Shown: in pieces, positions 1 through 64,000 of the stretch
Position numbering within the stretch: position 1 is the first letter of the stretch
How the letters are laid out: the number at the start of each line of letters is the position of its first letter
Assembly (NCBI RefSeq): GCF_003688895.1
Contig: NZ_REFV01000006.1
Span: 62,001-126,000 of the forward strand
Direction: 5' to 3'
DNA length: 64,000 nucleotides
DNA from: Dokdonia sinensis
GTDB taxonomy: Bacteria; Bacteroidota; Bacteroidia; Flavobacteriales; Flavobacteriaceae
The notes under the pieces: generated by a model
What the model saw: the letters and a program-made list of their open reading frames with translations, nothing else
Database searches by the model: none
Told to the model about the DNA's origin: nothing
Made by a program: the position numbers and the translations under genes

Positions 1-414
1 GATTACACCAAATTTAAAGCAAAAACGCAACAGATTACAGACCAGTACTACAATTTTACTGTGCTGGATAGCGTGCATCTTAAAGGCTCACTTACCGTAG
101 GAGAAAACACGGCAGATAACGGTGGTATTGCCATTGCTTACGATGCGTTTAAAATTACACCGCAGGGCAAGAGCGATACGACCATAGGTGGCTTTACCCT
201 AGACCAGCGCTTTTTTATGTCTATCGCCCGGATATGGCGCGTAAAAACCCGTGATGAATACCTGCGCAATTATGTCGCCACAGATCCACACTCGCCACCC
301 GTATGGCGCGTAAACGGGCCGTTAATGAATTTTACACCTTTTTACAACGCTTTTGATGTGAAGGAAGGAGATGAGAATTTTAGAACGGAAGAGGAGCGGG
401 TTAGGATTTGGTAA
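1..414 (+). CDS. M13 family metallopeptidase, C-terminal part (5' end outside window)
   Basis: The reading frame is open from base 1 and ends at TAA 412-414, so only about the last 137 residues are present. The segment holds the motif GENTADNGG (E-N-x-A-D-x-G-G), which in neprilysin/PepO-type peptidases supplies the third zinc ligand (Glu) and the Asp that orients the catalytic His. It is followed by the family's tail of R-R/W-rich strands, including DEYLRNY and NGPLMN, and the protein ends in RVRIW, the usual bacterial M13 ending. The HExxH helix must lie upstream of the window. Family members are usually exported and cleave peptides in the envelope. The family call is firm; substrate is unknown. 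Confidence 0.93.
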   Translation, partial: DYTKFKAKTQQITDQYYNFTVLDSVHLKGSLTVGENTADNGGIAIAYDAFKITPQGKSDTTIGGFTLDQRFFMSIARIWRVKTRDEYLRNYVATDPHSPPVWRVNGPLMNFTPFYNAFDVKEGDENFRTEEERVRIW

Positions 415-539
415 TGTTTAATGAGGAAATAATAATATCATTTATTTTACACCAAAATCTAGTTACGTATTTTTGACAAAAGAAGTAGAGAGGAAGAGAT
501 AAGATAATAACCTCTCGTTTAAAGATTAAAGTAAATACA

Positions 540-791
540 ATGATATTAGATTTTTTTAAAAAACTATTTGGTGGGAGTTCAGAAACTACAGGCGATAGAA
601 AAGAAGGAACAGTAAAATTTTTCAATACTAGAAAAGGTTTCGGATTTATAACTGTAAATGGTTCTAACGAAGAAATTTTTGCCCATACGACCAATGTTAT
701 CGGCAGAATTAAAGAAGGTAATAAAGTAACTTTTGAGATAGAGCAAAGTGAAAAAGGACCAACAGCTGTAAAAGTCAAAAAGGTAAAATAG
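540..791 (+). CDS. Cold-shock domain protein with short N-terminal extension
   Basis: This 83-residue protein has an N-terminal stretch of about 20 residues (MILDFFKKLFGG, hydrophobic and basic) followed by one cold-shock domain. The domain starts at EGTVKFFN and carries RNP1 (KGFGFIT) and RNP2 (EIFAHTT), the single-stranded nucleic acid binding motifs. CspA-type proteins bind RNA or ssDNA and act as RNA chaperones. The extension is not part of the core fold and could be an amphipathic helix. The gene stands alone and is closed by a strong terminator. A second, minimal cold-shock gene lies at 3645-3836. Confidence 0.93.
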   Translation: MILDFFKKLFGGSSETTGDRKEGTVKFFNTRKGFGFITVNGSNEEIFAHTTNVIGRIKEGNKVTFEIEQSEKGPTAVKVKKVK

Positions 792-813
792 CCTCGTACT
801 ATTTTTAAAATGT

Positions 814-845
814 AATCCCTACAACGCTCTGTTGTAGGGATTTTT
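814..845 (+). terminator. Rho-independent terminator after cold-shock gene
   Basis: Perfect 12 bp stem AATCCCTACAAC / GTTGTAGGGATT with the 5 nt loop GCTCT, running into TTTTT. It begins 23 nt after the stop codon of the cold-shock gene. Confidence 0.9.
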
Positions 846-962
846 GCTTTTAAGCTCAAAGCATTATTCTAGTCCAAATAGTCTTAGTCATTTTTATAAT
901 AAACGTATTGAGAATATCTCAAAAACACAGCTAATCTATATTAGAACTGAACGAACGTAACA

Positions 963-1856
963 CTACGAATATAAAATCAAAAACACGCCAATTAGAATTC
1001 CCGTTAATGGGACAAGTTTCTTACGCTTATTTTTTTCTTTAAATAAAATACCACCCACAACCACGGCAATGATAAGTTGACTACGCTTAATGGCTGAAAG
1101 TAACATAATCAAAGCATCAGGGTCCTGTAAGGCCTTGAAATAAAAGTAATCTGCAGTTTGAAGCAAGATGCCCACCGCAATAATAGTCCATCTAAACTTA
1201 AAAGCTTTGCGCTTTTGAGCTATTGGAAACCACATAATGGAAAGAATGAACATTAAGATAATTATGGTGTACCAGCAGAACCAAAATTGTAATGTTTGTG
1301 GGTTGAGCGATACATTCTGAATCAAGAATTTATCATATAATCCGCTTGAGGCACCGAGAAATGTTGCACCTATGATTGCAAAAATCCATTTGTTTTTTGT
1401 AAAAATGATTCCTTCTTTTTTTCCAACTCTGGAATATAATATCACAGAAAAGATGATGACAAAAAAACCTATCCATTGTAGGAATTTGGGCTGTTCTTGG
1501 TAAATTATCATAGCTCCTATAAACGTAAAGAACGGACCTGCAGAACGTATGGGAGTGACAATTGTGAGTGGCAAGTGTTTGAGTGCTTTGTAAGCAAGAA
1601 TCCACGAGGCAGCCATAATTATAGACTTGATAAAGATATATCCGTGTGTTTTCCAAGGAACCGTAGTTATATGAAACCCAATCTCTTTAAAATATTCAGG
1701 GCTATATTTAGAGCCTATGAAGAAAGGAAGAAAAAGTAGGAACCCAGAAATGAGTGTCCCTAATAGGACGGGCAAAACTTCATTATCCTGAACAGCGTGT
1801 TTTTTAGCTAAATTGTGTAATCCCAGAAAAAGTGCAGCAAGAAGGCCTAAATACAT
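963..1856 (-). CDS. EamA/DMT family transporter
   Basis: This 297-residue protein is almost entirely hydrophobic, with about ten predicted membrane segments arranged as two EamA repeats. The second repeat starts near residue 155 (NKWIFAIIGATFLGASSGLYDKF). Conserved proline-containing stretches such as LPLTIVTPIRSAGPFFTFIGA near residues 93-115 are typical of the drug/metabolite exporter superfamily. The transported compound cannot be inferred. The gene is monocistronic, with its 3' end facing the cold-shock gene. Confidence 0.88.
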   Translation of the reverse strand: MYLGLLAALFLGLHNLAKKHAVQDNEVLPVLLGTLISGFLLFLPFFIGSKYSPEYFKEIGFHITTVPWKTHGYIFIKSIIMAASWILAYKALKHLPLTIVTPIRSAGPFFTFIGAMIIYQEQPKFLQWIGFFVIIFSVILYSRVGKKEGIIFTKNKWIFAIIGATFLGASSGLYDKFLIQNVSLNPQTLQFWFCWYTIIILMFILSIMWFPIAQKRKAFKFRWTIIAVGILLQTADYFYFKALQDPDALIMLLSAIKRSQLIIAVVVGGILFKEKNKRKKLVPLTGILIGVFLILYS

Positions 1857-1982
1857 CTACATTGCGCGAATATAGTTTTTATGTATAGGATATGCCAGGA
1901 AGAATATTTAACATAAACTATGCAAAGGTGTTATGAGTATATTTTATTAGGTCATAAATATCATACACGATAGCGGTATAAT

Positions 1983-1990
1983 TATCTTCG
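1983..1990 (+). promoter_or_regulatory. Candidate Bacteroidetes -7 element for SDR-like gene
   Basis: TATCTTCG is a one-mismatch fit to TAnnTTTG and lies 22 nt upstream of the ATG at 2013. Transcription would start just before that codon, which argues against the upstream TTG at 1998. Confidence 0.5.
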
Positions 1991-2012
1991 CAAAAATTTG
2001 ATTAAACCCATT

Positions 2013-3575
2013 ATGTCTCAAAATCAAAAAGCCTCTGATCCCAAAAGAATCCTTTCTCAGGAGGAAATAGATGCTTGTATTGCTACTTTAGAAAATTTAG
2101 TAGGAGATACAAATCAGCTCTTTGCCCTTCCTGAGGAGCAACGCACAGCTTTATTAAAAGCATCTGGAAAGCTCTCACGTCCTGACCGAGATGAGTTCCA
2201 ACGCAGGAGGAAAGATGCAAAGAAAGCGGCTAAGCGCAAGAGAATAGAAAGTGATAAACACGCTCGTAAAGCAACGGGAATACGCTCTGCTAGAGAAGCT
2301 GCGCTATTTGTTGCTCCTAAACTTCTGGGTGCAGCTGCGATTCCTGAAGATACTCCAGAATTGGAATCCCCAAGAAACTGTTACGTTTGCAAAACAGTTT
2401 ATACCAAACTACACCATTTTTACGATGCTATGTGTACAGATTGTGGCGATCTTAATTATGCTAAGCGATTCCAAACCACAGATTTATCGGGACAAGTAGC
2501 TCTAATCACAGGTTCTCGTCTCAAAATAGGTTTTCATATAACGTTAATGGCCTTACGCTCAGGGGCAACGGTAGTGGCAACTACGCGCTTTCCGGCAGAC
2601 TCAGCTATACGATTTTCTAAGGAAGAAGATTATGGTGATTGGAGTGATAGACTTCACATACACGGCCTTGATTTACGACATATTCCAAGTGTAGAGATTT
2701 TCTGTAATTATATAGAACAAAAATATGATAGACTTGATATCTTAATCAATAATGCAGCACAAACGGTACGTAGACCCGCAGGGTTTTATACGCACCTTAT
2801 GGAAAATGAGAAACTACCTATAGAAAAGCTTCCTAAGCGTGCTCAACCCCTATTAAGAGATCATTCTAATTGCTTACAGGAACTAGCAGACTTAAGTATT
2901 TCTACTGCAAAAACAAGTAAGAATAACGTTTTGCCAGTAACTTGGCACGGTCCAGAACCTGGGATAGGATTACGTAACTCTGCCCAACTTTCTCAAATTC
3001 CATACAGCTTCGACAACACCTTACAGACCTCTGAGGTTTTCCCTGAAGGTAAGCTAGATGCAGATTTACAACAAGTAGATTTACGCAAGACTAACAGCTG
3101 GCGTTTAAAGTTAGGTGAGATTGAAACCACAGAAATGGTAGAAGTCCAACTTGTAAATGCTGTTGCTCCGTTTGTGTTGTGTAATCGCCTGTCTAACCTT
3201 ATGATGAAAGAAAACACAGGTAAAAAACACATTATAAATGTATCTGCGATGGAAGGGAAGTTCCACAGATTTAAAAAGGAGGACAGGCACCCGCATACAA
3301 ATATGGCAAAAGCAGCTTTAAATATGCTTACGCATACGTCATCTGCTACTTTTGCAAAGTCGGGAATCTATATGAATGCAGTCGATACGGGATGGGTTAC
3401 AGACGAAGATCCAGCCGAATTATCAAAGAAAAAGGTCGAAATACACGATTTTCAGCCTCCGCTGGATATTGTAGATGGTGCCGCGAGGGTAATGGATCCG
3501 CTCATTGACGGGATAAACACAGGAAAACATTGGTCTGGTAAATTTTTAAAAGACTATTTTCCGATAGATTGGTAA
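2013..3575 (+). CDS. SDR-family oxidoreductase-like protein with N-terminal zinc ribbon
   Basis: The protein is about 520 residues from the ATG at 2013, twice the size of a normal SDR. Residues 1-100 are charged and helical, rich in K/R. A four-cysteine ribbon (CYVC ... CTDC, about residues 122-144) follows. A Rossmann SDR domain starts near 155 with TGSRLKIG and has NNAA near 245. A roughly 130-residue insertion separates this from the catalytic region: the serine is present in INVSAMEG, but the YxxxK motif reads T-N-M-A-K, so the tyrosine is replaced by threonine. The glycine-rich loop is also changed (K in place of the middle Gly). Fold assignment is good. Normal SDR catalysis is doubtful and the substrate is unknown. 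The gene is followed by the cold-shock gene after 69 nt. Confidence 0.82.
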
Positions 3576-3644
3576 TAGTTATGACTACCTTCGCCAGCGT
3601 AATCACCTAATTTTGAGTGATTATTAAAATTTAATATTATTATT

Positions 3645-3836
3645 ATGAGTAACGGAACAGTAAAATTTTTCAACGAGACCAAAGGATTTGGATTTATTAC
3701 AGAAGAAGGTGTTGAAAAAGACCACTTTGTACACATTTCAGGATTAGTAGACGAGATACGCGAAGGCGATAAAGTTGAATTTGATCTTCAAGATGGTAAC
3801 AAAGGATTAAACGCAGTAAACGTAAAAGTTATCTAA
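3645..3836 (+). CDS. Cold-shock protein (CspA family)
   Basis: This is a minimal 63-residue cold-shock domain protein: SNGTVKFFNETKGFGFIT contains RNP1 (KGFGFIT) and HFVHIS is RNP2. Acidic residues dominate the rest, as usual for CspA/CspC proteins. It should bind single-stranded RNA or DNA and melt RNA structure. It has its own strong terminator and sits alone between the SDR-like gene and thiE. Confidence 0.96.
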   Translation: MSNGTVKFFNETKGFGFITEEGVEKDHFVHISGLVDEIREGDKVEFDLQDGNKGLNAVNVKVI

Positions 3837-3856
3837 TACATATACTTCAAGTTTAA

Positions 3857-3897
3857 AAAGACCCCGTCTATTCATTTAGATGGGGTCTTTGTTTTTT
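3857..3897 (+). terminator. Rho-independent terminator after cspA-like gene
   Basis: AAAGACCCCGTCTA (3857-3870) pairs with TAGATGGGGTCTTT (3877-3890) with one G-T pair and a short loop, followed by GTTTTTT. A palindromic repeat begins 2 nt further on. Confidence 0.9.
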
Positions 3898-3898
3898 A

Positions 3899-3914
3899 CG
3901 CTTTCGCGAAAGCG
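3899..3914. repeat. Dispersed palindrome P1, copy 1
   Basis: Perfect 16 bp palindrome CGCTTTCGCGAAAGCG, directly behind the terminator of the cold-shock gene and 46 bp before the convergent thiE stop. Confidence 0.95.
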
Positions 3915-3960
3915 GAATAAGCAAAGTGCTCAGAGACATCTTAAAAGTCTACTCAAAATA

Positions 3961-4602
3961 CTATTTAAAACTATGTCGTTGCTCTTTGGTAGAGGATGCT
4001 CCTAGCAATTTATTAAAGCTCTTAATTTTGTTAAAGTCCTTAGTAATTTCTCCAGAAACAGCGATTCCAGAAATCCCAGTTGCCAAAAGAGGTGTAATAT
4101 CGTCCAGAGTAATACCACCTACGCCAAGTATAGGAGTTTCTGTTTTTAAGACATCTACAATGGCAGCGTATCCAGCAAGTCCTAATATTGTAGGTAGATT
4201 TTTTTTAGTTTCTGTAAACCGAAGAGGCCCCAAGCTTATATAGTCAACTTCTTTTTCGATTAAATTCTCGCAGTCTTGTAATGTGTTTGCCGTGCATCCT
4301 ATTATTTGCCAAGTATAGAGATGCCTTCTTGCTAGGGTAGGGCAGGTGTCATTTTTTCCTAGATGTACACCATCTGCTTTTACTTCTCTCGCGACCTTAT
4401 AGTAATCGTTTATGATGAGCCTAGTCTGGAAGTGGGCCGTAATTGCTCGAGCTTCCTGTGCTAATAGTAGTGCCCTCTTTTCTGATATATTTTTTAAACG
4501 CAGTTGTACTAACTCTGCACCGGCGTTGCACGCTTTTTGAATATTTTCTATATGATCATTTTGAGAGCTTCCTTGAGAAATGTAGTGTAGTTTTGGGATC
4601 AT
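3961..4602 (-). CDS. thiE: Thiamine phosphate synthase
   Basis: The 213-residue protein matches the ThiE/TenI barrel. Its motifs in order are VQLRLKN (QxRxK type, phosphate and pyrimidine site), IINDYYKVA and ADGVHLGKND, IIGCTANT, YISLGPLRFTETKK and GVGGIT. ThiE joins HMP-pyrophosphate to thiazole phosphate to give thiamine phosphate in the cytoplasm. The retained ND...VHLG and TxTKK signatures favour a real synthase over the TenI aminohydrolase branch. It is isolated here, with no thiC, thiG or thiS nearby, so it may be an additional copy or act in salvage. Confidence 0.85.
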   Translation of the reverse strand: MIPKLHYISQGSSQNDHIENIQKACNAGAELVQLRLKNISEKRALLLAQEARAITAHFQTRLIINDYYKVAREVKADGVHLGKNDTCPTLARRHLYTWQIIGCTANTLQDCENLIEKEVDYISLGPLRFTETKKNLPTILGLAGYAAIVDVLKTETPILGVGGITLDDITPLLATGISGIAVSGEITKDFNKIKSFNKLLGASSTKEQRHSFK

Positions 4603-4732
4603 TGTGAGGGTAATTTAAAAATAGAATATGAACCATTTTTAATTTGTACAAATATACGCCACATCTTCACGCAAGAATTTCATCAGTCCTTAAATCTATA
4701 TTAAACTACCTTTTTAGGGAAATAATAGATCG

Positions 4733-4740
4733 TATTTTTG
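4733..4740 (+). promoter_or_regulatory. Promoter -7 element (TAnnTTTG) for antiporter gene
   Basis: TATTTTTG is an exact fit to TAnnTTTG, 50 nt upstream of the antiporter start at 4791. Confidence 0.65.
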
Positions 4741-4790
4741 AGAGATACGTGATTTTAAAAACATTCTGAAAAACTAATAATAACAATGTA

Positions 4791-6050
4791 ATGACCATTG
4801 AACCTTATTTTCTAATCCTTGCAGTAGTCGGCCTTTCTGTAGTACTTATGGCTTTTCTTCCTATTGTGGGAGAGAAATTGAGGATTAGCTATACCATTCC
4901 ATTACTGCTATTTGGGATGATATTGTATAGTGTGGGTATTCCGATTACTTGGCCAGATCCCTTATGGCCTTGGGAGTGGACTAAAATTCTTACCGAGCTT
5001 GTGGTCGTCATCAGTCTTATGGGTGCTGGATTAAAGATAGGGCACCGCTATACTTGGAACGATTGGAAAAAACCATTTCGCCTTGTGCTTATTACAATGC
5101 CCCTTTTTATGATTTTGGTATTTGGGATTGCCCATTTTGTGCTTGGACTTAATATGGCATTGTCAGTATTGCTTGCTGCCGTACTAGCACCAACAGATCC
5201 TGTGCTAGCATCAGAGCTACAGCTGGAAAAGCATCAGGATATGCACGAGAAGAATACAGGTTTACGCTTTACCTTGACAGGGGAAGCTGGTATTAATGAT
5301 GGACTGGCCTTTCCTTTTGTGTACTTAGCTATTTTATTATCTAAGATTGATACTGGTGTTCCCTTTGACTGGTGGGAGTGGAGCTGGTTTTATGTGGCCT
5401 ACAAATTAGCCGGTGGTATACTAATAGGAAGTCTTATTGGTTGGCTGTTTAGTACAGCTTTAAAACAATTAGACAAAGAACGTCAGAACGAAATTCTAAA
5501 CGGCTTTGTTGCCGTAGCGCTTACCTTATTTTCGTACGGTGTCGCAGAAATTGCGCTTACTTATGGCTTTATGAGCGTATTTTTTACGGGGATTTTTATT
5601 CAATACTATAGAACAAAAAAGGACGAAGATCCACATCCAGATTCTAATAAGATGTTGCTTTTTGTGAGCGAGTCAGAAAAGCTCCTTATTGTACTGTGGA
5701 CGATCCTCTTTGGTGGGGCAATAATGTCGGGATTATTAGGGCTAGTGGGCTGGATAGAAGCCCTAATCGCGCTGGGAATTGTACTTATCATAAGACCACT
5801 CTTTGGTTATATTGCGCTATTTGGTACAGATCTAGGCAAGCATAAGCGTATGGCGATAGGCTTTTTTGGTATTAAAGGGATTGGGACATTATTTTATTTG
5901 AGCTACGCCTATCTCAATGGGAATTTTAACTTTAACGAGCAGGTTGTAGGAATTGTGTCTTACGTTTTACTTTTCAGTATTTTGATACACGGTTTAACGA
6001 GTCCTTCTGTCATTGCCTATTTTAAGAATAAGAATGAGACCAAAGATTAA
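4791..6050 (+). CDS. CPA1-type Na+(K+)/H+ antiporter
   Basis: The 419-residue membrane protein has about 12 membrane segments and the signature residues of the CPA1 antiporters. APTDPVLAS (about residues 132-140) is the unwound helix with the T-D-P motif. GEAGINDGLA (about 163-172) carries the N-D ion-binding pair. Such proteins swap cytoplasmic Na+ or K+ for H+ across the inner membrane, in keeping with a marine lifestyle. There is no cytoplasmic RCK or TrkA-C tail, so regulation by nucleotide is unlikely. Exact ion preference cannot be read from sequence. Confidence 0.9.
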   Translation: MTIEPYFLILAVVGLSVVLMAFLPIVGEKLRISYTIPLLLFGMILYSVGIPITWPDPLWPWEWTKILTELVVVISLMGAGLKIGHRYTWNDWKKPFRLVLITMPLFMILVFGIAHFVLGLNMALSVLLAAVLAPTDPVLASELQLEKHQDMHEKNTGLRFTLTGEAGINDGLAFPFVYLAILLSKIDTGVPFDWWEWSWFYVAYKLAGGILIGSLIGWLFSTALKQLDKERQNEILNGFVAVALTLFSYGVAEIALTYGFMSVFFTGIFIQYYRTKKDEDPHPDSNKMLLFVSESEKLLIVLWTILFGGAIMSGLLGLVGWIEALIALGIVLIIRPLFGYIALFGTDLGKHKRMAIGFFGIKGIGTLFYLSYAYLNGNFNFNEQVVGIVSYVLLFSILIHGLTSPSVIAYFKNKNETKD

Positions 6051-6082
6051 TCTCATTAAACCATCTTTTAAGGTTTAATAAA

Positions 6083-6113
6083 AATCCACCTCAAAATAAA
6101 ATCAAGGTGGATT
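6083..6113. terminator. Shared terminator between convergent genes
   Basis: AATCCACCT (6083-6091) and AGGTGGATT (6105-6113) form a 9 bp stem with a 13 nt loop. A-rich and T-rich flanks allow use from either side, for the antiporter on + and the DUF4494 gene on -. Confidence 0.7.
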
Positions 6114-6139
6114 CTTTAAATTATGGGAACTCTTCTGAG

Positions 6140-6700
6140 TTACTCGTCAATAGTGACTAAAGAATCTGCCATTGAGGCTTCCTCATTTTCATCGTTAGAG
6201 ATAGGTCTGGAGTCTTTTATCTTTATGAACTCTTCTATGCTTTTCATTTCTCCTTCTTCACCAGAGAAATAAGGAAAAACATCCATTATAGGGGATTCTG
6301 CAATGGCAGGAATAGTGTATTCTCCCATTGTATCTTTCATCGTAGTGACCGTATTCTCGTAAGCTTCTTTGACATCATTAGCTTGGACTAGCAGATACAT
6401 ATTTGTTTTGCGCTCTTTGCCACTTTCTTCGTCAAAGGCTATTAATGAAACACGAGACTTAAACCACCTATCCGAATTCTCAAAGGGATGAATCTCAGCA
6501 TAGTTTGCCACTTTAATGTTTGTGATTTTGATTTCTTCACTATCGGCGAGATAGGCAGCCATTTCTTCGGTGATGCGTTTTTCTGCCTCGGTGTAGGAGA
6601 TGGCATCTACCAGATAGGGCTCGGTTTTATTGGTGTGCTTACCAGAGGCTTCATCAAATTTTCTATATTTTACTTTACACTCGTACCACGTTGCGCTCAT
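6140..6700 (-). CDS. DUF4494 domain protein
   Basis: The 186-residue soluble protein begins ATWYECKVKYRKFDE, the conserved opening of the DUF4494 family, which is common in Bacteroidetes. The second half of the domain repeats the pattern (DRWFKSRVSLIAFDEESGKERK), suggesting two similar beta-rich halves. The C-terminus is acidic and low-complexity from about residue 150 and looks disordered. No catalytic motif is visible and no function is established that I can name. The gene is monocistronic. Confidence 0.85.
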   Translation of the reverse strand: MSATWYECKVKYRKFDEASGKHTNKTEPYLVDAISYTEAEKRITEEMAAYLADSEEIKITNIKVANYAEIHPFENSDRWFKSRVSLIAFDEESGKERKTNMYLLVQANDVKEAYENTVTTMKDTMGEYTIPAIAESPIMDVFPYFSGEEGEMKSIEEFIKIKDSRPISNDENEEASMADSLVTIDE

Positions 6701-6841
6701 ACTATTTTGTTTTTAAGGAAGCCAAAAATAGGGTTTCGCTCGAGGCGAAAATGAGAAAGGTTTCAATAGATGTTCACAATTGTTTTTCTTTTTTGATAGT
6801 GCCTTTTGCGTTAATGAGTTAGCTTTTGAAAAGATTTTTTA

Positions 6842-6866
6842 GCTCTTGAAACAAGTTCAGAGTAAA
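6842..6866. repeat. Dispersed repeat P3 (25 nt)
   Basis: This 25 nt unit, core CTTGAAACAAGTTCAGAG, is identical to positions 18879-18903. The core can fold on itself (CTGAA/TTCAG arms). The rest of the 358 bp gap 6701-7058 holds no gene I can support. A weak promoter-like TATCTTGC is at 6991-6998. Confidence 0.8.
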
Positions 6867-7058
6867 AAATGTGAAACTAGTGCTGAGCGGAGTCCAAAGG
6901 AAAGATGCAATAAGAATCTGAAACTTTGACAATAGTTGCTATGAGTGATGCATCTCAGTCTCTGTTTTATTAAAAAAGGGTAATATTGTTTATCTTGCGC
7001 CACAGAATAAAACTCTCTGATATGGTACCCTTGCTAAGCAATACAAGCAACCCCCAAA

Positions 7059-9089
7059 ATGACAGCGTTCTCCCCTAAAAATTTTAAGCAATTACTAGGC
7101 TTATTCTTTTTCTTGCCTCTGCTTTTAGCTGCTCAGGAAGACATTCATCTGGATAATACCACTGCACTGGTAGAAATAGGAGCGAAGACTCAGTTCTCCG
7201 AAGATGTTACGGGTGAACTTACGATAGAGGAAATTGCGAGTGATGTGTACGAACCACAATTCCAAGCCTACACACAGGATGCAATAAATTTTGCTGGAAC
7301 CGCATCTGCATATTGGCTCAAGTTTGATATTACTAAAGAAATTCCAGGTGATTTTTACCTCAATGTAGGCTCAGCATATATTGATGCAGTGGGCCTGTAC
7401 GAGTTTGATAGCAATGATAATCTAATATCAACACGTCTTACGGGCGACGACTTACCCTTTAATAGTAGAGAAATAAATGTAGGGAGCTATCTTTTTAAAC
7501 TAGATTATGATCAGGGAGCTACGCATACATTTTATCTGAGGGTAAAAAGTAACCAACCTTTGTTCTTTCCCTTGCGAGTGGGGACACTGGATAAATTTAT
7601 GACCTTCAACCACAACCTAGATTTCTTACAGGGAATTTACTTTGGGTTTATGTTGCTTATTTTCTTGTATAATTTATTTCTGTATTTCTCTACCAGAGAG
7701 CGCATTTACCTATACTACATCGCTTATGTTTTTAGTATCACTTGGTTTATGGCGTCAATATTTGGTTATTTCTTTGAGTATTTCTGGCCAGAAACGCCGT
7801 TTCTTAATCAAATAGTTGTTGTAAGTTCTGGCTTGACAATGATTACAGCAACTTTATTTACTCAGAAGTTTTTAAATACAAAGTATGCAAGCCCTAAAAT
7901 GCATCTGGGCTCAATGATTTTCTTAGTCCTAGGGGTCATCGTTTGCATACTTGTAATTCTAGGATATAGGATATCTGGTTTAAAACTTGCGCAAGGCGGC
8001 CTATTATTTATGGCTATTTACTTTATGATTCTCGGTATTCGTTTTAAAATTAAGGGATATCGACCAGCAACTTTTTACTTATTTGCCTGGGGAGCTCTCA
8101 TCGTAGGAATTGTATTTGCCATTTTAGAATCTGTAAACGTTGTACCGGTGATGTCGTATCTCAATGCGATGCAAATAGGGTCTGCACTGGAAGTATTACT
8201 GTTATCGTTTGCGCTAGGAGATCGTATAAATTTATACAAAAGACAGAAAGAGGAAGCCCAGGCCATCGCGTTGTATGAATCTCAGGAACGTGAAAAAATG
8301 ATACAAGAGCAAAATATCATTTTAGAGCGTATGGTAAAAGAGCGCACGGCAGAGGTTGCTGCAAAAAATGAAAAACTGATAGATCTTAATAGGGAAAAAG
8401 ATATGCTGGTGAACGTCGTGGCGCACGACTTAAGAACACCATTAAGCCACATTAGGATGTTAATCCAGCTCATAGATATGACTTCTCTAGAACTTACGGA
8501 GGATCAGGTTTCTTATTTAACAGAGATAGACAACTCTGCAGACCGTCTTTCCCAGCTTATAAGTAGGATACTCGACATTCACGCGCTAGAGACGAATCAA
8601 ATCAAACTTAAGAATCAACTTCTAGATGCTTCCAGTGTAGTACAGGAAGTCACAAAGAGTTTTCGCCTCGCTGCCGAAAACAAGGATATACGTATTTTAA
8701 CTACTGCTCAGTCAGGAAATCACATTATAGAGGTAGACAAGAACTACCTGATACAAGTCATAGAAAATTTGCTTTCTAATGCCATTAAATTTTCAGAAAG
8801 AGATAAAAGCATCCACATTGAAGTAAATACCAGAGAGGATCGCACATATATTTCTATTAAAGATCAAGGACCAGGGATAAGCGAGGCCGATCAAAAAAAG
8901 CTTTTTGGTCGGTTCCAAAAACTGAGCGCGCAGCCTACAGATGGTGAGATGTCTATAGGTTTAGGCTTATCTATTGCCAAAAAGTATGTAGAGTCTATGG
9001 ACGGCAGCATACACTGTGAGAGTAAACTCGGGATAGGGACGGAGTTTATCGTTTCTTTTGAGAGTAGAGGAGAGGCGTATAAGGTGTAG
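7059..9089 (+). CDS. 7TM-DISM sensor histidine kinase
   Basis: This is a 676-residue hybrid receptor. A signal peptide (about 1-25, ending LLLAAQ) leads into an extracytoplasmic DISMED2-like sensing domain (about 30-175). A seven-helix membrane region (about 185-385) and a coiled-coil linker (about 395-445) follow. The HisKA box AHDLRTPLSH has the phospho-acceptor His near residue 455. The HATPase domain has N box ENLLSNAIKF near 568, G1 DQGPGIS and G2 GLGLSIA. The domain order fits a sensor of carbohydrate-like or other envelope ligands. No response regulator lies next to it, so it is an orphan kinase. It is not a hybrid kinase, as no receiver domain is present. Confidence 0.95.
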   Translation: MTAFSPKNFKQLLGLFFFLPLLLAAQEDIHLDNTTALVEIGAKTQFSEDVTGELTIEEIASDVYEPQFQAYTQDAINFAGTASAYWLKFDITKEIPGDFYLNVGSAYIDAVGLYEFDSNDNLISTRLTGDDLPFNSREINVGSYLFKLDYDQGATHTFYLRVKSNQPLFFPLRVGTLDKFMTFNHNLDFLQGIYFGFMLLIFLYNLFLYFSTRERIYLYYIAYVFSITWFMASIFGYFFEYFWPETPFLNQIVVVSSGLTMITATLFTQKFLNTKYASPKMHLGSMIFLVLGVIVCILVILGYRISGLKLAQGGLLFMAIYFMILGIRFKIKGYRPATFYLFAWGALIVGIVFAILESVNVVPVMSYLNAMQIGSALEVLLLSFALGDRINLYKRQKEEAQAIALYESQEREKMIQEQNIILERMVKERTAEVAAKNEKLIDLNREKDMLVNVVAHDLRTPLSHIRMLIQLIDMTSLELTEDQVSYLTEIDNSADRLSQLISRILDIHALETNQIKLKNQLLDASSVVQEVTKSFRLAAENKDIRILTTAQSGNHIIEVDKNYLIQVIENLLSNAIKFSERDKSIHIEVNTREDRTYISIKDQGPGISEADQKKLFGRFQKLSAQPTDGEMSIGLGLSIAKKYVESMDGSIHCESKLGIGTEFIVSFESRGEAYKV

Positions 9090-9140
9090 TTCTTACATCT
9101 TAATTTGCCCTGTTATTTAGGTTTGTATAAGGGTAGGGTT

Positions 9141-9160
9141 TACGCTTTCGCGAAAGCGTA
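9141..9160. repeat. Palindrome P1, copy 2 (20 bp form)
   Basis: Perfect 20 bp palindrome TACGCTTTCGCGAAAGCGTA, intergenic, 52 nt after the kinase stop codon. No conventional terminator is seen in this gap. Confidence 0.95.
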
Positions 9161-9264
9161 CAAAAACAAATAATCATTTTTAAGTATGCTGGTTGTAACT
9201 CTGTAAGTACGATCGTTGCTTGCAGTATTTTATGTAAATTCAGGTTAAAACAAGCGTGTTGTCT

Positions 9265-9272
9265 TATTTTTG
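9265..9272 (+). promoter_or_regulatory. Promoter -7 element (TAnnTTTG)
   Basis: TATTTTTG lies inside the N-terminal extension that an upstream GTG start (9256) would require. It therefore supports the ATG at 9343 as the real start of the next gene. Confidence 0.55.
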
Positions 9273-9342
9273 TCATACAAGTACGAAGTATAAATTCCCA
9301 AATTTGTTAGAAAAAAGACAGCAATTCCCTCAAGAGGAACCT

Positions 9343-9903
9343 ATGACGACAGACTATTTCATTTACTGCCTAGAAGGTGTTCTTGATGTAGAGATAGACG
9401 ATGCTACTGAAACTCAGAAGAGTCTTGAACAATTAACCAGACAATATGGTGTGGCGAGCATTCATAAAACGTGCGACACGATAGAAGGACTGGAAGACAG
9501 CCTAAATGCACTCGTGCTCGACGATCATCATTTTAAAGATTATGAGATTATCTATTTGATTATGAGGGGTGAAGCAAACAGTATTTGCCTTAATGATTAC
9601 TACTACAGCTTACAAGAAATTGCAGAAATATTTGAAGGTAGATTAGCTGGAAAAATTTTGCATTTTTCAAACGCAAAGGTGTTAGATTTAGACGAGGAAG
9701 AAGCGCAATATTTTCTGGATGTGACTGGCGCAAGAGGAATCTCTGGTTACGGAAATGAATATAAGGGAATCGCGAGTTCAAACCTCGATAAGGTTTTCTT
9801 TCATCTATTTAAGGAAGATGATGATATGCTGGAGGTTGTAGAGGAGTTACACCAGCGGCATTATGAGGCATGTAAATTGCTGGATTTTAGATTGTATTAT
9901 TGA
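9343..9903 (+). CDS. DUF6642-like protein (degenerate caspase/CHAT-like fold?)
   Basis: From the ATG at 9343 (preceded by AGAGGA) the protein is about 186 residues. It opens TTDYFIYCLEG and has alternating hydrophobic strands: ASIHKTCDT, YEIIYLIMRGE, GKILHFSNAK and GARGISGYG. This layout resembles proteins annotated as DUF6642, whose strands end in H-G and S-C pairs as in caspase/CHAT peptidases. Here the corresponding positions are R-G and N-A, so any cysteine-protease dyad is absent. The family link is from memory and moderate. No function is claimed. It runs into the next gene after 37 nt. Confidence 0.6.
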   Translation: MTTDYFIYCLEGVLDVEIDDATETQKSLEQLTRQYGVASIHKTCDTIEGLEDSLNALVLDDHHFKDYEIIYLIMRGEANSICLNDYYYSLQEIAEIFEGRLAGKILHFSNAKVLDLDEEEAQYFLDVTGARGISGYGNEYKGIASSNLDKVFFHLFKEDDDMLEVVEELHQRHYEACKLLDFRLYY

Positions 9904-9940
9904 GAGAGAACGCCAAAGAATAAACTAACAAATCCAACCC

Positions 9941-10483
9941 TTGGAATATCAATTTTTAGAAGAAGCCAAACGAGAATTAGTTAACGGACACGCTAAAAAG
10001 CGTCATCCGTTTCGGTATTTTACTTTGGCTACTATTGAGGATGGCAAACCCCGACAACGCACCGTTGTACTTCGTAAAACACTGATCGATTTAAGTCTGG
10101 TATTTTTCACCGACAGTAGAACTCAAAAAATAGAGGATCTAAAGCAGCAAAATGTTTGCAGTGCGTTATTCTATCACCCGAAACAATTACTACAGCTACG
10201 TATAACGGGTAAGGCTGAATTGATTACCGATAAAGATGAAATAGCCACCTATTGGCATACCGTACAAGAATCTTCTAAAAAGGATTATACCACAGACCGC
10301 GCACCAGGAACCGCAATTAAAAATCCTGACTTGGTCTCCTATTCAAAAGAAGATGCACATTTCTGTCCCGTAAAGATCATCCCGACTTCTATAGAATATT
10401 TACGCTTAAAGCGTCCTAATCATATTCGTGTTCTGTTTACAAAGAAAGATGATGATTGGTCTGGGGAGTTTTTGGTGCCTTGA
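9941..10483 (+). CDS. Pyridoxamine 5'-phosphate oxidase-like flavin protein
   Basis: The 180-residue protein has the split beta-barrel of the PNPOx family: HPFRYFTLATIEDGKPRQRTVVLR, then VFFTDSRTQKIEDL and the dimer-interface strand LRITGKAEL. These segments bind FMN in PdxH. It is shorter than PdxH (about 215) and lacks its C-terminal active-site tail, so a general FMN-binding oxidoreductase is more likely than true PdxH. The only in-frame start between the upstream stop (9926) and the conserved region is TTG 9941. It probably shares a transcript with the gene at 9343. Confidence 0.82.
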   Translation: MEYQFLEEAKRELVNGHAKKRHPFRYFTLATIEDGKPRQRTVVLRKTLIDLSLVFFTDSRTQKIEDLKQQNVCSALFYHPKQLLQLRITGKAELITDKDEIATYWHTVQESSKKDYTTDRAPGTAIKNPDLVSYSKEDAHFCPVKIIPTSIEYLRLKRPNHIRVLFTKKDDDWSGEFLVP

Positions 10484-10603
10484 TATGAGATAGTTATACA
10501 GGTATAAATAATTTAACAGGCTCTAAATTAGAGACTACGCGAATTCTCATAGTAATAAGGTAATCTTTAAAGATTGCTAATAGAAAATATAATAAGAAAA
10601 ATT

Positions 10604-11080
10604 ATGAAGAAAATAATATTGATTTTAGTTTTAGTAGTTTCAATGGGTGCAGTTGCACAGGAAACTGATTATTCAGTATCATCATATATAGATGAAGGTT
10701 TTAAAGCGCCAAATACCCATTATATTGGAGAAGCCTGGCTGAATAGAATTTTACAAGAGGGTGATGACTTACCTTATAATCTTGTAAAAGCTACCTTCAA
10801 GGCAAATTCAACGTTAGACTGGCATAAGCATGGTACAGCTCAAGTATTGATTATAGTTGAGGGGATAGGGTATTATCAAGAAAAAGGGAAAGAACCTTAC
10901 CTAATGAAAACGGGAGATATTATTAAATGCCCTAAGAATACGGAACATTGGCATTCCTCATCTACGGATAATGACGTTACGTATTTAGCGCTTTACAGTG
11001 GAGAAATCCCAACGGAATGGACTCAAGTCGTTACTCAAGAGTATTATGATGGTGTTGCTGAGAAGCTTAAAAATGAATAA
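10604..11080 (+). CDS. Secreted cupin-domain protein
   Basis: From the ATG at 10604 the protein has about 158 residues. A signal peptide (KKIILILVLVVSMGAVAQ) is followed by a cupin domain. DWHKHGTAQVLIIVEG carries the two metal-binding histidines of cupin motif 1, and CPKNTEHWH supplies the histidine of motif 2. Cupins of this type often bind Fe, Mn or Zn. The export signal points to a periplasmic role, but the substrate is unknown. The ORF is open upstream to 10574, but the signal sequence fixes the start at 10604. Confidence 0.87.
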   Translation: MKKIILILVLVVSMGAVAQETDYSVSSYIDEGFKAPNTHYIGEAWLNRILQEGDDLPYNLVKATFKANSTLDWHKHGTAQVLIIVEGIGYYQEKGKEPYLMKTGDIIKCPKNTEHWHSSSTDNDVTYLALYSGEIPTEWTQVVTQEYYDGVAEKLKNE

Positions 11081-11161
11081 CCTGAGTTTATAGTAGCCTT
11101 GTTTTTTTTCTTTTTTAAATCAAAGAGAAAAGAAACGATAACTTTTGAGGCTAACTCAGTT

Positions 11162-11317
11162 TTAATCTATTTGACATAATAAAAAAGCTATCACAAAAGA
11201 AATTATAGACAAAAGAACTACAAGAGTAAGTGTATAGAAATTTCTTGTTGGCGAAAGCGTTGGGCGAAATTTTATACTCTTAGGACAAACCAAGCCTATA
11301 ATTCTCTTAAAAACTTT
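11162..11317 (-). other. Possible small membrane ORF or gene remnant
   Basis: An open frame of about 51 codons on the minus strand ends at TAA 11162-11164. It reads through a hydrophobic segment (TLTLVVLLSIISFVIAFLLC) after a basic stretch (KFRPTLSPTR). No convincing start codon is present; a TTG inside it is the only option. It could be the tail of a decayed gene or a small membrane protein, or chance. It includes a half-copy of the P1 palindrome (CGCTTTCGCC). Confidence 0.2.
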
Positions 11318-11380
11318 TTATAGCACAATTATCAATAATACGCGAGTATTTGAAGCTAGAGATAAAATGCTTTGTAGCGC

Positions 11381-11424
11381 TGGCGAGCGCTGGCGAGCGT
11401 TGGCGAGCGTTGGCGAGCGTTGGC
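11381..11424. repeat. 10 bp tandem repeat
   Basis: Four direct copies of TGGCGAGCGY and a fifth partial copy (TGGC) lie head to tail. They are much richer in G+C than the AT-rich surroundings. The repeats are in a 696 bp gap (11081-11776) that has no well-supported gene. The gap also holds a hairpin at 11480-11506 and an inverted-repeat element at 11618-11762. Confidence 0.9.
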
Positions 11425-11479
11425 ATATTATGTTTTAAAAATTTATGGCGAAAGCCTAAATCTTTTAAATAAAACAATC

Positions 11480-11506
11480 GTGCGTAATTGCAGCGGCAAT
11501 TTGCAC
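11480..11506. repeat. Imperfect hairpin
   Basis: GTGCGTAATTGC (11480-11491) pairs with GCAATTTGCAC (11496-11506) around the loop AGCG, with one bulge. It has no T tract, so it is not a normal terminator. Confidence 0.55.
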
Positions 11507-11617
11507 ATAACGACTAATTATAGTACAATTCTAACGATGGTTAATGATAGCACAAACTAAAATGGTCAATGACCGCCAGACCAAGCTGTAAATGAGTCAT
11601 AACAAATAATCTTGTGG

Positions 11618-11762
11618 TATTTTACATAATATAGAATTATAGCTACACAGTTTGATTAAACCAAGTGCACAATGGCCAGCGCACCAACTCGCAGCCATAT
11701 GCAAATGTCCCGTGGACATTCACATATAATCTCGTGTACTATAATTAATATTATGTAAAATA
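11618..11762. repeat. 145 bp element with 24-25 bp terminal inverted repeats
   Basis: The left arm (11618-11642, starts TATTTTACATAATATAG) is the reverse complement of the right arm (11739-11762, ends ATTATGTAAAATA) except for one short mismatch. Inside, 11697-11710 pairs with 11714-11727 around CGT with two mismatches. No open frame is present. It resembles a MITE-sized element or a structured non-coding locus. Confidence 0.7.
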
Positions 11763-11776
11763 GAATATTCCAAAAC

Positions 11777-12496
11777 TTACTTTTTCTTATAATAGCCAAT
11801 CCCAACACCCAACCCTGCTTCATCAGAGTGATTTGTATCTTTTAAAATTTGCAAACCATTCTCCCCAGCTAATCTATTTACCAAACACAAACAAATAGCA
11901 TCCACAATATCATCGCGCTTTACGTTTTTTCTTAATTCGCTTGATAAAATATCGTCATATAGTTTTCGGACATTTGTTTCAAAACATTCTAGAATTTGTA
12001 ATCGTTCCTCAATTCCTGCTGTCATAGACTTTCTGGATTGTATAACTTCCCCAGCAAGATATTTAAAACACAATTCTGGATGACTCTCATAAATGGTCAG
12101 ATCATAATGCTTAAAATCTTCACTTAACAGGAATTCATCTACCTCCTTAATTTTAGGCATAATGTTTAGACTTTGTTCGGAAAGGCTTTTTCCAGTGAAT
12201 TTTATGTTTATTTCTCTGGCTTGCGCTTTGTCTGTTGCCCTGGTTGCAGGTCTTGCGGGTGCGTTAAAAACGGTAGAGCTACGCTTACCTAGTTCTGCAC
12301 GCATTGTAGCTTCTATGGTTCTTGTGAAGTTTTCTGTTGTCAGACCTATGGGAATGTCTACTAAAATTCTGCAATTTGGAATATGTAATGCAGCTATATC
12401 TTCAAAGTTTTTGAGTACGGTGTGTTTATAGAATTCACCGTCATAATAAACAAGCAGCCACCCACTCTTACAACCGTCGATGCCTGCGTATATCAT
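11777..12496 (-). CDS. DUF429 family protein
   Basis: The 239-residue protein opens with YAGIDGCKSGW, the conserved DUF429 start with the first acidic residue of an RNase H-like fold. VDIPIGL follows near residue 48, and a second acidic cluster is in DDIVDAICLCL near 195. The TVFNAPARPA stretch is also characteristic. The fold and the acidic residues suggest a nuclease-like metal site, but no activity is established that I can cite. The gene is monocistronic; its stop codon lies about 15 bp from the inverted-repeat element. Confidence 0.88.
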   Translation of the reverse strand: MIYAGIDGCKSGWLLVYYDGEFYKHTVLKNFEDIAALHIPNCRILVDIPIGLTTENFTRTIEATMRAELGKRSSTVFNAPARPATRATDKAQAREINIKFTGKSLSEQSLNIMPKIKEVDEFLLSEDFKHYDLTIYESHPELCFKYLAGEVIQSRKSMTAGIEERLQILECFETNVRKLYDDILSSELRKNVKRDDIVDAICLCLVNRLAGENGLQILKDTNHSDEAGLGVGIGYYKKK

Positions 12497-12546
12497 AGAA
12501 TTTGTAGTTTTTATGACCTTTTAGATGTATTTGAAATCGTGGCAAT

Positions 12547-12583
12547 TTTCGCGAACCTGCCTGTCCGGAAGGCAGGAGCGTAA
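12547..12583. repeat. Composite palindrome P1 interrupted by P2-like 21-mer
   Basis: TTTTCGCGAA and AGCGTAA are the two parts of a P1 copy. Between them lies CCTGCCTGTCCGGAAGGCAG plus G (12556-12576), a diverged form of the P2 palindrome. It sits 3 bp from the stop of the CotH gene. Confidence 0.88.
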
Positions 12584-12586
12584 CCA

Positions 12587-13972
12587 TCACAACCCTTCTA
12601 TCGCCCCATCTAACCATATAAGCCTGTCACTTATCCAGTTCTTGAGATAATCCACTTCGTCATTATACGTTTGTCCCACAAAATTATTGGGCCATACGTA
12701 CTGTCCTAAAACCTGCCATCTATTAAAGTTAGCCTCTACAGCGCCGCCAGTTTCCATAAGGGCTATATAATTGTCTATCTTTCCTATCATATTATTTTCG
12801 GCAAATGTTGAGGCTCTTAAATTTGTCCAGCGTTCTTTAAGTTGCGTTACAAACGTAGGGTCTTTCAGCAATCTATCCCACCAGAATGGCGTTTGCCAGA
12901 CGTCTGTAGGGCAACGCTCATTAAATTTATATCCCCAAACATTTGTTGCACCACCGTCACAGTAGTCTGCATTCCCAAAGGCGAGATTAAAATCCCATAT
13001 TGGTCCCATTCTAAGCTTTTCATTTTTATCTTTTGTGAGCCAGGTGCTCAGTCTGTAGCCATCTACGTTGTTAGACACCTCTGTTAAAAGGAAAAAGTCT
13101 ATAAAACTGTCTACATCTATATAATTGCGATATCCCACAGCAGGATCCATAAAATCATCAGACGCTAGCGCATCTTCAAAAGCGGCTACGTATTGTGAGA
13201 TATATGTTTTCTGCTCTGGCGTTATATCCTCAGCATCTGGGTCGTCGTATAAAAAATTAATATCCTGTCCAGCTTGCGCATTTAACGGCTCATAAATAGA
13301 ACGAAAAGAATTAAATGGAGTGTACGATGTTTCGTCAAAACCATCTGCTTTATCAAGTTTAAGAATATAACCACCCGTAAGGTCCTCCCCGCTGTTCTCG
13401 TCCTCCTTTAACTTGTTAATGTTTATACGATTATCGTCACGCTTGAGTTTTTCCATAAACACATACACACCGTTATAGGCATCATTTATGCGTACTTCAA
13501 CAAGTTTTGATCTGCTCGCATAACGTCCCATATCGTTAGACAACTCGTAAATTAAATGATTGCGCACTAGCGACTTATCACTATACGGCGCGTACAGAAT
13601 CCAGTCTTCCTCCTCCGGAAATCCCATTAATGAGACATCTACATCCTCATTAGCGTCATCCCGGGTTTCAAAACCAAATTGTTTTTTAGGAAATAACTGT
13701 GAAGACGACCCTCTTATCTCGATGCCTATTGCTCCCGTATGCGTGATATTTCCAGCTTCAGTAATCGTGAGTTGTGCATCAATTTTGGGCTCATCTACTA
13801 TGTTTGCCCCGTTGGTATTAATCTCAAAAAGAGGTAATCTATCTTCGGCCGCAATTTCTTGCATTGCTCCATCGTCATCAGTATTTGCGCCAGTATCTAC
13901 CCCATTATCATCGCTACAGGCCGTCAGCAATAGAAGGAAGGTAAAACAGATTGTATATAATTTCTTGAACAT
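12587..13972 (-). CDS. CotH-family protein kinase-like lipoprotein
   Basis: The 461-residue protein has a lipoprotein signal (LLLLTAC, cleavage before Cys about residue 19) and an acidic linker. The CotH domain runs from about residue 75 to 400: GIEIRGSSSQLFPKKQFGFE, RNHLIYELSNDMG, NGVYVFMEKLKRD and GPIWDFNLAFGNAD. CotH proteins have a kinase-like fold; in spore coats CotH phosphorylates partner proteins. The D-F-N segment corresponds to the metal-binding DxD-type motif. As a lipoprotein it would act on envelope proteins or polymers. The target is unknown. It is monocistronic. Confidence 0.9.
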   Translation of the reverse strand: MFKKLYTICFTFLLLLTACSDDNGVDTGANTDDDGAMQEIAAEDRLPLFEINTNGANIVDEPKIDAQLTITEAGNITHTGAIGIEIRGSSSQLFPKKQFGFETRDDANEDVDVSLMGFPEEEDWILYAPYSDKSLVRNHLIYELSNDMGRYASRSKLVEVRINDAYNGVYVFMEKLKRDDNRININKLKEDENSGEDLTGGYILKLDKADGFDETSYTPFNSFRSIYEPLNAQAGQDINFLYDDPDAEDITPEQKTYISQYVAAFEDALASDDFMDPAVGYRNYIDVDSFIDFFLLTEVSNNVDGYRLSTWLTKDKNEKLRMGPIWDFNLAFGNADYCDGGATNVWGYKFNERCPTDVWQTPFWWDRLLKDPTFVTQLKERWTNLRASTFAENNMIGKIDNYIALMETGGAVEANFNRWQVLGQYVWPNNFVGQTYNDEVDYLKNWISDRLIWLDGAIEGL

Positions 13973-14091
13973 AATATTTAATTTAAATGTGTCTACCGTT
14001 TTAAAAATACAATATATACAGTAGTATAACTATCGCTTTTTCAGAGTATTTGAATAAATCGTATAAGCCTGATTTATAATGTTAAGTATAC

Positions 14092-14109
14092 CGCTTTCGC
14101 GAAAAAGCG
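14092..14109. repeat. Palindrome P1, copy 3 (imperfect)
   Basis: CGCTTTCGCGAAAAAGCG has two extra A residues on one arm. It lies 9 bp from the stop codon of the DUF6090 gene. Confidence 0.85.
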
Positions 14110-14117
14110 CTTCCTCC

Positions 14118-14840
14118 CTACTCTTTTAATAATTTGTGTAAGTCCTCAATATCTTTTGCAATTAACTTTTTTGCTCTAAATAATTCTGCATAATAAGAGT
14201 CATACATAACAAGCTGAAGGTATGCAATGCGATTTCTAAAATCGCTACTCTCACTAAAATAGGTTTTACAGTCTTCATCGCATTTACTTTGTGTAATATA
14301 ATCTGCAAACCAAGGCTTGGTATCTTTTAGATAATTAAGATTATCAAACATTGTTTTTGTGATTACCTCGTCGTTAAAATCTCTTGACTGACTCAAAAAT
14401 TTATAGTGAGCAGCTATTTTTTGAAAAATTTCTTCTGAAATCACATTTTCAGTATCCATCGACGCTACAAGGTTGAGAACAGTATCGTCCAGCGTCGGAA
14501 GTGTAGCACTTATCATCATATCAGGACATCCATTGCAGTTAAGAATAGGCCCGTTAGAGGGTGTTAAGTAGAGAATGGTATCGATGGTTTCTTCTAGATA
14601 ATCCCACGCTTTTAGCACATTACTCATTTCTAATGTATCAGAAGCCATCAATTTCAGAAGCTTTTGAGATTTTTGACGATTTAATGCTTCTTTTTGATAC
14701 TCTTGGTTTTTGTTATTTACGGTAAGAGCTATCAAAATTCCAACGACCACTAAAAAGATCTCGCCAATGGCGTATAACAGATATTTCTGAAATCCCTTTC
14801 TAGGAATTAATCTTTCGCGAAAGCGCTTAAAAAATTTCAT
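14118..14840 (-). CDS. DUF6090 family membrane protein
   Basis: The 240-residue protein has the N-terminal layout of DUF6090: a basic start, then KYLLYAIGEIFLVVVGILIA, a single membrane helix (about residues 19-39), then N-N-K-N-Q and a long, probably extracytoplasmic helical domain. Two C-x2-C-like pairs (CNGC, CDEDC) in the soluble part may form disulfides. Proteins of this family often occur in Flavobacteriia, and no role is established that I know. A P1 palindrome forms codons 5-9 (R-F-R-E-R). It is divergent from the CDP-alcohol transferase. Confidence 0.85.
   Translation of the reverse strand: MKFFKRFRERLIPRKGFQKYLLYAIGEIFLVVVGILIALTVNNKNQEYQKEALNRQKSQKLLKLMASDTLEMSNVLKAWDYLEETIDTILYLTPSNGPILNCNGCPDMMISATLPTLDDTVLNLVASMDTENVISEEIFQKIAAHYKFLSQSRDFNDEVITKTMFDNLNYLKDTKPWFADYITQSKCDEDCKTYFSESSDFRNRIAYLQLVMYDSYYAELFRAKKLIAKDIEDLHKLLKE
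14812..14825. repeat. Palindrome P1, copy 4 (in DUF6090 CDS)
   Basis: CTTTCGCGAAAGCG inside the first ten codons of the DUF6090 gene, read as R-F-R-E on the minus strand. Confidence 0.9.
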
Positions 14841-14886
14841 ACCCCAAGTTACTAATTTTTTGAAAGCTCTAGAATGACCAAATACC

Positions 14887-14894
14887 TATATTTG
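14887..14894 (+). promoter_or_regulatory. Promoter -7 element (TAnnTTTG)
   Basis: TATATTTG matches the consensus exactly and lies 59 nt upstream of the CDP-alcohol phosphatidyltransferase start. Confidence 0.65.
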
Positions 14895-14953
14895 CCCACT
14901 TATAAATGCGCTGTTTTATTAGGTTCTCTATTAAAAATGCCAAAACCTAATAA

Positions 14954-15745
14954 ATGTCAAAATTACCCAAGCAGCATAAATTTATTGATCTCTCTGATTA
15001 TGGACGCCCCATCGCGCGTTTCATAGCGATGCAACTTAAGAATACTGCCTTTACCCCCATACACGTTACTTGGCTTTTTGTTGTTTCTGGTCTCATTGGT
15101 ATTGCGTTTATTTACTTAGGCTATTACTTTTTAGCCGCTTTTTTCCTGATCTTAAAATCCATTCTTGACGCAGCAGATGGCGAACTCGCACGTGTAAAGA
15201 AAACGCCTTCGTACACGGGACGTTTCTTTGACTCTATATCTGATATTATTTTGAATGCGATTATCCTCGGGACAATAGGGACTTTGACAAATACTCCTAT
15301 ATACTGGACATTTTTAGCCTTTTTGGGAATCCAACTACAAGGAACTTTGTACAATTATTACTACGTCATCCTGCGCAACCAGTCTGACGGAGATACAACA
15401 AGTCGTATTTTTGAAACAGATATCCCCACAGCATTACCTGGCGAAAAACAGGAAACAGTAACGCTCCTATTTAAAATATACAAAGCGCTCTATGGCGCTT
15501 TTGATTATACAATTTACAAGTTAGACCCCAATGCTCCTAAGGGAACAAACTTTCCTAATTGGTTTATGACAGGTCTATCTACTTTCGGGCTAGGTTTCCA
15601 GCTACTCCTTATCGCTGTTTTTCTCGTGACGGGAAATATTGAGTATATTATTCCATTTTTTATAGGATATACTGTGATGGTTTTAGTCTTTATCATTTTA
15701 AGAAAAGGCCTGAACAAACCTGAACGTGTCCCTATGAAAAGATGA
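14954..15745 (+). CDS. CDP-alcohol phosphatidyltransferase family protein
   Basis: The 263-residue membrane protein carries the full signature D-x2-DG-x2-AR-x8-G-x3-D-x3-D, starting at residue 72 (DAADGELAR ... GRFFDSISD). These aspartates bind two metal ions and the CDP-linked substrate. About six membrane segments surround it. The family makes phospholipids or inositol-like phosphodiesters by replacing CMP with an alcohol. A stretch with Y-K-L-D-P-N-A-P near 195 is an insertion not seen in PgsA, so the acceptor alcohol is uncertain. It is monocistronic. Confidence 0.92.
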   Translation: MSKLPKQHKFIDLSDYGRPIARFIAMQLKNTAFTPIHVTWLFVVSGLIGIAFIYLGYYFLAAFFLILKSILDAADGELARVKKTPSYTGRFFDSISDIILNAIILGTIGTLTNTPIYWTFLAFLGIQLQGTLYNYYYVILRNQSDGDTTSRIFETDIPTALPGEKQETVTLLFKIYKALYGAFDYTIYKLDPNAPKGTNFPNWFMTGLSTFGLGFQLLLIAVFLVTGNIEYIIPFFIGYTVMVLVFIILRKGLNKPERVPMKR

Positions 15746-15789
15746 TTTAGAGGTTTTGAGCGTTTAAAAATGCGTATTCTTAATACCTT

Positions 15790-16227
15790 CTATTGCCATA
15801 CAGCAACAGCCTCGTCGCGCATCTTCTGACTCATATTAAAATCTGCATCTCTTTGTGCATCACCGTACGCATAGTACATATCAGCATACACAAATCCTGC
15901 CTTTTTAGCATCTGCTGCAGAGACTCCATAATAGATTTGGTCAAACTTTGCCCATTTCATTGCTCCTAGGCACATCATACAGGGAACACAACTGGTATAA
16001 ATGTCACAGCCTTTTAGCGTTTTAGACTGTAAGGTCGCGCAAGCCAATTGTATGCAACGCAACTCCGCGTGTTGTGTACAATCATTATCACCGTTTACTT
16101 CATTATGACATTGTGCGATGACTTTGCCATTCTGGACAATTACGCACCCAAAAGGTCCTCCTCCATCAGCCTCTTTTCCAGTAATTGCTAGGTCTATAGC
16201 GACTTTCATAAATTTTTCTTGGTACAT
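15790..16227 (-). CDS. Nucleoside/guanine deaminase (CDA fold)
   Basis: The 145-residue enzyme has both zinc motifs of the cytidine deaminase superfamily: QHAELRCI (H-A-E, ligand and proton shuttle) and SCVPCMMC (P-C-x2-C). Its GGGPFGCVIV opening and the C-terminal region FVYADMYYA resemble bacterial guanine deaminase (GuaD) more than tRNA adenosine deaminase. It would hydrolyse guanine to xanthine in purine salvage. The substrate call is less sure than the fold. It is convergent with the phosphatidyltransferase and followed on its own strand by the OYE gene 103 bp upstream. Confidence 0.86.
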   Translation of the reverse strand: MYQEKFMKVAIDLAITGKEADGGGPFGCVIVQNGKVIAQCHNEVNGDNDCTQHAELRCIQLACATLQSKTLKGCDIYTSCVPCMMCLGAMKWAKFDQIYYGVSAADAKKAGFVYADMYYAYGDAQRDADFNMSQKMRDEAVAVWQ

Positions 16228-16346
16228 TGTCTTGCGAATTAAAAAGGTTACTAAAGAACATAAATTCAGATTGTCCTAAGTAACCTTCTGTTGTAATTTA
16301 ATTACAAATGTTTAAAGCCTATTAATCTCTTTATCTCAAAATATTT

Positions 16347-17450
16347 CTATTTCTGTACAGGCTCTAACCGCGGATAATCAATGTAGCCTTCTTTTCCAGG
16401 TGTGTAAAATGTATCTGGATTTGGATCTGCTAGTTGTTCATTCTCTTTCATACGATACACCAAATCAGGATTTGAAATAAACGGACGTCCAAAGGCAACT
16501 AAATCTCCCTTATCATCTTGTACATCATTATTGGCACTTTCTTTATCATAACCACCGCTTAAAATTACCGTATTAGGGAAAGTACTGCGTACCATTTCTC
16601 TAATGTTATATGGTAATGCAGGCGCTCCCATCGCCTCGTGATTTACAAGGTGCATATAGACGATGTCTCTTTTTGCAAGTTCCTCGGTTAGATAAGTATA
16701 CGTTTCCTTTTGTCCTTCAAAGGGTCCTAAGTCATTCATCGCGCCGTTTGGCGAAATACGAATACCCACTTTTTCCTTTCCTATCGCTGTAACAACACTA
16801 TCTATAACCTCTAGCGTAAGACGACATCTGTTTTCATCTGAACCTCCATAACTATCTGTTCGAGTATTCGTTCCAGGATTTTGGAATTGATCCAGTAAAT
16901 ATCCATTTGCAGCGTGTACCTCTACCCCATCAAAACCTGCGGCAATTGCATTTTTTGCAGCCTGTGCGTATTCTTCGATAACGTGTTTAATGTCCTCAAC
17001 TTCCATCGCAGTAGGTTTTGGGATTTCTAGTTCTCCCTTTCCATCTACGTACATTTTTGTTTCCTCTGGCTGTATTGCGCTGGGCGCATATACTGTGCTT
17101 CCTTCTGGCATATTATCTGGATGGGATACGCGGCCCGTGTGCATCATCTGTAAGAATATCTTCCCACCATTTGTGTGTACTGCATCTGTTACTACTTTCC
17201 AGTGTTGCACTTGTTCCTCGTTGTAAATCCCAGGAATTCGTGGGTAGCCAACTCCATTAGGCGATGGCGCTGTTCCTTCGGTTATAATAAGACCGGCAGT
17301 GGCGCGCTCTCCATAGTAGGCTGCCATGATAGGTGTGGGAATATGGTCTGCTGTGGCACGTGATCGTGTGAGCGGACACATTACAATTCTATTTTTTAGT
17401 TGGATATTCCCCAGTGTATAGGGTTCAAAAATATTTTTCTCTGTGCTCAT
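16347..17450 (-). CDS. Old Yellow Enzyme family alkene reductase
   Basis: The 367-residue barrel protein binds FMN and reduces activated C=C bonds with NAD(P)H. Characteristic segments are LKNRIVMCPLTRSRA at the N-terminus, IFLQMMHTGRVSHP, EVHAANGYLLDQF with the H-x2-N substrate-binding pair near residues 178-181, RTDSYGG, and VAFGRPFISNPDL near the C-terminus. The C-P-L-T at about residue 25 matches the threonine that tunes the flavin in OYE. The length is normal for NemA/xenobiotic reductases. The physiological substrate is unknown. Confidence 0.95.
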   Translation of the reverse strand: MSTEKNIFEPYTLGNIQLKNRIVMCPLTRSRATADHIPTPIMAAYYGERATAGLIITEGTAPSPNGVGYPRIPGIYNEEQVQHWKVVTDAVHTNGGKIFLQMMHTGRVSHPDNMPEGSTVYAPSAIQPEETKMYVDGKGELEIPKPTAMEVEDIKHVIEEYAQAAKNAIAAGFDGVEVHAANGYLLDQFQNPGTNTRTDSYGGSDENRCRLTLEVIDSVVTAIGKEKVGIRISPNGAMNDLGPFEGQKETYTYLTEELAKRDIVYMHLVNHEAMGAPALPYNIREMVRSTFPNTVILSGGYDKESANNDVQDDKGDLVAFGRPFISNPDLVYRMKENEQLADPNPDTFYTPGKEGYIDYPRLEPVQK

Positions 17451-17627
17451 AATTGTTTTTTTTATAAAGGTAAAAGTGTATTGAGCATAAGTGGGTTAAT
17501 ATGCCGTTAAAGCATACTTTTAATTATGTTAATTCTAACTGCCTCATAAATTTAAAACCATAGAAACTACTTATAGATGTATAGCAATACTTCTGAATCT
17601 ATTTCTAACTACTGCAAGCGAAAACAT

Positions 17628-17635
17628 TAATTTTG
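17628..17635 (+). promoter_or_regulatory. Promoter -7 element (TAnnTTTG), 4 nt before start codon
   Basis: TAATTTTG matches exactly and ends only 4 nt before the ATG at 17640. A transcript starting about 7 nt downstream would have no leader. Confidence 0.55.
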
Positions 17636-17639
17636 CACA

Positions 17640-18857
17640 ATGCAAAAAACCAAACAATCGCAAGCAGGATTCGTAGCCTTAATGGCTGCATTGATGTCTG
17701 TAACAGCCCTTGCGATAGATGCGCTACTCCCAGCATTAGATACCATAGGGATTGCCATAGGCACAGAAACCCCGGCAGATAATCAACTGCTCATTACAAT
17801 GATATTTATGGGGTTGGGAATTGGTCCGCTGGTTTTTGGGCCACTTTCTGATGCTTATGGACGCAAACCTTCCGTGTATATCGGATTTGCTATTTTTATT
17901 CTCGCTAGTTTTATCTGTGTACATGCAGAAAGTTTAGGCGTGATGATCATAGGCCGTTTATTGCAGGGCGTTGGGCTTTCGGCGCCACGCACGATATGTA
18001 TTGCGATTATCAGAGATCTTTTTGACGGGGATTATATGGCGCGCATTATGTCTTTTGTGACTGTAGTTTTTCTACTCGTTCCTATCGTCGCTCCGGCTAT
18101 GGGGAAGGTAATTTTAGACGCTTATGACTGGCAAAGTATCTTCTACGTACAAGTCATTATAAGTTTACTTGTTGCCCTGTGGTTTTGGCGGGGACAGCGG
18201 GAGACTTTGATAGAAGAAAAACGAATCCCCTTCGGCACAAAGCGCATTATCAAAGGATTTAAAGAAACTATTAAGTATAAGCGAACAATGGGCTTTACCA
18301 TTATTCAAGGATTTATTGTCGGGTCATTCCTAGTATATCTTAGTGCTTCTCAACAAATTTTTGAAGTACAATATGGTCTCAAAGAAGAGTTTCCGTACAT
18401 CTTTGCAAGTCTGGCCATTGCCATAGGGTGTGCGATATTTTTAAATGGTTCATTCGTCGTACGGTTCGGGATGGAAAAATTGGTGACGCTTGCCCTCATT
18501 GGCTTTTTTATTATTTCGCTCTTGTATTTGATTTTGTTCTATCAAGGCAATCGTCCTGAAGTGCTGATGCTCATTGGTTTCTTTGCATTGCAATTTTTCT
18601 TTATTGGCTTTCTCTTTGGTAATCTACGGGCACTCGCAATGCAACCCGTGGGTCATATCGCAGGAATAGGCGCAGCCATCACAGGGTTGATTTCCACGCT
18701 TATGGCGGTGCCCATCAGTACATTCATCGGGCGTTATGTGGAGTTTACGACCTATCCCCTATTTATCGGGTTTTCTGTTTGTGCGGGGATTTCGCTCGTC
18801 ATTTTATACTTTTTAAAGCGAGATGCAAAGGCTAATCTGGTCTTGAAAACTTCCTAA
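17640..18857 (+). CDS. MFS multidrug exporter, Bcr/CflA family
   Basis: The 405-residue protein has 12 membrane segments. The family hallmarks are ALAIDALLPALDTIG in helix 1 (D-x-x-L-P-A), GPLSDAYGRKPSVY in the loop between helices 2 and 3 (MFS motif A) and GRLLQGVGLSAPR in helix 4. Bcr/CflA proteins export drugs such as bicyclomycin, or sulfonamides and cysteine. The start ATG is immediately after a promoter motif, so the mRNA may be leaderless. The true substrate cannot be predicted. Confidence 0.93.
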   Translation: MQKTKQSQAGFVALMAALMSVTALAIDALLPALDTIGIAIGTETPADNQLLITMIFMGLGIGPLVFGPLSDAYGRKPSVYIGFAIFILASFICVHAESLGVMIIGRLLQGVGLSAPRTICIAIIRDLFDGDYMARIMSFVTVVFLLVPIVAPAMGKVILDAYDWQSIFYVQVIISLLVALWFWRGQRETLIEEKRIPFGTKRIIKGFKETIKYKRTMGFTIIQGFIVGSFLVYLSASQQIFEVQYGLKEEFPYIFASLAIAIGCAIFLNGSFVVRFGMEKLVTLALIGFFIISLLYLILFYQGNRPEVLMLIGFFALQFFFIGFLFGNLRALAMQPVGHIAGIGAAITGLISTLMAVPISTFIGRYVEFTTYPLFIGFSVCAGISLVILYFLKRDAKANLVLKTS

Positions 18858-18874
18858 TGTTACAATATTTGCTT

Positions 18875-18917
18875 TTACGCTCTTGAAACAAGTTCAGAGT
18901 AAATTTCGCGAAAGCGG
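18875..18917. repeat. Composite palindrome: P1 interrupted by P3
   Basis: TTACGCT (18875-18881) and TTCGCGAAAGCGG (18905-18917) are the two parts of a P1 copy. The 23 nt between them, core CTTGAAACAAGTTCAGAG, is the P3 unit also found at 6842. The break point in P1 is the same one used by P2 elsewhere. Confidence 0.85.
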
Positions 18918-19048
18918 AAAAAATATACATCGCAGGAGGCTTTAACCTACTCAATGAATTAAAAGAATATCGGGATAAACATATCGCCATTCCCTTAGAA
19001 AGAATGCACGATGACCAAGCTTTCCGAATCAAATCGTATGGTTTATAG
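18887..19048 (+). pseudogene. Probable gene remnant (C-terminal fragment)
   Basis: A frame with protein-like content runs from the stop at 18884 to TAG 19046-19048 and has no start codon near its beginning. It reads IYIAGGFNLLNELKEYRD and IPLERMHDDQAF, too structured for random sequence. It begins directly at the composite palindrome, as if a gene had been truncated there. I do not recognise the parent family. The stop is 2 bp from the convergent DUF4251 gene. Confidence 0.4.
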
Positions 19049-19050
19049 GT

Positions 19051-19596
19051 CTATTCTTGATCCATTTCTTTAATAGTCCCGTCATAGCGTATCGCATTGC
19101 GCTGTGAACTATTAATTGAAATTCTGGCCGATCGATTTCCAAAAATGGTCATAAAAACCTGATAAGCTTCCGTGCGCTCAGCTATATTAAAGCGAATTTT
19201 GATACTGTTATTCTCCTGATTTACGACCTCTTCATAATCCACTGGAATACCACTAAAGGAAATTCCGGTATCCGTACTATTGAAACTGGAAATCTGTCGT
19301 TCGCCAAAAAATGGTAAGTAACCAGAAATACTGTCATTCTTAAAACGAATAAAATTAGGATTCCCTATAAGATTCACCCGACCACTAGAATTCCCGATTC
19401 CTAATAATCCTGAATTTGCAATTTGATTGAGGGAATTGGTATTTAGCGGGAATGCCCAGTCTGCAATAAACTCAAACTGCTTTTCGGCGACGAGCGAATT
19501 TGTTGCTTGGAATTGCTCTGGAGTAACTGCTGTTTTAGAGCTTTTGCAACTTATCAGACACATTATAAAAAGTGACAGGAATGCTAGATTTTTCAT
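19051..19596 (-). CDS. DUF4251 domain lipoprotein
   Basis: The 181-residue protein has a lipoprotein signal (IMCLISCKS). The DUF4251 beta-rich domain follows, recognisable by FEFIADWAFPLN, SISGYLPFFGERQI with the L-P-F-F-G pattern, the DTGISFSG strand, and the ending RNAIRYDGTI. Family members are Bacteroidetes lipoproteins of unknown role. No enzyme motif is seen. It is monocistronic and its stop abuts the gene remnant on the other strand. Confidence 0.88.
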   Translation of the reverse strand: MKNLAFLSLFIMCLISCKSSKTAVTPEQFQATNSLVAEKQFEFIADWAFPLNTNSLNQIANSGLLGIGNSSGRVNLIGNPNFIRFKNDSISGYLPFFGERQISSFNSTDTGISFSGIPVDYEEVVNQENNSIKIRFNIAERTEAYQVFMTIFGNRSARISINSSQRNAIRYDGTIKEMDQE

Positions 19597-19680
19597 ACTT
19601 AAATTTAGGTATTAAAACACAAAGATGATGCCCAAAATAGACATCATCTTTTTAATAATTTGCTGATGGTTTTGAAAGAA

Positions 19681-21048
19681 TTACTCTTTGACCACCATTA
19701 CAGATTTTATGTTTACAAATTCTTTAAGTCCGAAGCCTCCGTGTTCTCTACCATAACCCGAGTCTTTTACACCACCAAATGGCATCATAGGTTGCGCGAG
19801 ACCGTAAGAATTTATAAACACCATCCCGGTGTCAAAGTGCTTTTGAGCTAGTTCTATCGCACCCTTCTCGTCCTTTGAGAATATGCCTCCTCCGAGGCCA
19901 AATCTACTATCGTTTGCTATGCGCATTGCATCTTCGTTGTCTTTTGCTCTTATGAGAGATGCTACAGGACCAAAAAGTTCCTCATCGTAAGCAGGTTGTC
20001 CTGGTTTTACATCACTCAGTACGGTGGAAGGATAGAAATAACCCTTGCCATCTGGAATCTCGCCTCCTACTTCTATTTTGGCACCATTTGCAACACTCTT
20101 TTTAACTTGATCGTGTAGTTCATTTCTTAAATCTTCCCTCGCTATCGGCCCTAGATCCGTAGAGGTATCAAAAGGATTTCCCATTTTTACCCCAGACATT
20201 CCTTTTATAAAACCTTCCTTAAATTGTTCATATACCTTATCGACCACGATAAATCTTTTGGCCGCGATACAGGTTTCTCCATTATTAATGATACGCCCTT
20301 GCACACAGGATTCGACCGCAGTTTTTACATCGGCATCGTCTAGTATGAGGTAAGCATCATTACTACCCAATTCCATCACTGTTTTTTTGAGTGCTTTTCC
20401 AGCTTGTTCTGCAACTTTACGTCCGCCAGCAGAACTTCCAGTAAAAGTCACCCCACGAACTTTTTCGTTTGCAATTACCGTATTGGATTGGTCGTGTGTT
20501 ATAATTAATACCTGAAATAGATCTTTAGGAACTCCAGCATTTTCAAGGACTTCTTTCACTTTAAGAGCGGAGCCTGTTACGTTTTCGGCGTGTTTGAGTA
20601 GGACGCCGTTTCCCGCGAGAAGATTAGCAATAGCAACTCGTAGCGGTTGATAGGTTGGAAAATTCCACGGTTGTATACTGTAAATAATTCCCTCGGGCGA
20701 ATATGTGATGATTCCTTTCCCTCCGTTTGAAGTTTCACGCTCTTCTGGGGCTAGCTCTTTTGGTCCATTTGTAGCCGTATATTGAGCGATGCCTATGCAG
20801 AGGTCGATTTCGCTTTCGCCTTGAGCGCTCGGTTTCCCCATCTCATTGGTCATAAGTTGTACGAGCTCTTGCTTTTGTTTACTCAGTTGTTCTCCTATAT
20901 TCTTAATGATTTGTGCTCTTTCTTCTATGGGAGTTTCCTTCCATTTTTTAAAAGCCCTATGACAACTATTTATTGCTGTCTCTACTTCATCATCATTCAT
21001 ATATGTATATGAAGTTATTGTCTCTTCGGTATAAGGGTTTACGGTCAT
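19681..21048 (-). CDS. NAD(P)-dependent aldehyde dehydrogenase (succinate-semialdehyde type)
   Basis: The protein is about 455 residues from the ATG at 21048, which is preceded by a perfect AAGGAGGA at 21052-21059; the ORF is open to 21075. Aldehyde dehydrogenase motifs are PWNFPTYQPLR (cofactor site), FTGSSAGGR, MELGSNDAY with the general-base Glu, NNGETCIAAKR with the catalytic Cys, and EELFGPVASL. The short length and MPFGGVKDSGYGREHGGFGLKEF ending match the YneI/Sad group that oxidises succinate semialdehyde. The substrate is inferred from similarity only. It is monocistronic. Confidence 0.92.
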   Translation of the reverse strand: MTVNPYTEETITSYTYMNDDEVETAINSCHRAFKKWKETPIEERAQIIKNIGEQLSKQKQELVQLMTNEMGKPSAQGESEIDLCIGIAQYTATNGPKELAPEERETSNGGKGIITYSPEGIIYSIQPWNFPTYQPLRVAIANLLAGNGVLLKHAENVTGSALKVKEVLENAGVPKDLFQVLIITHDQSNTVIANEKVRGVTFTGSSAGGRKVAEQAGKALKKTVMELGSNDAYLILDDADVKTAVESCVQGRIINNGETCIAAKRFIVVDKVYEQFKEGFIKGMSGVKMGNPFDTSTDLGPIAREDLRNELHDQVKKSVANGAKIEVGGEIPDGKGYFYPSTVLSDVKPGQPAYDEELFGPVASLIRAKDNEDAMRIANDSRFGLGGGIFSKDEKGAIELAQKHFDTGMVFINSYGLAQPMMPFGGVKDSGYGREHGGFGLKEFVNIKSVMVVKE

Positions 21049-21051
21049 AAA

Positions 21052-21059
21052 TCCTCCTT
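21052..21059 (-). promoter_or_regulatory. Strong ribosome binding site deciding the ALDH start
   Basis: On the minus strand AAGGAGGA lies 3 nt before the ATG at 21048, an unusually good Shine-Dalgarno for this genome. It places the start nine codons inside the longest frame. Confidence 0.7.
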
Positions 21060-21183
21060 GTATCTCTCTATCCATAGCTATTGTTTTGGTTTTATATAAA
21101 ATTAGCTCTGAATTGAAATGGAAGATGTTCTTTTAATATTTTTTGGGAATACAATTAATAGAGAATTAACGAAACTAGGGCAT

Positions 21184-21210
21184 AAAAAAGCTCCCTTTTA
21201 AAGAGAGCTT
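21184..21210 (-). terminator. Terminator of the small 46-residue gene
   Basis: On the minus strand AAGCTCTCT pairs with AGGGAGCTT (one wobble), followed by TTTTTT. It lies 30 bp past the stop of the gene at 21240-21380. Confidence 0.75.
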
Positions 21211-21239
21211 AGTATTGTGTAATCGTAAATGAGTTCATC

Positions 21240-21380
21240 TTATTCTTTTTTATCATCTAAATGTAAATCTCCATCTTCATCCAGCACAAATTCTTCTTTG
21301 GGGATTATACGTCTAAAGTTAGACGAACGACGATATGGGTCTTGAAAGTCTGCGTGTTTTTTCTTTTTTGTTGGTTCCAT
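21240..21380 (-). CDS. Small charged hypothetical protein (46 aa)
   Basis: The frame starts ATG at 21380 and stops TAA at 21240. The product is basic at the N-terminus (MEPTKKKKHADFQ), has a middle PYRRSSNFRRIIPKEEF, and an acidic end (LDEDGDLHLDDKKE). Codon use is ordinary for the region. A terminator follows at the right distance, which supports a real gene. I know no function. The basic-to-acidic layout is like small ribosome- or nucleic-acid-associated proteins, but that is speculation. Confidence 0.65.
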   Translation of the reverse strand: MEPTKKKKHADFQDPYRRSSNFRRIIPKEEFVLDEDGDLHLDDKKE

Positions 21381-21481
21381 AGCACTTGGTTTTTTAAATT
21401 AGGGCAATAAAGATATCTAATAATTAGATACGCAACATTCTAAAAATTAGTTAATTGTGTGAATTTAACAGGAGAATCTAC

Positions 21482-22201
21482 TTATTGAACCCTACTTCTA
21501 GACGCACCTACAATTCCTTCTCTAGGAACATTTATGTAAACTATCGCATCAAGTTCATCATTAATTGAAACCCAACTAGGCAACTCGAGTTGCAGGTTTT
21601 TCTTTGCTTCGGCAGATTTACGTTGCGCAAAATTTGCAACGATATGAGTGTTTATTAATGTTTTGTTTCTGTTTTCGCCCCGCTTAACTTCGGTAGCCTT
21701 TTCCCTAACTGCGATGGCGTATGTGATTTGGGCATTGTACGGTAAGGAACCAAATTCAACGAGTAGATTGACCTTATTCTCCTTACGCGTCGCTCCATCT
21801 ATAACCACATTTACCTTTTCCTTTCGGTCACTATGTTTTATGATGGCATCCTTCATATGATGCTCGTTAGACCCTGTAAAATGTACTTGTTGGTTAATAA
21901 TGGCTTGCGGAGTATATACGGATGTGAGGTTATACGCTTTCGCGAAAGCGTACTGCTTCTCTGTATTTAGTTTAGAACCAAAAGGATCCTTCCAGCCGAT
22001 ATAATCCCAATAATCCACGTGATAAGAAAGGACAATGACATCGTCGCCGTATTCTTGAGAGACTTCGTCTAATAGCGCATCTGCAGGCGGACAACTGCTA
22101 CATCCTTGAGATGTAAATAGCTCGATAACCACGGGCTGTTGCGCAAAATTTATAAAAGAAGTAAGTATTAAAAGGGAAAACAGAAATTGCTTTAAAGACA
22201 T
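21482..22201 (-). CDS. DUF1223 thioredoxin-like secreted protein
   Basis: The 239-residue protein has a signal peptide (FLFSLLILTSFINFAQ). The DUF1223 domain starts VVIELFTSQGCSSCPPAD, with a thioredoxin-like C-x2-C at about residues 34-37. VLSYHVDYWDYIGWKDPF follows, strongly conserved in the family. The protein probably works in envelope thiol or redox chemistry, by fold only. A P1 palindrome encodes Y-A-F-A-K-A near residue 83, within the conserved helix after W-K-D-P-F. The gene is 63 bp upstream of the small secreted gene on the same strand. Confidence 0.9.
   Translation of the reverse strand: MSLKQFLFSLLILTSFINFAQQPVVIELFTSQGCSSCPPADALLDEVSQEYGDDVIVLSYHVDYWDYIGWKDPFGSKLNTEKQYAFAKAYNLTSVYTPQAIINQQVHFTGSNEHHMKDAIIKHSDRKEKVNVVIDGATRKENKVNLLVEFGSLPYNAQITYAIAVREKATEVKRGENRNKTLINTHIVANFAQRKSAEAKKNLQLELPSWVSINDELDAIVYINVPREGIVGASRSRVQ
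21933..21952. repeat. Palindrome P1, copy 5 (20 bp form, in DUF1223 CDS)
   Basis: Perfect TACGCTTTCGCGAAAGCGTA inside the coding region, read as Y-A-F-A-K-A on the minus strand. Confidence 0.95.
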
Positions 22202-22264
22202 AATAGAATATTAGATATTCTAAGTCGAAAAATATCGATTCTTCTTACAATTTAGGAACACAAC

Positions 22265-22582
22265 TTAATATTGTAATGACTCGTAACGCGCATATTGTTT
22301 TTCGGTTAAAATCACCTTAAGCTGATGGTCAAATCGCTTTTTACGCTGTTCCCAACTCTCGTTAGTTCCATTGACTTTTTTGAGTAGTTTTTCAACTTGT
22401 GCTTCCTGGGCTTCGTCCAGTTCTAAAGCGCGGTGATACGTTTCAACAGGGGTTTTAAGAGACAACGCTATTTTTTGTTTAGAAATTTTAGATGAGGAAT
22501 CTTTTGGAGTATAAGACATACGTTGCGCACTTACGCTAGAGAGCGCAAAACAAAGTATGAGTACTGTCCAAAATAATTTCAT
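22265..22582 (-). CDS. Small secreted helical protein, unknown
   Basis: The 105-residue protein has a signal peptide (LFWTVLILCFALSSVSAQ). The mature part is helical, with ELDEAQEAQVEKLLKKV and ILTEKQYARYESL. The spaced L/T-x2-Q patterns look like the LTxxQ helices of Spy/CpxP-type periplasmic chaperones and related small proteins. The resemblance is weak. It lies between DUF1223 and ppc on the same strand, but 127 bp separate it from ppc. Confidence 0.7.
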   Translation of the reverse strand: MKLFWTVLILCFALSSVSAQRMSYTPKDSSSKISKQKIALSLKTPVETYHRALELDEAQEAQVEKLLKKVNGTNESWEQRKKRFDHQLKVILTEKQYARYESLQY

Positions 22583-22709
22583 AAATCATTGTCTATAGTC
22601 AATTAAAGATATGAGAAAAATCTTTTGAAATAAGTTAAAATGCTGTAAATCAATAAAAAAGGGGCGTTTGCCCCTTAATTTTGTTTCAATACTATTCTCT
22701 CAAATCATT

Positions 22710-25289
22710 TTAAGCCGAATTACGACTAGCATTGATGTTCCCAAACAAGCTACGGGTGACCATTTGCTCAAAAGTTTCAAGCGCTTTCTTATCTCCGTTC
22801 TCTTTTTGAAGTTTTTGTATTTCTCGCAAAGCGTATTGCTGTATGGTCAATAAGGGTAACACAATGCGTTCCCGTTCTTGAATAGAAGCTCTTCCTGCCT
22901 CCTCATTATCCATTAATTCCTTGAGCCCTGAAACCTCGAGCATCAAGCGTTTACTGCGCTTATATTCTTCAAAAATCATCTTCCAGAATGGCCCAAACTC
23001 CTCGTCATTCTCCATATAAGCAGTTAAACCAAAGAATGACTTTGTAAGGCTCATCATACTATTTTCCAGTAGTGTGCGGAAAAATGAATTGTTCTTGTAG
23101 AGAACTTTCACTTCGTCCAGTCGACCTGCTTTTTCAAATTTTTCTAAGGCCGTCCCCACGCCATAAAAACCTGGGACGTTTTGTTTGAGTTGGCTCCAAG
23201 AACCTACAAATGGTATTGCTCTTAGATCTGAAAATACGAGTTCGCTATTTTTTCCGCGCTTACTTGGACGGCTACCTATATTTGTTTTTGCATAATACTT
23301 AAGTGTACTCATACGCTCCAAATATGGCAAAAATTTAGGATGCTTTTTAAATGCGGTGTACGCCTCATAACTAGCATCTGCTAGTTCTTGCAACGTCATT
23401 CTGTCTCCATAGGACAATTCATTCTCTCCAGAAGCAAAAACCTGATTTGCCACACCACTACTTAGTAGTTGCTCAAGATTATATTGGCAAGAATCTAAGG
23501 TTCCAAAATTAGAACTAATGGTCTGTCCTTGTATGGTAAGTTGAATTTCCTCAGCCTCAATATTTGAGCCTAGCGAGGCGTAAAACTGGTGGGTCTTCCC
23601 TCCTCCTCTAGCTGGTGGTCCTCCACGACCGTCAAAGAACATTACCTTCACGCCGTGCTCTCTAGAGATTTTTGTGAGCGCTTCTTTGGCCTTAAAAATA
23701 CTCCAGTTTGCCATCAGATATCCACCATCCTTTGTTCCGTCAGAGAAGCCTAGCATTATCGTTTGCTTCATTCCGCGACGTTTGAGGTGCCCTAGATATG
23801 ATGGGTTTGTGTAGAGTTCCTCCATAACTTCTGGAGCTTCTACAAGATCTGGCACCGTTTCGAAAAGCGGAACTACATCTGCCGTGGGTTGTTTCCAGTC
23901 ACATAAACGCAAGAAAGTAAACGCTTGCATCACGTGTAATGCCTTTTGAGAGTTACTTATAATGTAACGATTTGAGGCACGCTCTCCATTTTCGGCCTGT
24001 ATGGTTTGCATTGCATAGATGGAACCCAGTGTCTTGTTGACCACTTCGTCGTCAAAGTCTTCTGGACTCAACTGCCCTTCTATATTGTTGAGGAATTTAA
24101 TCTGTTCAGCTTCAGACTGCTCTAAATAACCTTCGGGAAAGAGTTGCTTTCCCTCTGCTTTTGCATTACTCACAATATGTTCAAAGACCTGCTTATGGAT
24201 ACTGGAATCTTGACGAATATCAAGAGTCGCAAAGTGCAATCCAAACAATTCTACCTTATGAATCAAGCTATTCAACTTCTCTATATATAGGCTTTGATGC
24301 TTCTCTTTTACCAGCGAGCGGACTTCCTTAAGCGTCTTCAAAATAGAATCCTGAGTAATTTTTACAGCACCTGTTTCAAAAATCGCCTCATACAAGTCTG
24401 CTTCCAGTTTTGCCAGCGGTGCTTCGGTGCCCACAAAGGTTATTCTTCTGCGCACGGCTCTGAGTTCGCGATAGTAGTTGCGTAGCACAGAGCTTCGCAG
24501 TCTACGCGCTACTTTTAACGTGATTTCGGTGGTGACAAATGGGTTTCCATCGCGATCCCCACCCGGCCAGAATCCTAAATCTATCACCGTATTATCAAAA
24601 CTTTCATCTTGAATCAAGTGTGTATGCAGGTAATCATAAATATGACCCGCACTATGATAAAATACATTTTCCAGATACCAGATAAGGCTCACCGCTTCAT
24701 CATAAGGCGTAGGTTTCTCTTTCTTGAAGAAAGGCGTTTTCCCGAGCTGAGCCAGCAAGGTGCGGATGTCGTCTAGATTATTTTGACGTATCGCCTCGCT
24801 CAAATCATTTATAATTCCTAGCACTACACCAGGATAAAACTGCGTAGGATGTGCCGTGAGCACAGGGCGAATTTTAAACTTATTCAGATACGAAATCAAT
24901 TCCTCCTTTTTGCCCAGCGCCTCAGCCTCTTCCTTGATATTACGTAGGGTTCCGCGACCGTCCATATTATTTACAACACGGTAACTTGCATCCTCTATGG
25001 CGTCAAAAAGCACTACCTGACGCTCAATATATTGTATGAAGCGGAACAGCAAATCGTTGCGCTCCTCCACCGTCGTATCTCGCATATAACGCTCAAAAAA
25101 GTATCCTATGATTTCCGTGGGGTTCTTATTTTCGGCGTATCCCTTTTTACAGATACTATGAAAAAGCGGAAGTAAAACTCCCGTATTTGTGACCTCGTCA
25201 AAGGGCAACGTCATAAAAATCCCATTGTACACATCGTACTTGGCTTTTACGTTGGTATTAAATCGTTCTACTTTAGGCAGTCTGGACAT
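22710..25289 (-). CDS. ppc: Phosphoenolpyruvate carboxylase
   Basis: The 859-residue protein has the main PEPC motifs in order: VLTAHPTQ near residue 140 (catalytic His), GGDRDGNPF near 240, GFSDGTKDGGYL, FFDGRGGPPARGGG near 555, IGSRPSKRG and IPFVGSWSQ. The enzyme adds bicarbonate to PEP to make oxaloacetate, an anaplerotic step. The F-x-G-R-G-G loop reads F-D-G-R where enterobacterial enzymes have F-H-G-R, and the C-terminal Q-N-T-G is missing (the protein ends ASRNSA). I believe both are features of the Bacteroidetes branch. It is monocistronic. Confidence 0.96.
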   Translation of the reverse strand: MSRLPKVERFNTNVKAKYDVYNGIFMTLPFDEVTNTGVLLPLFHSICKKGYAENKNPTEIIGYFFERYMRDTTVEERNDLLFRFIQYIERQVVLFDAIEDASYRVVNNMDGRGTLRNIKEEAEALGKKEELISYLNKFKIRPVLTAHPTQFYPGVVLGIINDLSEAIRQNNLDDIRTLLAQLGKTPFFKKEKPTPYDEAVSLIWYLENVFYHSAGHIYDYLHTHLIQDESFDNTVIDLGFWPGGDRDGNPFVTTEITLKVARRLRSSVLRNYYRELRAVRRRITFVGTEAPLAKLEADLYEAIFETGAVKITQDSILKTLKEVRSLVKEKHQSLYIEKLNSLIHKVELFGLHFATLDIRQDSSIHKQVFEHIVSNAKAEGKQLFPEGYLEQSEAEQIKFLNNIEGQLSPEDFDDEVVNKTLGSIYAMQTIQAENGERASNRYIISNSQKALHVMQAFTFLRLCDWKQPTADVVPLFETVPDLVEAPEVMEELYTNPSYLGHLKRRGMKQTIMLGFSDGTKDGGYLMANWSIFKAKEALTKISREHGVKVMFFDGRGGPPARGGGKTHQFYASLGSNIEAEEIQLTIQGQTISSNFGTLDSCQYNLEQLLSSGVANQVFASGENELSYGDRMTLQELADASYEAYTAFKKHPKFLPYLERMSTLKYYAKTNIGSRPSKRGKNSELVFSDLRAIPFVGSWSQLKQNVPGFYGVGTALEKFEKAGRLDEVKVLYKNNSFFRTLLENSMMSLTKSFFGLTAYMENDEEFGPFWKMIFEEYKRSKRLMLEVSGLKELMDNEEAGRASIQERERIVLPLLTIQQYALREIQKLQKENGDKKALETFEQMVTRSLFGNINASRNSA

Positions 25290-25423
25290 TTTGATTCAGT
25301 TTTACTGTGAATTTATCGAATAAAATACGCCTTTACTATTCTTTAACCAAGATTTCACAATTTCCCAAAAAACTAGCGTTATCAATAGGTAATCTGTACT
25401 TTAGTGCTTTGAATTTTACGTTT

Positions 25424-26152
25424 ATGCAAATGCCAAAATGGTTATTCTTTCTGGTTCTTTTTTCCGCTGTTGCGCCTTCCCGCCGAAAAAAAATTAAGGT
25501 TTACGCTTTCGCGAAAGCGTTATCACTTTTAGTGCTCCTTTTTATAGGTGGGAAAGCGTACTCCCAAGACCTCGCCGTGCTCAAATATAAAGGCGGTGGC
25601 GACTGGTATAGTAACCCGACTGCGGTGCCCAATCTGATAAAGTACTGCAACCAAAATATAAACACGGCGATGAATGAAAAGCCCGAAACCGTGGAGCCAG
25701 GAAGCGTCGATATTTTCCAATTTCCATTGCTCCATATGACTGGTCACGGAAACGTTCTTTTTAACTCCGAAGACGCCGAAAATCTGCGCAATTACCTAGA
25801 AAGTGGCGGATTCATACACATAGACGACAACTACGGAATGTCAGAATACTTGCCAAAAGAGCTTAAAAAAATTTTCCCAGACCAAGAATTACAGGAATTA
25901 CCGGCAACACATCCCGTATTCTCAACTGCTTATAAATTCCCACAGGGTTTACCTAAAATTCACGAACACGACGGCAAGCGCCCACAGGCATTGGGCCTGT
26001 TTTTTGAAGAAAGACTAGTATTACTATTTACGACCGAAAGTGACCTAGGCGACGGCTGGGAAGACCCAGAAGTACACGGTGACCCGGAGTCCGTACGTCA
26101 ACAAGCACTACAGATGGGGGCTAATATTGTGAAGTATGCTTTTGAGAATTGA
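25424..26152 (+). CDS. DUF4159 domain secreted protein
   Basis: The likely start is ATG 25424 (242 residues), since the longer frame to 25307 is unlike a signal sequence. The N-terminus has two hydrophobic blocks, WLFFLVLFSAV and LSLLVLLFIGG, parted by a basic region and a P1 palindrome (Y-A-F-A-K-A). A cleavage-like KAYSQ follows the second block. The DUF4159 domain (from about residue 50) has LKYKGGGDWY, HMTGHGNVLF and GGFIHIDDNYG, and it ends in ANIVKYAFEN. The fold is like a class I glutamine amidotransferase without its cysteine. Its role is unknown. It is divergent from ppc. Confidence 0.87.
   Translation: MQMPKWLFFLVLFSAVAPSRRKKIKVYAFAKALSLLVLLFIGGKAYSQDLAVLKYKGGGDWYSNPTAVPNLIKYCNQNINTAMNEKPETVEPGSVDIFQFPLLHMTGHGNVLFNSEDAENLRNYLESGGFIHIDDNYGMSEYLPKELKKIFPDQELQELPATHPVFSTAYKFPQGLPKIHEHDGKRPQALGLFFEERLVLLFTTESDLGDGWEDPEVHGDPESVRQQALQMGANIVKYAFEN
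25504..25519. repeat. Palindrome P1, copy 6 (in DUF4159 signal region)
   Basis: Perfect 16 bp palindrome lying between two hydrophobic stretches of the N-terminus, read A-F-A-K-A. Confidence 0.95.
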
Positions 26153-26287
26153 AAGTTGAGAAAACACTTCTTGACGTGCGAACATTCTATGATAGGTAAA
26201 TTTTACTCATTAAACATACCATTTACCTCATTCTAGTTTTAGAATATTAGATTAATGTGTAATCTTCAAGAAATCATAAATTAGAAA

Positions 26288-26872
26288 ATGAAATTACTTA
26301 TTCGATTAGTATTCTTGACCTTGACGATTGGATGTGGTGCGCAAACTACTGAAGAAAATACGTTAAGAAGATTTCTTAAATCACATTACGAAAAACAACA
26401 TTTTAATAAATATGCCGGAGATATTAAAGTTAATGCCATAAATGAAGTTGAAGAAATTGATGAGGTACAGTTGTTTTATGATAACAAATCATTCAAATTA
26501 TCTGGAGTAAGTGAAACATTAAAACTGATTTTTGAGAAGGGTATTTTATACCCACAATTAATTAGCGGATTTACTACAGAGCCTCGCAAGACTGATGAAG
26601 AACTTGATTCTCTTTCTATTTCAGAAAAAGTATTTTATGAAATGAGTAGAGGCGATAATCTTGGTATAATGAACCTAGAGGAACTTGAGTTTCTTTCTGA
26701 TTCTCCGAAAATTAAAAGATTTCAATTTTGGTTATGGTTTCCAAAAACCGCTAATCCAAGAGTTTATTTATTTGAATTAACAAACGAAGAGGCTACCGAT
26801 AATACTGAATTGAATGAGTTTATAGAGAATTCTAGTCTAACATTTTTAAAAATGTATAATATTTTGATTTAG
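26288..26872 (+). CDS. Hypothetical exported protein
   Basis: The 194-residue product has a hydrophobic N-terminus ending TLTIGCGAQ, which could be a lipoprotein signal (Cys at about residue 16). The rest is acidic and mixed alpha/beta, with a W-L-W-F-P strand near residue 150. I recognise no family. Base composition is more AT-rich than its neighbours. It stands alone, without a clear terminator. Confidence 0.7.
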   Translation: MKLLIRLVFLTLTIGCGAQTTEENTLRRFLKSHYEKQHFNKYAGDIKVNAINEVEEIDEVQLFYDNKSFKLSGVSETLKLIFEKGILYPQLISGFTTEPRKTDEELDSLSISEKVFYEMSRGDNLGIMNLEELEFLSDSPKIKRFQFWLWFPKTANPRVYLFELTNEEATDNTELNEFIENSSLTFLKMYNILI

Positions 26873-27004
26873 TTGGAACATAGTTGACGCAACTAATAAT
26901 GTATGATTCTTATATAGTTTCGCTCACTCATAGACTTTAGCGGAATTTCTCTTAGATTTAATTTTTGCAAAATTTTAAACCTTAAACCCTTCAAACCTTC
27001 CCTT

Positions 27005-27673
27005 TTGCTCAAAAAACTTAAAATCCTACTCTTCTCCCTACTCGCTATAGGTGGGATAACCGTCATTTTTGTGTACGGACTGTCCAGTCATATTGAAAAG
27101 AGTACGAGTGAGAAAATTTTTGCGAAAGCAGAAGATTTACCTTCCTCCTACACCGTCATCGTTTTGGGCGCGAGTGTAAAAGCAAACGGAAACCTTTCTA
27201 CAATCTTAAAAGACCGGGTGGAGAGCGCATTGTTTTTATATAATGAAGGGAAAGTAAAACGCTTCCTACTTTCTGGAGACAACGGCTCCAAAGATTATAA
27301 CGAGCCAAAGGCAATGAAAGCCTACCTGCTTGAGCGTGGCGTGCCAGAAGACCATATATTTTTAGACTACGCGGGTTTTGACACCTACGACAGTCTGTAT
27401 CGTGCAAGTGCGGTCTTTCAAGTAAAAGATGCGATTGTGGTGACGCAAAATTTCCACTTACCACGGGCGATTTACATTGCAAATGACTTGGGACTGAATT
27501 ACGTGGGCTACGTGGGCGACAAGCATATTTACAGCCACGAAGCCTCAAACAAGAAACGAGAATTACTGGCAAACGTAAAGGCATATCTCGAACTCACATT
27601 CAATAAAGAGCCCACTTATCTAGGCGCCAAAATCCCCATAGACGGCCCGCCACAATCCACATACCAAAACTAA
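27005..27673 (+). CDS. SanA/YdcF-family (DUF218) membrane-anchored protein
   Basis: The 222-residue protein has one N-terminal membrane helix (ILLFSLLAIGGITVIFVYG) and a DUF218 domain. This is recognisable by YTVIVLGASVKANG, RVESALFLYNEGKVKRFLLSGDNG, and VVTQNFHLPRAIYIANDLG. E. coli SanA is linked to envelope barrier function and vancomycin resistance; its reaction is unknown. The frame has only TTG 27005 as a plausible start. A promoter-like TAATTTTTG lies some 35 nt upstream. A short P1-like remnant (TTTTGCGAAAGC) encodes F-A-K-A near residue 39. Confidence 0.87.
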   Translation: MLKKLKILLFSLLAIGGITVIFVYGLSSHIEKSTSEKIFAKAEDLPSSYTVIVLGASVKANGNLSTILKDRVESALFLYNEGKVKRFLLSGDNGSKDYNEPKAMKAYLLERGVPEDHIFLDYAGFDTYDSLYRASAVFQVKDAIVVTQNFHLPRAIYIANDLGLNYVGYVGDKHIYSHEASNKKRELLANVKAYLELTFNKEPTYLGAKIPIDGPPQSTYQN

Positions 27674-27744
27674 TAATCATTCGTTTTTCTATATGTAAAA
27701 ACTACTGTAGTTTTACATTTGTAACCTAAACCACTCACAACTGC

Positions 27745-28473
27745 GTGTACGCTATCCTAAAACGTGAAATAACCGCTTTTTTTGTCTCACCCATCGGGTA
27801 TTTAGTCATCGGGTTGTTTCTTGTGGTTACTGGATTGTTTCTTTGGGTTTTTGAAGGGCCTTTTAATATTGCAGACACCGGATTTGCAGACCTTGCACCA
27901 TTTTTCTTGCTTGCGCCGTGGGTCTTTGTGTTTCTCATTCCGGCGGTGACTATGCGCAGTTTTAGCGATGAGCAAAAGGCGGGAACGCTAGAATTATTGC
28001 TTACCAAACCCATCACAACATTACAGCTTACACTTGGCAAATACTTGGGAGCACTTACGCTTATCGTTATTGCACTTATTCCCACGCTCATTTACGTGGT
28101 TGCCATCTACCAGCTGGGGAATCCCGTGGGGAATCTGGATGTGGGCGTGACCATAGGTTCTTATATTGGGTTATTGTTGCTTTCGGCTTCTTTTACGGCG
28201 ATTGGCGTGTACGCCTCTACCCTATCTGACAACCAGATTGTGGCGTTTATAATTGCCGTGTTTTTGTGCTTCTTGCTGTATTTTGGTTTTGAAGGTTTTG
28301 CAAATTATAACCTGCTGGGCTCTGCAGATGCGTTTATTCAGAATCTGGGAATGCAAGCCCATTATGACAGCATAAGTCGTGGAGTTATAGACACTCGTGA
28401 CATCATTTATTTCATCAGTATTATCATCGTTTTTATATTTCTGACGGTGCAACGGTTACAAAAAATGCGATAA
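27745..28473 (+). CDS. gldF: Gliding motility ABC transporter permease GldF
   Basis: The 242-residue membrane protein has six membrane helices and the ABC-2 permease signature MRSFSDEQKAGTLELLLTKP (about residues 71-90). The context, directly before gldG, defines it as GldF. GldA, GldF and GldG form an ABC transporter described in Flavobacterium gliding. gldA is not in this window. The start is GTG 27745. A 16 bp gap separates it from gldG, so the two form an operon. Confidence 0.93.
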   Translation: MYAILKREITAFFVSPIGYLVIGLFLVVTGLFLWVFEGPFNIADTGFADLAPFFLLAPWVFVFLIPAVTMRSFSDEQKAGTLELLLTKPITTLQLTLGKYLGALTLIVIALIPTLIYVVAIYQLGNPVGNLDVGVTIGSYIGLLLLSASFTAIGVYASTLSDNQIVAFIIAVFLCFLLYFGFEGFANYNLLGSADAFIQNLGMQAHYDSISRGVIDTRDIIYFISIIIVFIFLTVQRLQKMR

Positions 28474-28489
28474 GTACACTTTCGTGAAA

Positions 28490-30178
28490 ATGTTTAAATC
28501 CATACCCGCTCTTCTTATTGCCATTGTGGCTTTAGTCGTGATAAATGCCCTAGCATCATTAGCGCATAAGCGGTATGACCTTACCCAAGACCAGCGATAC
28601 ACGCTAAGTGATCCCGCCAAAGACGTACTGGACCAAATTCAAAGTCCGCTCATAGTAGATGTCTTTTTAGAAGGCGATTTCCCTGCGGAATTTAAACGGC
28701 TCCAAAACGAAACCCGCTACCTCCTAGAAGAAATAAACGACTATAATCCCAATATTAAGTTTGCCTTTTCAAAACCTGTGGAAGAAGGAGCAAATCCTGA
28801 CCAAATCGCACAGCAATTTGCAGATTTTGGGATGCAACCCGTAAACCTTACGGTAAAGAAAAACGGGAAGGAAACCCAAGAGCGTATATTCCCCTACGCC
28901 ACCGCAAACCATAATGACAAAGCGGTACCTATTTCTTTATTTAAAAATATTATGGGTGCGCCACGAGAGCAAGTGGTGTATGCTTCCATTCAAAATCTGG
29001 AATATCAATTTATAGATGGCTTTAATAAGCTCATCAACGCAAAATCAAAAAGAATAGCAGTACTGAGAGACAATGGCGAACTTCCAGATGCCCGCATTGC
29101 AGATATGTTCCGTACGCTGGGAGAGACATACTCCATCGCCCCATTCCCAATGGATGCGGTTGAGAAAGATGCCGAAAAGGCATTGAAAGCCCTGAACAAC
29201 ACCTTTGATCTTATCGTTGTCGCCAAACCCACAAAAGCATTTACCGATGCTCAAAAATACGTGCTAGATCAGTACACAATGAATGGCGGAAACTCGCTCT
29301 GGCTTCTAGACGCCGTAGCAATGGAAACGGACAGCCTGCGCAACGAGAGTGGACAAACACTTTCCTTCCCGCGCGAGCTCAACCTAAATGATATGTTCTT
29401 TAAGTATGGCGTACGTATCAATCCGCTATTGATTAAGGATCTGTATTCTGCTCCGCTTAGTCTGGCTTCTGGTGATGGCTCGCAGTCGCAGTACACGGAG
29501 TTACCTTGGTTCTATCAACCATTGGTTGTTGCGCCTAACACACACCCTATTAATACGAATATCGAGCGTCCTATTAAGTTTGAATATGCAAATCAGCTTG
29601 AGGTATTAAAAACTGCTCCAGATGTTCGGAAGACGGTGCTTTTGGGGTCTAGCGTGCTTACACAATTAGAAGGTGTTCCCAAAGTTATTTCGCTTGAACA
29701 AATTGATATAGAACCAGACCCGAAGCAGTTTTCTGCGGGACCGCAACCTTTGGCCGTACTGCTAGAAGGGACGTTTGAAAGTGCTTTTACAAATAGAGTA
29801 TTACCTGTTAAAACGGAGGATGTCCGCTTTCGCGAAAGCGGAATAACCCCCTCAAAAATGGTCGTTATTTCAGACGGAGATATCATTGCAAACGCACTGG
29901 ACCCAAAAGGGCGACCGCTGGAATTGGGGTTTGATTATCTCACAAGAACGCAATATGGCAACAAGGAATTTTTACAGAATACGGTGAACTACCTGCTGGA
30001 CGACACGGGGCTTATTAACATACGAAGTAAGGAAATTGCATTGCCTTTTCTGGATGTCCAAAAAACTGCGGTGACATTACCTACGTGGCAAGCCTTGACT
30101 ATCGGGCTTCCGTTAGTGTCTTTGGGGATATTTGGATTTATATTTTACAGTCTGCGCAAGCGCAAGTATGCACGCTAA
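28490..30178 (+). CDS. gldG: Gliding motility ABC transporter component GldG
   Basis: The protein of about 562 residues starts at ATG 28490 (a GTG two codons earlier is possible). One N-terminal helix (IPALLIAIVALVVINALA) is followed by the conserved KRYDLTQDQRYTLS and the ABC_transp_aux domain (VDVFLEGDFPAEF ... RIAVLRDNGE). A C-terminal helix (LTIGLPLVSLGIFGFIFY) ends the protein. GldG works with GldF in the envelope. A P1 palindrome encodes R-F-R-E-S near residue 446, in a loop before SKMVVISDGD. Confidence 0.94.
   Translation: MFKSIPALLIAIVALVVINALASLAHKRYDLTQDQRYTLSDPAKDVLDQIQSPLIVDVFLEGDFPAEFKRLQNETRYLLEEINDYNPNIKFAFSKPVEEGANPDQIAQQFADFGMQPVNLTVKKNGKETQERIFPYATANHNDKAVPISLFKNIMGAPREQVVYASIQNLEYQFIDGFNKLINAKSKRIAVLRDNGELPDARIADMFRTLGETYSIAPFPMDAVEKDAEKALKALNNTFDLIVVAKPTKAFTDAQKYVLDQYTMNGGNSLWLLDAVAMETDSLRNESGQTLSFPRELNLNDMFFKYGVRINPLLIKDLYSAPLSLASGDGSQSQYTELPWFYQPLVVAPNTHPINTNIERPIKFEYANQLEVLKTAPDVRKTVLLGSSVLTQLEGVPKVISLEQIDIEPDPKQFSAGPQPLAVLLEGTFESAFTNRVLPVKTEDVRFRESGITPSKMVVISDGDIIANALDPKGRPLELGFDYLTRTQYGNKEFLQNTVNYLLDDTGLINIRSKEIALPFLDVQKTAVTLPTWQALTIGLPLVSLGIFGFIFYSLRKRKYAR
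29825..29840. repeat. Palindrome P1, copy 7 (in gldG)
   Basis: Perfect CGCTTTCGCGAAAGCG inside gldG, read R-F-R-E-S. Confidence 0.95.
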
Positions 30179-30217
30179 GTGTTAATAAGTTTGTTTTAAA
30201 GACCGTCCCTTTCTAAA

Positions 30218-30225
30218 TATATTTG
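30218..30225 (+). promoter_or_regulatory. Promoter -7 element for dnaN
   Basis: TATATTTG matches TAnnTTTG. It would give a leader of about 65 nt before the dnaN ATG at 30298. Confidence 0.6.
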
Positions 30226-30297
30226 TAATGCGTGTCGAGCGCAGATGCCACGAAGTTTTTTCGGGCTTATAAGTCAACAGCAAATCATTCCTTATAT

Positions 30298-31416
30298 ATG
30301 AAATTTATAGTTTCTAGTTCGTACCTACTCAAACAGTTACAAGTATTGGGTGGCGTGATAAATAACAGCAACACCCTTCCTATTCTGGATAATTTCCTTT
30401 TTGAATTGGACGGGAATTCTCTTAAAGTTTCGGCGTCAGATCTAGAGACTACAATGATGGCAACCCTTGAGGTGGAGTCACAGGATAGTGGAGATATTGC
30501 ACTGCCTGCAAAGTTGCTTCTGGATACGCTTAAGACTTTTCCTGAGCAACCACTTACATTCACACAACACGAGAATAATACGGTTGAAATAAGCTCAAAC
30601 CACGGTAAATATGCGCTGGCTTATGCAGATGGGGCTGAGTTTCCTAACGCGGTTTCTCTGGAAGACCCCAGTACGGTAAATATTCCTGGTCACGTGCTTG
30701 CCACTGCGATAACGAATACGATTTTTGCAACAGGAAACGACGACCTTCGTCCTGTAATGAGCGGTGTTTTCTTTCAGTTCTCTACAGAAGGTTTAATTTT
30801 TGTTGCTACGGATGCGCACAAACTTGTAAAGTACGAGCGTTCTGATGTGAAAGCTTCGCAAACGGCAGAATTTATTATGCCTAAAAAACCTTTAAACTTG
30901 CTTAAAGCAATCCTAGGCGGTAGCGAAGAAATGATTGCGGTGGAATATAACGAGTCTAATGCTAAGTTTACTTTCGAAAATACAGAGCTTGTTTGTCGTC
31001 TTATCGACGGGAAATATCCTAACTATGAGGCGGTGATTCCTAAAGAGAATCCAAATAAACTGACGATAGACCGCAATCAATTTTTAAATTCTGTGCGTCG
31101 TGTGTCTATTTTCTCAAATAAAACCACGCATCAAATTCGCTTGAAGATTGCAGGTGCCGAGCTTAATATTTCGGCAGAAGATATTGATTACAGCAACAAA
31201 GCTGAAGAACGTCTTACTTGCGATTATCAAGGAGACGATATGCAGATTGGGTTTAACTCTCGCTTCTTAACAGAAATGCTTAATAACCTGAATGCGAGTG
31301 ATGTTTCGGTTGAAATGTCACTACCTAACCGCGCGGGAATCCTCACTCCTATCGATGGACTAGACGAAGGAGAGCGTGTTACAATGCTCGTTATGCCTGT
31401 GATGCTAAATAACTAA
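30298..31416 (+). CDS. dnaN: DNA polymerase III beta subunit (sliding clamp)
   Basis: From ATG 30298 the product is 372 residues, the normal clamp length. An open frame to 30232 would add residues not seen in clamps. Three clamp folds are visible: KFIVSSSYLLKQLQVLGGVIN at the start, DDLRPVMSGVFFQF in the middle, and the end LVMPVMLNN with the conserved M-P-V-R-like strand changed to M-P-V-M. KYPNYEAVIPKENP is the standard subdomain 2-3 connector. It encircles DNA and tethers polymerase. A terminator follows. Confidence 0.97.
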   Translation: MKFIVSSSYLLKQLQVLGGVINNSNTLPILDNFLFELDGNSLKVSASDLETTMMATLEVESQDSGDIALPAKLLLDTLKTFPEQPLTFTQHENNTVEISSNHGKYALAYADGAEFPNAVSLEDPSTVNIPGHVLATAITNTIFATGNDDLRPVMSGVFFQFSTEGLIFVATDAHKLVKYERSDVKASQTAEFIMPKKPLNLLKAILGGSEEMIAVEYNESNAKFTFENTELVCRLIDGKYPNYEAVIPKENPNKLTIDRNQFLNSVRRVSIFSNKTTHQIRLKIAGAELNISAEDIDYSNKAEERLTCDYQGDDMQIGFNSRFLTEMLNNLNASDVSVEMSLPNRAGILTPIDGLDEGERVTMLVMPVMLNN

Positions 31417-31444
31417 GACTTTTATTAACCAAAATATATCTTTT

Positions 31445-31478
31445 AACTCCCTCGATTTTATAATTGAGGGAGTTTTTT
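31445..31478 (+). terminator. Rho-independent terminator of dnaN
   Basis: AACTCCCTC (31445-31453) and GAGGGAGTT (31466-31474) form a stem that runs into TTTTTT. Confidence 0.88.
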
Positions 31479-31529
31479 GTTTAGAAACATCACTCGAGTA
31501 ATACCTTTAAGTATAATTTATGATGAGTA

Positions 31530-31545
31530 CGCTTTCGCGAAAGCG
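31530..31545. repeat. Palindrome P1, copy 8
   Basis: Perfect 16 bp palindrome, extended to GTACGCTTTCGCGAAAGCGT, intergenic and just upstream of the peptidase promoter. Confidence 0.95.
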
Positions 31546-31565
31546 TAATATTCCTACAAATTTGC

Positions 31566-31573
31566 TATTTTCG
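31566..31573 (+). promoter_or_regulatory. Promoter -7 element for M28 peptidase gene
   Basis: TATTTTCG is a one-mismatch fit to TAnnTTTG, 20 nt before the start codon. A P1 palindrome lies at the -25 to -40 region. Confidence 0.5.
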
Positions 31574-31593
31574 AATTTCACAAAATATTTAAA

Positions 31594-32667
31594 ATGAAAA
31601 AGTTACTTCTCGTGGCCACTTGTGTGTCACTATTTGCTTGTAAAGAATCTCAGCAAACCATTAAAGAACCGGCAAAGCCAAACTTCATAGACCTTACTAC
31701 ACTTGATGGAAAAGGTGAAAAATATCTCAAAAAATACATTAAAACCATCACCGAAGATGAGCTTAAAGAAATGCTCTATGTGTATGCGAGTGATGAGATG
31801 GAAGGTCGTAATACTGGAGACGCTGGGCAAAAAAAAGCGGTGGAATATTTAAGAAACTATTACAAAGACCAACAAATTGCTTCTGGAACAAAAGACGGCA
31901 ACTATTTTCAAATAGTTCCTAAAGAATTTTTTAGAAAAAACAGCGGACTTAACGCATCAGAGAATGTGCTAGCGTTTATTGAAGGTTCGGAAAAGCCAGA
32001 AGAAGTGCTTGTAATCTCTGCCCACCTAGACCACGTAGGTATGGATAAAGACGGAAATGTGTACAATGGCGCCGATGATGATGGGTCCGGAACAGTAGCC
32101 ATACTAGAAATCGCCGAGGCTTTTAAACAAGCGCAAAAAGACGGTGTAGGTCCTAAACGTTCCATCCTATTCCTACACGTAACTGGAGAGGAAAAAGGAT
32201 TATACGGTTCACGTTATTATGCTGAGAATCCAGTATATCCCCTAGAAAACACCATCGCCGATTTGAATATTGATATGATCGGCCGTAATGATGATGATCA
32301 TAAGGAGGATAATGATTACGTCTACCTCATTGGTTCTAGAATGCTGAGTCAAGATTTGCACGATGTGTCTGCGGCGATTAATAAGAAGTATTTTGATATG
32401 AACTTAGATTATCGTTTTGATGCTCCTAATGAACCAAATCGCTTTTACTACCGCTCTGACCACTATAACTTTGCAAAGAACGGAGTTCCTGTAATCTTCT
32501 ATTTTAATGGAGTACACGAGGATTACCATAAGATTTCTGATACGCCAGATAAAATTAACTATCCGCTTCTTACTGAGCGTACAAGGTTGATTTTTGCAAC
32601 GGCTTGGGAGCTAGCAAACCGTGCCGAACGTCCAGCAATGAATGGAACGGATGTAAAGACGGAGTAG
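31594..32667 (+). CDS. M28 family zinc aminopeptidase, lipoprotein
   Basis: The 357-residue protein has a lipoprotein signal (CVSLFACKE). The M28 ligand set is complete: SAHLDH (His, about residue 143), NGADDDGSG (bridging Asp), VTGEEKGLYG (general-base Glu and ligand Glu), NIDMIGR (Asp) and VHEDYHKISDT (His). It should remove N-terminal residues from peptides at the cell surface or in the periplasm. A short linker with charged residues precedes the domain. It is monocistronic. Confidence 0.94.
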   Translation: MKKLLLVATCVSLFACKESQQTIKEPAKPNFIDLTTLDGKGEKYLKKYIKTITEDELKEMLYVYASDEMEGRNTGDAGQKKAVEYLRNYYKDQQIASGTKDGNYFQIVPKEFFRKNSGLNASENVLAFIEGSEKPEEVLVISAHLDHVGMDKDGNVYNGADDDGSGTVAILEIAEAFKQAQKDGVGPKRSILFLHVTGEEKGLYGSRYYAENPVYPLENTIADLNIDMIGRNDDDHKEDNDYVYLIGSRMLSQDLHDVSAAINKKYFDMNLDYRFDAPNEPNRFYYRSDHYNFAKNGVPVIFYFNGVHEDYHKISDTPDKINYPLLTERTRLIFATAWELANRAERPAMNGTDVKTE

Positions 32668-32690
32668 TCTAGACGATAGTATTGTAATTA

Positions 32691-32721
32691 AAAAGCGCTG
32701 CTCAATTTGAGCAGCGCTTTT
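32691..32721. terminator. Bidirectional terminator
   Basis: AAAAGCGCTGCTCAA and TTGAGCAGCGCTTTT form a nearly perfect stem. The strand ends in T runs on both sides, so it can serve the M28 gene on + and the HEIGH protease gene on -. Confidence 0.9.
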
Positions 32722-32747
32722 CGTTTTATGAAAAAAGTTGGATAATC

Positions 32748-33623
32748 TTAGTACATATTACGAAGTGCGGTAATATCGTTTCCGTTGAATTCTCCATCCT
32801 CGTTTGTAGAAAAACAAGCTTGCATTACAGATGTAACATCTCTTCCTGTAGGAGTTCCTGCGACATGAACCGCTCCGTCAGAACCAGAGCCTTCATTTCC
32901 TTGAGCTGATGGTGGACAACTTAAACGATCAAACCAATCTGAGTGGCGGAAGCCTACAGAGTGTCCTATTTCGTGTGTAATAACATGCTCGTTTACATTT
33001 GTCGAGAAGCCCTCTATACCATAGATCTGGACAAACTTATTAGGTCTACCTTGATTATCCGGAAAACCTGCAACTCCTCCTTGAGATCCAGGATTATTTG
33101 CGGTGTTGTCATACACAACCATATCCTTGTTTCCAAAGTTAGTTCCAAAAGTAAGATTAAATTGCAACGTCACTCCACTTAAACGGTTGTAGTTATTTAC
33201 AGCCCAACGCAATGCGGTCTGCGCCTTATTAGATAAACCGAATTGATCATTACCCGTATATCCTATAATATCTATCGTACGGTTTGAACCAGTAACTAAG
33301 TTAAAAGTTCTATACTGCTTACTTAGATCCTCGGTAAAAGGCTGCATTTCCATCAATACTTCTTGTGCAACAGCAATATCATCTCCTATAAAAATACGGG
33401 GCTCCGATGTACCATCAGGAAAATGGAAATCCCTTATGGTTGCAGGGCGGTTATCCACTTCGAGATTTGCAATTTTGTCAAGAACTTCTTGATCTGTAAC
33501 TAATTTAAATTCAGCAATAGCATCTTCTTGTACGATTGCTTCGTCTGCGTCACGTTCACAAGATGTAAACGTTACGGTCATCGCCGCTAGAGCGAGGACT
33601 CCTAGATTAAATTTTAACTTCAT
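32748..33623 (-). CDS. Dual-action HEIGH metalloprotease (M57-like), lipoprotein
   Basis: The 291-residue protein has a lipoprotein signal (VTFTSCERD). The catalytic region HVITHEIGHSVGFRHSD is a metzincin-type H-E-x2-H-x2-G-x2-H site near residue 218. The surrounding WAVNNYNRLSGVTLQFNL and DVTSVMQACF (Met-turn like) fit the Dual-action HEIGH family. Such proteases are usually surface-exposed or secreted. Upstream TAAATTTG on the minus strand gives a promoter with a leader of about 40 nt. Confidence 0.92.
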   Translation of the reverse strand: MKLKFNLGVLALAAMTVTFTSCERDADEAIVQEDAIAEFKLVTDQEVLDKIANLEVDNRPATIRDFHFPDGTSEPRIFIGDDIAVAQEVLMEMQPFTEDLSKQYRTFNLVTGSNRTIDIIGYTGNDQFGLSNKAQTALRWAVNNYNRLSGVTLQFNLTFGTNFGNKDMVVYDNTANNPGSQGGVAGFPDNQGRPNKFVQIYGIEGFSTNVNEHVITHEIGHSVGFRHSDWFDRLSCPPSAQGNEGSGSDGAVHVAGTPTGRDVTSVMQACFSTNEDGEFNGNDITALRNMY

Positions 33624-33666
33624 TGTTGTTAGTGTTAAAAGGTTAAATATTGAGTTTGTGTTGTGA

Positions 33667-33674
33667 CAAATTTA
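33667..33674 (-). promoter_or_regulatory. Promoter -7 element for HEIGH protease gene
   Basis: On the minus strand TAAATTTG matches TAnnTTTG, 43 nt upstream of the start at 33623. Confidence 0.55.
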
Positions 33675-33801
33675 ACACATATTAACACACTATCGACATT
33701 AAGATTTGTTTTAGAGACAAATCGTTGCATTATTATCAAATAAATATCAATTTTTATGATTTATTGAGAATTCAAGAATTTTCTTACTACAACGTTTTCG
33801 T

Positions 33802-34449
33802 TCACAACTGAAACTTCTTGAAATCCAGCGGATTAAAGTTTTTAAAATGTCCGTTGAGTTGTATCAATTCTTTAGTCCGATTGACCGCTCTTACCGTCGG
33901 AATAACAGCATTTAGGTGTTCAATTAAATATTGATACCGGTCTGATTGTGAGGTAATTTTGAGGATTTCGTATTCTTGTTCTAGACTTAAACCCATCTTA
34001 TGAGCGTACGTAAAAGCGTTTATTTCTTCAAATGGAAGCTCAGGAAGCTCTAAATCCAATAAACCATAAAAATACTTTAGAAGATCTATAAGCTTTGTTT
34101 TAGAAATATCAGAACCGTCAGTAACATAAGAAATAAAAGCCACATCTGCACCAGCATAAAGTTTGTCGCCTAGTACATTATAGAATCTGTCCATTTTAAA
34201 AACACGTTCTCCGCGACAAAGGATGTCACAGGCTCCAGTTTCATAACGTTTTACCACCTTCTCAAGACTGACCTCAGTCCCATAAAGCATCTCATTATTA
34301 ATGTAAGCTGGTATACCGAAGGTAATTTTTTCACTCTCACAATCTTGTATAAGCTGTTGATACCGATCTTCAAAAATATGCAGCGCTAGAAGTTCTCCAG
34401 GAAAGCAAACGAGTTCTAAAGGAAACATGGGTAATGTAGCTGTAATCAT
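33802..34449 (-). CDS. Lon N-terminal substrate-binding domain protein
   Basis: The 215-residue protein begins LPMFPLELVCFPGELLALHIFEDRYQQL, the classical start of the LON substrate-binding (PUA-like) domain. GIPAY and the R-Y-E-T-G-x2-D-I pattern follow. There is no ATPase or protease domain, so this is a stand-alone LON-domain protein. Such proteins are common in Bacteroidetes; I know of no settled role beyond putative substrate recognition. It is divergent from lysA. Confidence 0.92.
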   Translation of the reverse strand: MITATLPMFPLELVCFPGELLALHIFEDRYQQLIQDCESEKITFGIPAYINNEMLYGTEVSLEKVVKRYETGACDILCRGERVFKMDRFYNVLGDKLYAGADVAFISYVTDGSDISKTKLIDLLKYFYGLLDLELPELPFEEINAFTYAHKMGLSLEQEYEILKITSQSDRYQYLIEHLNAVIPTVRAVNRTKELIQLNGHFKNFNPLDFKKFQL

Positions 34450-34603
34450 AACTTTTTTAATTACAAATTACGAAATGTATGGCGGCACTTTGTAAACATT
34501 TGTTAAAAATTAAGGAATTTACAGCATTTGGTGGCTCCTAATTGCTTTCATTACGTTGTTCTCTATTAATTTAGTAGGCTTAATTATTAATTTAAAAGAA
34601 ATA

Positions 34604-35827
34604 ATGACAAATCAAGACCTTTTACAAGTGGTTCAAGAGTACGGTAGTCCCGTATATGTGTACAACGCTGAGAAAATTGAAGCTCAGTATAAACGCTTAA
34701 CAGCTGCTTTTAAAAAGGTCAAACAGGTCAAGATAAACTATGCCGTTAAGGCATTGAGCAATATTGCGATTCTCCAGACAATGAAAAACCTAGGAGCAGG
34801 ATTAGATACCGTTTCCATACAGGAAGTTAGACTAGGTCTGGCCGCTGGAGTAAAGCCAGAAAATATCATTTTTACTCCTAACGGTGTTTCTCTCTCCGAA
34901 ATAGAACGCGTGGCCGCAATGGGCGTTCAGATAAACATTGATAACCTTTCTATTTTAGAACAGTTTGGGACAAAGCATCCAAAAACACCTGTCTGCATAC
35001 GTATCAATCCGCACGTGATGGCGGGTGGGAATACAAATATTTCTGTGGGACATATTGATAGTAAATTTGGCATCAGCATCCACCAGATTCCGCATATCCT
35101 TCGTATTGTGGAAAATACGGGGATGAAAATAAACGGCGTGCATATGCACACGGGAAGCGATATTCTAGATATCGAAGTATTCCTTTATGCTTCGGAGATA
35201 TTGTTTGATACGGCAAAGCATTTTGAAGATTTGGAATTCATAGACTTCGGTAGTGGGTTCAAGGTGCCGTATAAAGAAGGAGATATAGAGACGGATATTG
35301 AGGAGTTTGGTGAGAAATTGGGGGAACGTTTTAACGCTTTCGCGAAAGCGTACAAAAAACCATTAACCCTCGCCTTCGAACCGGGCAAATTTCTCGTAAG
35401 CGAGGCTGGGAAATTCCTAGCTAGCGTAAATGTGGTCAAACAGACGACCTCGACCGTTTTTGCGCAAATAGATAGCGGTTTTAATCACTTGATACGTCCG
35501 ATGCTCTACGGAAGCCAGCACGAGATTCATAATATTTCAAATCCTGACGGAAAGCAACGATTTTATAGCGTGGTAGGTTACATCTGTGAGACGGACACCT
35601 TTGCAAACAACCGCCGTATTGCCGAAATAAGTGAAGAAGACATTCTTGCTTTTAGCAACGCTGGAGCCTACTGTTTCTCTATGGCTAGCAATTACAACAG
35701 CCGTTACCGTCCTGCAGAAGTGTTGTGGAAAAACGGGGAGTCACAACTCATCCGAAAGCGAGAAACCTTTGATGACTTAGTGCACAATCAGATTCCACTT
35801 AAAGAACTTCAATCTATAGAGGTATAA
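34604..35827 (+). CDS. lysA: Diaminopimelate decarboxylase
   Basis: From ATG 34604 the product is 407 residues. The PLP lysine is in INYAVKALSN (about residue 47). HMHTGSDI, FIDFGSGFKVPY and EPGKFLVSEAG are the barrel motifs that hold PLP phosphate and the substrate. GAYCFSMASNYNSRYRPAEV is the C-terminal active-site strand. It makes lysine from meso-DAP, the last step of the pathway. A P1 palindrome encodes N-A-F-A-K-A-Y near residue 245, in the helix before L-A-F-E-P-G-K. A terminator follows. Confidence 0.96.
   Translation: MTNQDLLQVVQEYGSPVYVYNAEKIEAQYKRLTAAFKKVKQVKINYAVKALSNIAILQTMKNLGAGLDTVSIQEVRLGLAAGVKPENIIFTPNGVSLSEIERVAAMGVQINIDNLSILEQFGTKHPKTPVCIRINPHVMAGGNTNISVGHIDSKFGISIHQIPHILRIVENTGMKINGVHMHTGSDILDIEVFLYASEILFDTAKHFEDLEFIDFGSGFKVPYKEGDIETDIEEFGEKLGERFNAFAKAYKKPLTLAFEPGKFLVSEAGKFLASVNVVKQTTSTVFAQIDSGFNHLIRPMLYGSQHEIHNISNPDGKQRFYSVVGYICETDTFANNRRIAEISEEDILAFSNAGAYCFSMASNYNSRYRPAEVLWKNGESQLIRKRETFDDLVHNQIPLKELQSIEV
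35335..35350. repeat. Palindrome P1, copy 9 (in lysA)
   Basis: Perfect CGCTTTCGCGAAAGCG in lysA, read as A-F-A-K-A within a helix of the barrel domain. Confidence 0.95.
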
Positions 35828-35847
35828 ATTTAATTCCAATATTCAAG

Positions 35848-35889
35848 CCCGAATTATTAAAGCATCTAGCTCGAAATAATTCGGGTTTT
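35848..35889 (+). terminator. Terminator of lysA
   Basis: CCCGAATTAT (35848-35857) and ATAATTCGGG (35876-35885) pair over an 18 nt loop and run into TTTT. Confidence 0.8.
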
Positions 35890-35903
35890 GTAATTTACCA
35901 TCT

Positions 35904-37022
35904 ATGAAATACTGCTACTTTTTAGTTCTCACAATTTTGATTTCTTCTTGCTCCTCGCCTATTCAAGAGGTGATGAAAAGCGACCACCCTGCAATAAAAC
36001 AAGTAGCCAAAAATCTGAAAAATCACGAAGTACAGATCATTTTTACTCAAATCGATAGTACTGATAATGGATCTATCGAATTTACAGATCACGCATTCCA
36101 AGTAAACGAAAAAGATTATTTCTATCCAGCAAGCACTGTAAAATTACCCGTTGCACTTCTGGCCGTTGAGAAACTCGCCACCGATTCCCTACTTCATCTG
36201 GATATCTTGTATAAATCTGAAAGAGATGACGAACTTCACAATGTTGCGGGAGATTTGTTACAAATTTTTGCAGTGAGCGATAATGAAGCCTATAACAGAT
36301 TGTATGAATATATGGGAAGGGATTATATAAATGACCGCTTGCGCGAAAAAGGGCTCGCTCCCACCCGCATCGCGCACAGACTATCAACGAGTAATGCCGA
36401 CGAAGCGCAAACAGCACAATTAAAATTCTTTCCGTCTTACGAAGGGGATATCGTACTAGAAGGAAATATAAAAGATGGATCTATAGCCAAAATCAAAGTC
36501 AAAAGAACCGAAAAAGGAGTTGGCTATATGAAAGACAGCCTACTCGTAAATGCACCAATGGATTTTTCCTCAAAAAACTATTTTCCGCTTGAAGCACAGC
36601 ACGGAGTGATGCAGCGACTGTTTTTTCCAGAGCAGTTTAAGGAAGAAGAGCGTTTTCAGATACCATCAGAAGACTTGGTTCGTATTAAACAAATGATGCG
36701 TTCCGTACCGAGACAAGCGGGTTATGACGAGGTCGATTATTACGACAGTTACGTGAAGTTTTTTATGTACGGAGATACGAAAGAACGTATTCCGGAGCAC
36801 ATCAAGATGTATAATAAAGTGGGCTACGCGTACGGAACACTCACTGAAACAGCTTATATCGTCGATGAAAAGGAAAATGTGCAATTTCTTCTATCTGCCA
36901 CCATACTTGTAAATGAAAACGGAATTTTTAATGACAATACCTACGAGTATGAAACTGTGGGTATACCGTTTCTCGCTCAATTAGGAAGGGAATTTCATCA
37001 GTACGCGATAGGAAATAAATAA
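35904..37022 (+). CDS. Class A beta-lactamase-like serine hydrolase, lipoprotein
   Basis: The 372-residue protein has a lipoprotein signal (TILISSCSS). The penicillin-binding fold motifs are PASTVKLPV (S-x2-K, about residues 76-79), AVSDNEAYNRL (S-D-N), and KVGYAYG (K-x-G, with V instead of T). A long insertion sits between S-D-N and K-x-G, making it about 80 residues longer than class A enzymes. It is probably a peptidase or esterase acting on the cell envelope and may not cleave beta-lactams. It shares a terminator with the convergent helicase gene. Confidence 0.87.
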   Translation: MKYCYFLVLTILISSCSSPIQEVMKSDHPAIKQVAKNLKNHEVQIIFTQIDSTDNGSIEFTDHAFQVNEKDYFYPASTVKLPVALLAVEKLATDSLLHLDILYKSERDDELHNVAGDLLQIFAVSDNEAYNRLYEYMGRDYINDRLREKGLAPTRIAHRLSTSNADEAQTAQLKFFPSYEGDIVLEGNIKDGSIAKIKVKRTEKGVGYMKDSLLVNAPMDFSSKNYFPLEAQHGVMQRLFFPEQFKEEERFQIPSEDLVRIKQMMRSVPRQAGYDEVDYYDSYVKFFMYGDTKERIPEHIKMYNKVGYAYGTLTETAYIVDEKENVQFLLSATILVNENGIFNDNTYEYETVGIPFLAQLGREFHQYAIGNK

Positions 37023-37059
37023 GATGATGAGTAAGTGGGACCTATAAATCTCTAAAACA

Positions 37060-37087
37060 AAACACCCGATGCTCGCATCGGGTGTTT
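37060..37087. terminator. Bidirectional terminator
   Basis: AAACACCCGATGC and GCATCGGGTGTTT form a perfect 13 bp stem with a 2 nt loop. It lies between the convergent serine hydrolase and helicase genes. Confidence 0.88.
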
Positions 37088-37112
37088 CAATAGGGTTCAA
37101 TAGGTGATGTGA

Positions 37113-38414
37113 TTACCCGTTTCTTCTTCGATTTCCGCCAGATTTTGATTTGTTATGTCCGCGATTTTCATTTCCTCCACGACCACTATTGGATTTTGGT
37201 CGAGAAGCACTTCTACCACCACGACGGTCTGGTCTTCCTGAGCCTTGTTGCTTTTTAGCCTCTTCTAGGCTTGCAAGTGTGTCTGTAGGCTCAAATCCGT
37301 CCACGGTTTCCTTTGGGATTTTCATATCGAGCAGGCGTTCGATTCCTCGCACGTAATCTTTCTCGTCCAGCCCAACAAGAGAAATAGCTTCCCCACTGGC
37401 TCCTGCCCGTCCTGTACGGCCTATGCGGTGCACATAATCTTCTGGTACATTTGGTAATTCATAATTAATAACATGTGGTAACAGAGGAATGTCGAGACCA
37501 CGTGCAGCAATATCTGTAGCAACAAGTACACGGATGGAGCCTTTTTTAAAACCGCTCAAGGCTTTTGTTCTCGCATTCTGTGTTTTGTTCCCGTGAATGG
37601 CTGATGACGAGATTCCAGCTTTATCTAGTTTCTGACTCAATCTATTAGCACCGTGCTTGGTTCTTGTAAAAATTAACACTTGGTCCCAATCCCCTTCTTT
37701 TATCAATTGAATGGTGAGCGCAGTTTTTTTAGATTTATCTACGCGATACATCATATGATCTACCTTCTCTGCAGTGGTATTCTCTGGAGTTGCCTCTACA
37801 AGCACTGGGTTGTGAAGCAAGTCACGCGCAAAATTTTTGATTTCTCGAGAGAATGTTGCACTAAATAATAGATTTTGACGCTGTTTAGGTACAAGCGATA
37901 GTACTTTCTTTATATCTCTAAGGAAGCCCATATCGAGCATACGGTCTGCTTCATCGAGCACAAGAAACTCCACATCACTAAGTGATAGAAGTCGCTGATT
38001 TTCTAAATCCAGTAAGCGACCAGGCGTTGCGATAAGGATGTCTACACCTTGTCTGATAGTACGCACTTGCGGATTTTGATTTACCCCGCCAAAAATCACT
38101 GTACTTTTCAAGTCCAGGTACTCACTGTATTCTCTTACATTGTCGTAAACTTGAGCTGCAAGTTCGCGTGTAGGAGTAAGAATAAGGGCGCGTATTTTTC
38201 TCTTGCGCTGTGGTGATTCCTTTGCAAGTATTTGTAACATAGGCAGTGTAAAACCTGCCGTTTTCCCAGTTCCAGTTTGCGCTGAAGCCAGTACGTCTCT
38301 TCCTTCGAGTATTTTTGGTATTGCTTTTTCTTGTATGGGAGATGGGGTGGTATATCCTTTTTTGCTCACTGCTTTGAGCAAGGCTTCAGAAAGCCCTAAT
38401 TTTTCAAATGACAT
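37113..38414 (-). CDS. rhlE: DEAD-box RNA helicase (RhlE group)
   Basis: The 433-residue protein has all DEAD-box motifs: Q motif ([14 protein letters not shown]), [10 protein letters not shown] (motif I), [19 protein letters not shown] (motif II), SATFS (III), [10 protein letters not shown] (V) and [10 protein letters not shown] (VI). The tail from about residue 375 is rich in R, G, S and N ([12 protein letters not shown] and RGGNENRG), suited to RNA binding. RhlE helicases remodel RNA in ribosome assembly and mRNA decay. A perfect promoter element (38462-38469) lies upstream. Confidence 0.94.
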
Positions 38415-38461
38415 AAAATGGTATTAGTAGACAACGCTATTTTATGTTGCCTTAAGAAGCG

Positions 38462-38469
38462 CAAAGATA
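38462..38469 (-). promoter_or_regulatory. Promoter -7 element for RNA helicase gene
   Basis: On the minus strand TATCTTTG matches TAnnTTTG, 47 nt before the ATG at 38414. Confidence 0.6.
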
Positions 38470-38545
38470 CCTTTTATTAATGGGGCGAGGGTCTTTTTTG
38501 ACGAATGCTTTAACAGTAAAGATTTGTAGGGATTTTTGATGGTTC

Positions 38546-38584
38546 CGCTTTCGCGAACCTGCCTGCCGGCAGGCAGGAGCGTAA
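38546..38584. repeat. Composite palindrome: P1 interrupted by P2
   Basis: CGCTTTCGCGAA (38546-38557), then the perfect 20 bp palindrome CCTGCCTGCCGGCAGGCAGG (38558-38577), then AGCGTAA (38578-38584). Removing P2 restores an intact P1. Intergenic between divergent genes. Confidence 0.95.
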
Positions 38585-38677
38585 ATCTTCAAAGGTAACT
38601 AGAAATAAAAACCCTATACACGAAAACGTTGTCATACAATTAGACCGCCTCTCTTAGCACTAGCCCGAAGAATACCA

Positions 38678-38685
38678 TATCTTTG
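38678..38685 (+). promoter_or_regulatory. Promoter -7 element for SulP gene
   Basis: TATCTTTG matches TAnnTTTG, 20 nt upstream of the ATG at 38706. Confidence 0.65.
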
Positions 38686-38705
38686 CACGCTTTAAAATAG
38701 CCCTA

Positions 38706-40352
38706 ATGAAACCTATTTTCAACAACTTTACTGAGAACCCAAAAAATGATATCCTTTCTGGACTTACTGTGGCTCTAGCCTTAGTTCCAGAGGCAGTTGC
38801 TTTTGCATTTGTTGCGGGAATTGATCCACTTGTGGGTCTTTATGGTGCTTTTATGATGGGAATCGTAACAGCGCTTTTTGGTGGTCGTCCTGGTATGATA
38901 TCTGGCGCCACGGGGGCTATGGCGGTTGTAATGGTTCATATGATTCAAAAGGGAAATGAAGTGGGCGATGCGCTCGCGACGCCCATTGAGAATCTTGGAT
39001 TACAATGGTTGTTTATAACACTCCTCTTTGTGGGTGCCATCCAAATTACGGCTGGGATTTTCAAACTAGGTAAATTTGTTCGACTCATACCACATCCAGT
39101 GATGATGGGATTTGTAAACGGTCTCGCTATTGTTATTTTTCTCTCACAACTGGGCTTATTTCCTAATGTAGTTTCTACTGAAACGCCATTCTGGAACAAC
39201 TTGGGAGGATGGTTTTCTGAGCTCTTCAGCAACGGGAACTTCTGGTTAATGCTAGCGTTTGTAGGACTTACGATGGCGATTATGTATTTCCTGCCTAAAA
39301 TTACTACTAAAGTTCCCCCAGCGCTTGTAGCAATAATTGTGGTTGCTGCTATAGTAATCTTTGGCGGACTAGAATTAGGAACCGTAGGTTCTTTCATCAG
39401 AGAAGGCGGTGGTACTGGTCTCGAAGGTGGTCTTCCTACCTTCCAATTTCAGATATTTTCATTACTGGATACTTTAAATGGACACTGGGGATTAATTATC
39501 TCTACAGCGGGAATTCTGGCGGCAGTTGGTCTTATAGAATCCTTAATGACCCTTAATCTTGTAGATGACCTTACGGAAACGCGCGGAAGCGGTAACCGTG
39601 AATGTGTGGCTCAAGGAAGTGCAAATATCCTGAATGGTCTATTTGGCGGTATGGGTGGTTGCGCGATGATTGGGCAATCTATTATCAATGTAGAATCTGG
39701 TGGTCGTGGTAGGTTGTCTGGTGCAGTTGCAGCCGTAGCGCTTTTATGCTTCATTCTTTTTGCAGCTCCACTTATTGAGCAAATTCCTATTGCGGCGCTT
39801 GTGGGAGTTATGTTTATGGTAGTCATCGGAACTTTTGCGTGGTCTAGTTTTAGAATCATAAATAAAATTCCGCTCGCAGATGCATTTGTACTTATAGCCG
39901 TTTCGGCAATAACGGTATGGCAGGATTTAGCTGTTGCCGTAATCGCTGGTGTGATTATGAGTGCGTTGGTTTTTGCTTGGAAAAACGCTACGATGATTCG
40001 TGCCAGAAAAACGATAAAACCAGATGGGACTAAGGTTTACAGTATCTGGGGACCTTTATTCTTTGGTTCTATTCAGAATTTTAATTCAAAATTTGATGTG
40101 CGTACAGATCCAGATAAAGTAGAAATAGATTTTATTGAGTCCCGTGTAAACGATCACTCTGGAATCGAAGCGCTGCACAGTCTGGCCAATAAATATCTAG
40201 ATGCAGGAAAGGAAATTAAGCTCACGCACCTTTCTCCAGAGTGCAAGGCGCTCTTGCTCAAGGCAAATCCGCGATTTGATACGGTTATCGAAACAGCGAT
40301 AGATGATCCACGCTATCACGTTGTGACAGATTTAATGGATGCAGAGGTGTAG
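38706..40352 (+). CDS. SulP family anion transporter with STAS domain
   Basis: The 548-residue protein has a SulP membrane domain (about residues 1-425) with PEAVAFAFVAGIDPLVGLYGAF and the ISGATGAMAVVM segment. A C-terminal STAS domain follows (about 440-545; KVEIDFIESRVNDHSGIEAL). SulP proteins move sulfate, bicarbonate or other anions. Facing the sulfate-activation operon (cysN stop 73 bp away) suggests sulfate, though bicarbonate is possible. It has its own promoter. Confidence 0.92.
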   Translation: MKPIFNNFTENPKNDILSGLTVALALVPEAVAFAFVAGIDPLVGLYGAFMMGIVTALFGGRPGMISGATGAMAVVMVHMIQKGNEVGDALATPIENLGLQWLFITLLFVGAIQITAGIFKLGKFVRLIPHPVMMGFVNGLAIVIFLSQLGLFPNVVSTETPFWNNLGGWFSELFSNGNFWLMLAFVGLTMAIMYFLPKITTKVPPALVAIIVVAAIVIFGGLELGTVGSFIREGGGTGLEGGLPTFQFQIFSLLDTLNGHWGLIISTAGILAAVGLIESLMTLNLVDDLTETRGSGNRECVAQGSANILNGLFGGMGGCAMIGQSIINVESGGRGRLSGAVAAVALLCFILFAAPLIEQIPIAALVGVMFMVVIGTFAWSSFRIINKIPLADAFVLIAVSAITVWQDLAVAVIAGVIMSALVFAWKNATMIRARKTIKPDGTKVYSIWGPLFFGSIQNFNSKFDVRTDPDKVEIDFIESRVNDHSGIEALHSLANKYLDAGKEIKLTHLSPECKALLLKANPRFDTVIETAIDDPRYHVVTDLMDAEV

Positions 40353-40401
40353 TTCAAAGTAAAAAAAGGTTCTCGGTATTTACTTCAAGAATCAATGTTT
40401 T

Positions 40402-40416
40402 GCTTTCGCGAAAGCG
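40402..40416. repeat. Palindrome P1, copy 10
   Basis: GCTTTCGCGAAAGCG, lacking only the first base of the core, lies 9 bp from the cysN stop, between convergent genes. Confidence 0.92.
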
Positions 40417-40424
40417 TTATGCTT

Positions 40425-41672
40425 CTACCTTATAAACCCAACTCCCGCAGTCGTATTTGATTGTGGGTCTATCAGAATAAATGCTCCTGTTGCCTTGTTC
40501 TTTACAAATGTATCGTTTAACAAAGGTTTACTTAGTTGAATTTCTACATCTCCTATTTCATTAAGGGAGAGGTAGTTTGCCTGATTATCTGTTCCAGAGA
40601 AATCAGGATGGATTTTATAGTCGATATTTTTTATGCGAGCCAGTACTTGTGCAGTTCCTTGCTGCACAAGGTAATTTGTACTGGGTTGTAACTTCTTATT
40701 ATCCATCCAGCAAACGGTAGCGTGAAGCTGTCTGGTAGTTTGTGGCAGGGCAAGACCAGTAACGAGCACATCTCCCCTACTGATGTTAATATCATCTTCC
40801 AGCGTGAGCGTACAAGAGGTACCCGCTCCCGCCGATTCGAAAGAGTCTTGGTAAAACAGTATTTCTTTTACCTTACTGGACATACCAGATGGTAATACCG
40901 TTATAGCATCTCCCACACTAATATCGCCACCTTCGATCTTTCCTGCGTAACCCCGAAAATCGTGGTATTCATCTTGTTTAGGACGGATAACCGTTTGTAC
41001 CGCAAAACGAAAATCATCTGAAGTTATATCGCTTTTAGGAGTGTATTCCTCCAGATATTCAAGAATCGTTTCTTCTTTATACCAAGGCATTGCCTGCGAC
41101 GGTTGTACTACATTATCACCTTTGAGCGCACTAATGGGAATGAAAGTGATTTTTTGAGCATTGAAACTTTGATGCTCTGCCAAATCCAGAAAATCCTTTT
41201 TTATAGATTCAAAAACAGATCTATCATAATTTACAAGATCCATTTTATTTACCGCAACGATAACTTCTGGAACGCACAACAGGTCATTTATAAAGAAATG
41301 GCGATACGTTTGCTCCACTACTCCCTTCCTAGCATCAACGAGAATAATGGATGCCTGTGAAATAGATGCGCCAGTAACCATATTGCGTGTATATTCTATA
41401 TGTCCAGGAGTATCTGCAATAATGTAACTTTTCTTTGCTGTAGAGAAATAGATATGTGCCACATCTATAGTAATTCCTTGCTCTCTTTCGGCAACTAGTC
41501 CATCTGTGGCAAGGGAAAAATCTAAGTAGTCGAACCCGTTTGCAATACTTTTGGCCTCAATCGCCTCTACCTTATCTGTCGTAAGAGATTTCGTATCGTA
41601 CAACAAACGACCTATCAACGTGCTTTTACCGTCATCTACACTTCCTGCAGTTGCTATTTTTAAAACTTCCAT
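40425..41672 (-). CDS. cysN: Sulfate adenylyltransferase subunit 1 (GTPase)
   Basis: The 415-residue protein is a translation-factor GTPase: G1 GSVDDGKST (about 10-18), the switch region EREQGITIDVAH, G3 DTPGH and G4 NKMD. Beta-barrel domains like those of EF-Tu follow. CysN uses GTP hydrolysis to drive APS synthesis by CysD. It is about 60 residues shorter than E. coli CysN, and no APS kinase domain is fused. It is the last gene of the cys operon; the 127 bp gap to cysD contains a composite palindrome. Confidence 0.96.
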   Translation of the reverse strand: MEVLKIATAGSVDDGKSTLIGRLLYDTKSLTTDKVEAIEAKSIANGFDYLDFSLATDGLVAEREQGITIDVAHIYFSTAKKSYIIADTPGHIEYTRNMVTGASISQASIILVDARKGVVEQTYRHFFINDLLCVPEVIVAVNKMDLVNYDRSVFESIKKDFLDLAEHQSFNAQKITFIPISALKGDNVVQPSQAMPWYKEETILEYLEEYTPKSDITSDDFRFAVQTVIRPKQDEYHDFRGYAGKIEGGDISVGDAITVLPSGMSSKVKEILFYQDSFESAGAGTSCTLTLEDDINISRGDVLVTGLALPQTTRQLHATVCWMDNKKLQPSTNYLVQQGTAQVLARIKNIDYKIHPDFSGTDNQANYLSLNEIGDVEIQLSKPLLNDTFVKNKATGAFILIDPQSNTTAGVGFIR

Positions 41673-41700
41673 AAATTCCTTCTTGTTATACTTTTGTTTT

Positions 41701-41742
41701 TTACGCTCCTGCCTGCCGGCAGGCAGGTTCGCGAAAGCGTAA
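41701..41742. repeat. Composite palindrome: P1 interrupted by P2 (intra-operon)
   Basis: TTACGCT (41701-41707), CCTGCCTGCCGGCAGGCAGG (41708-41727), then TTCGCGAAAGCGTAA (41728-41742). This is the same structure as 38546-38584 but in inverse orientation. It sits between cysD and cysN, so it is transcribed as a stable double hairpin. Confidence 0.95.
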
Positions 41743-41799
41743 TTATTGCAATTACAGTATGCGTAGCTTGCCTTTTGAGATGTATATAAATGTCTCTCC

Positions 41800-42738
41800 T
41801 TAAAAATAACCTTGTTGCTTCCTTTTTTCCATAGCTGCTTCAGAACGCTTATCGTCTATGCGTGCACCACGCTCTGAAATGGTGGCGTCCTTAATTTCTT
41901 CAACCACCTTCTCGATAGTGTCTGCCTTAGAGAGTACAGCGGCGGTACAGGACATATCTCCCACAGTTCTAAAACGTACCGAACGCACCTCAACCGCTTC
42001 ATCAGGGGCTCTAAAAACCACATCATCCTGAGCAGACCAAATCATACCGTCGCGCAAAAAGGTTTTTCTGTGATGGGCAAAGTAAATAGAAGGGATCTCA
42101 ATTTTTTCCCGAGCAATATAGTTCCATACATCAAGTTCTGTCCAATTGCTTATAGGAAATACGCGAACATTCTGCCCTAGATCGATGCGACCATTAAGAT
42201 AACTGAACAACTCAGGTCGCTGGTTGCGTTCATCCCATTGTCCAAAATCGTCGCGTACTGAAAAAATACGCTCCTTAGCACGCGCTTTCTCCTCATCCCG
42301 TCTCGCACCGCCTATGGCTGCGTCAAACTTAAACTCCTCTAATGCCTCAAGAAGCACCGTGGTCTGCAAGCTGTTGCGGCTGGCGTATTTTCCTTGTTCT
42401 TCGATAACCTTACCATCATTTATGGCATCCTGAACGTGCCGTACGATAAGTTGTACGCCAAGTTCTTTTACCAACGCATCTCTAAAAGCGATAGTCTCTG
42501 GAAAGTTATGTCCTGTATCAATGTGCAATAGCGGGAATGGGATTTTTGCAGGATGAAATGCTTTTTGAGCCAGTCGCACTAATGTGATGCTATCCTTCCC
42601 TCCAGAAAATAGGAGTACCGGCTTCTCAAACTGGGCAACAACTTCCCTGAAAATAAAAATCGCCTCGCTTTCTAGTGGATTCTGTTTGAGAATAGGTTGA
42701 TTTATTCGAGTTATCTCTTGAACTTCTATAGTTGCCAT
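41800..42738 (-). CDS. cysD: Sulfate adenylyltransferase subunit 2
   Basis: The product is 312 residues from the ATG at 42738; a longer frame to 42762 would overlap cysH. It is a PP-loop ATP pyrophosphatase: LLFSGGKDSITL near residue 44 is the P-loop, and IGGARRDEEKARAKERIFS and WDERNQRPELF are the standard CysD signatures. It adenylates sulfate with ATP to give APS, coupled to CysN. The gap from the cysH stop is 5 bp, so the two are one transcription unit. Confidence 0.96.
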   Translation of the reverse strand: MATIEVQEITRINQPILKQNPLESEAIFIFREVVAQFEKPVLLFSGGKDSITLVRLAQKAFHPAKIPFPLLHIDTGHNFPETIAFRDALVKELGVQLIVRHVQDAINDGKVIEEQGKYASRNSLQTTVLLEALEEFKFDAAIGGARRDEEKARAKERIFSVRDDFGQWDERNQRPELFSYLNGRIDLGQNVRVFPISNWTELDVWNYIAREKIEIPSIYFAHHRKTFLRDGMIWSAQDDVVFRAPDEAVEVRSVRFRTVGDMSCTAAVLSKADTIEKVVEEIKDATISERGARIDDKRSEAAMEKRKQQGYF

Positions 42739-42743
42739 AAATG

Positions 42744-43376
42744 TTATAGGTGTATACCGCACTCTCTATTTTCAAGTGCTTTTGTGGGGTCGTAATAGTT
42801 AAATTCGTTAGGTAACTGGTATTGCTCTAGATAGGTATCAAGCGCTTTGTCATCATAATGATAAAACGGACTTACCTTGAGCACTCCCTTTTTATCGGTA
42901 CTAAAAATATCCAATGTATCACGCAATGCCGTTTGCCCTTTGCGGAGGTTCGTAAACCACACGTCTGGCTGAAAAGTTTGCATTGCTCTTTTAAAGGGTT
43001 CTAGTTTTACTTGTTCTGTAAATAATACGTGTTCTGGTGTATCTACTTCTGGAATACCTAGGGTAATATTACGGTGAGCTACCGTTTGCTTAGGTACAAA
43101 TAATTGAATATTGAGACTAAGTGTATTAATCAATTCTTCTGCGTGCCTATAGGTATGTGCAGTATTGTACCCTGAGTCGCACCACAAGACCGGTATTTCT
43201 GGATGATTTTTTGTCACCAGATGTAAAATAGCAACCTCATAAGGCCTAAAGTTTGTTGTGATGACTGCGCGGTTTGCTTTCGCGAAAGCGTAAGAAACAA
43301 CTTCCTCTGGCGATGCTTTCCTAAATTTCTCATTGAGATGGGCTATCTCTGTCGGTGTGTGTGCCTTCATAGTCAT
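42744..43376 (-). CDS. cysH: Phosphoadenylyl-sulfate reductase
   Basis: From the ATG at 43376 the product is 210 residues. The ATG overlaps the stop of the DUF2061 gene (TAATG). VLWCDSGYNT near residue 65, WFTNLRKGQTALR, and the C-terminal RECGIHL (catalytic Cys) are CysH features. There is no C-C-x2-R-K or C-x2-C pair, so it lacks an iron-sulfur cluster and should use PAPS rather than APS. No APS kinase gene (cysC) is nearby. A P1 palindrome encodes A-F-A-K-A near residue 30, in the helix before the first strand. Confidence 0.93.
   Translation of the reverse strand: MTMKAHTPTEIAHLNEKFRKASPEEVVSYAFAKANRAVITTNFRPYEVAILHLVTKNHPEIPVLWCDSGYNTAHTYRHAEELINTLSLNIQLFVPKQTVAHRNITLGIPEVDTPEHVLFTEQVKLEPFKRAMQTFQPDVWFTNLRKGQTALRDTLDIFSTDKKGVLKVSPFYHYDDKALDTYLEQYQLPNEFNYYDPTKALENRECGIHL
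43276..43290. repeat. Palindrome P1, copy 11 (in cysH)
   Basis: GCTTTCGCGAAAGCG in cysH, read on the minus strand as Y-A-F-A-K-A. Confidence 0.93.
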
Positions 43377-43639
43377 TATTTCCCCCATTGAATACGATTC
43401 CAAATGCGTTCGTGAAAAAAGTAGAGTAAGAGCTTGGTTACAAAATCTATAGAAGCGATGGAAGTCGCAAGCAACCATTCTCCTGTCAGTAAGTATGATA
43501 CTAATAGCGTATCAATCGTACCGATGAGGCGCCAGCTTATAGCTTTGACAACACTTCTAAGAGGTTTTTCGTTAGAAATATCTGCCGTGTACCGCTTCTT
43601 ATATCCCTTATTTGAAATGAGTATTTGGTCTAAAATCAT
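43376..43639 (-). CDS. DUF2061 domain membrane protein
   Basis: The 87-residue product (ATG 43639; a TTG three codons earlier is possible) has the DUF2061 layout: SVVKAISWRLIGTIDTLLVSYLLTG and a second helix, ending KLLLYFFHERIWNRIQWG. DUF2061 proteins have two membrane segments. It is first in the cys operon and overlaps cysH by the TAATG junction, which supports coupled translation and a link to sulfate assimilation. Whether it helps sulfate uptake is an inference from position. Confidence 0.88.
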   Translation of the reverse strand: MILDQILISNKGYKKRYTADISNEKPLRSVVKAISWRLIGTIDTLLVSYLLTGEWLLATSIASIDFVTKLLLYFFHERIWNRIQWGK

Positions 43640-43661
43640 ACTATTCAATCGTTTAGTCTAT

Positions 43662-43684
43662 TAGTCTATGGATTTAGTAGACTA
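43662..43684 (-). promoter_or_regulatory. Inverted repeat in the cys operon leader
   Basis: TAGTCTA (43662-43668) and TAGACTA (43678-43684) are inverted 7-mers, with another TAGTCTA-like copy just beside (43654-43660). They lie 23-45 bp upstream of the first start codon, downstream of a promoter-like TATATTTC (minus strand, 43702-43709). They could be an operator or a leader hairpin. Confidence 0.4.
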
Positions 43685-43767
43685 TTAGATCACAAAAAAA
43701 AGAAATATATATGACGCACCCAATTATTTATGAAGGTTTTTTGTTTTACGTAGGTCTATGAGGAAGA

Positions 43768-45096
43768 TCAAAAATCCTTGTCCTCCATATACTGCTGTAT
43801 CTTACGTTTCTCCCATTCCTTATTAAAAATAGGACTCCAGTTAAAGGTTTCTGAAGCGTGACCCGCAACTCCTAGCCCCCAACCTCCTATGGGAAATAAG
43901 GCCCAAGGAAATGAGGTAGACTGAACATTAAGGTAAATAAATATGGGAACAAAAAGGAGGTAAATAGCAAAGTGTACGTAAAAACCTTTCATTTTTTCTA
44001 CCTGCTCTTTGGCCAATTTATATTTTTTATTCTCAATATAGGTTTCCTGTACAGCCTCCATAGGACTTTGCTTCGTGAGCATAGGAATACCCACGCTAAA
44101 CTGTGTTTTACTTTCTAGTATCTCTACATTACGTTCGGTTAATAGCTGGTAGCGTTGCTTGATATTTTGTAACCCTACTCCACTACTCTTTTTTAGAATC
44201 TGTTTGGGCTGTAGGTTGTTTGACACGGTGAGCATTCCATCCTTTTCGGCTATTGTTATGAAAAGCTTTTTAGACGGTGTGACCATATTATGTTTTACAG
44301 CGTTCTCTAGTAATAACTGTAAAGAAAGTGGAACAACTTTGGCTTCTGGATTTGAGGCTTTTTCTGGGATTATGATTTCTATACTATCCTCAAAACGCAT
44401 TTTAATAAGATTCATATACGTGCGCGCAAACGCAAGTTCCTCATCTACAGGGACGAGTTCTTTGCTTTTTTGTTCCAGTACGTAGCGATAAACTTTAGAA
44501 AGCGAGGTTGTAAACTTTTGCGCCTGTTGCGGGTTCTCCTCTATCAAGCTCGTAAGTACATTCAAGCTATTAAATAAAAAGTGTGGATCCAGCTGATTCT
44601 TAAGTGCATCAAACTTTGCCGAAGCAGTTCCCGCAATGATACGACTACGCTTTACTTTTTTGTCCTGTTTACTTTTCCAGTAAAAAACAGCATAATAAAT
44701 GGCGGTAGCTACCACAGATATAGATAGTGATAAGTAATACTCGCTGATGCGCTCATTTTCTACAAACGCTGAGAATGTTCTATATCCAGGAACTACGATG
44801 AGTGTAAGGCGTAAAAAGAAAACCGTCACAATAGATGCCATTGCACCTAGAAAAAGTCCGAGAAGCACCTTATTTACCGTCCAGAAATTCTCATCATATC
44901 TGCCATAATATACCTTAAAAACGTAGGTGTTAACGAGATAGAGCGCTACGGAGAACATTTGGTTCTGATAAAAGAACTCCCAAGGGCTTTGTCCATACCA
45001 AGGATTCCCAAGTAAATACACCACTAGAGCGTGTACCACAAAGATGTTAAGCCCTAGTAGAAAAGCGTTTCTAAATTCTTTTAAAAAACCAGTCAT
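43768..45096 (-). CDS. LytS/YpdA-type sensor histidine kinase with C-terminal 2TM domain
   Basis: The 442-residue protein has four N-terminal membrane helices (about residues 10-160). The His_kinase domain holds LKNQLDPHFLFNSLNVLTSL with the phospho-His near 199. An ATPase part has LLLENAVKHN and GVGLQNIKQRYQLL. The C-terminus is a 2TM domain (VHFAIYLLFVPIFIYLNVQS ... GWGLGVAGHASETF), found in Bacteroidetes kinases. LytS kinases normally pair with a LytTR regulator, but none is adjacent. It is followed on the same strand, 3 bp after the previous stop, by no regulator; upstream lies a tetratricopeptide-like gene. Confidence 0.92.
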   Translation of the reverse strand: MTGFLKEFRNAFLLGLNIFVVHALVVYLLGNPWYGQSPWEFFYQNQMFSVALYLVNTYVFKVYYGRYDENFWTVNKVLLGLFLGAMASIVTVFFLRLTLIVVPGYRTFSAFVENERISEYYLSLSISVVATAIYYAVFYWKSKQDKKVKRSRIIAGTASAKFDALKNQLDPHFLFNSLNVLTSLIEENPQQAQKFTTSLSKVYRYVLEQKSKELVPVDEELAFARTYMNLIKMRFEDSIEIIIPEKASNPEAKVVPLSLQLLLENAVKHNMVTPSKKLFITIAEKDGMLTVSNNLQPKQILKKSSGVGLQNIKQRYQLLTERNVEILESKTQFSVGIPMLTKQSPMEAVQETYIENKKYKLAKEQVEKMKGFYVHFAIYLLFVPIFIYLNVQSTSFPWALFPIGGWGLGVAGHASETFNWSPIFNKEWEKRKIQQYMEDKDF

Positions 45097-45099
45097 TGC

Positions 45100-45723
45100 T
45101 TACTTGTTACATTTCTTTAAAACTTCGGCTACCCTTTCTGCTCCGTAAGAAGGGTGAAACTCAGTTTCTGGAGTAAAGGTAGTAAAGAGTTTTTCAGCAC
45201 GGCGCACGTCGTCACAATAGGGCTCTATAGGTGTCCCAAAATAGCTCGCACTCCCCATATCCCACTCGGCTTTAGACAATACTAGCATTGGATTTTCTGG
45301 TTCCATTTGTACAGCTTTGTCATACAGTTGACCGACCGTTCCCGCATATTTCATTCCGTATTTCATCCCATCGTAGGCAATCCAAGCGGTATATAACTGT
45401 GCTTGCATTTGTAGCGCATATACATTTTCGCCAGCCTTGGTTTTCATCATATTTACATACTCCTGTGCTTTATCGAGTTGAGCTTTCAGTACAGCCTCAT
45501 CTTTCATATCCCAACTTTTAAGTACTTGAATTTGCGCGACGTAATAATCTGGCAACCAATTGTCCTTTTCGGCAGTAGCGATGCGTTCAAAGAGGTTTGA
45601 GGCTTCGTCCAGTTTTTCGGCTTCCCACAGTTCGAAGGCCTTGCGCATTCCTTGTTCGTATTTGGATTGTGCCTGCATTCCTATTGAAAAAGTGATGGCG
45701 AGTAAAAGAGAGATTGATTTCAT
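45100..45723 (-). CDS. Secreted TPR-like protein
   Basis: From the ATG at 45723 the product is 207 residues with a signal peptide (SISLLLAITFSIGMQAQ). The mature part has helix pairs such as AFELWEAEKLDEASNLFERIA and LYDKAVQMEPENPMLVLSKAEWDMG that look like TPR-type repeats. PxYGAERVAEVLKKC ends the protein. Its role is unknown. The stop lies 3 bp before the kinase gene, so both are co-transcribed; it may be an accessory of that kinase (inference). The longer frame to 45804 would include a P1 palindrome and is rejected. Confidence 0.78.
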   Translation of the reverse strand: MKSISLLLAITFSIGMQAQSKYEQGMRKAFELWEAEKLDEASNLFERIATAEKDNWLPDYYVAQIQVLKSWDMKDEAVLKAQLDKAQEYVNMMKTKAGENVYALQMQAQLYTAWIAYDGMKYGMKYAGTVGQLYDKAVQMEPENPMLVLSKAEWDMGSASYFGTPIEPYCDDVRRAEKLFTTFTPETEFHPSYGAERVAEVLKKCNK

Positions 45724-45760
45724 AATGGTTGTTTTTTGATAGTGTAAATATTGGGATTTG

Positions 45761-45778
45761 TACGCTTTCGCGAAAGCG
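45761..45778. repeat. Palindrome P1, copy 12
   Basis: TACGCTTTCGCGAAAGCG, intergenic in the 77 bp gap between the DUF2306 and TPR-like genes. Confidence 0.94.
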
Positions 45779-45800
45779 GAACCTCCCCAACCGTCATTTA

Positions 45801-46469
45801 TCACGACCGAATTGTAGTTTTCTTAGGAATTCTGGTTCTCCTGAGCCAATATGTAATAAATATAACGCCAAAAACTGTGGGTAGTAACCAACTCAATAGC
45901 GCCGGCAAGACATTATTGGTCACAAAGAATGCGGTAAAAGAGGCTATGTATGCTCCAGAAATTTTTCCAATATGTAAACGTATACTCTTCTTCCGAAGCA
46001 TTTTTAAATCTCTGAAGGCTCTTAAGTCGATAGACGCATTAAAGATGGCAATTAAGCCAAACACTATAAGAATAGTTCCCATATTAGCCCCTCGAACAAT
46101 AGAAGAAACTCCAAAAAATATCATTCCTAGACCAACTATGAACATTCCCCAAGAAAGTATTTTATCCCAAAGTAATTGCTCCTGTGACTTTATACGCTTA
46201 AATCGTAACGCCCGATATCCAGATAAAACCAAATAGAAACTGAATAAACCGACGACAAATAAAAATGGATTGACATGTCCCGGAATAAAGGATGCTACAA
46301 CTCCCGATAAACTGGCAACGAGCATCCCATAATAAAAAATAATCCCTGACTTTTTATGCCAGCGCCCGCCCTTTCTTGCGATTACCGAGATAGTTCCCGC
46401 GAGAAGTGAAATGCTCCCAAAGAGCGCGTGTATAGAAATAAATATTGTAAAAAATTGGTCGATGGTCAT
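45801..46469 (-). CDS. DUF2306-like membrane protein
   Basis: The product is 222 residues from ATG 46469 (ATG 46469 is preferred over 46490). It has about six membrane segments. IHALFGSISLLAGTISVIARKGGRWHKKSGIIFYYGML is the typical DUF2306 opening, with the R-x-W-H-K-K-x-G element. The later RLHIGKISGAYIASFTAF fits the second half of the domain. The function is not known to me. It is co-directional with the TPR and kinase genes. Confidence 0.82.
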   Translation of the reverse strand: MTIDQFFTIFISIHALFGSISLLAGTISVIARKGGRWHKKSGIIFYYGMLVASLSGVVASFIPGHVNPFLFVVGLFSFYLVLSGYRALRFKRIKSQEQLLWDKILSWGMFIVGLGMIFFGVSSIVRGANMGTILIVFGLIAIFNASIDLRAFRDLKMLRKKSIRLHIGKISGAYIASFTAFFVTNNVLPALLSWLLPTVFGVIFITYWLRRTRIPKKTTIRS

Positions 46470-46567
46470 TGCATTGTTTTCTACTCGCAATATAAAAAGG
46501 GAGTAGTCACTTAAAACACTATTTCTATCTCAGTTGCAGAAAAACAAGGCTGAACTTTATTATGGGA

Positions 46568-47773
46568 CTACTTTTTAAATGGCAATATTTTCCAATATGA
46601 AATACACCTCCAGAGCCATTCCATAGGGCCATATTTAAAATATTGTAACCAAAGCGTACTTATTATTATTTGAAAAACAAAAACAATGAGAGCAATTAAT
46701 AAGGTTTGATAAGGAGAGAATGTCTCATACTTTTCGAAGCCCAATGAAGAAAAGATAATTAACCCTATAAAGCTCTGTAATAAATAATTAGTAAGCGCCA
46801 TCTTTCCCACCGCTTTAAGTGGTATAAAAAGATTAATCCATCGTTTGTATTGGCATAAATAAGCAATGACCCAAACGTAAAACAACCCCATTAAAGTATC
46901 ACAAATTTGCATCAAGTAGATGAATACTTCCCGCCAAAAAGGGTCTTTCCAAATATCTAAATCCCAAAGAAAGAATAAGAAAAAGACACGATATAGATTG
47001 GAAACCAAAGCAATGAGGAGCACCGATTTCTTGATTTGGTTCACCTTAGAGCTTATTTCATAAAGCCAATCTTTCTTTCCTATTGCCAGTCCCAAAACAA
47101 ACATTGCGAGCGCGATAGGCATAAGGAATACAAACAAAACGGTCACGTTACTTTTATACTCTTGTATTCTGAGTTTTATACCATCTATGTAACTACCGCC
47201 TCTTATTGTGTCCACAATATCTGTAGCACTATATGCAGATAGGTAACTTTCTGGCGTATATCCGGTAACGGACAAGAGCCACTCGAACAGCTGATTATAG
47301 AAAGGGAATATTAAAAGTAATAGCGCAAGCCAAAAAAGTCTCTTAGAAGACAATCGCACTAAAGCAAATGTCAAAACTCCTAAAACAGCATACAAATGAA
47401 TGACGTCTCCAGACCATAAAAATAGGATATGAGCAACACCAAAAATGAAAAGCGCAAACATTCTTCTGTAGAAAAATGAGGGCGAAATTCCTTTGGATCT
47501 AATATTCCTGATCTGAATACTTATTCCTATACCGAAAAGCAAAGAGAAAATAGGAAAGAATTTATTGTAAAAGATTAACTGTTTGATGCGTACAGCTAGC
47601 TTATCCACCGTTCCTGTCCATTGCGCTCCAAAAGCGTCTTGATTCATAAAAACGCAATTCATAATCTCGACATTAACCATAAATATCCCGAAGATGGCAA
47701 AGCCACGTAGGATATCTAAAGTTTCAATGCGTTTATTGGGCTGTGTGGGTCTTGAAGAAAGATTATCTGTCAT
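46568..47773 (-). CDS. DUF418 domain membrane protein
   Basis: The 401-residue protein has about ten membrane segments. It starts with RIETLDILRGFAIFGIFMVN, the L-D-x-L-R-G-F-A motif shared by DUF1624/DUF418 and acyltransferase-like proteins, and FPIFSLLFGIGISIQI. The conserved C-terminal DUF418 region has GKMALTNYLLQSFIGLIIF and WLQYFKYGPMEWLWR. YeiB is the E. coli relative, with no settled role. It is monocistronic with its own promoter. Confidence 0.92.
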   Translation of the reverse strand: MTDNLSSRPTQPNKRIETLDILRGFAIFGIFMVNVEIMNCVFMNQDAFGAQWTGTVDKLAVRIKQLIFYNKFFPIFSLLFGIGISIQIRNIRSKGISPSFFYRRMFALFIFGVAHILFLWSGDVIHLYAVLGVLTFALVRLSSKRLFWLALLLLIFPFYNQLFEWLLSVTGYTPESYLSAYSATDIVDTIRGGSYIDGIKLRIQEYKSNVTVLFVFLMPIALAMFVLGLAIGKKDWLYEISSKVNQIKKSVLLIALVSNLYRVFFLFFLWDLDIWKDPFWREVFIYLMQICDTLMGLFYVWVIAYLCQYKRWINLFIPLKAVGKMALTNYLLQSFIGLIIFSSLGFEKYETFSPYQTLLIALIVFVFQIIISTLWLQYFKYGPMEWLWRCISYWKILPFKK

Positions 47774-47793
47774 TATACTACTGCAATCACTTA

Positions 47794-47801
47794 CGAAAGT
47801 A
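47794..47801 (-). promoter_or_regulatory. Candidate -7 element for DUF418 gene
   Basis: On the minus strand TACTTTCG is a one-mismatch TAnnTTTG, 20 nt before the ATG at 47773. Confidence 0.45.
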
Positions 47802-47891
47802 ACTATTTTAGTACTTTTTATGTACCTTAAAGTTCGATGAGTAAGATGTCATAACATTAACCGACAGAAACTCACTAGCAAATCACCGTTT

Positions 47892-49106
47892 ATGAAATCA
47901 AGTAAAATAAGTTTTCAAAATAATAAGGGACAATCCCTAGCCGCTCGCCTCGATTTACCAGCGGACCAGCATCCCCATAATTTTGCCATTTTTGCACATT
48001 GCTTTACTTGCACAAAGGACTTTTCTGCGGTGCGTAATGTAAGTCGGGCATTGGCCTCTCAGGGGTTTGGGGTGCTGCGTTTTGACTTTGCGGGCCTTGG
48101 TGATTCAGATGGAGATTTTGCAGACACTAATTTTTCCAGTAATGTAGAGGATTTAATAGCTGCGGCCGCTTTTTTGGCAAGGGACTACAAAGCTCCTTCC
48201 CTACTCGTAGGTCATTCTCTAGGAGGCGCGGCTGTGATATTTGCAGGTAAAAAAATCGATACGATTAAAGCGGTTGCTACCATAGGAGCTCCTAGTAATC
48301 CTGCACACGTAGAGAAACAACTAGGGTCACAATTAGAAAAAATAAGAAATGAAGGGCAAGCCGAAGTAACCCTTGCGGGACGTGATTTCACCTTCAAAAA
48401 GCAATTTATAGATGATCTCGAGGCTCAATCGTGTGCCGAAGCTGCCCACGACCTTGATAAAGCTTTGCTCATACTTCATTCCCCTCAGGATGCCACGGTA
48501 TCGATTAAGAATGCTGAGGAAATCTACCACGCCGCAAAGCATCCTAAGAGTTTTGTAACTCTAGACGGCTCAGAACATTTACTTATTGATAAAGAAAACG
48601 CCTCATATGTGGGTAAAATAGTTGCTGGATGGGCTGCAAGATATATTCCTAGTCCAGAAGTGGAGGAAATTAAAACTACCCATCAAGTGGCAGCGAGTCT
48701 CGATGACGAAGACGGATTCACTACTCAGCTTAAGATGGGCAATCATTATATGCGAGCAGATGAGCCTGTTCGAGTAGGTGGTAACGATTACGGACCCACG
48801 CCTTATGAACTCGTGGCGGCTGGATTATCTGCTTGTACCGCTATGACCATACAGATGTATGCTAAGCGTAAAGGCTGGAAAATAGATAATGTAGAAGTTC
48901 ATACGAGTTACTCAAAAACGTATGCAGCAGATTGCGAAGCTTGTGAAAATGATGAAAATGCAAAAATTGACACCTTTCATAGAGAGATAAAGCTTATCGC
49001 TGATCTAGATGAGAAACAACTCGCAAGAATTTTAGTAATTGCAGATAAATGTCCTGTACACAAGACACTTCATAGTGAGACGCAAATTCTTACGAAGCTC
49101 GTCTAG
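47892..49106 (+). CDS. Fused alpha/beta hydrolase and OsmC-family protein
   Basis: The 404-residue protein is a two-domain fusion. Residues 1-255 are an alpha/beta hydrolase with FAHCFTCTKDFSAVRN, RFDFAGLGDSDG and the nucleophile elbow VGHSLGGAA (Ser near 109); the acid and base fall in HSPQDATVSI and DGSEHLL. Residues 265-404 are an OsmC domain with YGPTPYELVAAGLSACTAMT and ADKCPVHKTL carrying the two redox cysteines. OsmC proteins reduce organic peroxides, and the hydrolase may supply or detoxify acyl substrates. The fusion is known in Bacteroidetes. A terminator follows. Confidence 0.94.
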   Translation: MKSSKISFQNNKGQSLAARLDLPADQHPHNFAIFAHCFTCTKDFSAVRNVSRALASQGFGVLRFDFAGLGDSDGDFADTNFSSNVEDLIAAAAFLARDYKAPSLLVGHSLGGAAVIFAGKKIDTIKAVATIGAPSNPAHVEKQLGSQLEKIRNEGQAEVTLAGRDFTFKKQFIDDLEAQSCAEAAHDLDKALLILHSPQDATVSIKNAEEIYHAAKHPKSFVTLDGSEHLLIDKENASYVGKIVAGWAARYIPSPEVEEIKTTHQVAASLDDEDGFTTQLKMGNHYMRADEPVRVGGNDYGPTPYELVAAGLSACTAMTIQMYAKRKGWKIDNVEVHTSYSKTYAADCEACENDENAKIDTFHREIKLIADLDEKQLARILVIADKCPVHKTLHSETQILTKLV

Positions 49107-49121
49107 TTTTATCGAGACCAA

Positions 49122-49148
49122 AAAAAACCGCTACAAGAGCGGTTTTTT
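49122..49148. terminator. Bidirectional terminator
   Basis: AAAAAACCGCT and AGCGGTTTTTT form a perfect 11 bp inverted repeat around ACAAG. T runs on both strands suit the convergent OsmC-fusion and thioredoxin-like genes. Confidence 0.9.
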
Positions 49149-49169
49149 CTATTTTAATGCTAAATTTTC

Positions 49170-49616
49170 CTATCGGATAGATCTAGCTTTATCTATAAAT
49201 GCAAAATAAGGTGCTGTGTCTCTTAACATACTATAGGCTGATATTTTATCCTTTACACGTCCACTAGCATCTAAGGCTAAAAGAGTTGGAAATGATTTTT
49301 CCTTATTATATTTTGCTTGAAGCGCCTTGTTTTTCTTCATCTGCGACTCGGAGATCACGTCAAGTCTAAAGGGCACATCTACTTCTAACAGAACAAAATC
49401 GTTAGATTGAGCTACAAATTCTTCACTCTGCCAGAAATCTTTCTTTAGCATTTTACAAGGTCCACACCAGTCGCTTCCTGTGAAGTACATTAATATGGGC
49501 TTTTTCTGTTTTTGCGCTGTCTTTTTTGCTTTTTCAAAATCTGTAAGCCATTCGGCTTCCTGCGATTGCACGCCAAAGGCTACAAATAGGAATAAGATTA
49601 GAGTAATTCGTTTCAT
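49170..49616 (-). CDS. Secreted thioredoxin-family protein
   Basis: From ATG 49616 the product is 148 residues with a signal peptide (RITLILFLFVAFGVQSQ). The thioredoxin-like domain has KPILMYFTGSDWCGPCKML with the W-C-G-P-C-K active site and KSFPTLLALDASG with the cis-Pro. It probably acts as a periplasmic disulfide reductase or chaperone. The frame is open to 49691, but the signal peptide fixes the start. It is separated by 97 bp from the nitroreductase. Confidence 0.9.
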   Translation of the reverse strand: MKRITLILFLFVAFGVQSQEAEWLTDFEKAKKTAQKQKKPILMYFTGSDWCGPCKMLKKDFWQSEEFVAQSNDFVLLEVDVPFRLDVISESQMKKNKALQAKYNKEKSFPTLLALDASGRVKDKISAYSMLRDTAPYFAFIDKARSIR

Positions 49617-49713
49617 TAGTTTCAAATTAGGGTTCTTGCAAAATATAAAACTCTTACGAAATAACAAGAATCTTGCCATTATATTGTCCATTTAAGTAAA
49701 GCAAGGGTGTCTT

Positions 49714-50346
49714 TTATAGTTCTAGAACAGCTGCTGCAGTACCTTTCCGCACTTTTTTAAAGCTTGCAAACATATCGTCATCTGCACGATACCCTACGGG
49801 CATAACGAGAACGGCATCTAGTCCCTTTTCTTCCAAGCCTAAGATCTCATTGTACCCCTCTGGAGAAAAGCCTTCCATCGGGCAAGCGTCTATTTTCTCT
49901 AGCGCACACACCGTTAAAAGATTACCCATTGCCAGATACGCCTGTTTTGTTGCCCATAATGCAATAGATTCAGGAGTATCGTTCTCAAATGTTTTAAGTA
50001 GGTAGTTTTTAAAGGGCGCAAGAATTTCCTCTGGAGTTTTTCTTATTTGTACTACGTTGTCAAAATAGGAGTTCACATAATCTGTTCCTATCTCACGCTC
50101 CCTGCAGAAAACGAGGACGTGTGATGCTTGTGCAATTTGCTCCTGATTCATTGAAACCGTTACAAGCGCACGCTGTATTTCTTTATTTTTTACAATAGCC
50201 AGTCTCACAGGTTGTAAACCAAAACTTGTTGCGGTAAGGTCAAAAGCTTCCTTTATTACCTCAATCTTCTCATCAGGGATAAGTCTTTGATTATCAAATT
50301 TTTTTGTGGCATAACGCCATTTTAGCGCTTCTATTACTTGCGTCAT
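49714..50346 (-). CDS. NAD(P)H-dependent nitroreductase (NfsB-like)
   Basis: The 210-residue protein opens EALKWRYATKKFDNQR, the R-Y-x-x-K-x-F FMN-binding start. LTATSFGLQPVRLAIV, WATKQAYLAMGNLL and the ACPMEGFSPEGYNEIL segment are typical of the NfsB/oxygen-insensitive nitroreductase family. It should bind FMN and reduce nitroaromatics or quinones. An exact TAnnTTTG promoter lies at 50368-50375, only about 20 nt upstream, so the leader is very short. Confidence 0.93.
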   Translation of the reverse strand: MTQVIEALKWRYATKKFDNQRLIPDEKIEVIKEAFDLTATSFGLQPVRLAIVKNKEIQRALVTVSMNQEQIAQASHVLVFCREREIGTDYVNSYFDNVVQIRKTPEEILAPFKNYLLKTFENDTPESIALWATKQAYLAMGNLLTVCALEKIDACPMEGFSPEGYNEILGLEEKGLDAVLVMPVGYRADDDMFASFKKVRKGTAAAVLEL

Positions 50347-50367
50347 TGTTTCCTTTTTTTAACCTTG

Positions 50368-50375
50368 CAAAGGTA
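50368..50375 (-). promoter_or_regulatory. Promoter -7 element for nitroreductase gene
   Basis: On the minus strand TACCTTTG matches TAnnTTTG, 21 nt before the ATG at 50346. Confidence 0.65.
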
Positions 50376-50432
50376 CGATGCTCGTTATGGCTTTCATAAC
50401 AGACAGTATCATAAATGCTGATACCAATTAAT

Positions 50433-50822
50433 ATGGAAGTTATAGAACAACGTAAAGCGGCAAGTGAGACACGTATTTTTAAAGCTGTTTTCCCTAATAC
50501 TACGAACCACTACGACACGCTATTTGGCGGGACGGCGCTCCATATGATGGACGAAGCATCCTTTATTTGCGCAACACGCTTTAGTAGAAAACGTGTCGTA
50601 ACTATCTCTACAGATAAAATTGATTTTACAAAACCCATCCCACAAGGTACTATTATTGAGCTCGTAGCCCGTGTAGAAAAAGTGGGAAGAACAAGTTGTG
50701 TGGTGCGTGTAGATATCTTTATGGAAGACATGTACAGTCTAGACCGCGAGACAGCTGTTACTGGCTATTTTACGTTTGTGGCTATAGATGAAGACAAAAA
50801 ACCCATACCTATGTTAGATTAA
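50433..50822 (+). CDS. Acyl-CoA thioesterase (hotdog fold)
   Basis: The 129-residue product starts at ATG 50433 (ATG 50415 in frame would add six residues). NHYDTLFGGTALHMMDEASFI is the hotdog helix with the catalytic Asp, as in YciA/BACH enzymes. It hydrolyses acyl-CoA to free acid and CoA. It is first in a compact run of same-strand genes, with the TrmH-family gene 6 bp after its stop. Confidence 0.92.
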   Translation: MEVIEQRKAASETRIFKAVFPNTTNHYDTLFGGTALHMMDEASFICATRFSRKRVVTISTDKIDFTKPIPQGTIIELVARVEKVGRTSCVVRVDIFMEDMYSLDRETAVTGYFTFVAIDEDKKPIPMLD

Positions 50823-50828
50823 TTTGAA

Positions 50829-51332
50829 ATGGCTGATCGACAACTATCCCATACAGACCACTCAAAACCGCATATATCAAAACAAATTATATTGATGTGT
50901 GATGGCGTTCAAAGTCCTGCCAATATAGGGTCATTATTTCGTCTAGGAGATGCTTTTGGCGTAGATGAAATAATTTTTGGAGGGGTACAGATAGACCTTT
51001 CGAGCAATAGACTGCGTAGGACGGCGCGCAATACGTATGAGGTTGTCCGCTTTCGCGAAAGCGAATACCTTACCACTACCCTTACTCAACTCCACAGCGA
51101 GGGATATTCTAGTATCGCTCTCGAGATTACACAAAACAGCATCCCAATAGACCAAATCAAAACAAAACCCAAAAAAGTGGTGCTCATCATAGGGAATGAG
51201 CGCAATGGCGTTTCTGAAGAACTCCTCAAACTCTCACAACATACTGCCCATATACCTATGTTAGGAAATAATAGCAGTATGAATGTGGCTCAGGCCGCTG
51301 CGATTGCTTTTTATGAATTGCGACGTAAATAA
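50829..51332 (+). CDS. SpoU/TrmH-family RNA 2'-O-methyltransferase
   Basis: The 167-residue protein has the three SPOUT motifs: QSPANIGSLFRLGDAFG (1), VLIIGNERNGVS (2) and IPMLGNNSSMNVAQAAAIAFYE (3), forming the knotted SAM site. It methylates a ribose in tRNA or rRNA; the position cannot be told. It is shorter than TrmH, with no N-terminal RNA-binding domain. A P1 palindrome encodes R-F-R-E-S near residue 74, in the middle of the domain. Confidence 0.93.
   Translation: MADRQLSHTDHSKPHISKQIILMCDGVQSPANIGSLFRLGDAFGVDEIIFGGVQIDLSSNRLRRTARNTYEVVRFRESEYLTTTLTQLHSEGYSSIALEITQNSIPIDQIKTKPKKVVLIIGNERNGVSEELLKLSQHTAHIPMLGNNSSMNVAQAAAIAFYELRRK
51048..51063. repeat. Palindrome P1, copy 13 (in TrmH-family gene)
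   Basis: Perfect CGCTTTCGCGAAAGCG in the gene, read as V-R-F-R-E-S-E. Confidence 0.95.
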
Positions 51333-51338
51333 AACTAT

Positions 51339-51346
51339 TATATTTG
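51339..51346 (+). promoter_or_regulatory. Candidate promoter element 4 nt before GTG start
   Basis: TATATTTG matches TAnnTTTG and ends 4 nt before the GTG at 51351. This would give a leaderless transcript for the AI-2E gene. Confidence 0.5.
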
Positions 51347-51350
51347 AATC

Positions 51351-52439
51351 GTGAATTCAAAAGCAATAGCTTACGGTATATTACGGGCGCTTGGCATCCT
51401 TGCTGGGATATTTTTTTTGCTATGGTTTCTATATGAAATACAGAGTGTCCTTGTTTATCTAGCCGTGGCAGCTGTGATTTCATTAATAGGTAGACCTATC
51501 ACTATTTTCTTAAAGCGTAGGCTTAAAATGGGAGATACGTGGGCAGCGATAACTACTATACTCTTTGTATTTCTGTTTATTGCTGGAGTCCTTACGCTTT
51601 TTATTCCTGTGATTATAGATCAAAGCGCGCACCTCTCCAACATCGATTTTAATGAGGTGAAGGTAAGTATTGATAGGCTTTACGGAGAAATTGCCGAATA
51701 TTTTGGGGTTAGTCGCACAACGATCATTAGGAGCGTCCAAGAATCCAATTTTATAAAGGATATTGACTTTGGCATTATACCGAGTTTCTTAAATGGGATC
51801 ATTGGTAACCTAGGTGCTGCGCTTATTGGGATATTTTCTGTCATTTTTATTACGTTCTTTTTCCTAAAAGATAGCAGACTTTTAGTAAGCAGTATTCTCG
51901 TGTTTGCAAATCGTGGTAATGAGGGTAAATTTCTTAGAGTTTTTGAAAAAATTAAGTACCTGCTTTCCCGCTACTTTATCGGTTTATTATTGCAAGTATT
52001 TATAATGTTTGTTTTGTACTCCATTATTCTAAATTTCTTTAGTGTAGAAAATGCTTTTGCTGTGGCGCTTTTTTGTGCTACACTTAATCTTGTACCTTAT
52101 TTAGGACCATTAGTAGGTGGTGGCGTAATGCTTTTACTGGCAACATCAAGTAATCTTGATGCCGATTTCCAAACGGTGATATTGCCCAACCTTATATACA
52201 TATCTATATGCTACGGTTTTGCGCAGCTCATAGATAACTTTATATTACAACCCAAAATTTTTGGGAATAGTGTAAAATCTCATCCTCTGGAGGTTTTTCT
52301 TGCGATAATTATTGCGGGATTATTATTTGGTGTAATCGGAATGGTACTTGCAATTCCTACGTATACAGCTATTAAGGTTATCTCAAATGAGTTCTTAAGC
52401 GAATATAAAATTGTACAGAATCTAACGCGTGACCTGTGA
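51351..52439 (+). CDS. AI-2E family transporter
   Basis: The 362-residue protein has about eight membrane segments, with the start LRALGILAGIFFLLWFLYEI and the C-terminal LGPLVGGGVMLLL and IVGPKIFGNSVKSHPLEVFLA-like region (here LQPKIFGNSVKSHPLEV). Members export AI-2 or other small molecules (TqsA, YdiK) or act as Na+/H+ antiporters. Substrate unknown. It starts with GTG 51351. Its TGA overlaps the GTG of the next gene (GTGA), so translation is coupled. Confidence 0.91.
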   Translation: MNSKAIAYGILRALGILAGIFFLLWFLYEIQSVLVYLAVAAVISLIGRPITIFLKRRLKMGDTWAAITTILFVFLFIAGVLTLFIPVIIDQSAHLSNIDFNEVKVSIDRLYGEIAEYFGVSRTTIIRSVQESNFIKDIDFGIIPSFLNGIIGNLGAALIGIFSVIFITFFFLKDSRLLVSSILVFANRGNEGKFLRVFEKIKYLLSRYFIGLLLQVFIMFVLYSIILNFFSVENAFAVALFCATLNLVPYLGPLVGGGVMLLLATSSNLDADFQTVILPNLIYISICYGFAQLIDNFILQPKIFGNSVKSHPLEVFLAIIIAGLLFGVIGMVLAIPTYTAIKVISNEFLSEYKIVQNLTRDL

Positions 52440-53620
52440 TTAACGAGGCATTATTTACAGATGAAGTCCAAGCTTATCTTGCAGCCCACGAGAGCACACC
52501 AATTTCTAGTTTTATCTTTAAAGGAAGTCCATTTTCTGAGATAACGATACAAGAACTAGCTCAGCAGCTCGAAGGAAAACGCCGGGCAAAAGAGAAACTT
52601 CCGCTTTGGTACGAAACCGATGGAATAATTTTCCCACCCAAACTTAACCTTGAGCAAACATCCTCTGCGCAAACGGCAACGTACAAAGCCAGTTTAATTA
52701 CAGGTCAAACTTTAGTTGACGGTACAGGTGGTTTTGGAATAGATAGCTACTATTTCTCTCAAGTTGTTCCCGAGGTTATCCATGTAGAAATGAATGCCAA
52801 GTTATCCGCTTTCGCGAAAGCGAACTTCAAAACTCTAAAAGCCAAAAATATAACTTGTGTAGCAGGCGATTCCATTTCCTATTTCCAGAACACGGAGGAT
52901 ACCTACGACACTATTTTTTTAGATCCAGGAAGAAGAAACGACAACAAAGGCAAAGTCTTTATGCTCGCCGATTGTTTACCAAATGTTCCTGCATCATTGC
53001 TATTGTTGCTTTCTAAATGTAAGACCCTTTGGGTTAAAACTGCGCCTATGCTGGATATTGCCGCAGGGCTAAGAGAACTACACAATGTCACAGAAATTCA
53101 TATCGTTGCGGTAAAAAACGAGGTTAAGGAATTGCTTTGGAAAATAGAGGGGAAAGTTTCACCTACTGGATTGCGGGTGCATTGTGTAAATTTAAATGAA
53201 AGATCGAGCGACCATATAACGATGAGTTATGAAGCTTTAATTCTTGCTAGTGCGACATATGGAAATGTGGCGAACTTTCTCTACGAGCCTATGGCAACGC
53301 TTATGAAAGCAGGCGCCTTTCAATGGGTTTCTGGTCATTTTAAGCTAGCCAAACTTCACGAGCATTCGCATCTCTATACTTCTAAAGACCTCGTAGAGTT
53401 TCCTGGTAGACGATTTAAGGTAATAGATGTGCTCCCTTTCTCAAAATCTTTGCGCAAGCACATAAAGTTTGCAAAGGCAAATGTGACAACGAGGAACTTT
53501 CCATTATCTGTAGAAGAAATTAGAAAACGTCTCAAAATAAAAGAGGGTGGTAAAGATTATTTGTTCTTTACCACCCTCGATAAAAACCATAAGGTTGTTA
53601 TCGTATGTAAGAAAATTTAA
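52436..53620 (+). CDS. SAM-dependent methyltransferase, THUMP-like
   Basis: The 394-residue protein starts with GTG overlapping the AI-2E stop (GTGA). A helical N-terminal region is followed by LVDGTGGFGIDSYYF (SAM motif I, about 93-107), VEMNAKL (motif II) and the catalytic-like LDPGRRND. The C-terminal THUMP-like domain has LYEPMATLMKAGAFQ and FPGRRFKV. The Bacteroidetes family is annotated as THUMP-like class I methyltransferase, probably acting on RNA. A P1 palindrome encodes A-F-A-K-A just after motif II. The last 80 bases include a perfect 14 bp hairpin that serves the opposite strand. Confidence 0.9.
   Translation: MINEALFTDEVQAYLAAHESTPISSFIFKGSPFSEITIQELAQQLEGKRRAKEKLPLWYETDGIIFPPKLNLEQTSSAQTATYKASLITGQTLVDGTGGFGIDSYYFSQVVPEVIHVEMNAKLSAFAKANFKTLKAKNITCVAGDSISYFQNTEDTYDTIFLDPGRRNDNKGKVFMLADCLPNVPASLLLLLSKCKTLWVKTAPMLDIAAGLRELHNVTEIHIVAVKNEVKELLWKIEGKVSPTGLRVHCVNLNERSSDHITMSYEALILASATYGNVANFLYEPMATLMKAGAFQWVSGHFKLAKLHEHSHLYTSKDLVEFPGRRFKVIDVLPFSKSLRKHIKFAKANVTTRNFPLSVEEIRKRLKIKEGGKDYLFFTTLDKNHKVVIVCKKI
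52807..52822. repeat. Palindrome P1, copy 14 (in methyltransferase gene)
   Basis: Perfect palindrome, read as S-A-F-A-K-A-N, in the helix after SAM motif II. Confidence 0.95.
53543..53578 (-). terminator. Terminator embedded in the convergent methyltransferase CDS
   Basis: GAGGGTGGTAAAGA (53543-53556) and TCTTTACCACCCTC (53565-53578) are perfect 14 bp arms with an 8 nt loop. On the minus strand the stem is followed by TTTTATTTT, as an intrinsic terminator. It lies 39 bp beyond the stop of the PepSY-like gene and within the coding sequence of the + gene. Confidence 0.7.
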
Positions 53621-54045
53621 TTGAGAATTGTACCGTCTTCACGCATCTCAATATCCAAGTTTTTACCCTTTTGCTTAAATTCTATATCATAAAAGATTCC
53701 CTTGCTGTGGTGATCTACACGTTCTGCCTCAACAAAATCTTCATTTCCAAACTTTTCTTTTATTGTTCTTAAAACAGCCTCTGGTAAATTTTTCTTTTTT
53801 AAACTATTTTCTGTCTCAATCCAAGAGCCATCTGAGTTATAATCTGCTCTATATTTTTCTCCATCTATTTTAAAGTTTGCTTCCCAGCTTCCATTTGCAT
53901 CTTGATGCCAGTCTGGATCATTCTCACCTGGATACTTGGCTTGAAAACTTTTTTTTACAGCCTCTGGTGCTTGTGCGTTACTTTTGTTCTGACAACTTAT
54001 CAATCCTAGAATTAAAAAAGCTAGTAGTGTTACTTGATATTTCAT
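53617..54045 (-). CDS. PepSY-like lipoprotein
   Basis: The 142-residue protein has a lipoprotein signal (LILGLISCQNK). The rest is beta-rich with the PepSY-like repeats: FQAKYPGENDPDWHQDANGSWEANFKIDGEKYRADYNSDGSW and then YDIEFKQKGKNLDIEMREDGTIL. These short domains occur in secreted and envelope proteins, and their role is unclear; similar domains bind or inhibit proteases. The stop codon overlaps the convergent methyltransferase stop by 3 bases. Confidence 0.85.
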   Translation of the reverse strand: MKYQVTLLAFLILGLISCQNKSNAQAPEAVKKSFQAKYPGENDPDWHQDANGSWEANFKIDGEKYRADYNSDGSWIETENSLKKKNLPEAVLRTIKEKFGNEDFVEAERVDHHSKGIFYDIEFKQKGKNLDIEMREDGTILN

Positions 54046-54060
54046 GATATAAATTTAAAA

Positions 54061-54088
54061 AAAACCACATACGAAAATATGCGGTTTT
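54061..54088 (-). terminator. Terminator of the fasciclin gene
   Basis: AAAACCACATA and TATGCGGTTTT form a stem (one mismatch) on the minus strand, followed by a T run. Confidence 0.75.
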
Positions 54089-54112
54089 AGGGTAATAATT
54101 ATTTATTTCTGA

Positions 54113-54751
54113 TTATTTCTTCTCCATTAATACATTATCGATTACATGCACAATTCCATTAGAAGCCTCAACGTTACCTAAAACTACTTGCGCCTTCTTT
54201 CCTCTAGAATCTTGAATCACGATTTGATCTCCATCCATCATTGCTGTAAGTTCACTTCCTTTTACAGTTTTGAAACTATACTTGCCATTAGCAGCTTTTA
54301 TGGCACTAGATAATTTTTCTGCATTTATGGTTCCTTTTACAACGTGGTATTGTAAAATTCCAGTTAGCATTTCTTTATTTTCTGGCATTAATAGTGACTC
54401 TACGGTACCCTTTGGTAATTTTTCAAAAGCAGAATTAATCGGTGCAAATACAGTATAATTACCTGGCTCGCTTAACATGGCTGCTAAGTCTGCGGCTTTT
54501 ACCGCAGCCACTAATGTAGATAAGTTATCATTACCCATTGCTTTAGCTGCAATACTGTTTGCGGTTGCTTCTGCCTTCATTTTCTTTTTATCTTCTTCTT
54601 CTTTCATAGCCATTTGAGCTTTCTCTTCGTCAGCTTTTTTCTGAGTTTCAAGTTTTATTTGCTCTTCTTTCTTCTTATCATCTCCACAGGCAGTAAATGC
54701 AAAGGCTCCTGCGAGTAGTAAGACAATAGGTAATTTTCTATATAGTTTCAT
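54113..54751 (-). CDS. Fasciclin (FAS1) domain lipoprotein
   Basis: The 212-residue protein has a lipoprotein signal (LLAGAFAFTACGDD), then a highly charged K/E-rich linker to about residue 70. The FAS1 domain has LSTLVAAVKAADLAAMLSEPGNYTVFAPINSAFEKLP (H1 region) and HVIDNVLME at the end (H2). FAS1 domains mediate adhesion in the envelope or between cells. The linker may form a coiled coil that places the domain away from the membrane. It is monocistronic. Confidence 0.93.
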   Translation of the reverse strand: MKLYRKLPIVLLLAGAFAFTACGDDKKKEEQIKLETQKKADEEKAQMAMKEEEDKKKMKAEATANSIAAKAMGNDNLSTLVAAVKAADLAAMLSEPGNYTVFAPINSAFEKLPKGTVESLLMPENKEMLTGILQYHVVKGTINAEKLSSAIKAANGKYSFKTVKGSELTAMMDGDQIVIQDSRGKKAQVVLGNVEASNGIVHVIDNVLMEKK

Positions 54752-54889
54752 AATTATAATTTTTAATAATTTATATGACGTAAAGTTAAAGATATGTGTT
54801 ATTTACGATGAATTATATTACATAAGGTCTGGTTAAAAAATGGATATTTTTTATGATGAAAATAACATAACCACGACATACAAAGTAAA

Positions 54890-54919
54890 AAGCCACAATT
54901 TATGTTAAAATTGTGGCTT
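54890..54919 (-). terminator. Terminator of the alcohol dehydrogenase gene
   Basis: AAGCCACAATT (54890-54900) and AATTGTGGCTT (54909-54919) form an 11 bp stem with a short loop. On the minus strand it runs into TTTTT. Confidence 0.78.
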
Positions 54920-54956
54920 GAGCTCTTCTTACTGAGCTGATGTAGGTCAGTCTTTA

Positions 54957-54971
54957 GCTTTCGCGAAAGCG
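54957..54971. repeat. Palindrome P1, copy 15
   Basis: GCTTTCGCGAAAGCG (missing the first base), 14 bp from the stop of the alcohol dehydrogenase gene, before its terminator. Confidence 0.92.
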
Positions 54972-54985
54972 TAATATAGGCTCTA

Positions 54986-56035
54986 CTATTTCAATGACTC
55001 CATATCAATTACAAATCGATATTTTACATCGGAGTCCTGTACACGTTTGTAAGCTTTATTAATGTTATCCATATCGATCATTTCTACATCACTCACGATA
55101 TTGTGTTTTCCACAAAAATCTAACATTTGCTGCGTTTCTTTAATACCACCTATTAAAGAACCTGCAATATTCTTACGTCCCATTATAAGATTACCGCCAT
55201 GCACTTCTGGAAGAGGTTCAATGGCTCCTACCATACACATCGTCCCATCAATAGTCAATAATTGTAAATACGGATTTACATCGTGGCTTACGGGAACTGT
55301 ATTAAGGATGAAGTCAAAACTTCCTCTGTGTTTTTTCATAGCTTCATCATCCTTCGAAATTAATACACCGTCTGCTCCCAGTCGCTTCGCATCTTCCTTT
55401 TTAGACTCAGAAGTTGTAATCATAATAGTTTCTGCGCCCATTGCGTGAGAAAATTTGATTCCCATATGTCCGAGACCGCCTAGTCCAACGACTCCTACTT
55501 TCATACCTTCTTTAATATTCCAATGGTTTAGAGGGGAATATGTAGTAATACCAGCGCACAACAATGGTGCAACGGCTTTAATATCTAAATTTTCAGGAAT
55601 ACTCAGTACAAAATGCTCATCTACTGTAATTTGTTGAGAATATCCTCCAAAGGTATGTACACCTAAGTGTTTATCCTTTCCGTTGTAAGTACCGACCATT
55701 CCTTCTTGGCAAAATTGCTCCAAATCTTTTTTACAAGGATCACACTCACGACAAGAATCTACCATACATCCCACGCCTACTAGATCTCCTTTTTTAAAGT
55801 TCTTTACTTTATCTCCAACTTCTAATACTTCACCTATGATTTCGTGTCCAGGTACGACTGGATATTTAGAATTGCCCCAATCATTTTCTACTGTATGGAT
55901 ATCGCTATGACAAACACCACAATACGTAATTTTAATCTTTACATCTTTGGGCTGTGTATCACGACGCTCAATGGTCATCTCTTTAAGGGCGGCTCCTTTA
56001 TCTTTTGCTCCGTATGCTTTTATTTCTGTGCTCAT
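54986..56035 (-). CDS. Zinc-dependent alcohol dehydrogenase (YahK/CAD type)
   Basis: From ATG 56035 the product is 349 residues. Catalytic-zinc motifs are ITYCGVCHSDIH (Cys) and VVPGHEIIGEV (His-Glu); CRECDPCKKDLEQFC holds the structural zinc cysteines. GVVGLGGLGHMG is the NAD(P)-binding loop near residue 177. It should reduce aldehydes with NADPH, like the YahK/YjgB group. The longer frame to 56092 would begin with a P1 palindrome (A-F-A-K-A) and is not needed. It is monocistronic. Confidence 0.95.
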   Translation of the reverse strand: MSTEIKAYGAKDKGAALKEMTIERRDTQPKDVKIKITYCGVCHSDIHTVENDWGNSKYPVVPGHEIIGEVLEVGDKVKNFKKGDLVGVGCMVDSCRECDPCKKDLEQFCQEGMVGTYNGKDKHLGVHTFGGYSQQITVDEHFVLSIPENLDIKAVAPLLCAGITTYSPLNHWNIKEGMKVGVVGLGGLGHMGIKFSHAMGAETIMITTSESKKEDAKRLGADGVLISKDDEAMKKHRGSFDFILNTVPVSHDVNPYLQLLTIDGTMCMVGAIEPLPEVHGGNLIMGRKNIAGSLIGGIKETQQMLDFCGKHNIVSDVEMIDMDNINKAYKRVQDSDVKYRFVIDMESLK

Positions 56036-56063
56036 ATTTTTTTTGGTTTCGATTAAAGGTAAG

Positions 56064-56083
56064 TACGCTTTCGCGAAAGCGTA
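56064..56083. repeat. Palindrome P1, copy 16 (20 bp form)
   Basis: TACGCTTTCGCGAAAGCGTA, intergenic between the alcohol dehydrogenase start and the YihY stop. Confidence 0.95.
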
Positions 56084-56109
56084 GCTACTCACGCAACTTT
56101 GTAATTATT

Positions 56110-57033
56110 TTAACTTGAATCGTTAAGGGTATTAACTTTTTCTGGGACTTTCCTTAAGTCATTTTGCAAATAACGATCGGCATACACCCTAGTAAAATGT
56201 GCGCCGAAGAAGAGAATCAAACTACTATATGAAACCCATAGCATCACCAGAATAATTGACCCAGCAGCACCATAAGTAGATCCTGGTTCCATCTTATTAA
56301 AGTAAAGTGCTAGAAGATACTTGCCCATTACAAAAAGTAAAGAGGTCAATCCAGCACCCACGCGGACAGCTTTCCATCGCACACGGATACTAGGCAGGAA
56401 CTTAAATAATGCCGCAAAAAGAACGTAAATAAAAATTAATGAGAGTAAAAAATCGATTACAAACATACTATCCAGCAACGCTTCTGGTAGAAATAAGGCG
56501 AGTCTGTTAGAAAACGTACTTAGCGCCGCTGTGAGAACAAAACTAATAAGTAGTAGAAATCCTAGAATTAAAATAAAACCAAATCCCTTTGCTCGACTCT
56601 TTAGTATCCCAATAATACCTTTAGGCCTTTTATCTTCGGGAATGTCCCAAATTACATCCAGTGCTTCCTGCAACTGATAAAAAACACCCGTAGCACCATA
56701 TAAAAGAGTTCCTAAACCAACTATGGTTGTAAATAATGATGTCTCTTCATCCCCACGATCTACCATCATAAGGCGTATACTTTCGGCGGTTTGTTGTCCT
56801 AATGCCTTTGTAATTTCATCTAGAAGTTCCCCTTGCACGATATCCCTTCCCCATACGGCTCCTACTACATTTAAAATAATAACAATGAGCGCGGGCAATG
56901 ATAGGATGGCATAGTAAGCTACAATGGCGCTCAATTTAAAAGGCTCGCTTTTATCCCAAGACTTGTAGGTGGATACCAAAAGTTTTGGAATATGCTTAAT
57001 TTTGAACGTATCCTGTGCCTCAATATCTTCCAT
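56110..57033 (-). CDS. YihY/BrkB family inner membrane protein
   Basis: The product is about 307 residues from ATG 57033 (an in-frame ATG three codons upstream is possible). It has six membrane helices and the YihY signature: SAIVAYYAILSLPALIVIIL in helix 1, YGATGVFYQLQEALDVIWDIPE, and GSTYGAAGSIILVMLWVSYSSLILFFGAHFT in the last pair. No biochemical function is settled; the earlier name RNase BN was wrong. It has a TAATTTTG promoter just upstream. Confidence 0.93.
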   Translation of the reverse strand: MEDIEAQDTFKIKHIPKLLVSTYKSWDKSEPFKLSAIVAYYAILSLPALIVIILNVVGAVWGRDIVQGELLDEITKALGQQTAESIRLMMVDRGDEETSLFTTIVGLGTLLYGATGVFYQLQEALDVIWDIPEDKRPKGIIGILKSRAKGFGFILILGFLLLISFVLTAALSTFSNRLALFLPEALLDSMFVIDFLLSLIFIYVLFAALFKFLPSIRVRWKAVRVGAGLTSLLFVMGKYLLALYFNKMEPGSTYGAAGSIILVMLWVSYSSLILFFGAHFTRVYADRYLQNDLRKVPEKVNTLNDSS

Positions 57034-57046
57034 TAAAACCAAATTA

Positions 57047-57054
57047 CAAAATTA
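57047..57054 (-). promoter_or_regulatory. Promoter -7 element for YihY gene
   Basis: On the minus strand TAATTTTG matches TAnnTTTG, 13 nt before the ATG at 57033. Confidence 0.6.
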
Positions 57055-57202
57055 GCATATTGGAAAAGTGATGCTAGCGGTTAATCCCTTGTTAAATGTT
57101 ACTTTGGCATACATAACTATATCACTAGAGTTCTTAAAAATTCCTTAACAGGACTCTAAAACAAGGCTCATTATGGTATTTTCCAACCTCAAAAAATAAT
57201 AT

Positions 57203-58804
57203 ATGAAAATTCACTACCTACTCGGCTTTTGTTTTCTCTTTTCCTTTGGGCTCCAGGCGCAAAGTGACTACCAGAACGAGCAACAAGTCACCGCCACTTT
57301 AAAGAAGATAGCTTCAAATAAAAATGCTCAGCTAAAATCATTAACAAAAACAGCAGGCGGTAAAGACATCTGGATGCTCACATTATCAGCTGGTGCACCA
57401 GATGCTCATCCGGGTATTGCCATTATGGGCGGTGTGCAGGGCGATCATTTACTGGGAACAGAGCTCTCAATCAAAATGGCAGAAAATATCCTACAAAATC
57501 ATCCTGAGGCACTCAAAAAGACAAGTTTCTATATTTTCCCGAATTTAAGCCCTGATGCAACTGCGCAGTATTTCTCAAGTATGAAATATGCGAGACAAGG
57601 CAACGCCAGTCCCACAGACGATGACCGTGACGGAAAGGTAGATGAAGATCCTTATGAAGATTTAAATGGAGATGGAATCATCACAATGATGCGGGTAGAA
57701 GATCCTACGGGAGACTACCAGATGCTGGAGGAAGACAATCGAATAATGGTCAAAGCAGATCCAAATAAAGGCGACCGAGGTACCTACAAACTACTGTCGG
57801 AAGGCCGAGATAATGACAAGGACGGCGTTTTTAATGAAGATGGAGCTGGTGGTGTATATTTCAACAAGAACTTTACCTTCGGATTTCCTTATTTTGAAAA
57901 AGGAGCTGGTGAGCATCCAGTTTCTGAAGTAGAACATAGAGCATTACTAGATTACCTATACACACAATGGAATATTTATGCGATACTCACTTTTGCTCCT
58001 GAAAACAACTTATCAAAACCTTTAAAATACGACAAGGGTAAAGCGTCAAAAAGAGTTATCACCAGCATCTTAGAAAATGATGCAAAACTCAACGAGATGC
58101 TCTCTGAAATGTACAACGAGATCATCCCAAAAGACGACGCGCCCGAAAATCACGGAGAAGGCGGTAGCGCGTTTGAGTGGAGTTATTTTCACTTTGGGAG
58201 ACTAGCAATGAGCACTCCCGGATGGTGGCCCGAAAAAGCCAAAGGCGACTCCATAAACAAAGCGCCAAAAGACAAACACGCAAACTTCCTACGCTATGCG
58301 GAAGAACAGGGTATGGAAAACGTATTCATCCCTTGGCAAGAGGTACAACACCCAGATTTTCCTAATAATAAAGTGGAAGTAGGCGGTATAAACCCCTTTG
58401 CAATGACGCATCCTCCCTACCCGCTTGTAGATAGTATCGCAATAAAACACACAGATTTTATTCTCAAAGTAGCCCAGATGCAACCAGAATTGCAACTCGT
58501 AAATCTCAAACAAGAAAAAGTAGACAATAATTTGACAAGAATCACGGTAGACCTACACAATAATGGCCTACTGCCTACACATACCGAAATGGGCGATAAA
58601 TCCAGATGGTTGCGCAAAATCAATGTGTATATGAAGGTAAATGGCAATCAGCAATTGATTTCTGGTAAGGGTCGCCAAGTTATAGAAAAGCTGGACGGTG
58701 ATGGCACAATGCAATTGAGCTGGCTCGTACAGGGCTCTGGAAAGGTCACTATCGAGGCTACGGCACCACAAGCTGGCACAGCGACACAAACCATTAACCT
58801 CTAA
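57203..58804 (+). CDS. M14-like secreted protein lacking catalytic residues
   Basis: The 533-residue protein has a signal peptide (LLGFCFLFSFGLQAQ) and an M14 carboxypeptidase-like fold with an acidic D-x-D-x-D-G insertion (DDDRDGKVDEDPYEDLNGDG near residue 135). Compared with the adjacent intact paralogue, the zinc site HSNE is QGDH (near residue 79), the third-ligand S-F-H is T-F-A, and the catalytic F-T-N-E segment is M-S-T-P-G. All four key residues are therefore changed. It is probably a pseudoenzyme, a peptide-binding or regulatory partner. The next gene follows after 12 bp, so both are co-expressed. Confidence 0.87.
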   Translation: MKIHYLLGFCFLFSFGLQAQSDYQNEQQVTATLKKIASNKNAQLKSLTKTAGGKDIWMLTLSAGAPDAHPGIAIMGGVQGDHLLGTELSIKMAENILQNHPEALKKTSFYIFPNLSPDATAQYFSSMKYARQGNASPTDDDRDGKVDEDPYEDLNGDGIITMMRVEDPTGDYQMLEEDNRIMVKADPNKGDRGTYKLLSEGRDNDKDGVFNEDGAGGVYFNKNFTFGFPYFEKGAGEHPVSEVEHRALLDYLYTQWNIYAILTFAPENNLSKPLKYDKGKASKRVITSILENDAKLNEMLSEMYNEIIPKDDAPENHGEGGSAFEWSYFHFGRLAMSTPGWWPEKAKGDSINKAPKDKHANFLRYAEEQGMENVFIPWQEVQHPDFPNNKVEVGGINPFAMTHPPYPLVDSIAIKHTDFILKVAQMQPELQLVNLKQEKVDNNLTRITVDLHNNGLLPTHTEMGDKSRWLRKINVYMKVNGNQQLISGKGRQVIEKLDGDGTMQLSWLVQGSGKVTIEATAPQAGTATQTINL

Positions 58805-58816
58805 AGAAATATCACG

Positions 58817-60550
58817 ATGAAAAATTATATATATAAATTTATTTGTGTGGTTATGGTCTCCGCTTTCGCGAAAGCGCAATCCCCACAAGACATATTTCAG
58901 GCCGCAGGAACACCGTCTAATCCCAAGGTTTCGGTAGCCTTTAATCAGTACTACACCGCCGAAGGACTTGCTGAAATCGGAAAGAAAATCGCCGATGCTC
59001 ATCCCAAGCTCGTAAAGCGGATGTCCATAGGAAAATCAACCGAAGGACGAGACATCTGGCTCCTCGCCATAACCGACTCTAGCACAGGAAATCCTGACCG
59101 TAAACCCGGATTTTATCTGGACGGAAACATACACTCTAACGAAATTCAAGGTGGGGAGATAAGCACGTACACAGCTTGGTACTTGACAGAAAGTTTTGGC
59201 AAAGTGCCATACATCACAGAGATGCTCAAGGATCGTATTTTTTACATTGTAGCAACCATAAATCCCGATGCACGTAACAATTATATGAAGGAGCCTAACA
59301 CAGGCAGTAGCCCCAGAGCAGGAATGATTGCGCTGGATGATGATAGTGATGGGCTTTTTGACGAAGATGGTTACGATGACCTTGATGGAGACGGTTCCAT
59401 CACTCAGATGCGTCGCAAGAGCGCAACGGGAGATTATATAATTAATCCACAGGACCCACGCAGGATGATTCGTATAGGCCCCGATGATGTGGTAACGGGA
59501 CAGCGTTATGAAATGCTAGGTCGCGAGGGAATCGATAACGACGGAGATGGCGTGATAAACGAAGATACACCTGGTTATTACGACCCCAACCGTGATTGGG
59601 GATGGAAATGGCAACCCGATTACGTACAGCGCGGAGCCTATAAATATCCGTTTTCTGCCCCAGAAACAAGAGCGGTTGCAGATTTTGTAAAAGCCCACCC
59701 TAATATTGCGGGAGCCCAGAGTTTTCACAATAGTGGAGGAATGATTTTAAGAGGCCCCGGCGCCGAGGAGGATAAGGACACCTACAATCGCGCAGATGTT
59801 GCCATATACGACGCTATAGGAAAAAAAGGCGAAGAGCTATTGCCGGGTTATAATTATCTCACAGTGTACAAAGATTTATATTCTGTTTTTGGTGGTGAGT
59901 TGGATTGGTTTTACGGAGGTCGTGGGATTTATACCTTCACAAACGAGATCTTCACAGGCTTTGCTTACTATAAAAATAAAGACGGCGATCGCGACCAAAT
60001 TTATGATGCTGGAAAAGACCTTCTATTAGGCGACGGATTCACACCTTTTAAAGCGTATAATCATCCCACGTATGGAGAAATAGAGATAGGCGGATTTAAG
60101 AAGAACGTAGGTCGAGCGACACCTGGATTTATGCTGGAGGAAGAAGCACACCGTAATATGGTTTTTGTTTTTTATCACGCTTTCCATATGCCTCATCTTT
60201 CGGTTGGCGATGTTTCTGTAAAATCATTACCTAATGGTTACAAAGAAGTTACCGCCACTATTGTAAACAATCGCTTAATGCCTACGCACGCAAGTCAAGA
60301 TTTAAAATACAACATCGAAAGACCAGATTATATCAAACTTTCTGGTGCAAAAGTACTAGCAGGGATGATAGTCGAAGACGCTGACTTTAACGTGACGAAG
60401 GAGCAGAAAAACAACCCTGAATCTATTCAAGTAAAAAATATCCCAGGAAACGATAAAGTAATGGTACGCTGGATTGTAAAAGGTGGCAATACGATGACCA
60501 TTACTGTGGATAGTGCAAAAGGTGGACTGGTCGAACACAAGGTTAAGTAG
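58817..60550 (+). CDS. M14 family zinc carboxypeptidase, secreted
   Basis: The 577-residue enzyme has a signal peptide whose end (SAFAKAQ) is encoded by a P1 palindrome. The M14 zinc ligands are in LDGNIHSNEIQGGE (H-x2-E, about residues 107-110) and QSFHNSGG (His near 302). The catalytic Glu is in FTNEIFTGFAYY near 375. Two calcium-binding-like loops, DDDSDGLFDEDGYDDLDGDG and DNDGDGVINED, are inserted. It likely removes C-terminal residues from peptides in the periplasm or outside the cell. It shares an operon with the degenerate paralogue at 57203. Confidence 0.94.
   Translation: MKNYIYKFICVVMVSAFAKAQSPQDIFQAAGTPSNPKVSVAFNQYYTAEGLAEIGKKIADAHPKLVKRMSIGKSTEGRDIWLLAITDSSTGNPDRKPGFYLDGNIHSNEIQGGEISTYTAWYLTESFGKVPYITEMLKDRIFYIVATINPDARNNYMKEPNTGSSPRAGMIALDDDSDGLFDEDGYDDLDGDGSITQMRRKSATGDYIINPQDPRRMIRIGPDDVVTGQRYEMLGREGIDNDGDGVINEDTPGYYDPNRDWGWKWQPDYVQRGAYKYPFSAPETRAVADFVKAHPNIAGAQSFHNSGGMILRGPGAEEDKDTYNRADVAIYDAIGKKGEELLPGYNYLTVYKDLYSVFGGELDWFYGGRGIYTFTNEIFTGFAYYKNKDGDRDQIYDAGKDLLLGDGFTPFKAYNHPTYGEIEIGGFKKNVGRATPGFMLEEEAHRNMVFVFYHAFHMPHLSVGDVSVKSLPNGYKEVTATIVNNRLMPTHASQDLKYNIERPDYIKLSGAKVLAGMIVEDADFNVTKEQKNNPESIQVKNIPGNDKVMVRWIVKGGNTMTITVDSAKGGLVEHKVK
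58861..58876. repeat. Palindrome P1, copy 17 (in signal peptide of M14 peptidase)
   Basis: Perfect CGCTTTCGCGAAAGCG at codons 16-20 of the gene, read A-F-A-K-A, immediately before the likely cleavage site. Confidence 0.95.
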
Positions 60551-60573
60551 ATTTATTATCACATATTTAGAAA

Positions 60574-60609
60574 AACACAGGGGACGGAGATAATTCCGCC
60601 CCCTGTGTT
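60574..60609 (+). terminator. Terminator after the M14 operon
   Basis: AACACAGGGGACGGA and TCCGCCCCCTGTGTT form a 15 bp stem with one mismatch and a 6 nt loop; the T run (GTTTCGGG) is weak. Confidence 0.65.
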
Positions 60610-60694
60610 GTTTCGGGCTTTGCTAAGAGATAATCCAACTAATTTAATTTTTAACTAGGAATTATTCCATAATATCGGATTATGTGTTATTTTA

Positions 60695-60731
60695 GCTTTC
60701 GCGAAAGTTTAATCTGAACTCGTTTCAGATT
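60695..60731. repeat. P1 remnant joined to a P3-like hairpin
   Basis: GCTTTCGCGAAAG (60695-60707, P1 with one end lost) is followed after TTT by AATCTGAACTCGTTTCAGAT plus T (60711-60731). The latter is a self-complementary unit related to the reverse complement of P3. Intergenic upstream of the exonuclease gene. Confidence 0.75.
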
Positions 60732-60765
60732 TCTAATATCTAATGTACTCTCGTCTAAAGAAGCT

Positions 60766-62157
60766 ATGCATCCAGAAATTTACACCATCATAGACGTTGA
60801 AACTACCGGTAAGGGAATCAACGGGAATCGTATCACAGAGATATGCGTGGTGCGTATGGAAGATGGTGTGGAAACGGATCGATTTGTTTCTTTAGTAAAT
60901 CCCGAGCAGTATATTCCGCCGTTTATTACGAACCTGACAGGTATTGATGACCAGATGGTTGATGATGCCCCGCTATTTGCAGACATTGCCGAACGCGTAG
61001 CGATTATAACGGAGGGAGCCATATTTGTAGCGCACAACGTAAACTTTGACTACAACGTAATACGGAATGAGTTCAAGAGAATGGGTATTAATTTTACGAG
61101 AAAGAAACTGTGTACGGTTAGACTTTCGCGTAAGCTTATCCCAAATCTGTTTAGTTATTCGCTCGGTAATTTGTGTTCGTCCATTAGCATCCCATTAAAC
61201 AACCGCCATCGTGCGGAAGGTGATACAGATGCCACCGTTATTTTGTTTCAACGAATTCTCGACCTTGACCCGGAACGTGAGGTTATCAATAAATTTTTAA
61301 ATGCCCGCTCTAAGGAAGCTACGCTCCCGCCCCACTTACCTGCGCGCATCATTCAAGAATTGCCAGAAACTGCGGGTATCTATTTATTTAAAGATCGAGG
61401 CGGTAAGGTGATTTATGTGGGGAAAGCAATTAATATCAAGAAAAGGGTACTTTCTCACTTTTATGAGAAGAAGAACAAAGAATACTTACTAGGTCAGGAA
61501 ACGTTTCAAATAGATTATGAAGTGACTGGTAATGAGCTGTGCGCCTTATTGTTAGAATCAGAATATATCCAGCAATACTTTCCAAAATACAACCGAGCGC
61601 AGAAGATGCCTGTAAATACCTACACTATTATTTCTTATGAAAATAGGCGCGGTATTATTCAGCTGGCGGTTGCAAAGACTAAATATAGACATAGTGCAAC
61701 TCAAAAAGTATTTACAAAAAACAAGGCCATTGAACAGCTTCTCGCACTTTGCGAAGAATATGAACTATGCCCACGCTTTTGTGGTTTGCAAGCAACCTTT
61801 GACAAATGTTCTCATTACAGCTTAAAAAACTGCAAAGGCATTTGTGATGGAAAAGAGAATGTTACTGCTTACAATAAGAGAGTAAAGAAGGCTTTAGCAT
61901 TTCTAACAGATACTCAGGAAACCTTTGTGATTAAGGAAAAAGGGCGCACGATAGATGAAGAAGCCTTTGTTTATGTGGATAATGGGGTATATCGCGGTTT
62001 TGGTTTTGTATCTGATACCAGCCAGATATCTCACGTAGATGCGTTGGAGGACAATTTACTTCCTAAAAAAAGCACCTATCACACCGATATAATTTTAAAG
62101 AGCTATTTGAGAAACAAAAAGAATCCTACAATAATAGCCCTAGGCGCCACAGCTTGA
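60766..62157 (+). CDS. DnaQ-like exonuclease fused to GIY-YIG (Cho/UvrC-like) domain
   Basis: The 463-residue protein joins two nucleases. Residues 1-170 are a DEDDh exonuclease with IIDVETTG (D10, E12), FVAHNVNFDYN (Asp near 94) and HRAEGDTDA (His and Asp near 148-153). Residues about 198-290 are a UvrC-type GIY-YIG domain with AGIYLFKDRGGKVIYVGKAINIKKR. A C-terminal segment has LCPRFCGLQ and CKGICDG cysteine pairs. Such DnaQ-Cho fusions are known in several phyla and are thought to act in DNA repair. The 94-residue gene follows after 1 nt. Confidence 0.93.
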   Translation: MHPEIYTIIDVETTGKGINGNRITEICVVRMEDGVETDRFVSLVNPEQYIPPFITNLTGIDDQMVDDAPLFADIAERVAIITEGAIFVAHNVNFDYNVIRNEFKRMGINFTRKKLCTVRLSRKLIPNLFSYSLGNLCSSISIPLNNRHRAEGDTDATVILFQRILDLDPEREVINKFLNARSKEATLPPHLPARIIQELPETAGIYLFKDRGGKVIYVGKAINIKKRVLSHFYEKKNKEYLLGQETFQIDYEVTGNELCALLLESEYIQQYFPKYNRAQKMPVNTYTIISYENRRGIIQLAVAKTKYRHSATQKVFTKNKAIEQLLALCEEYELCPRFCGLQATFDKCSHYSLKNCKGICDGKENVTAYNKRVKKALAFLTDTQETFVIKEKGRTIDEEAFVYVDNGVYRGFGFVSDTSQISHVDALEDNLLPKKSTYHTDIILKSYLRNKKNPTIIALGATA

Positions 62158-62158
62158 T

Positions 62159-62443
62159 ATGAATGCGACCATATCATATAAAGAGCATTACATGAACTTG
62201 GCAAATGAGCTAGTCAAGACCTACCCTGAGTTCAACTTTGAAAATCACTGTTACTTACGAATTGCACTAGACAACGCAGTGGGAACTAAATGGGATACAA
62301 AAATTGCGAGACCAGCCTATAAAAACTTGACCATAGTTCAGCGAGCATTGGTCATCGACTATCTTGCTCATTACTTGAGCGACCGAGATATGTTATTGTC
62401 CCACAATGCGATTTCGCTCGCATATCGTGGGAAACTCGTTTAA
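62159..62443 (+). CDS. Small conserved hypothetical protein
   Basis: The 94-residue product is helical, with NHCYLRIALDNAVGTKWDTKI and the end LSHNAISLAYRGK. I recall close relatives in flavobacteria, sometimes misannotated as acetyltransferase, but without known function. There are no cysteine pairs, signal peptide or membrane helix. The start ATG is 1 nt past the stop of the exonuclease fusion, so the two are translated together and may work together in DNA or RNA metabolism. Confidence 0.75.
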   Translation: MNATISYKEHYMNLANELVKTYPEFNFENHCYLRIALDNAVGTKWDTKIARPAYKNLTIVQRALVIDYLAHYLSDRDMLLSHNAISLAYRGKLV

Positions 62444-62537
62444 ACCAGACCATTTTTAAACGAGCTTCAACTTTATTTTGAGATAATACTAGACTATCTT
62501 GCACCATTCCCTATTTTCAAATATAAAGTAGACATCA

Positions 62538-63374
62538 ATGCACGATAATAATATCCATAAAGAGAACTATAATTTTAAGACGCTTGTAAAAAGTGTTCCT
62601 GAGCTTCAACCACACCTAAAAAGTATCACGGGAAAAACGACCATAGATTTTAATGATGCTTCAGCAGTTTTTCTTTTGAACAAGGCGCTTCTTTTGTCAC
62701 ACTACGATATAAGAGATTGGAGTATTCCCGAAAATTACCTCTGCCCTCCTATTCCGGGGCGCGTAGACTATATACATCATCTCAAGGATCTAATAAATAA
62801 GAATGACGTAAAAGGTTTGGATATAGGAACCGGAGCAAGTTTGATTTACCCACTATTGAGCGCAAGTGTTTATGATTGGGAAATGACAGGTGTTGAGGTG
62901 GATGAGACCGCTTTCAAGAAAGCAAAAGAAAACCTATCCCACAACCCGCATTTAGCATCAAAAATCAATATCATTCATCAAAAAGACCGAGGCAACATCT
63001 TCAAAGGCGCCATCGCCGAAGAGGAATTCTATGAATTTACAATGTGCAATCCACCTTTTTATGCCTCTGAAGAAGACGCTGTAAAAGCAAACCGCATTAA
63101 AAATCAAAACTTGAAGGCTCGAAACCTCACAAGAAATTTCGCAGGAGTCTCCACCGAACTCTGGTGCAACGGTGGCGAAGCACTTTTTATCAAACGAATG
63201 ATAAAGGAAAGCGTCGATTTTAAAACGCAAGTGGGATGGTTTACAACCCTCGTCTCAAGAAGTGAGCACCTTCCTAAAATCTATAAACAATTGGACAAAT
63301 TAAAGGCAACACATAAAACTGTCGCTATGGAACTTGGGAATAAGAAGACGAGGTTTGTGGGTTGGAGGTTTTGA
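62538..63374 (+). CDS. rlmF: 23S rRNA (adenine-1618-N6)-methyltransferase
   Basis: The 278-residue protein has the RlmF features: IDFNDASAVFLLNKALL near the start, CPPIPGRVDYIHHL, GLDIGTGASLIYPLL (SAM motif I near 97), and the N6-adenine motif CNPPFYASEEDA (N-P-P-F near 170). The C-terminal ELGNKKTRFVGWRF is also conserved. It methylates A1618 of 23S rRNA. It lies 94 bp after the small gene, with no clear promoter between them. Confidence 0.95.
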   Translation: MHDNNIHKENYNFKTLVKSVPELQPHLKSITGKTTIDFNDASAVFLLNKALLLSHYDIRDWSIPENYLCPPIPGRVDYIHHLKDLINKNDVKGLDIGTGASLIYPLLSASVYDWEMTGVEVDETAFKKAKENLSHNPHLASKINIIHQKDRGNIFKGAIAEEEFYEFTMCNPPFYASEEDAVKANRIKNQNLKARNLTRNFAGVSTELWCNGGEALFIKRMIKESVDFKTQVGWFTTLVSRSEHLPKIYKQLDKLKATHKTVAMELGNKKTRFVGWRF

Positions 63375-63377
63375 ATT

Positions 63378-63746
63378 TTACTGGGCATTCAATTTATTGG
63401 CAGGTACTAAAATTAGAATAATACTAAGGCCGATGTATATGGAGAGAGGGATTTGGAAGCCGTGATAATCAAATTTTTCTAATGGGACTTCAAAGAAACG
63501 AGAAGCAATAGGCAAAAGCATCAAAATGAGACTCGCGATTTTGACAGTTCTTTTAGAATACCACTTTGAAAACAAAAGGACAATACCTAATATTCCTATA
63601 ATAGCAAAAAATTGTCTTTCACTTCCAAAATCAGCCATTTCTACAATGAGCCAAAAGATAAAAGGAATACCGATCATTTGTCCCATTAATAGAATTGAGA
63701 AATAGGAAATAAGTGCTAATACTTTAAGGGACGGTTCGAGATTCAC
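63378..63746 (-). CDS. Hypothetical membrane protein
   Basis: The 122-residue product has about four membrane helices: VLALISYFSILLMGQMIGI, FFAIIGILGIVLLF, IASLILMLLPIASR and IPLSIYIGLSIILIL. No family is recognised. Its stop lies 3 bp from the convergent rlmF stop. It is upstream of bshB1 on the opposite side, same strand. Confidence 0.7.
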   Translation of the reverse strand: MNLEPSLKVLALISYFSILLMGQMIGIPFIFWLIVEMADFGSERQFFAIIGILGIVLLFSKWYSKRTVKIASLILMLLPIASRFFEVPLEKFDYHGFQIPLSIYIGLSIILILVPANKLNAQ

Positions 63747-63803
63747 GGGCTTTGGAAAAATATGGCTTTTTACGGAATTAGATTTGTATTATTATTATAA
63801 GAT

Positions 63804-64000
63804 TCACTTCAAATCAAACAAACTATCCACCGCAGGATACCTTTCTACCGTAAAACCTTCACCGTATTCTGTGCCGATAAGCCTTCCTAAGTCTCGCGCT
63901 CTATAATTAATACTTTCCTTAAAAGTAAGGCTGGAAATAGGTGTATCTCCACTTTCTTTATCTGAGGGGTCGTAAAACTGTGTTTTATAGGCAAACACGG
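63804..64000 (-). CDS. bshB1: Bacillithiol biosynthesis deacetylase, C-terminal part (5' end outside window)
   Basis: The minus-strand frame runs off the right edge and stops at 63804. The visible 65 residues are the C-terminal region of BshB1-type deacetylases: YKTQFYDPSDKESGDTPISS, then YRARDLGRLIGTEYGEGFTVERYPAVDSLFDL. BshB1 removes the acetyl group from GlcNAc-malate during bacillithiol synthesis. The family assignment comes from a strong remembered match with Bacteroidetes BshB1. The catalytic N-terminal part cannot be checked here. Confidence 0.8.
   Translation of the reverse strand, partial: VFAYKTQFYDPSDKESGDTPISSLTFKESINYRARDLGRLIGTEYGEGFTVERYPAVDSLFDLK

Follow-up and report, generated by a model that had tools for sequence, protein, structure and literature searches.

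A palindromic 16-mer recurs as a real, genome-wide feature of the chromosome analysed here: the 3.65-Mb genome carries 630 exact copies and none of the reversed control, and the central 12-mer occurs 917 times while its own control occurs twice. The site looks like a maintained, putative recognition-type mark, possibly a self tag for DNA exchange. The initial annotation of the 64,000-nucleotide stretch of DNA under analysis (the window) had put the chance expectation for such a 16-mer near zero, and this was borne out, as 23 matches with at most three mismatches were found in the window compared to a mean of 0.17 (maximum 2) in shuffled sequence. The two doubts it had raised, that the genome-wide count might not exceed expectation and that the copies might be confined to the window, are answered by the counts above and by the hundreds of copies in other genomes. 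Among the genomes sampled, high counts were limited to three genera (g1, g11 and g191). No description of the palindrome was found among the open-licence papers listed, as judged from titles and opening lines of abstracts, and one may exist elsewhere.

The 17 exact or near-exact copies that had been claimed for the window comprise 12 exact copies, three with one mismatch and two with two mismatches. The clipped copy (60694) is likewise present, and so are all four composites (12547, 18875, 38546 and 41701); the announced total of 17, two and four copies, however, does not agree with the 22 positions that were listed. Two further matches at 36336 and 62909, with three mismatches each, were absent from that list and may be due to chance. 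The 20-bp extension, said to occur in many copies, was found four times in the window; across 464 kb, 22 of the 85 exact copies carried it. The sites in the window, none with an assigned strand, are as follows.

3899..3914, exact 16-mer outside the listed ORFs
9141..9160, exact 16-mer (start 9143) in the 20-bp TA...TA form, outside the listed ORFs; right 18 bases without G, left 18 without C
12544..12580, intergenic composite of TTTTCGCGAA, a CCTGCC..GGCAGG hairpin and AGCG
14092..14107, two-mismatch copy
14810..14825, two-mismatch copy close to the start of an ORF
18875..18916, composite of CGCT, a CTTGAA..TTCAGAG hairpin and then TTTCGCGAAAGCG
21933..21952, exact 16-mer (start 21935, 20-bp form) within ORF 21482-22201 (DUF1223), frame AFAKA
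25504..25519, exact 16-mer within ORF 25307-26152 (DUF4159), frame AFAKA
29825..29840, exact 16-mer within gldG (28484-30178), frame RFRES; position common to G371, L025 and G190
31528..31547, exact 16-mer (start 31530, 20-bp form) between an ORF end at 31416 and an ORF start at 31594
35335..35350, exact 16-mer within lysA (34556-35827), frame AFAKA; g11 and G076 have an FCK-type sequence of the same length here
38546..38581, intergenic composite containing a 20-bp CCTGCC..GGCAGG palindrome
40401..40416, one-mismatch copy
41704..41739, intergenic composite in reverse orientation
43275..43290, one-mismatch copy within ORF 42744-43478 (PAPS reductase family)
45763..45778, exact 16-mer close to the start of ORF 45100-45804
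51048..51063, exact 16-mer within the SpoU methylase-family ORF 50829-51332, frame RFRES
52807..52822, exact 16-mer within ORF 52436-53620 (THUMP-like domain), frame AFAKA
54956..54971, one-mismatch copy directly outside ORF 54986-56092
56064..56083, exact 16-mer (start 56066, 20-bp form) at the start of ORF 54986-56092
58861..58876, exact 16-mer close to the start of ORF 58817-60550
60694..60709, clipped copy, a palindrome of 12 bp

The site extends beyond its core. Within ~18 bp on each side, G makes up 7% of the outward strand compared to ~20% further out, so that either strand bears a C-poor, G/T-rich run of ~18 nt leading into the site, and the 16-mer with its two G-avoiding flanks forms a dyad unit of ~52 bp. 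The bias was seen at sites both in genes and between genes, and the flanks of eight control palindromes were flat. The flanks share a composition and no common sequence: A, C and T exchange freely, and G is disfavoured. In a comparison that asked whether G-poor flanks predate the core, the G fraction was 0.134 where the core was missing, 0.079 where it was present and 0.21 far away, figures that come from only six rows representing about four loci. An extended hairpin formed through the flanks was rejected, since no base pairing between them was found, symmetric positions matching at a rate not above that of shuffled flanks, and the flanks are thus independent. Local deamination fits the bias poorly, because A/G exchanges in genes were rarer beside the sites than far away in five of five pairs. 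In the G417 pairs, by contrast, identity in genes dipped slightly beside the sites (0.70-0.77, compared to 0.76-0.78 at a distance), so that the bias may stem from either mutation or selection. The half-site GCGAAAGCG lay outside the TTCGCGAA context in only 9 of 226 occurrences in 464 kb (1.5 expected), suggesting that the protein reading the site is a homodimer or has two-fold symmetry. The short core TCGCGA occurred outside TTCGCGAA 49 times in 464 kb, where composition predicts 64 in all, and is therefore not enriched.

Neighbouring sites exclude each other and are rarely less than 1 kb apart. In the pooled spacing, 3 of 245 gaps were shorter than 1 kb vs 53 expected, and very long gaps were also lacking; taken stretch by stretch, the coefficient of variation for the 12-mer was significantly low in four of seven stretches, and short gaps were depleted in all seven. 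This exclusion and the flank bias are features beyond those of the initial annotation. Of 142 sites, 84 were inside ORFs. The other 58 were intergenic: tandem genes flanked 41 of them, divergent genes 10 and convergent genes 7, and the spacers of these three kinds amounted to 22,085, 10,130 and 8,667 bases, respectively. A terminator role was rejected, as convergent spacers were not favoured.

Alignments with relatives indicate that the core is kept against change: its central 12 bases were 94% identical (0.943) where outward bases 5-80 were 71-75% identical, and two genomes at 77% identity had 28 of 38 sites in common. The lysA copy takes the place of a sequence of equal length in relatives, with no indel, indicating that coding copies are not insertions. 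More widely, the clear coding differences between relatives were multi-base substitutions with length unchanged, the coding copies thus being built by substitution. Genera g1 and g191 shared 8 of 14 in-gene positions, and g1 and g11 shared none in two comparisons (0 of 21 and 0 of 10), which suggests two separate installations of the palindrome. Of the origins considered in the initial annotation, core conservation and even spacing favour maintenance as a protein-binding-type site, and spread of simple genic sites by replication is not supported, given the length-neutral substitutions and the lack of a Y1 transposase match in four carriers (see below). A 10-mer scan of loci of at least 9 kb from other genera (five shorter loci left out) gave five loci with 5 copies of some A/T-rich word; as a weak test, it found no palindrome-like recurrent word, these A/T-rich words being no commoner than in the carrier loci L025 and L105.

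The likeliest of the readings considered, with a probability of roughly 0.4, is that a putative symmetric reader recognizes the site as a self tag akin to DNA uptake sequences. Under this reading, tagged DNA of kin would be preferentially taken up or recombined in, and the tags would spread through molecular drive. One tag may serve the 1-2 kb around it, in which case a second close by would bring nothing, and the exclusion zone would follow. The polarity of the flanks points to a reader that opens one strand beside the core or tracks along it. The genome-wide excess with its clean control, the conserved core, the indel-free change in genes, the spacing, the flank bias and the dependence on the full dyad are all consistent with such a tag. 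It is also supported by DNA of G418, G421 and G419 that did not align to the compared stretches of relatives, with 3 sites in 47.6 kb compared to 0.22-0.27 per kb in shared DNA; against this, the non-aligned DNA of G417 had 9 sites in 37 kb and no deficit, and non-aligned DNA may partly represent the ends of the compared range. A ComEC-like protein was found in 25 of 25 genomes, but all 25 matches scored under the curated cut-off, and they do not discriminate, since each of the 17 panel genomes from genera other than g1, g11 and g191 has one as well. Another flavobacterium, Riemerella columbina, prefers its own DNA according to a passage of PMC7965970, in which a tag is not established.

Like the uptake sequences of Neisseriaceae and Pasteurellaceae (DUS/USS), the palindrome is present in hundreds of copies or more, over-represented both in and between genes, evenly spaced, as is reported for uptake sequences, and lineage-specific. 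It differs in being dyadic, in its length (16-bp core, ~52 bp in all), its strand-polar flanks and its sharp exclusion zone; known uptake sequences are short, non-palindromic words. To our knowledge, no comparable flank bias exists in uptake sequences, no known genome watermark has a compositional flank code, and a self tag would have no identified precedent in this phylum. For uptake sequences, passages of PMC1939737 give 65% inside ORFs in Haemophilus influenzae and 35% in Neisseria gonorrhoeae, and report significant even spacing, citing Karlin, while doubting that the spacing is very even.

The same spacing is predicted by an intracellular role, in which a dimeric chromosome protein would bind each site for architecture, segregation or repair, one being needed every few kb, and cellular selection would keep spacing and sequence. 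This is a possible explanation, to which we give somewhat less credence: the scarcity of short gaps and of very long ones, the strong core conservation, the need for the full dyad and the undiminished site density in G417 agree with it, but the non-aligned DNA of the three other genomes is poorer in sites, strand polarity in the flanks would be atypical of a protein that simply binds double-stranded DNA, and no candidate protein was found. An architectural site would amount to a molecular ruler on a bacterial chromosome, with marks a few kb apart, and a self tag would offer a model for the self-preference reported in R. columbina. With hundreds of natural copies and clear gains and losses between close relatives, the signal is quantitative and genome-wide, and the flank rule predicts what a reader must tolerate. 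We tentatively propose, at slightly worse than even odds, a new chromosome mark: a ~52-bp unit of dyad core and two polar G-poor tracts. A putative symmetric machine would read it as a whole and require one every few kb, and two flavobacterial lineages would have acquired the mark separately, by substitution, once each carried the same reader.

The G/T-rich run that precedes the site on either strand recalls Chi, as does the density, Chi occurring about once per 4-5 kb in Escherichia coli. RecC was found in 0 of 25 panel genomes; RecBCD with its Chi was therefore rejected, and DNA ends are probably processed by an AddAB-type enzyme. Such an enzyme might halt at the site with RecA loaded on the strand 5' of it, the runs being G/T-rich on both sides by symmetry. 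We regard this as unlikely, because the known Chi sites are short words with a direction, recognized on a single strand, whereas the palindrome is dyad-symmetric and its half-site is seldom found without the mirror half.

Still less probable is a by-product of DNA methylation and mismatch repair, as for HIP1 and other highly iterated palindromes of cyanobacteria. The analogy, drawn in the initial annotation, holds in that a perfect palindrome arising by substitution is dispersed through coding as well as non-coding sequence, and a passage of PMC4390886 has the HIP model saturating at about one site per 1000 nt. The HIP mechanism is not supported, as the palindrome is longer and rarer, its short core is unenriched, and the core with its biased 18-bp flanks exceeds the usual methylase site. 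The cognate methylase that had been suggested was sought in the cytosine-5 class and was found in four of eight carriers (G000, G417, G010 and G394) but was missing from G371, G418, G241 and G190.

A mobile palindrome of REP/RAYT or MITE type is very improbable: although the composites resemble REP/BIME, with the CCTGCC hairpin joined at a constant place (21 copies in G000 and, among 18 g1 genomes, 18 in another five) and intergenic placement in 9 of 9 copies (464 kb), and a 41-bp indel in G417 carries a site, simple sites are found within genes too, their flanks are alike in composition and not in sequence, and insertion or transposition was rejected for the coding copies examined, with the Y1 transposase family (Y1_Tnp, the RAYT domain), also proposed initially, matched in G000 (weakly), G241, G010 and G394 and missing from the other four of eight carriers (G371, G417, G418 and G190).

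An over-represented 18-nt palindrome of Caldithrix abyssi is similarly conserved and dispersed, with a role not known, but it has 38 exact core copies, an intergenic preference and, as far as the passage of PMC5317091 describes it, no conservation beyond 18 nt. In the eight other genera examined, the islands that hold stray copies of the palindrome are related, and the single annotated example is a metal-resistance island; the palindrome may thus trace gene flow whether it is a self tag or an architectural site.

The initial annotation described a palindrome dispersed through the window, and its listed positions bore this out: the 16-mer CGCTTTCGCGAAAGCG was present in 12 exact copies, and 23 matches in all were found with at most three mismatches, against a mean of 0.17 in shuffled sequence. 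The whole-genome count it proposed for Dokdonia sinensis (G000; 3,647,482 bases, 43 contigs) came to 630 exact copies, against 0 for the reversed control, and the central 12-mer CTTTCGCGAAAG occurred 917 times, against 2 for its control. Over the window and 400 kb of the same genome's contig C1, a sample of 464 kb, this core was found 113 times and the runner-up palindromic 12-mer 5 times. A tandem-like word made up of AAGTTGG units also recurred about 15 times in the sample.

The copies are evenly spaced. When gaps were pooled over six stretches (C1, the window, one each from G417 and G418, and two from G241), only 3 of 245 were shorter than 1 kb, compared to 53.3 under random placing; gaps of 1.5-6 kb were over-represented and those above 8 kb scarce (15 versus 34 expected). 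The coefficient of variation of spacing lay under random in 7/7 stretches, and for the 12-mer it was not significantly low in G418, G421 and G419. One site appears to serve 1-2 kb per side.

High counts are confined to few lineages. At least one copy was found in 48 of 397 family genomes (237 genera), and more than 13 in six only, belonging to three genera: g1 (whole-genome counts for G000, 630, and G371, 576), g11 (G010, 495; G241, 579; G394, 448) and g191 (G190, 153). Every g11 genome searched (23/23) carried 180-737 copies, and 200-kb stretches of the g1 genomes G417, G418, G419 and G421 held 47-56 12-mers each. The closest named record was an uncultured Dokdonia (gldG 73% identical). In the order and phylum samples, which overlap with each other and with the family sample, only G000 and G010 among 395 genomes exceeded 19 12-mers, and the 16-mer occurred in 9 of 296 genomes, with at most two copies outside G000.

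Most copies lie in genes. Of 142 classified cores, 84 were in ORFs and 58 between them; as 89-91% of the sequence is taken up by ORFs, the density per base is higher in spacers. Among the three reading frames, that encoding AFAKA was preferred (48/84) over LSRK (21/84) and RFRES (15/84). The lysA site (35335) reads NAFAKAY in G000, G371 and G190, and the same place without a site reads NQFCADY (G394), NKFCKEY (G010, G241) or NKFCKTY (G076), with equal length throughout. Between G417 and the G418 group, coding-looking differences involved about 6 of the 12 core bases and no indel; one locus had a 41-bp indel, with the site present in G417. In the closer set G418/G421/G419, the differences listed were mostly single core substitutions.

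G418 and G417, 77.3% identical over 143 kb, had 28 sites in common, with 4 and 6 in one genome only. Over 53 site observations (counted from either side, excluding those 80 bases or less from where an alignment ends), identity was 94.3% in the core, 89% in the next two bases, 71-76% at outward bases 3-20 and about 74-75% at bases 31-80. Across six genome pairs, compared in both directions, 358 site comparisons showed no difference, 23 showed one, none showed two and 18 showed three or more. These data indicate that the core is kept while the flanks drift.

For in-gene sites, counterparts were taken as best hits with at least 40% identity; the sequences are partial, and paralogues may be among these hits. 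From g1 to g191, 8 of 14 sites were in the same place and 1 nearby (reverse direction, 3 of 4 and 1). No site was in the same place from g1 to g11 (0/21, 1 nearby; about 12 different genes, because several g1 genomes repeat a gene), g11 to g1 (0/10, 1 nearby) or g11 to g191 (0/3). A DnaN tree grouped g1, G190 and L026, a locus of a related MAG (97/94), and placed g11 with G076 elsewhere (90/84). From the positions and this single-gene tree, we infer that the same mark was put in separately in g1 and g11, or was wholly turned over. The 21.7-kb L026 locus contains no exact 16-mer. Near 11.3 kb it bears a two-mismatch version at the gldG position of the carriers (genomes with the genome-wide mark), possibly a decayed site.

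Outward of the 16-mer on either side, G fell to 0.07 over 18 bp while C and A rose (GC skew -0.58); G recovered from about 20 bp and was near 0.20 past 160 bp. Eight control palindromes gave flank skews of -0.04 to +0.05, and the skew weakened with core mismatches (-0.50, -0.32, -0.27, -0.21 and -0.03 at one to five). The bias was seen at all three codon positions of the sense strand and also between genes (128 gene and 108 intergenic sites, 15 edge sites left out). At outward positions 6-13, skew was -0.64 in genes and -0.68 in spacers of G000, -0.71 in G241 (74 flanks), -0.88 in G394 (20 flanks), -0.44 in G371 (32 flanks) and a weaker -0.29 in G190 (36 flanks); viral stretches with the 16-mer also had weaker skew (-0.26, 64 sites). 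Change to G was about halved near sites (0.030 versus 0.054 per base far away, between G418 and G417), and A/C/T exchanges were as frequent there as far away or more so. A weak additional pattern, A at positions 4, 5, 8 and 11 past the 12-mer, was clearest in intergenic sites and the AFAKA frame and fainter in the other frames. The left and right flanks of a site did not match each other beyond composition, which rules out a longer hairpin.

The data show directly a maintained, spaced, dyad recognition site, presumably read by a protein. The half-site GCGAAAGCG was found outside the TTCGCGAA context in only 9 of 226 cases (1.5 expected), some of them probably decayed dyads; TCGCGA occurred 49 times outside TTCGCGAA. 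The unit is the whole dyad, which suggests a symmetric reader. The reading we commit to, still tentatively (probability 0.4), takes the palindrome for a self tag used in DNA exchange; the main grounds are that uptake sequences likewise change by substitution, reside in genes, are evenly spaced and are specific to lineages. Non-aligned DNA, some of which may simply be where the fetched range ends, held 3 sites in 47.6 kb in three genomes, a deficit that points the same way; that of G417, with 9 sites in 37 kb, does not fit it. A site for chromosome architecture or repair is almost as probable as the self tag. In a panel of 25 genomes (8 carriers and 17 others, including G076, G101 and G160 with 12, 4 and 2 copies), RecC was found in none. 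Y1_Tnp was found in 13, not including carriers G371, G417, G418 and G190, and cytosine-5 methylase in 14, not including carriers G371, G418, G241 and G190. A ComEC-like protein was present in all 25, none exceeding the curated cut-off.

Some sites carry a hairpin or another insert:

12544-12580 (window), composite with CCTGCC..GGCAGG hairpin
38546-38581 (window), composite with CCTGCC..GGCAGG hairpin
41704-41739 (window), composite with CCTGCC..GGCAGG hairpin
18875-18916 (window), second type, with a different CTGAACTTGTTTCAAG hairpin and an ATTT-containing insert at the same joint
near 277102 and 322635 (C1), second type, with an ATTT-containing insert at the same joint

In the three CCTGCC copies of the window the joint is fixed, exactly between TTCGCGAA and AGCG. 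Among 18 g1 genomes this type occurs in 6: G000 has 21 copies, and another 18 are in five of the others (loci L125-L132). At one locus, the site is simple and near-exact in L025, and G371 has there a related hairpin, CCTGTC..GACAGG, with a slightly different joint. Searching 464 kb with a loose hairpin pattern gave 10 matches: nine in composite or decayed-composite context, all intergenic, and a tenth, inside a gene, that was unrelated. The composites may be a separate product, either mobile or arising by hairpin growth, for which the mark serves as landing place.

One or more exact copies also occur in 30 viral contigs (41 stretches, L153-L193). Genera that lack the genome-wide mark have stray copies on islands (L234-L243; G078, G087, G308, G101, G012, G144, G111 and G336) with stretches in common with L234 at about 68-89% identity, and the mark may serve as a tracer of their origin. 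L234 encodes an RND pump, an outer membrane channel, a multicopper oxidase, an ArsP-type permease and two P-type ATPases, and is read as a metal-resistance island.
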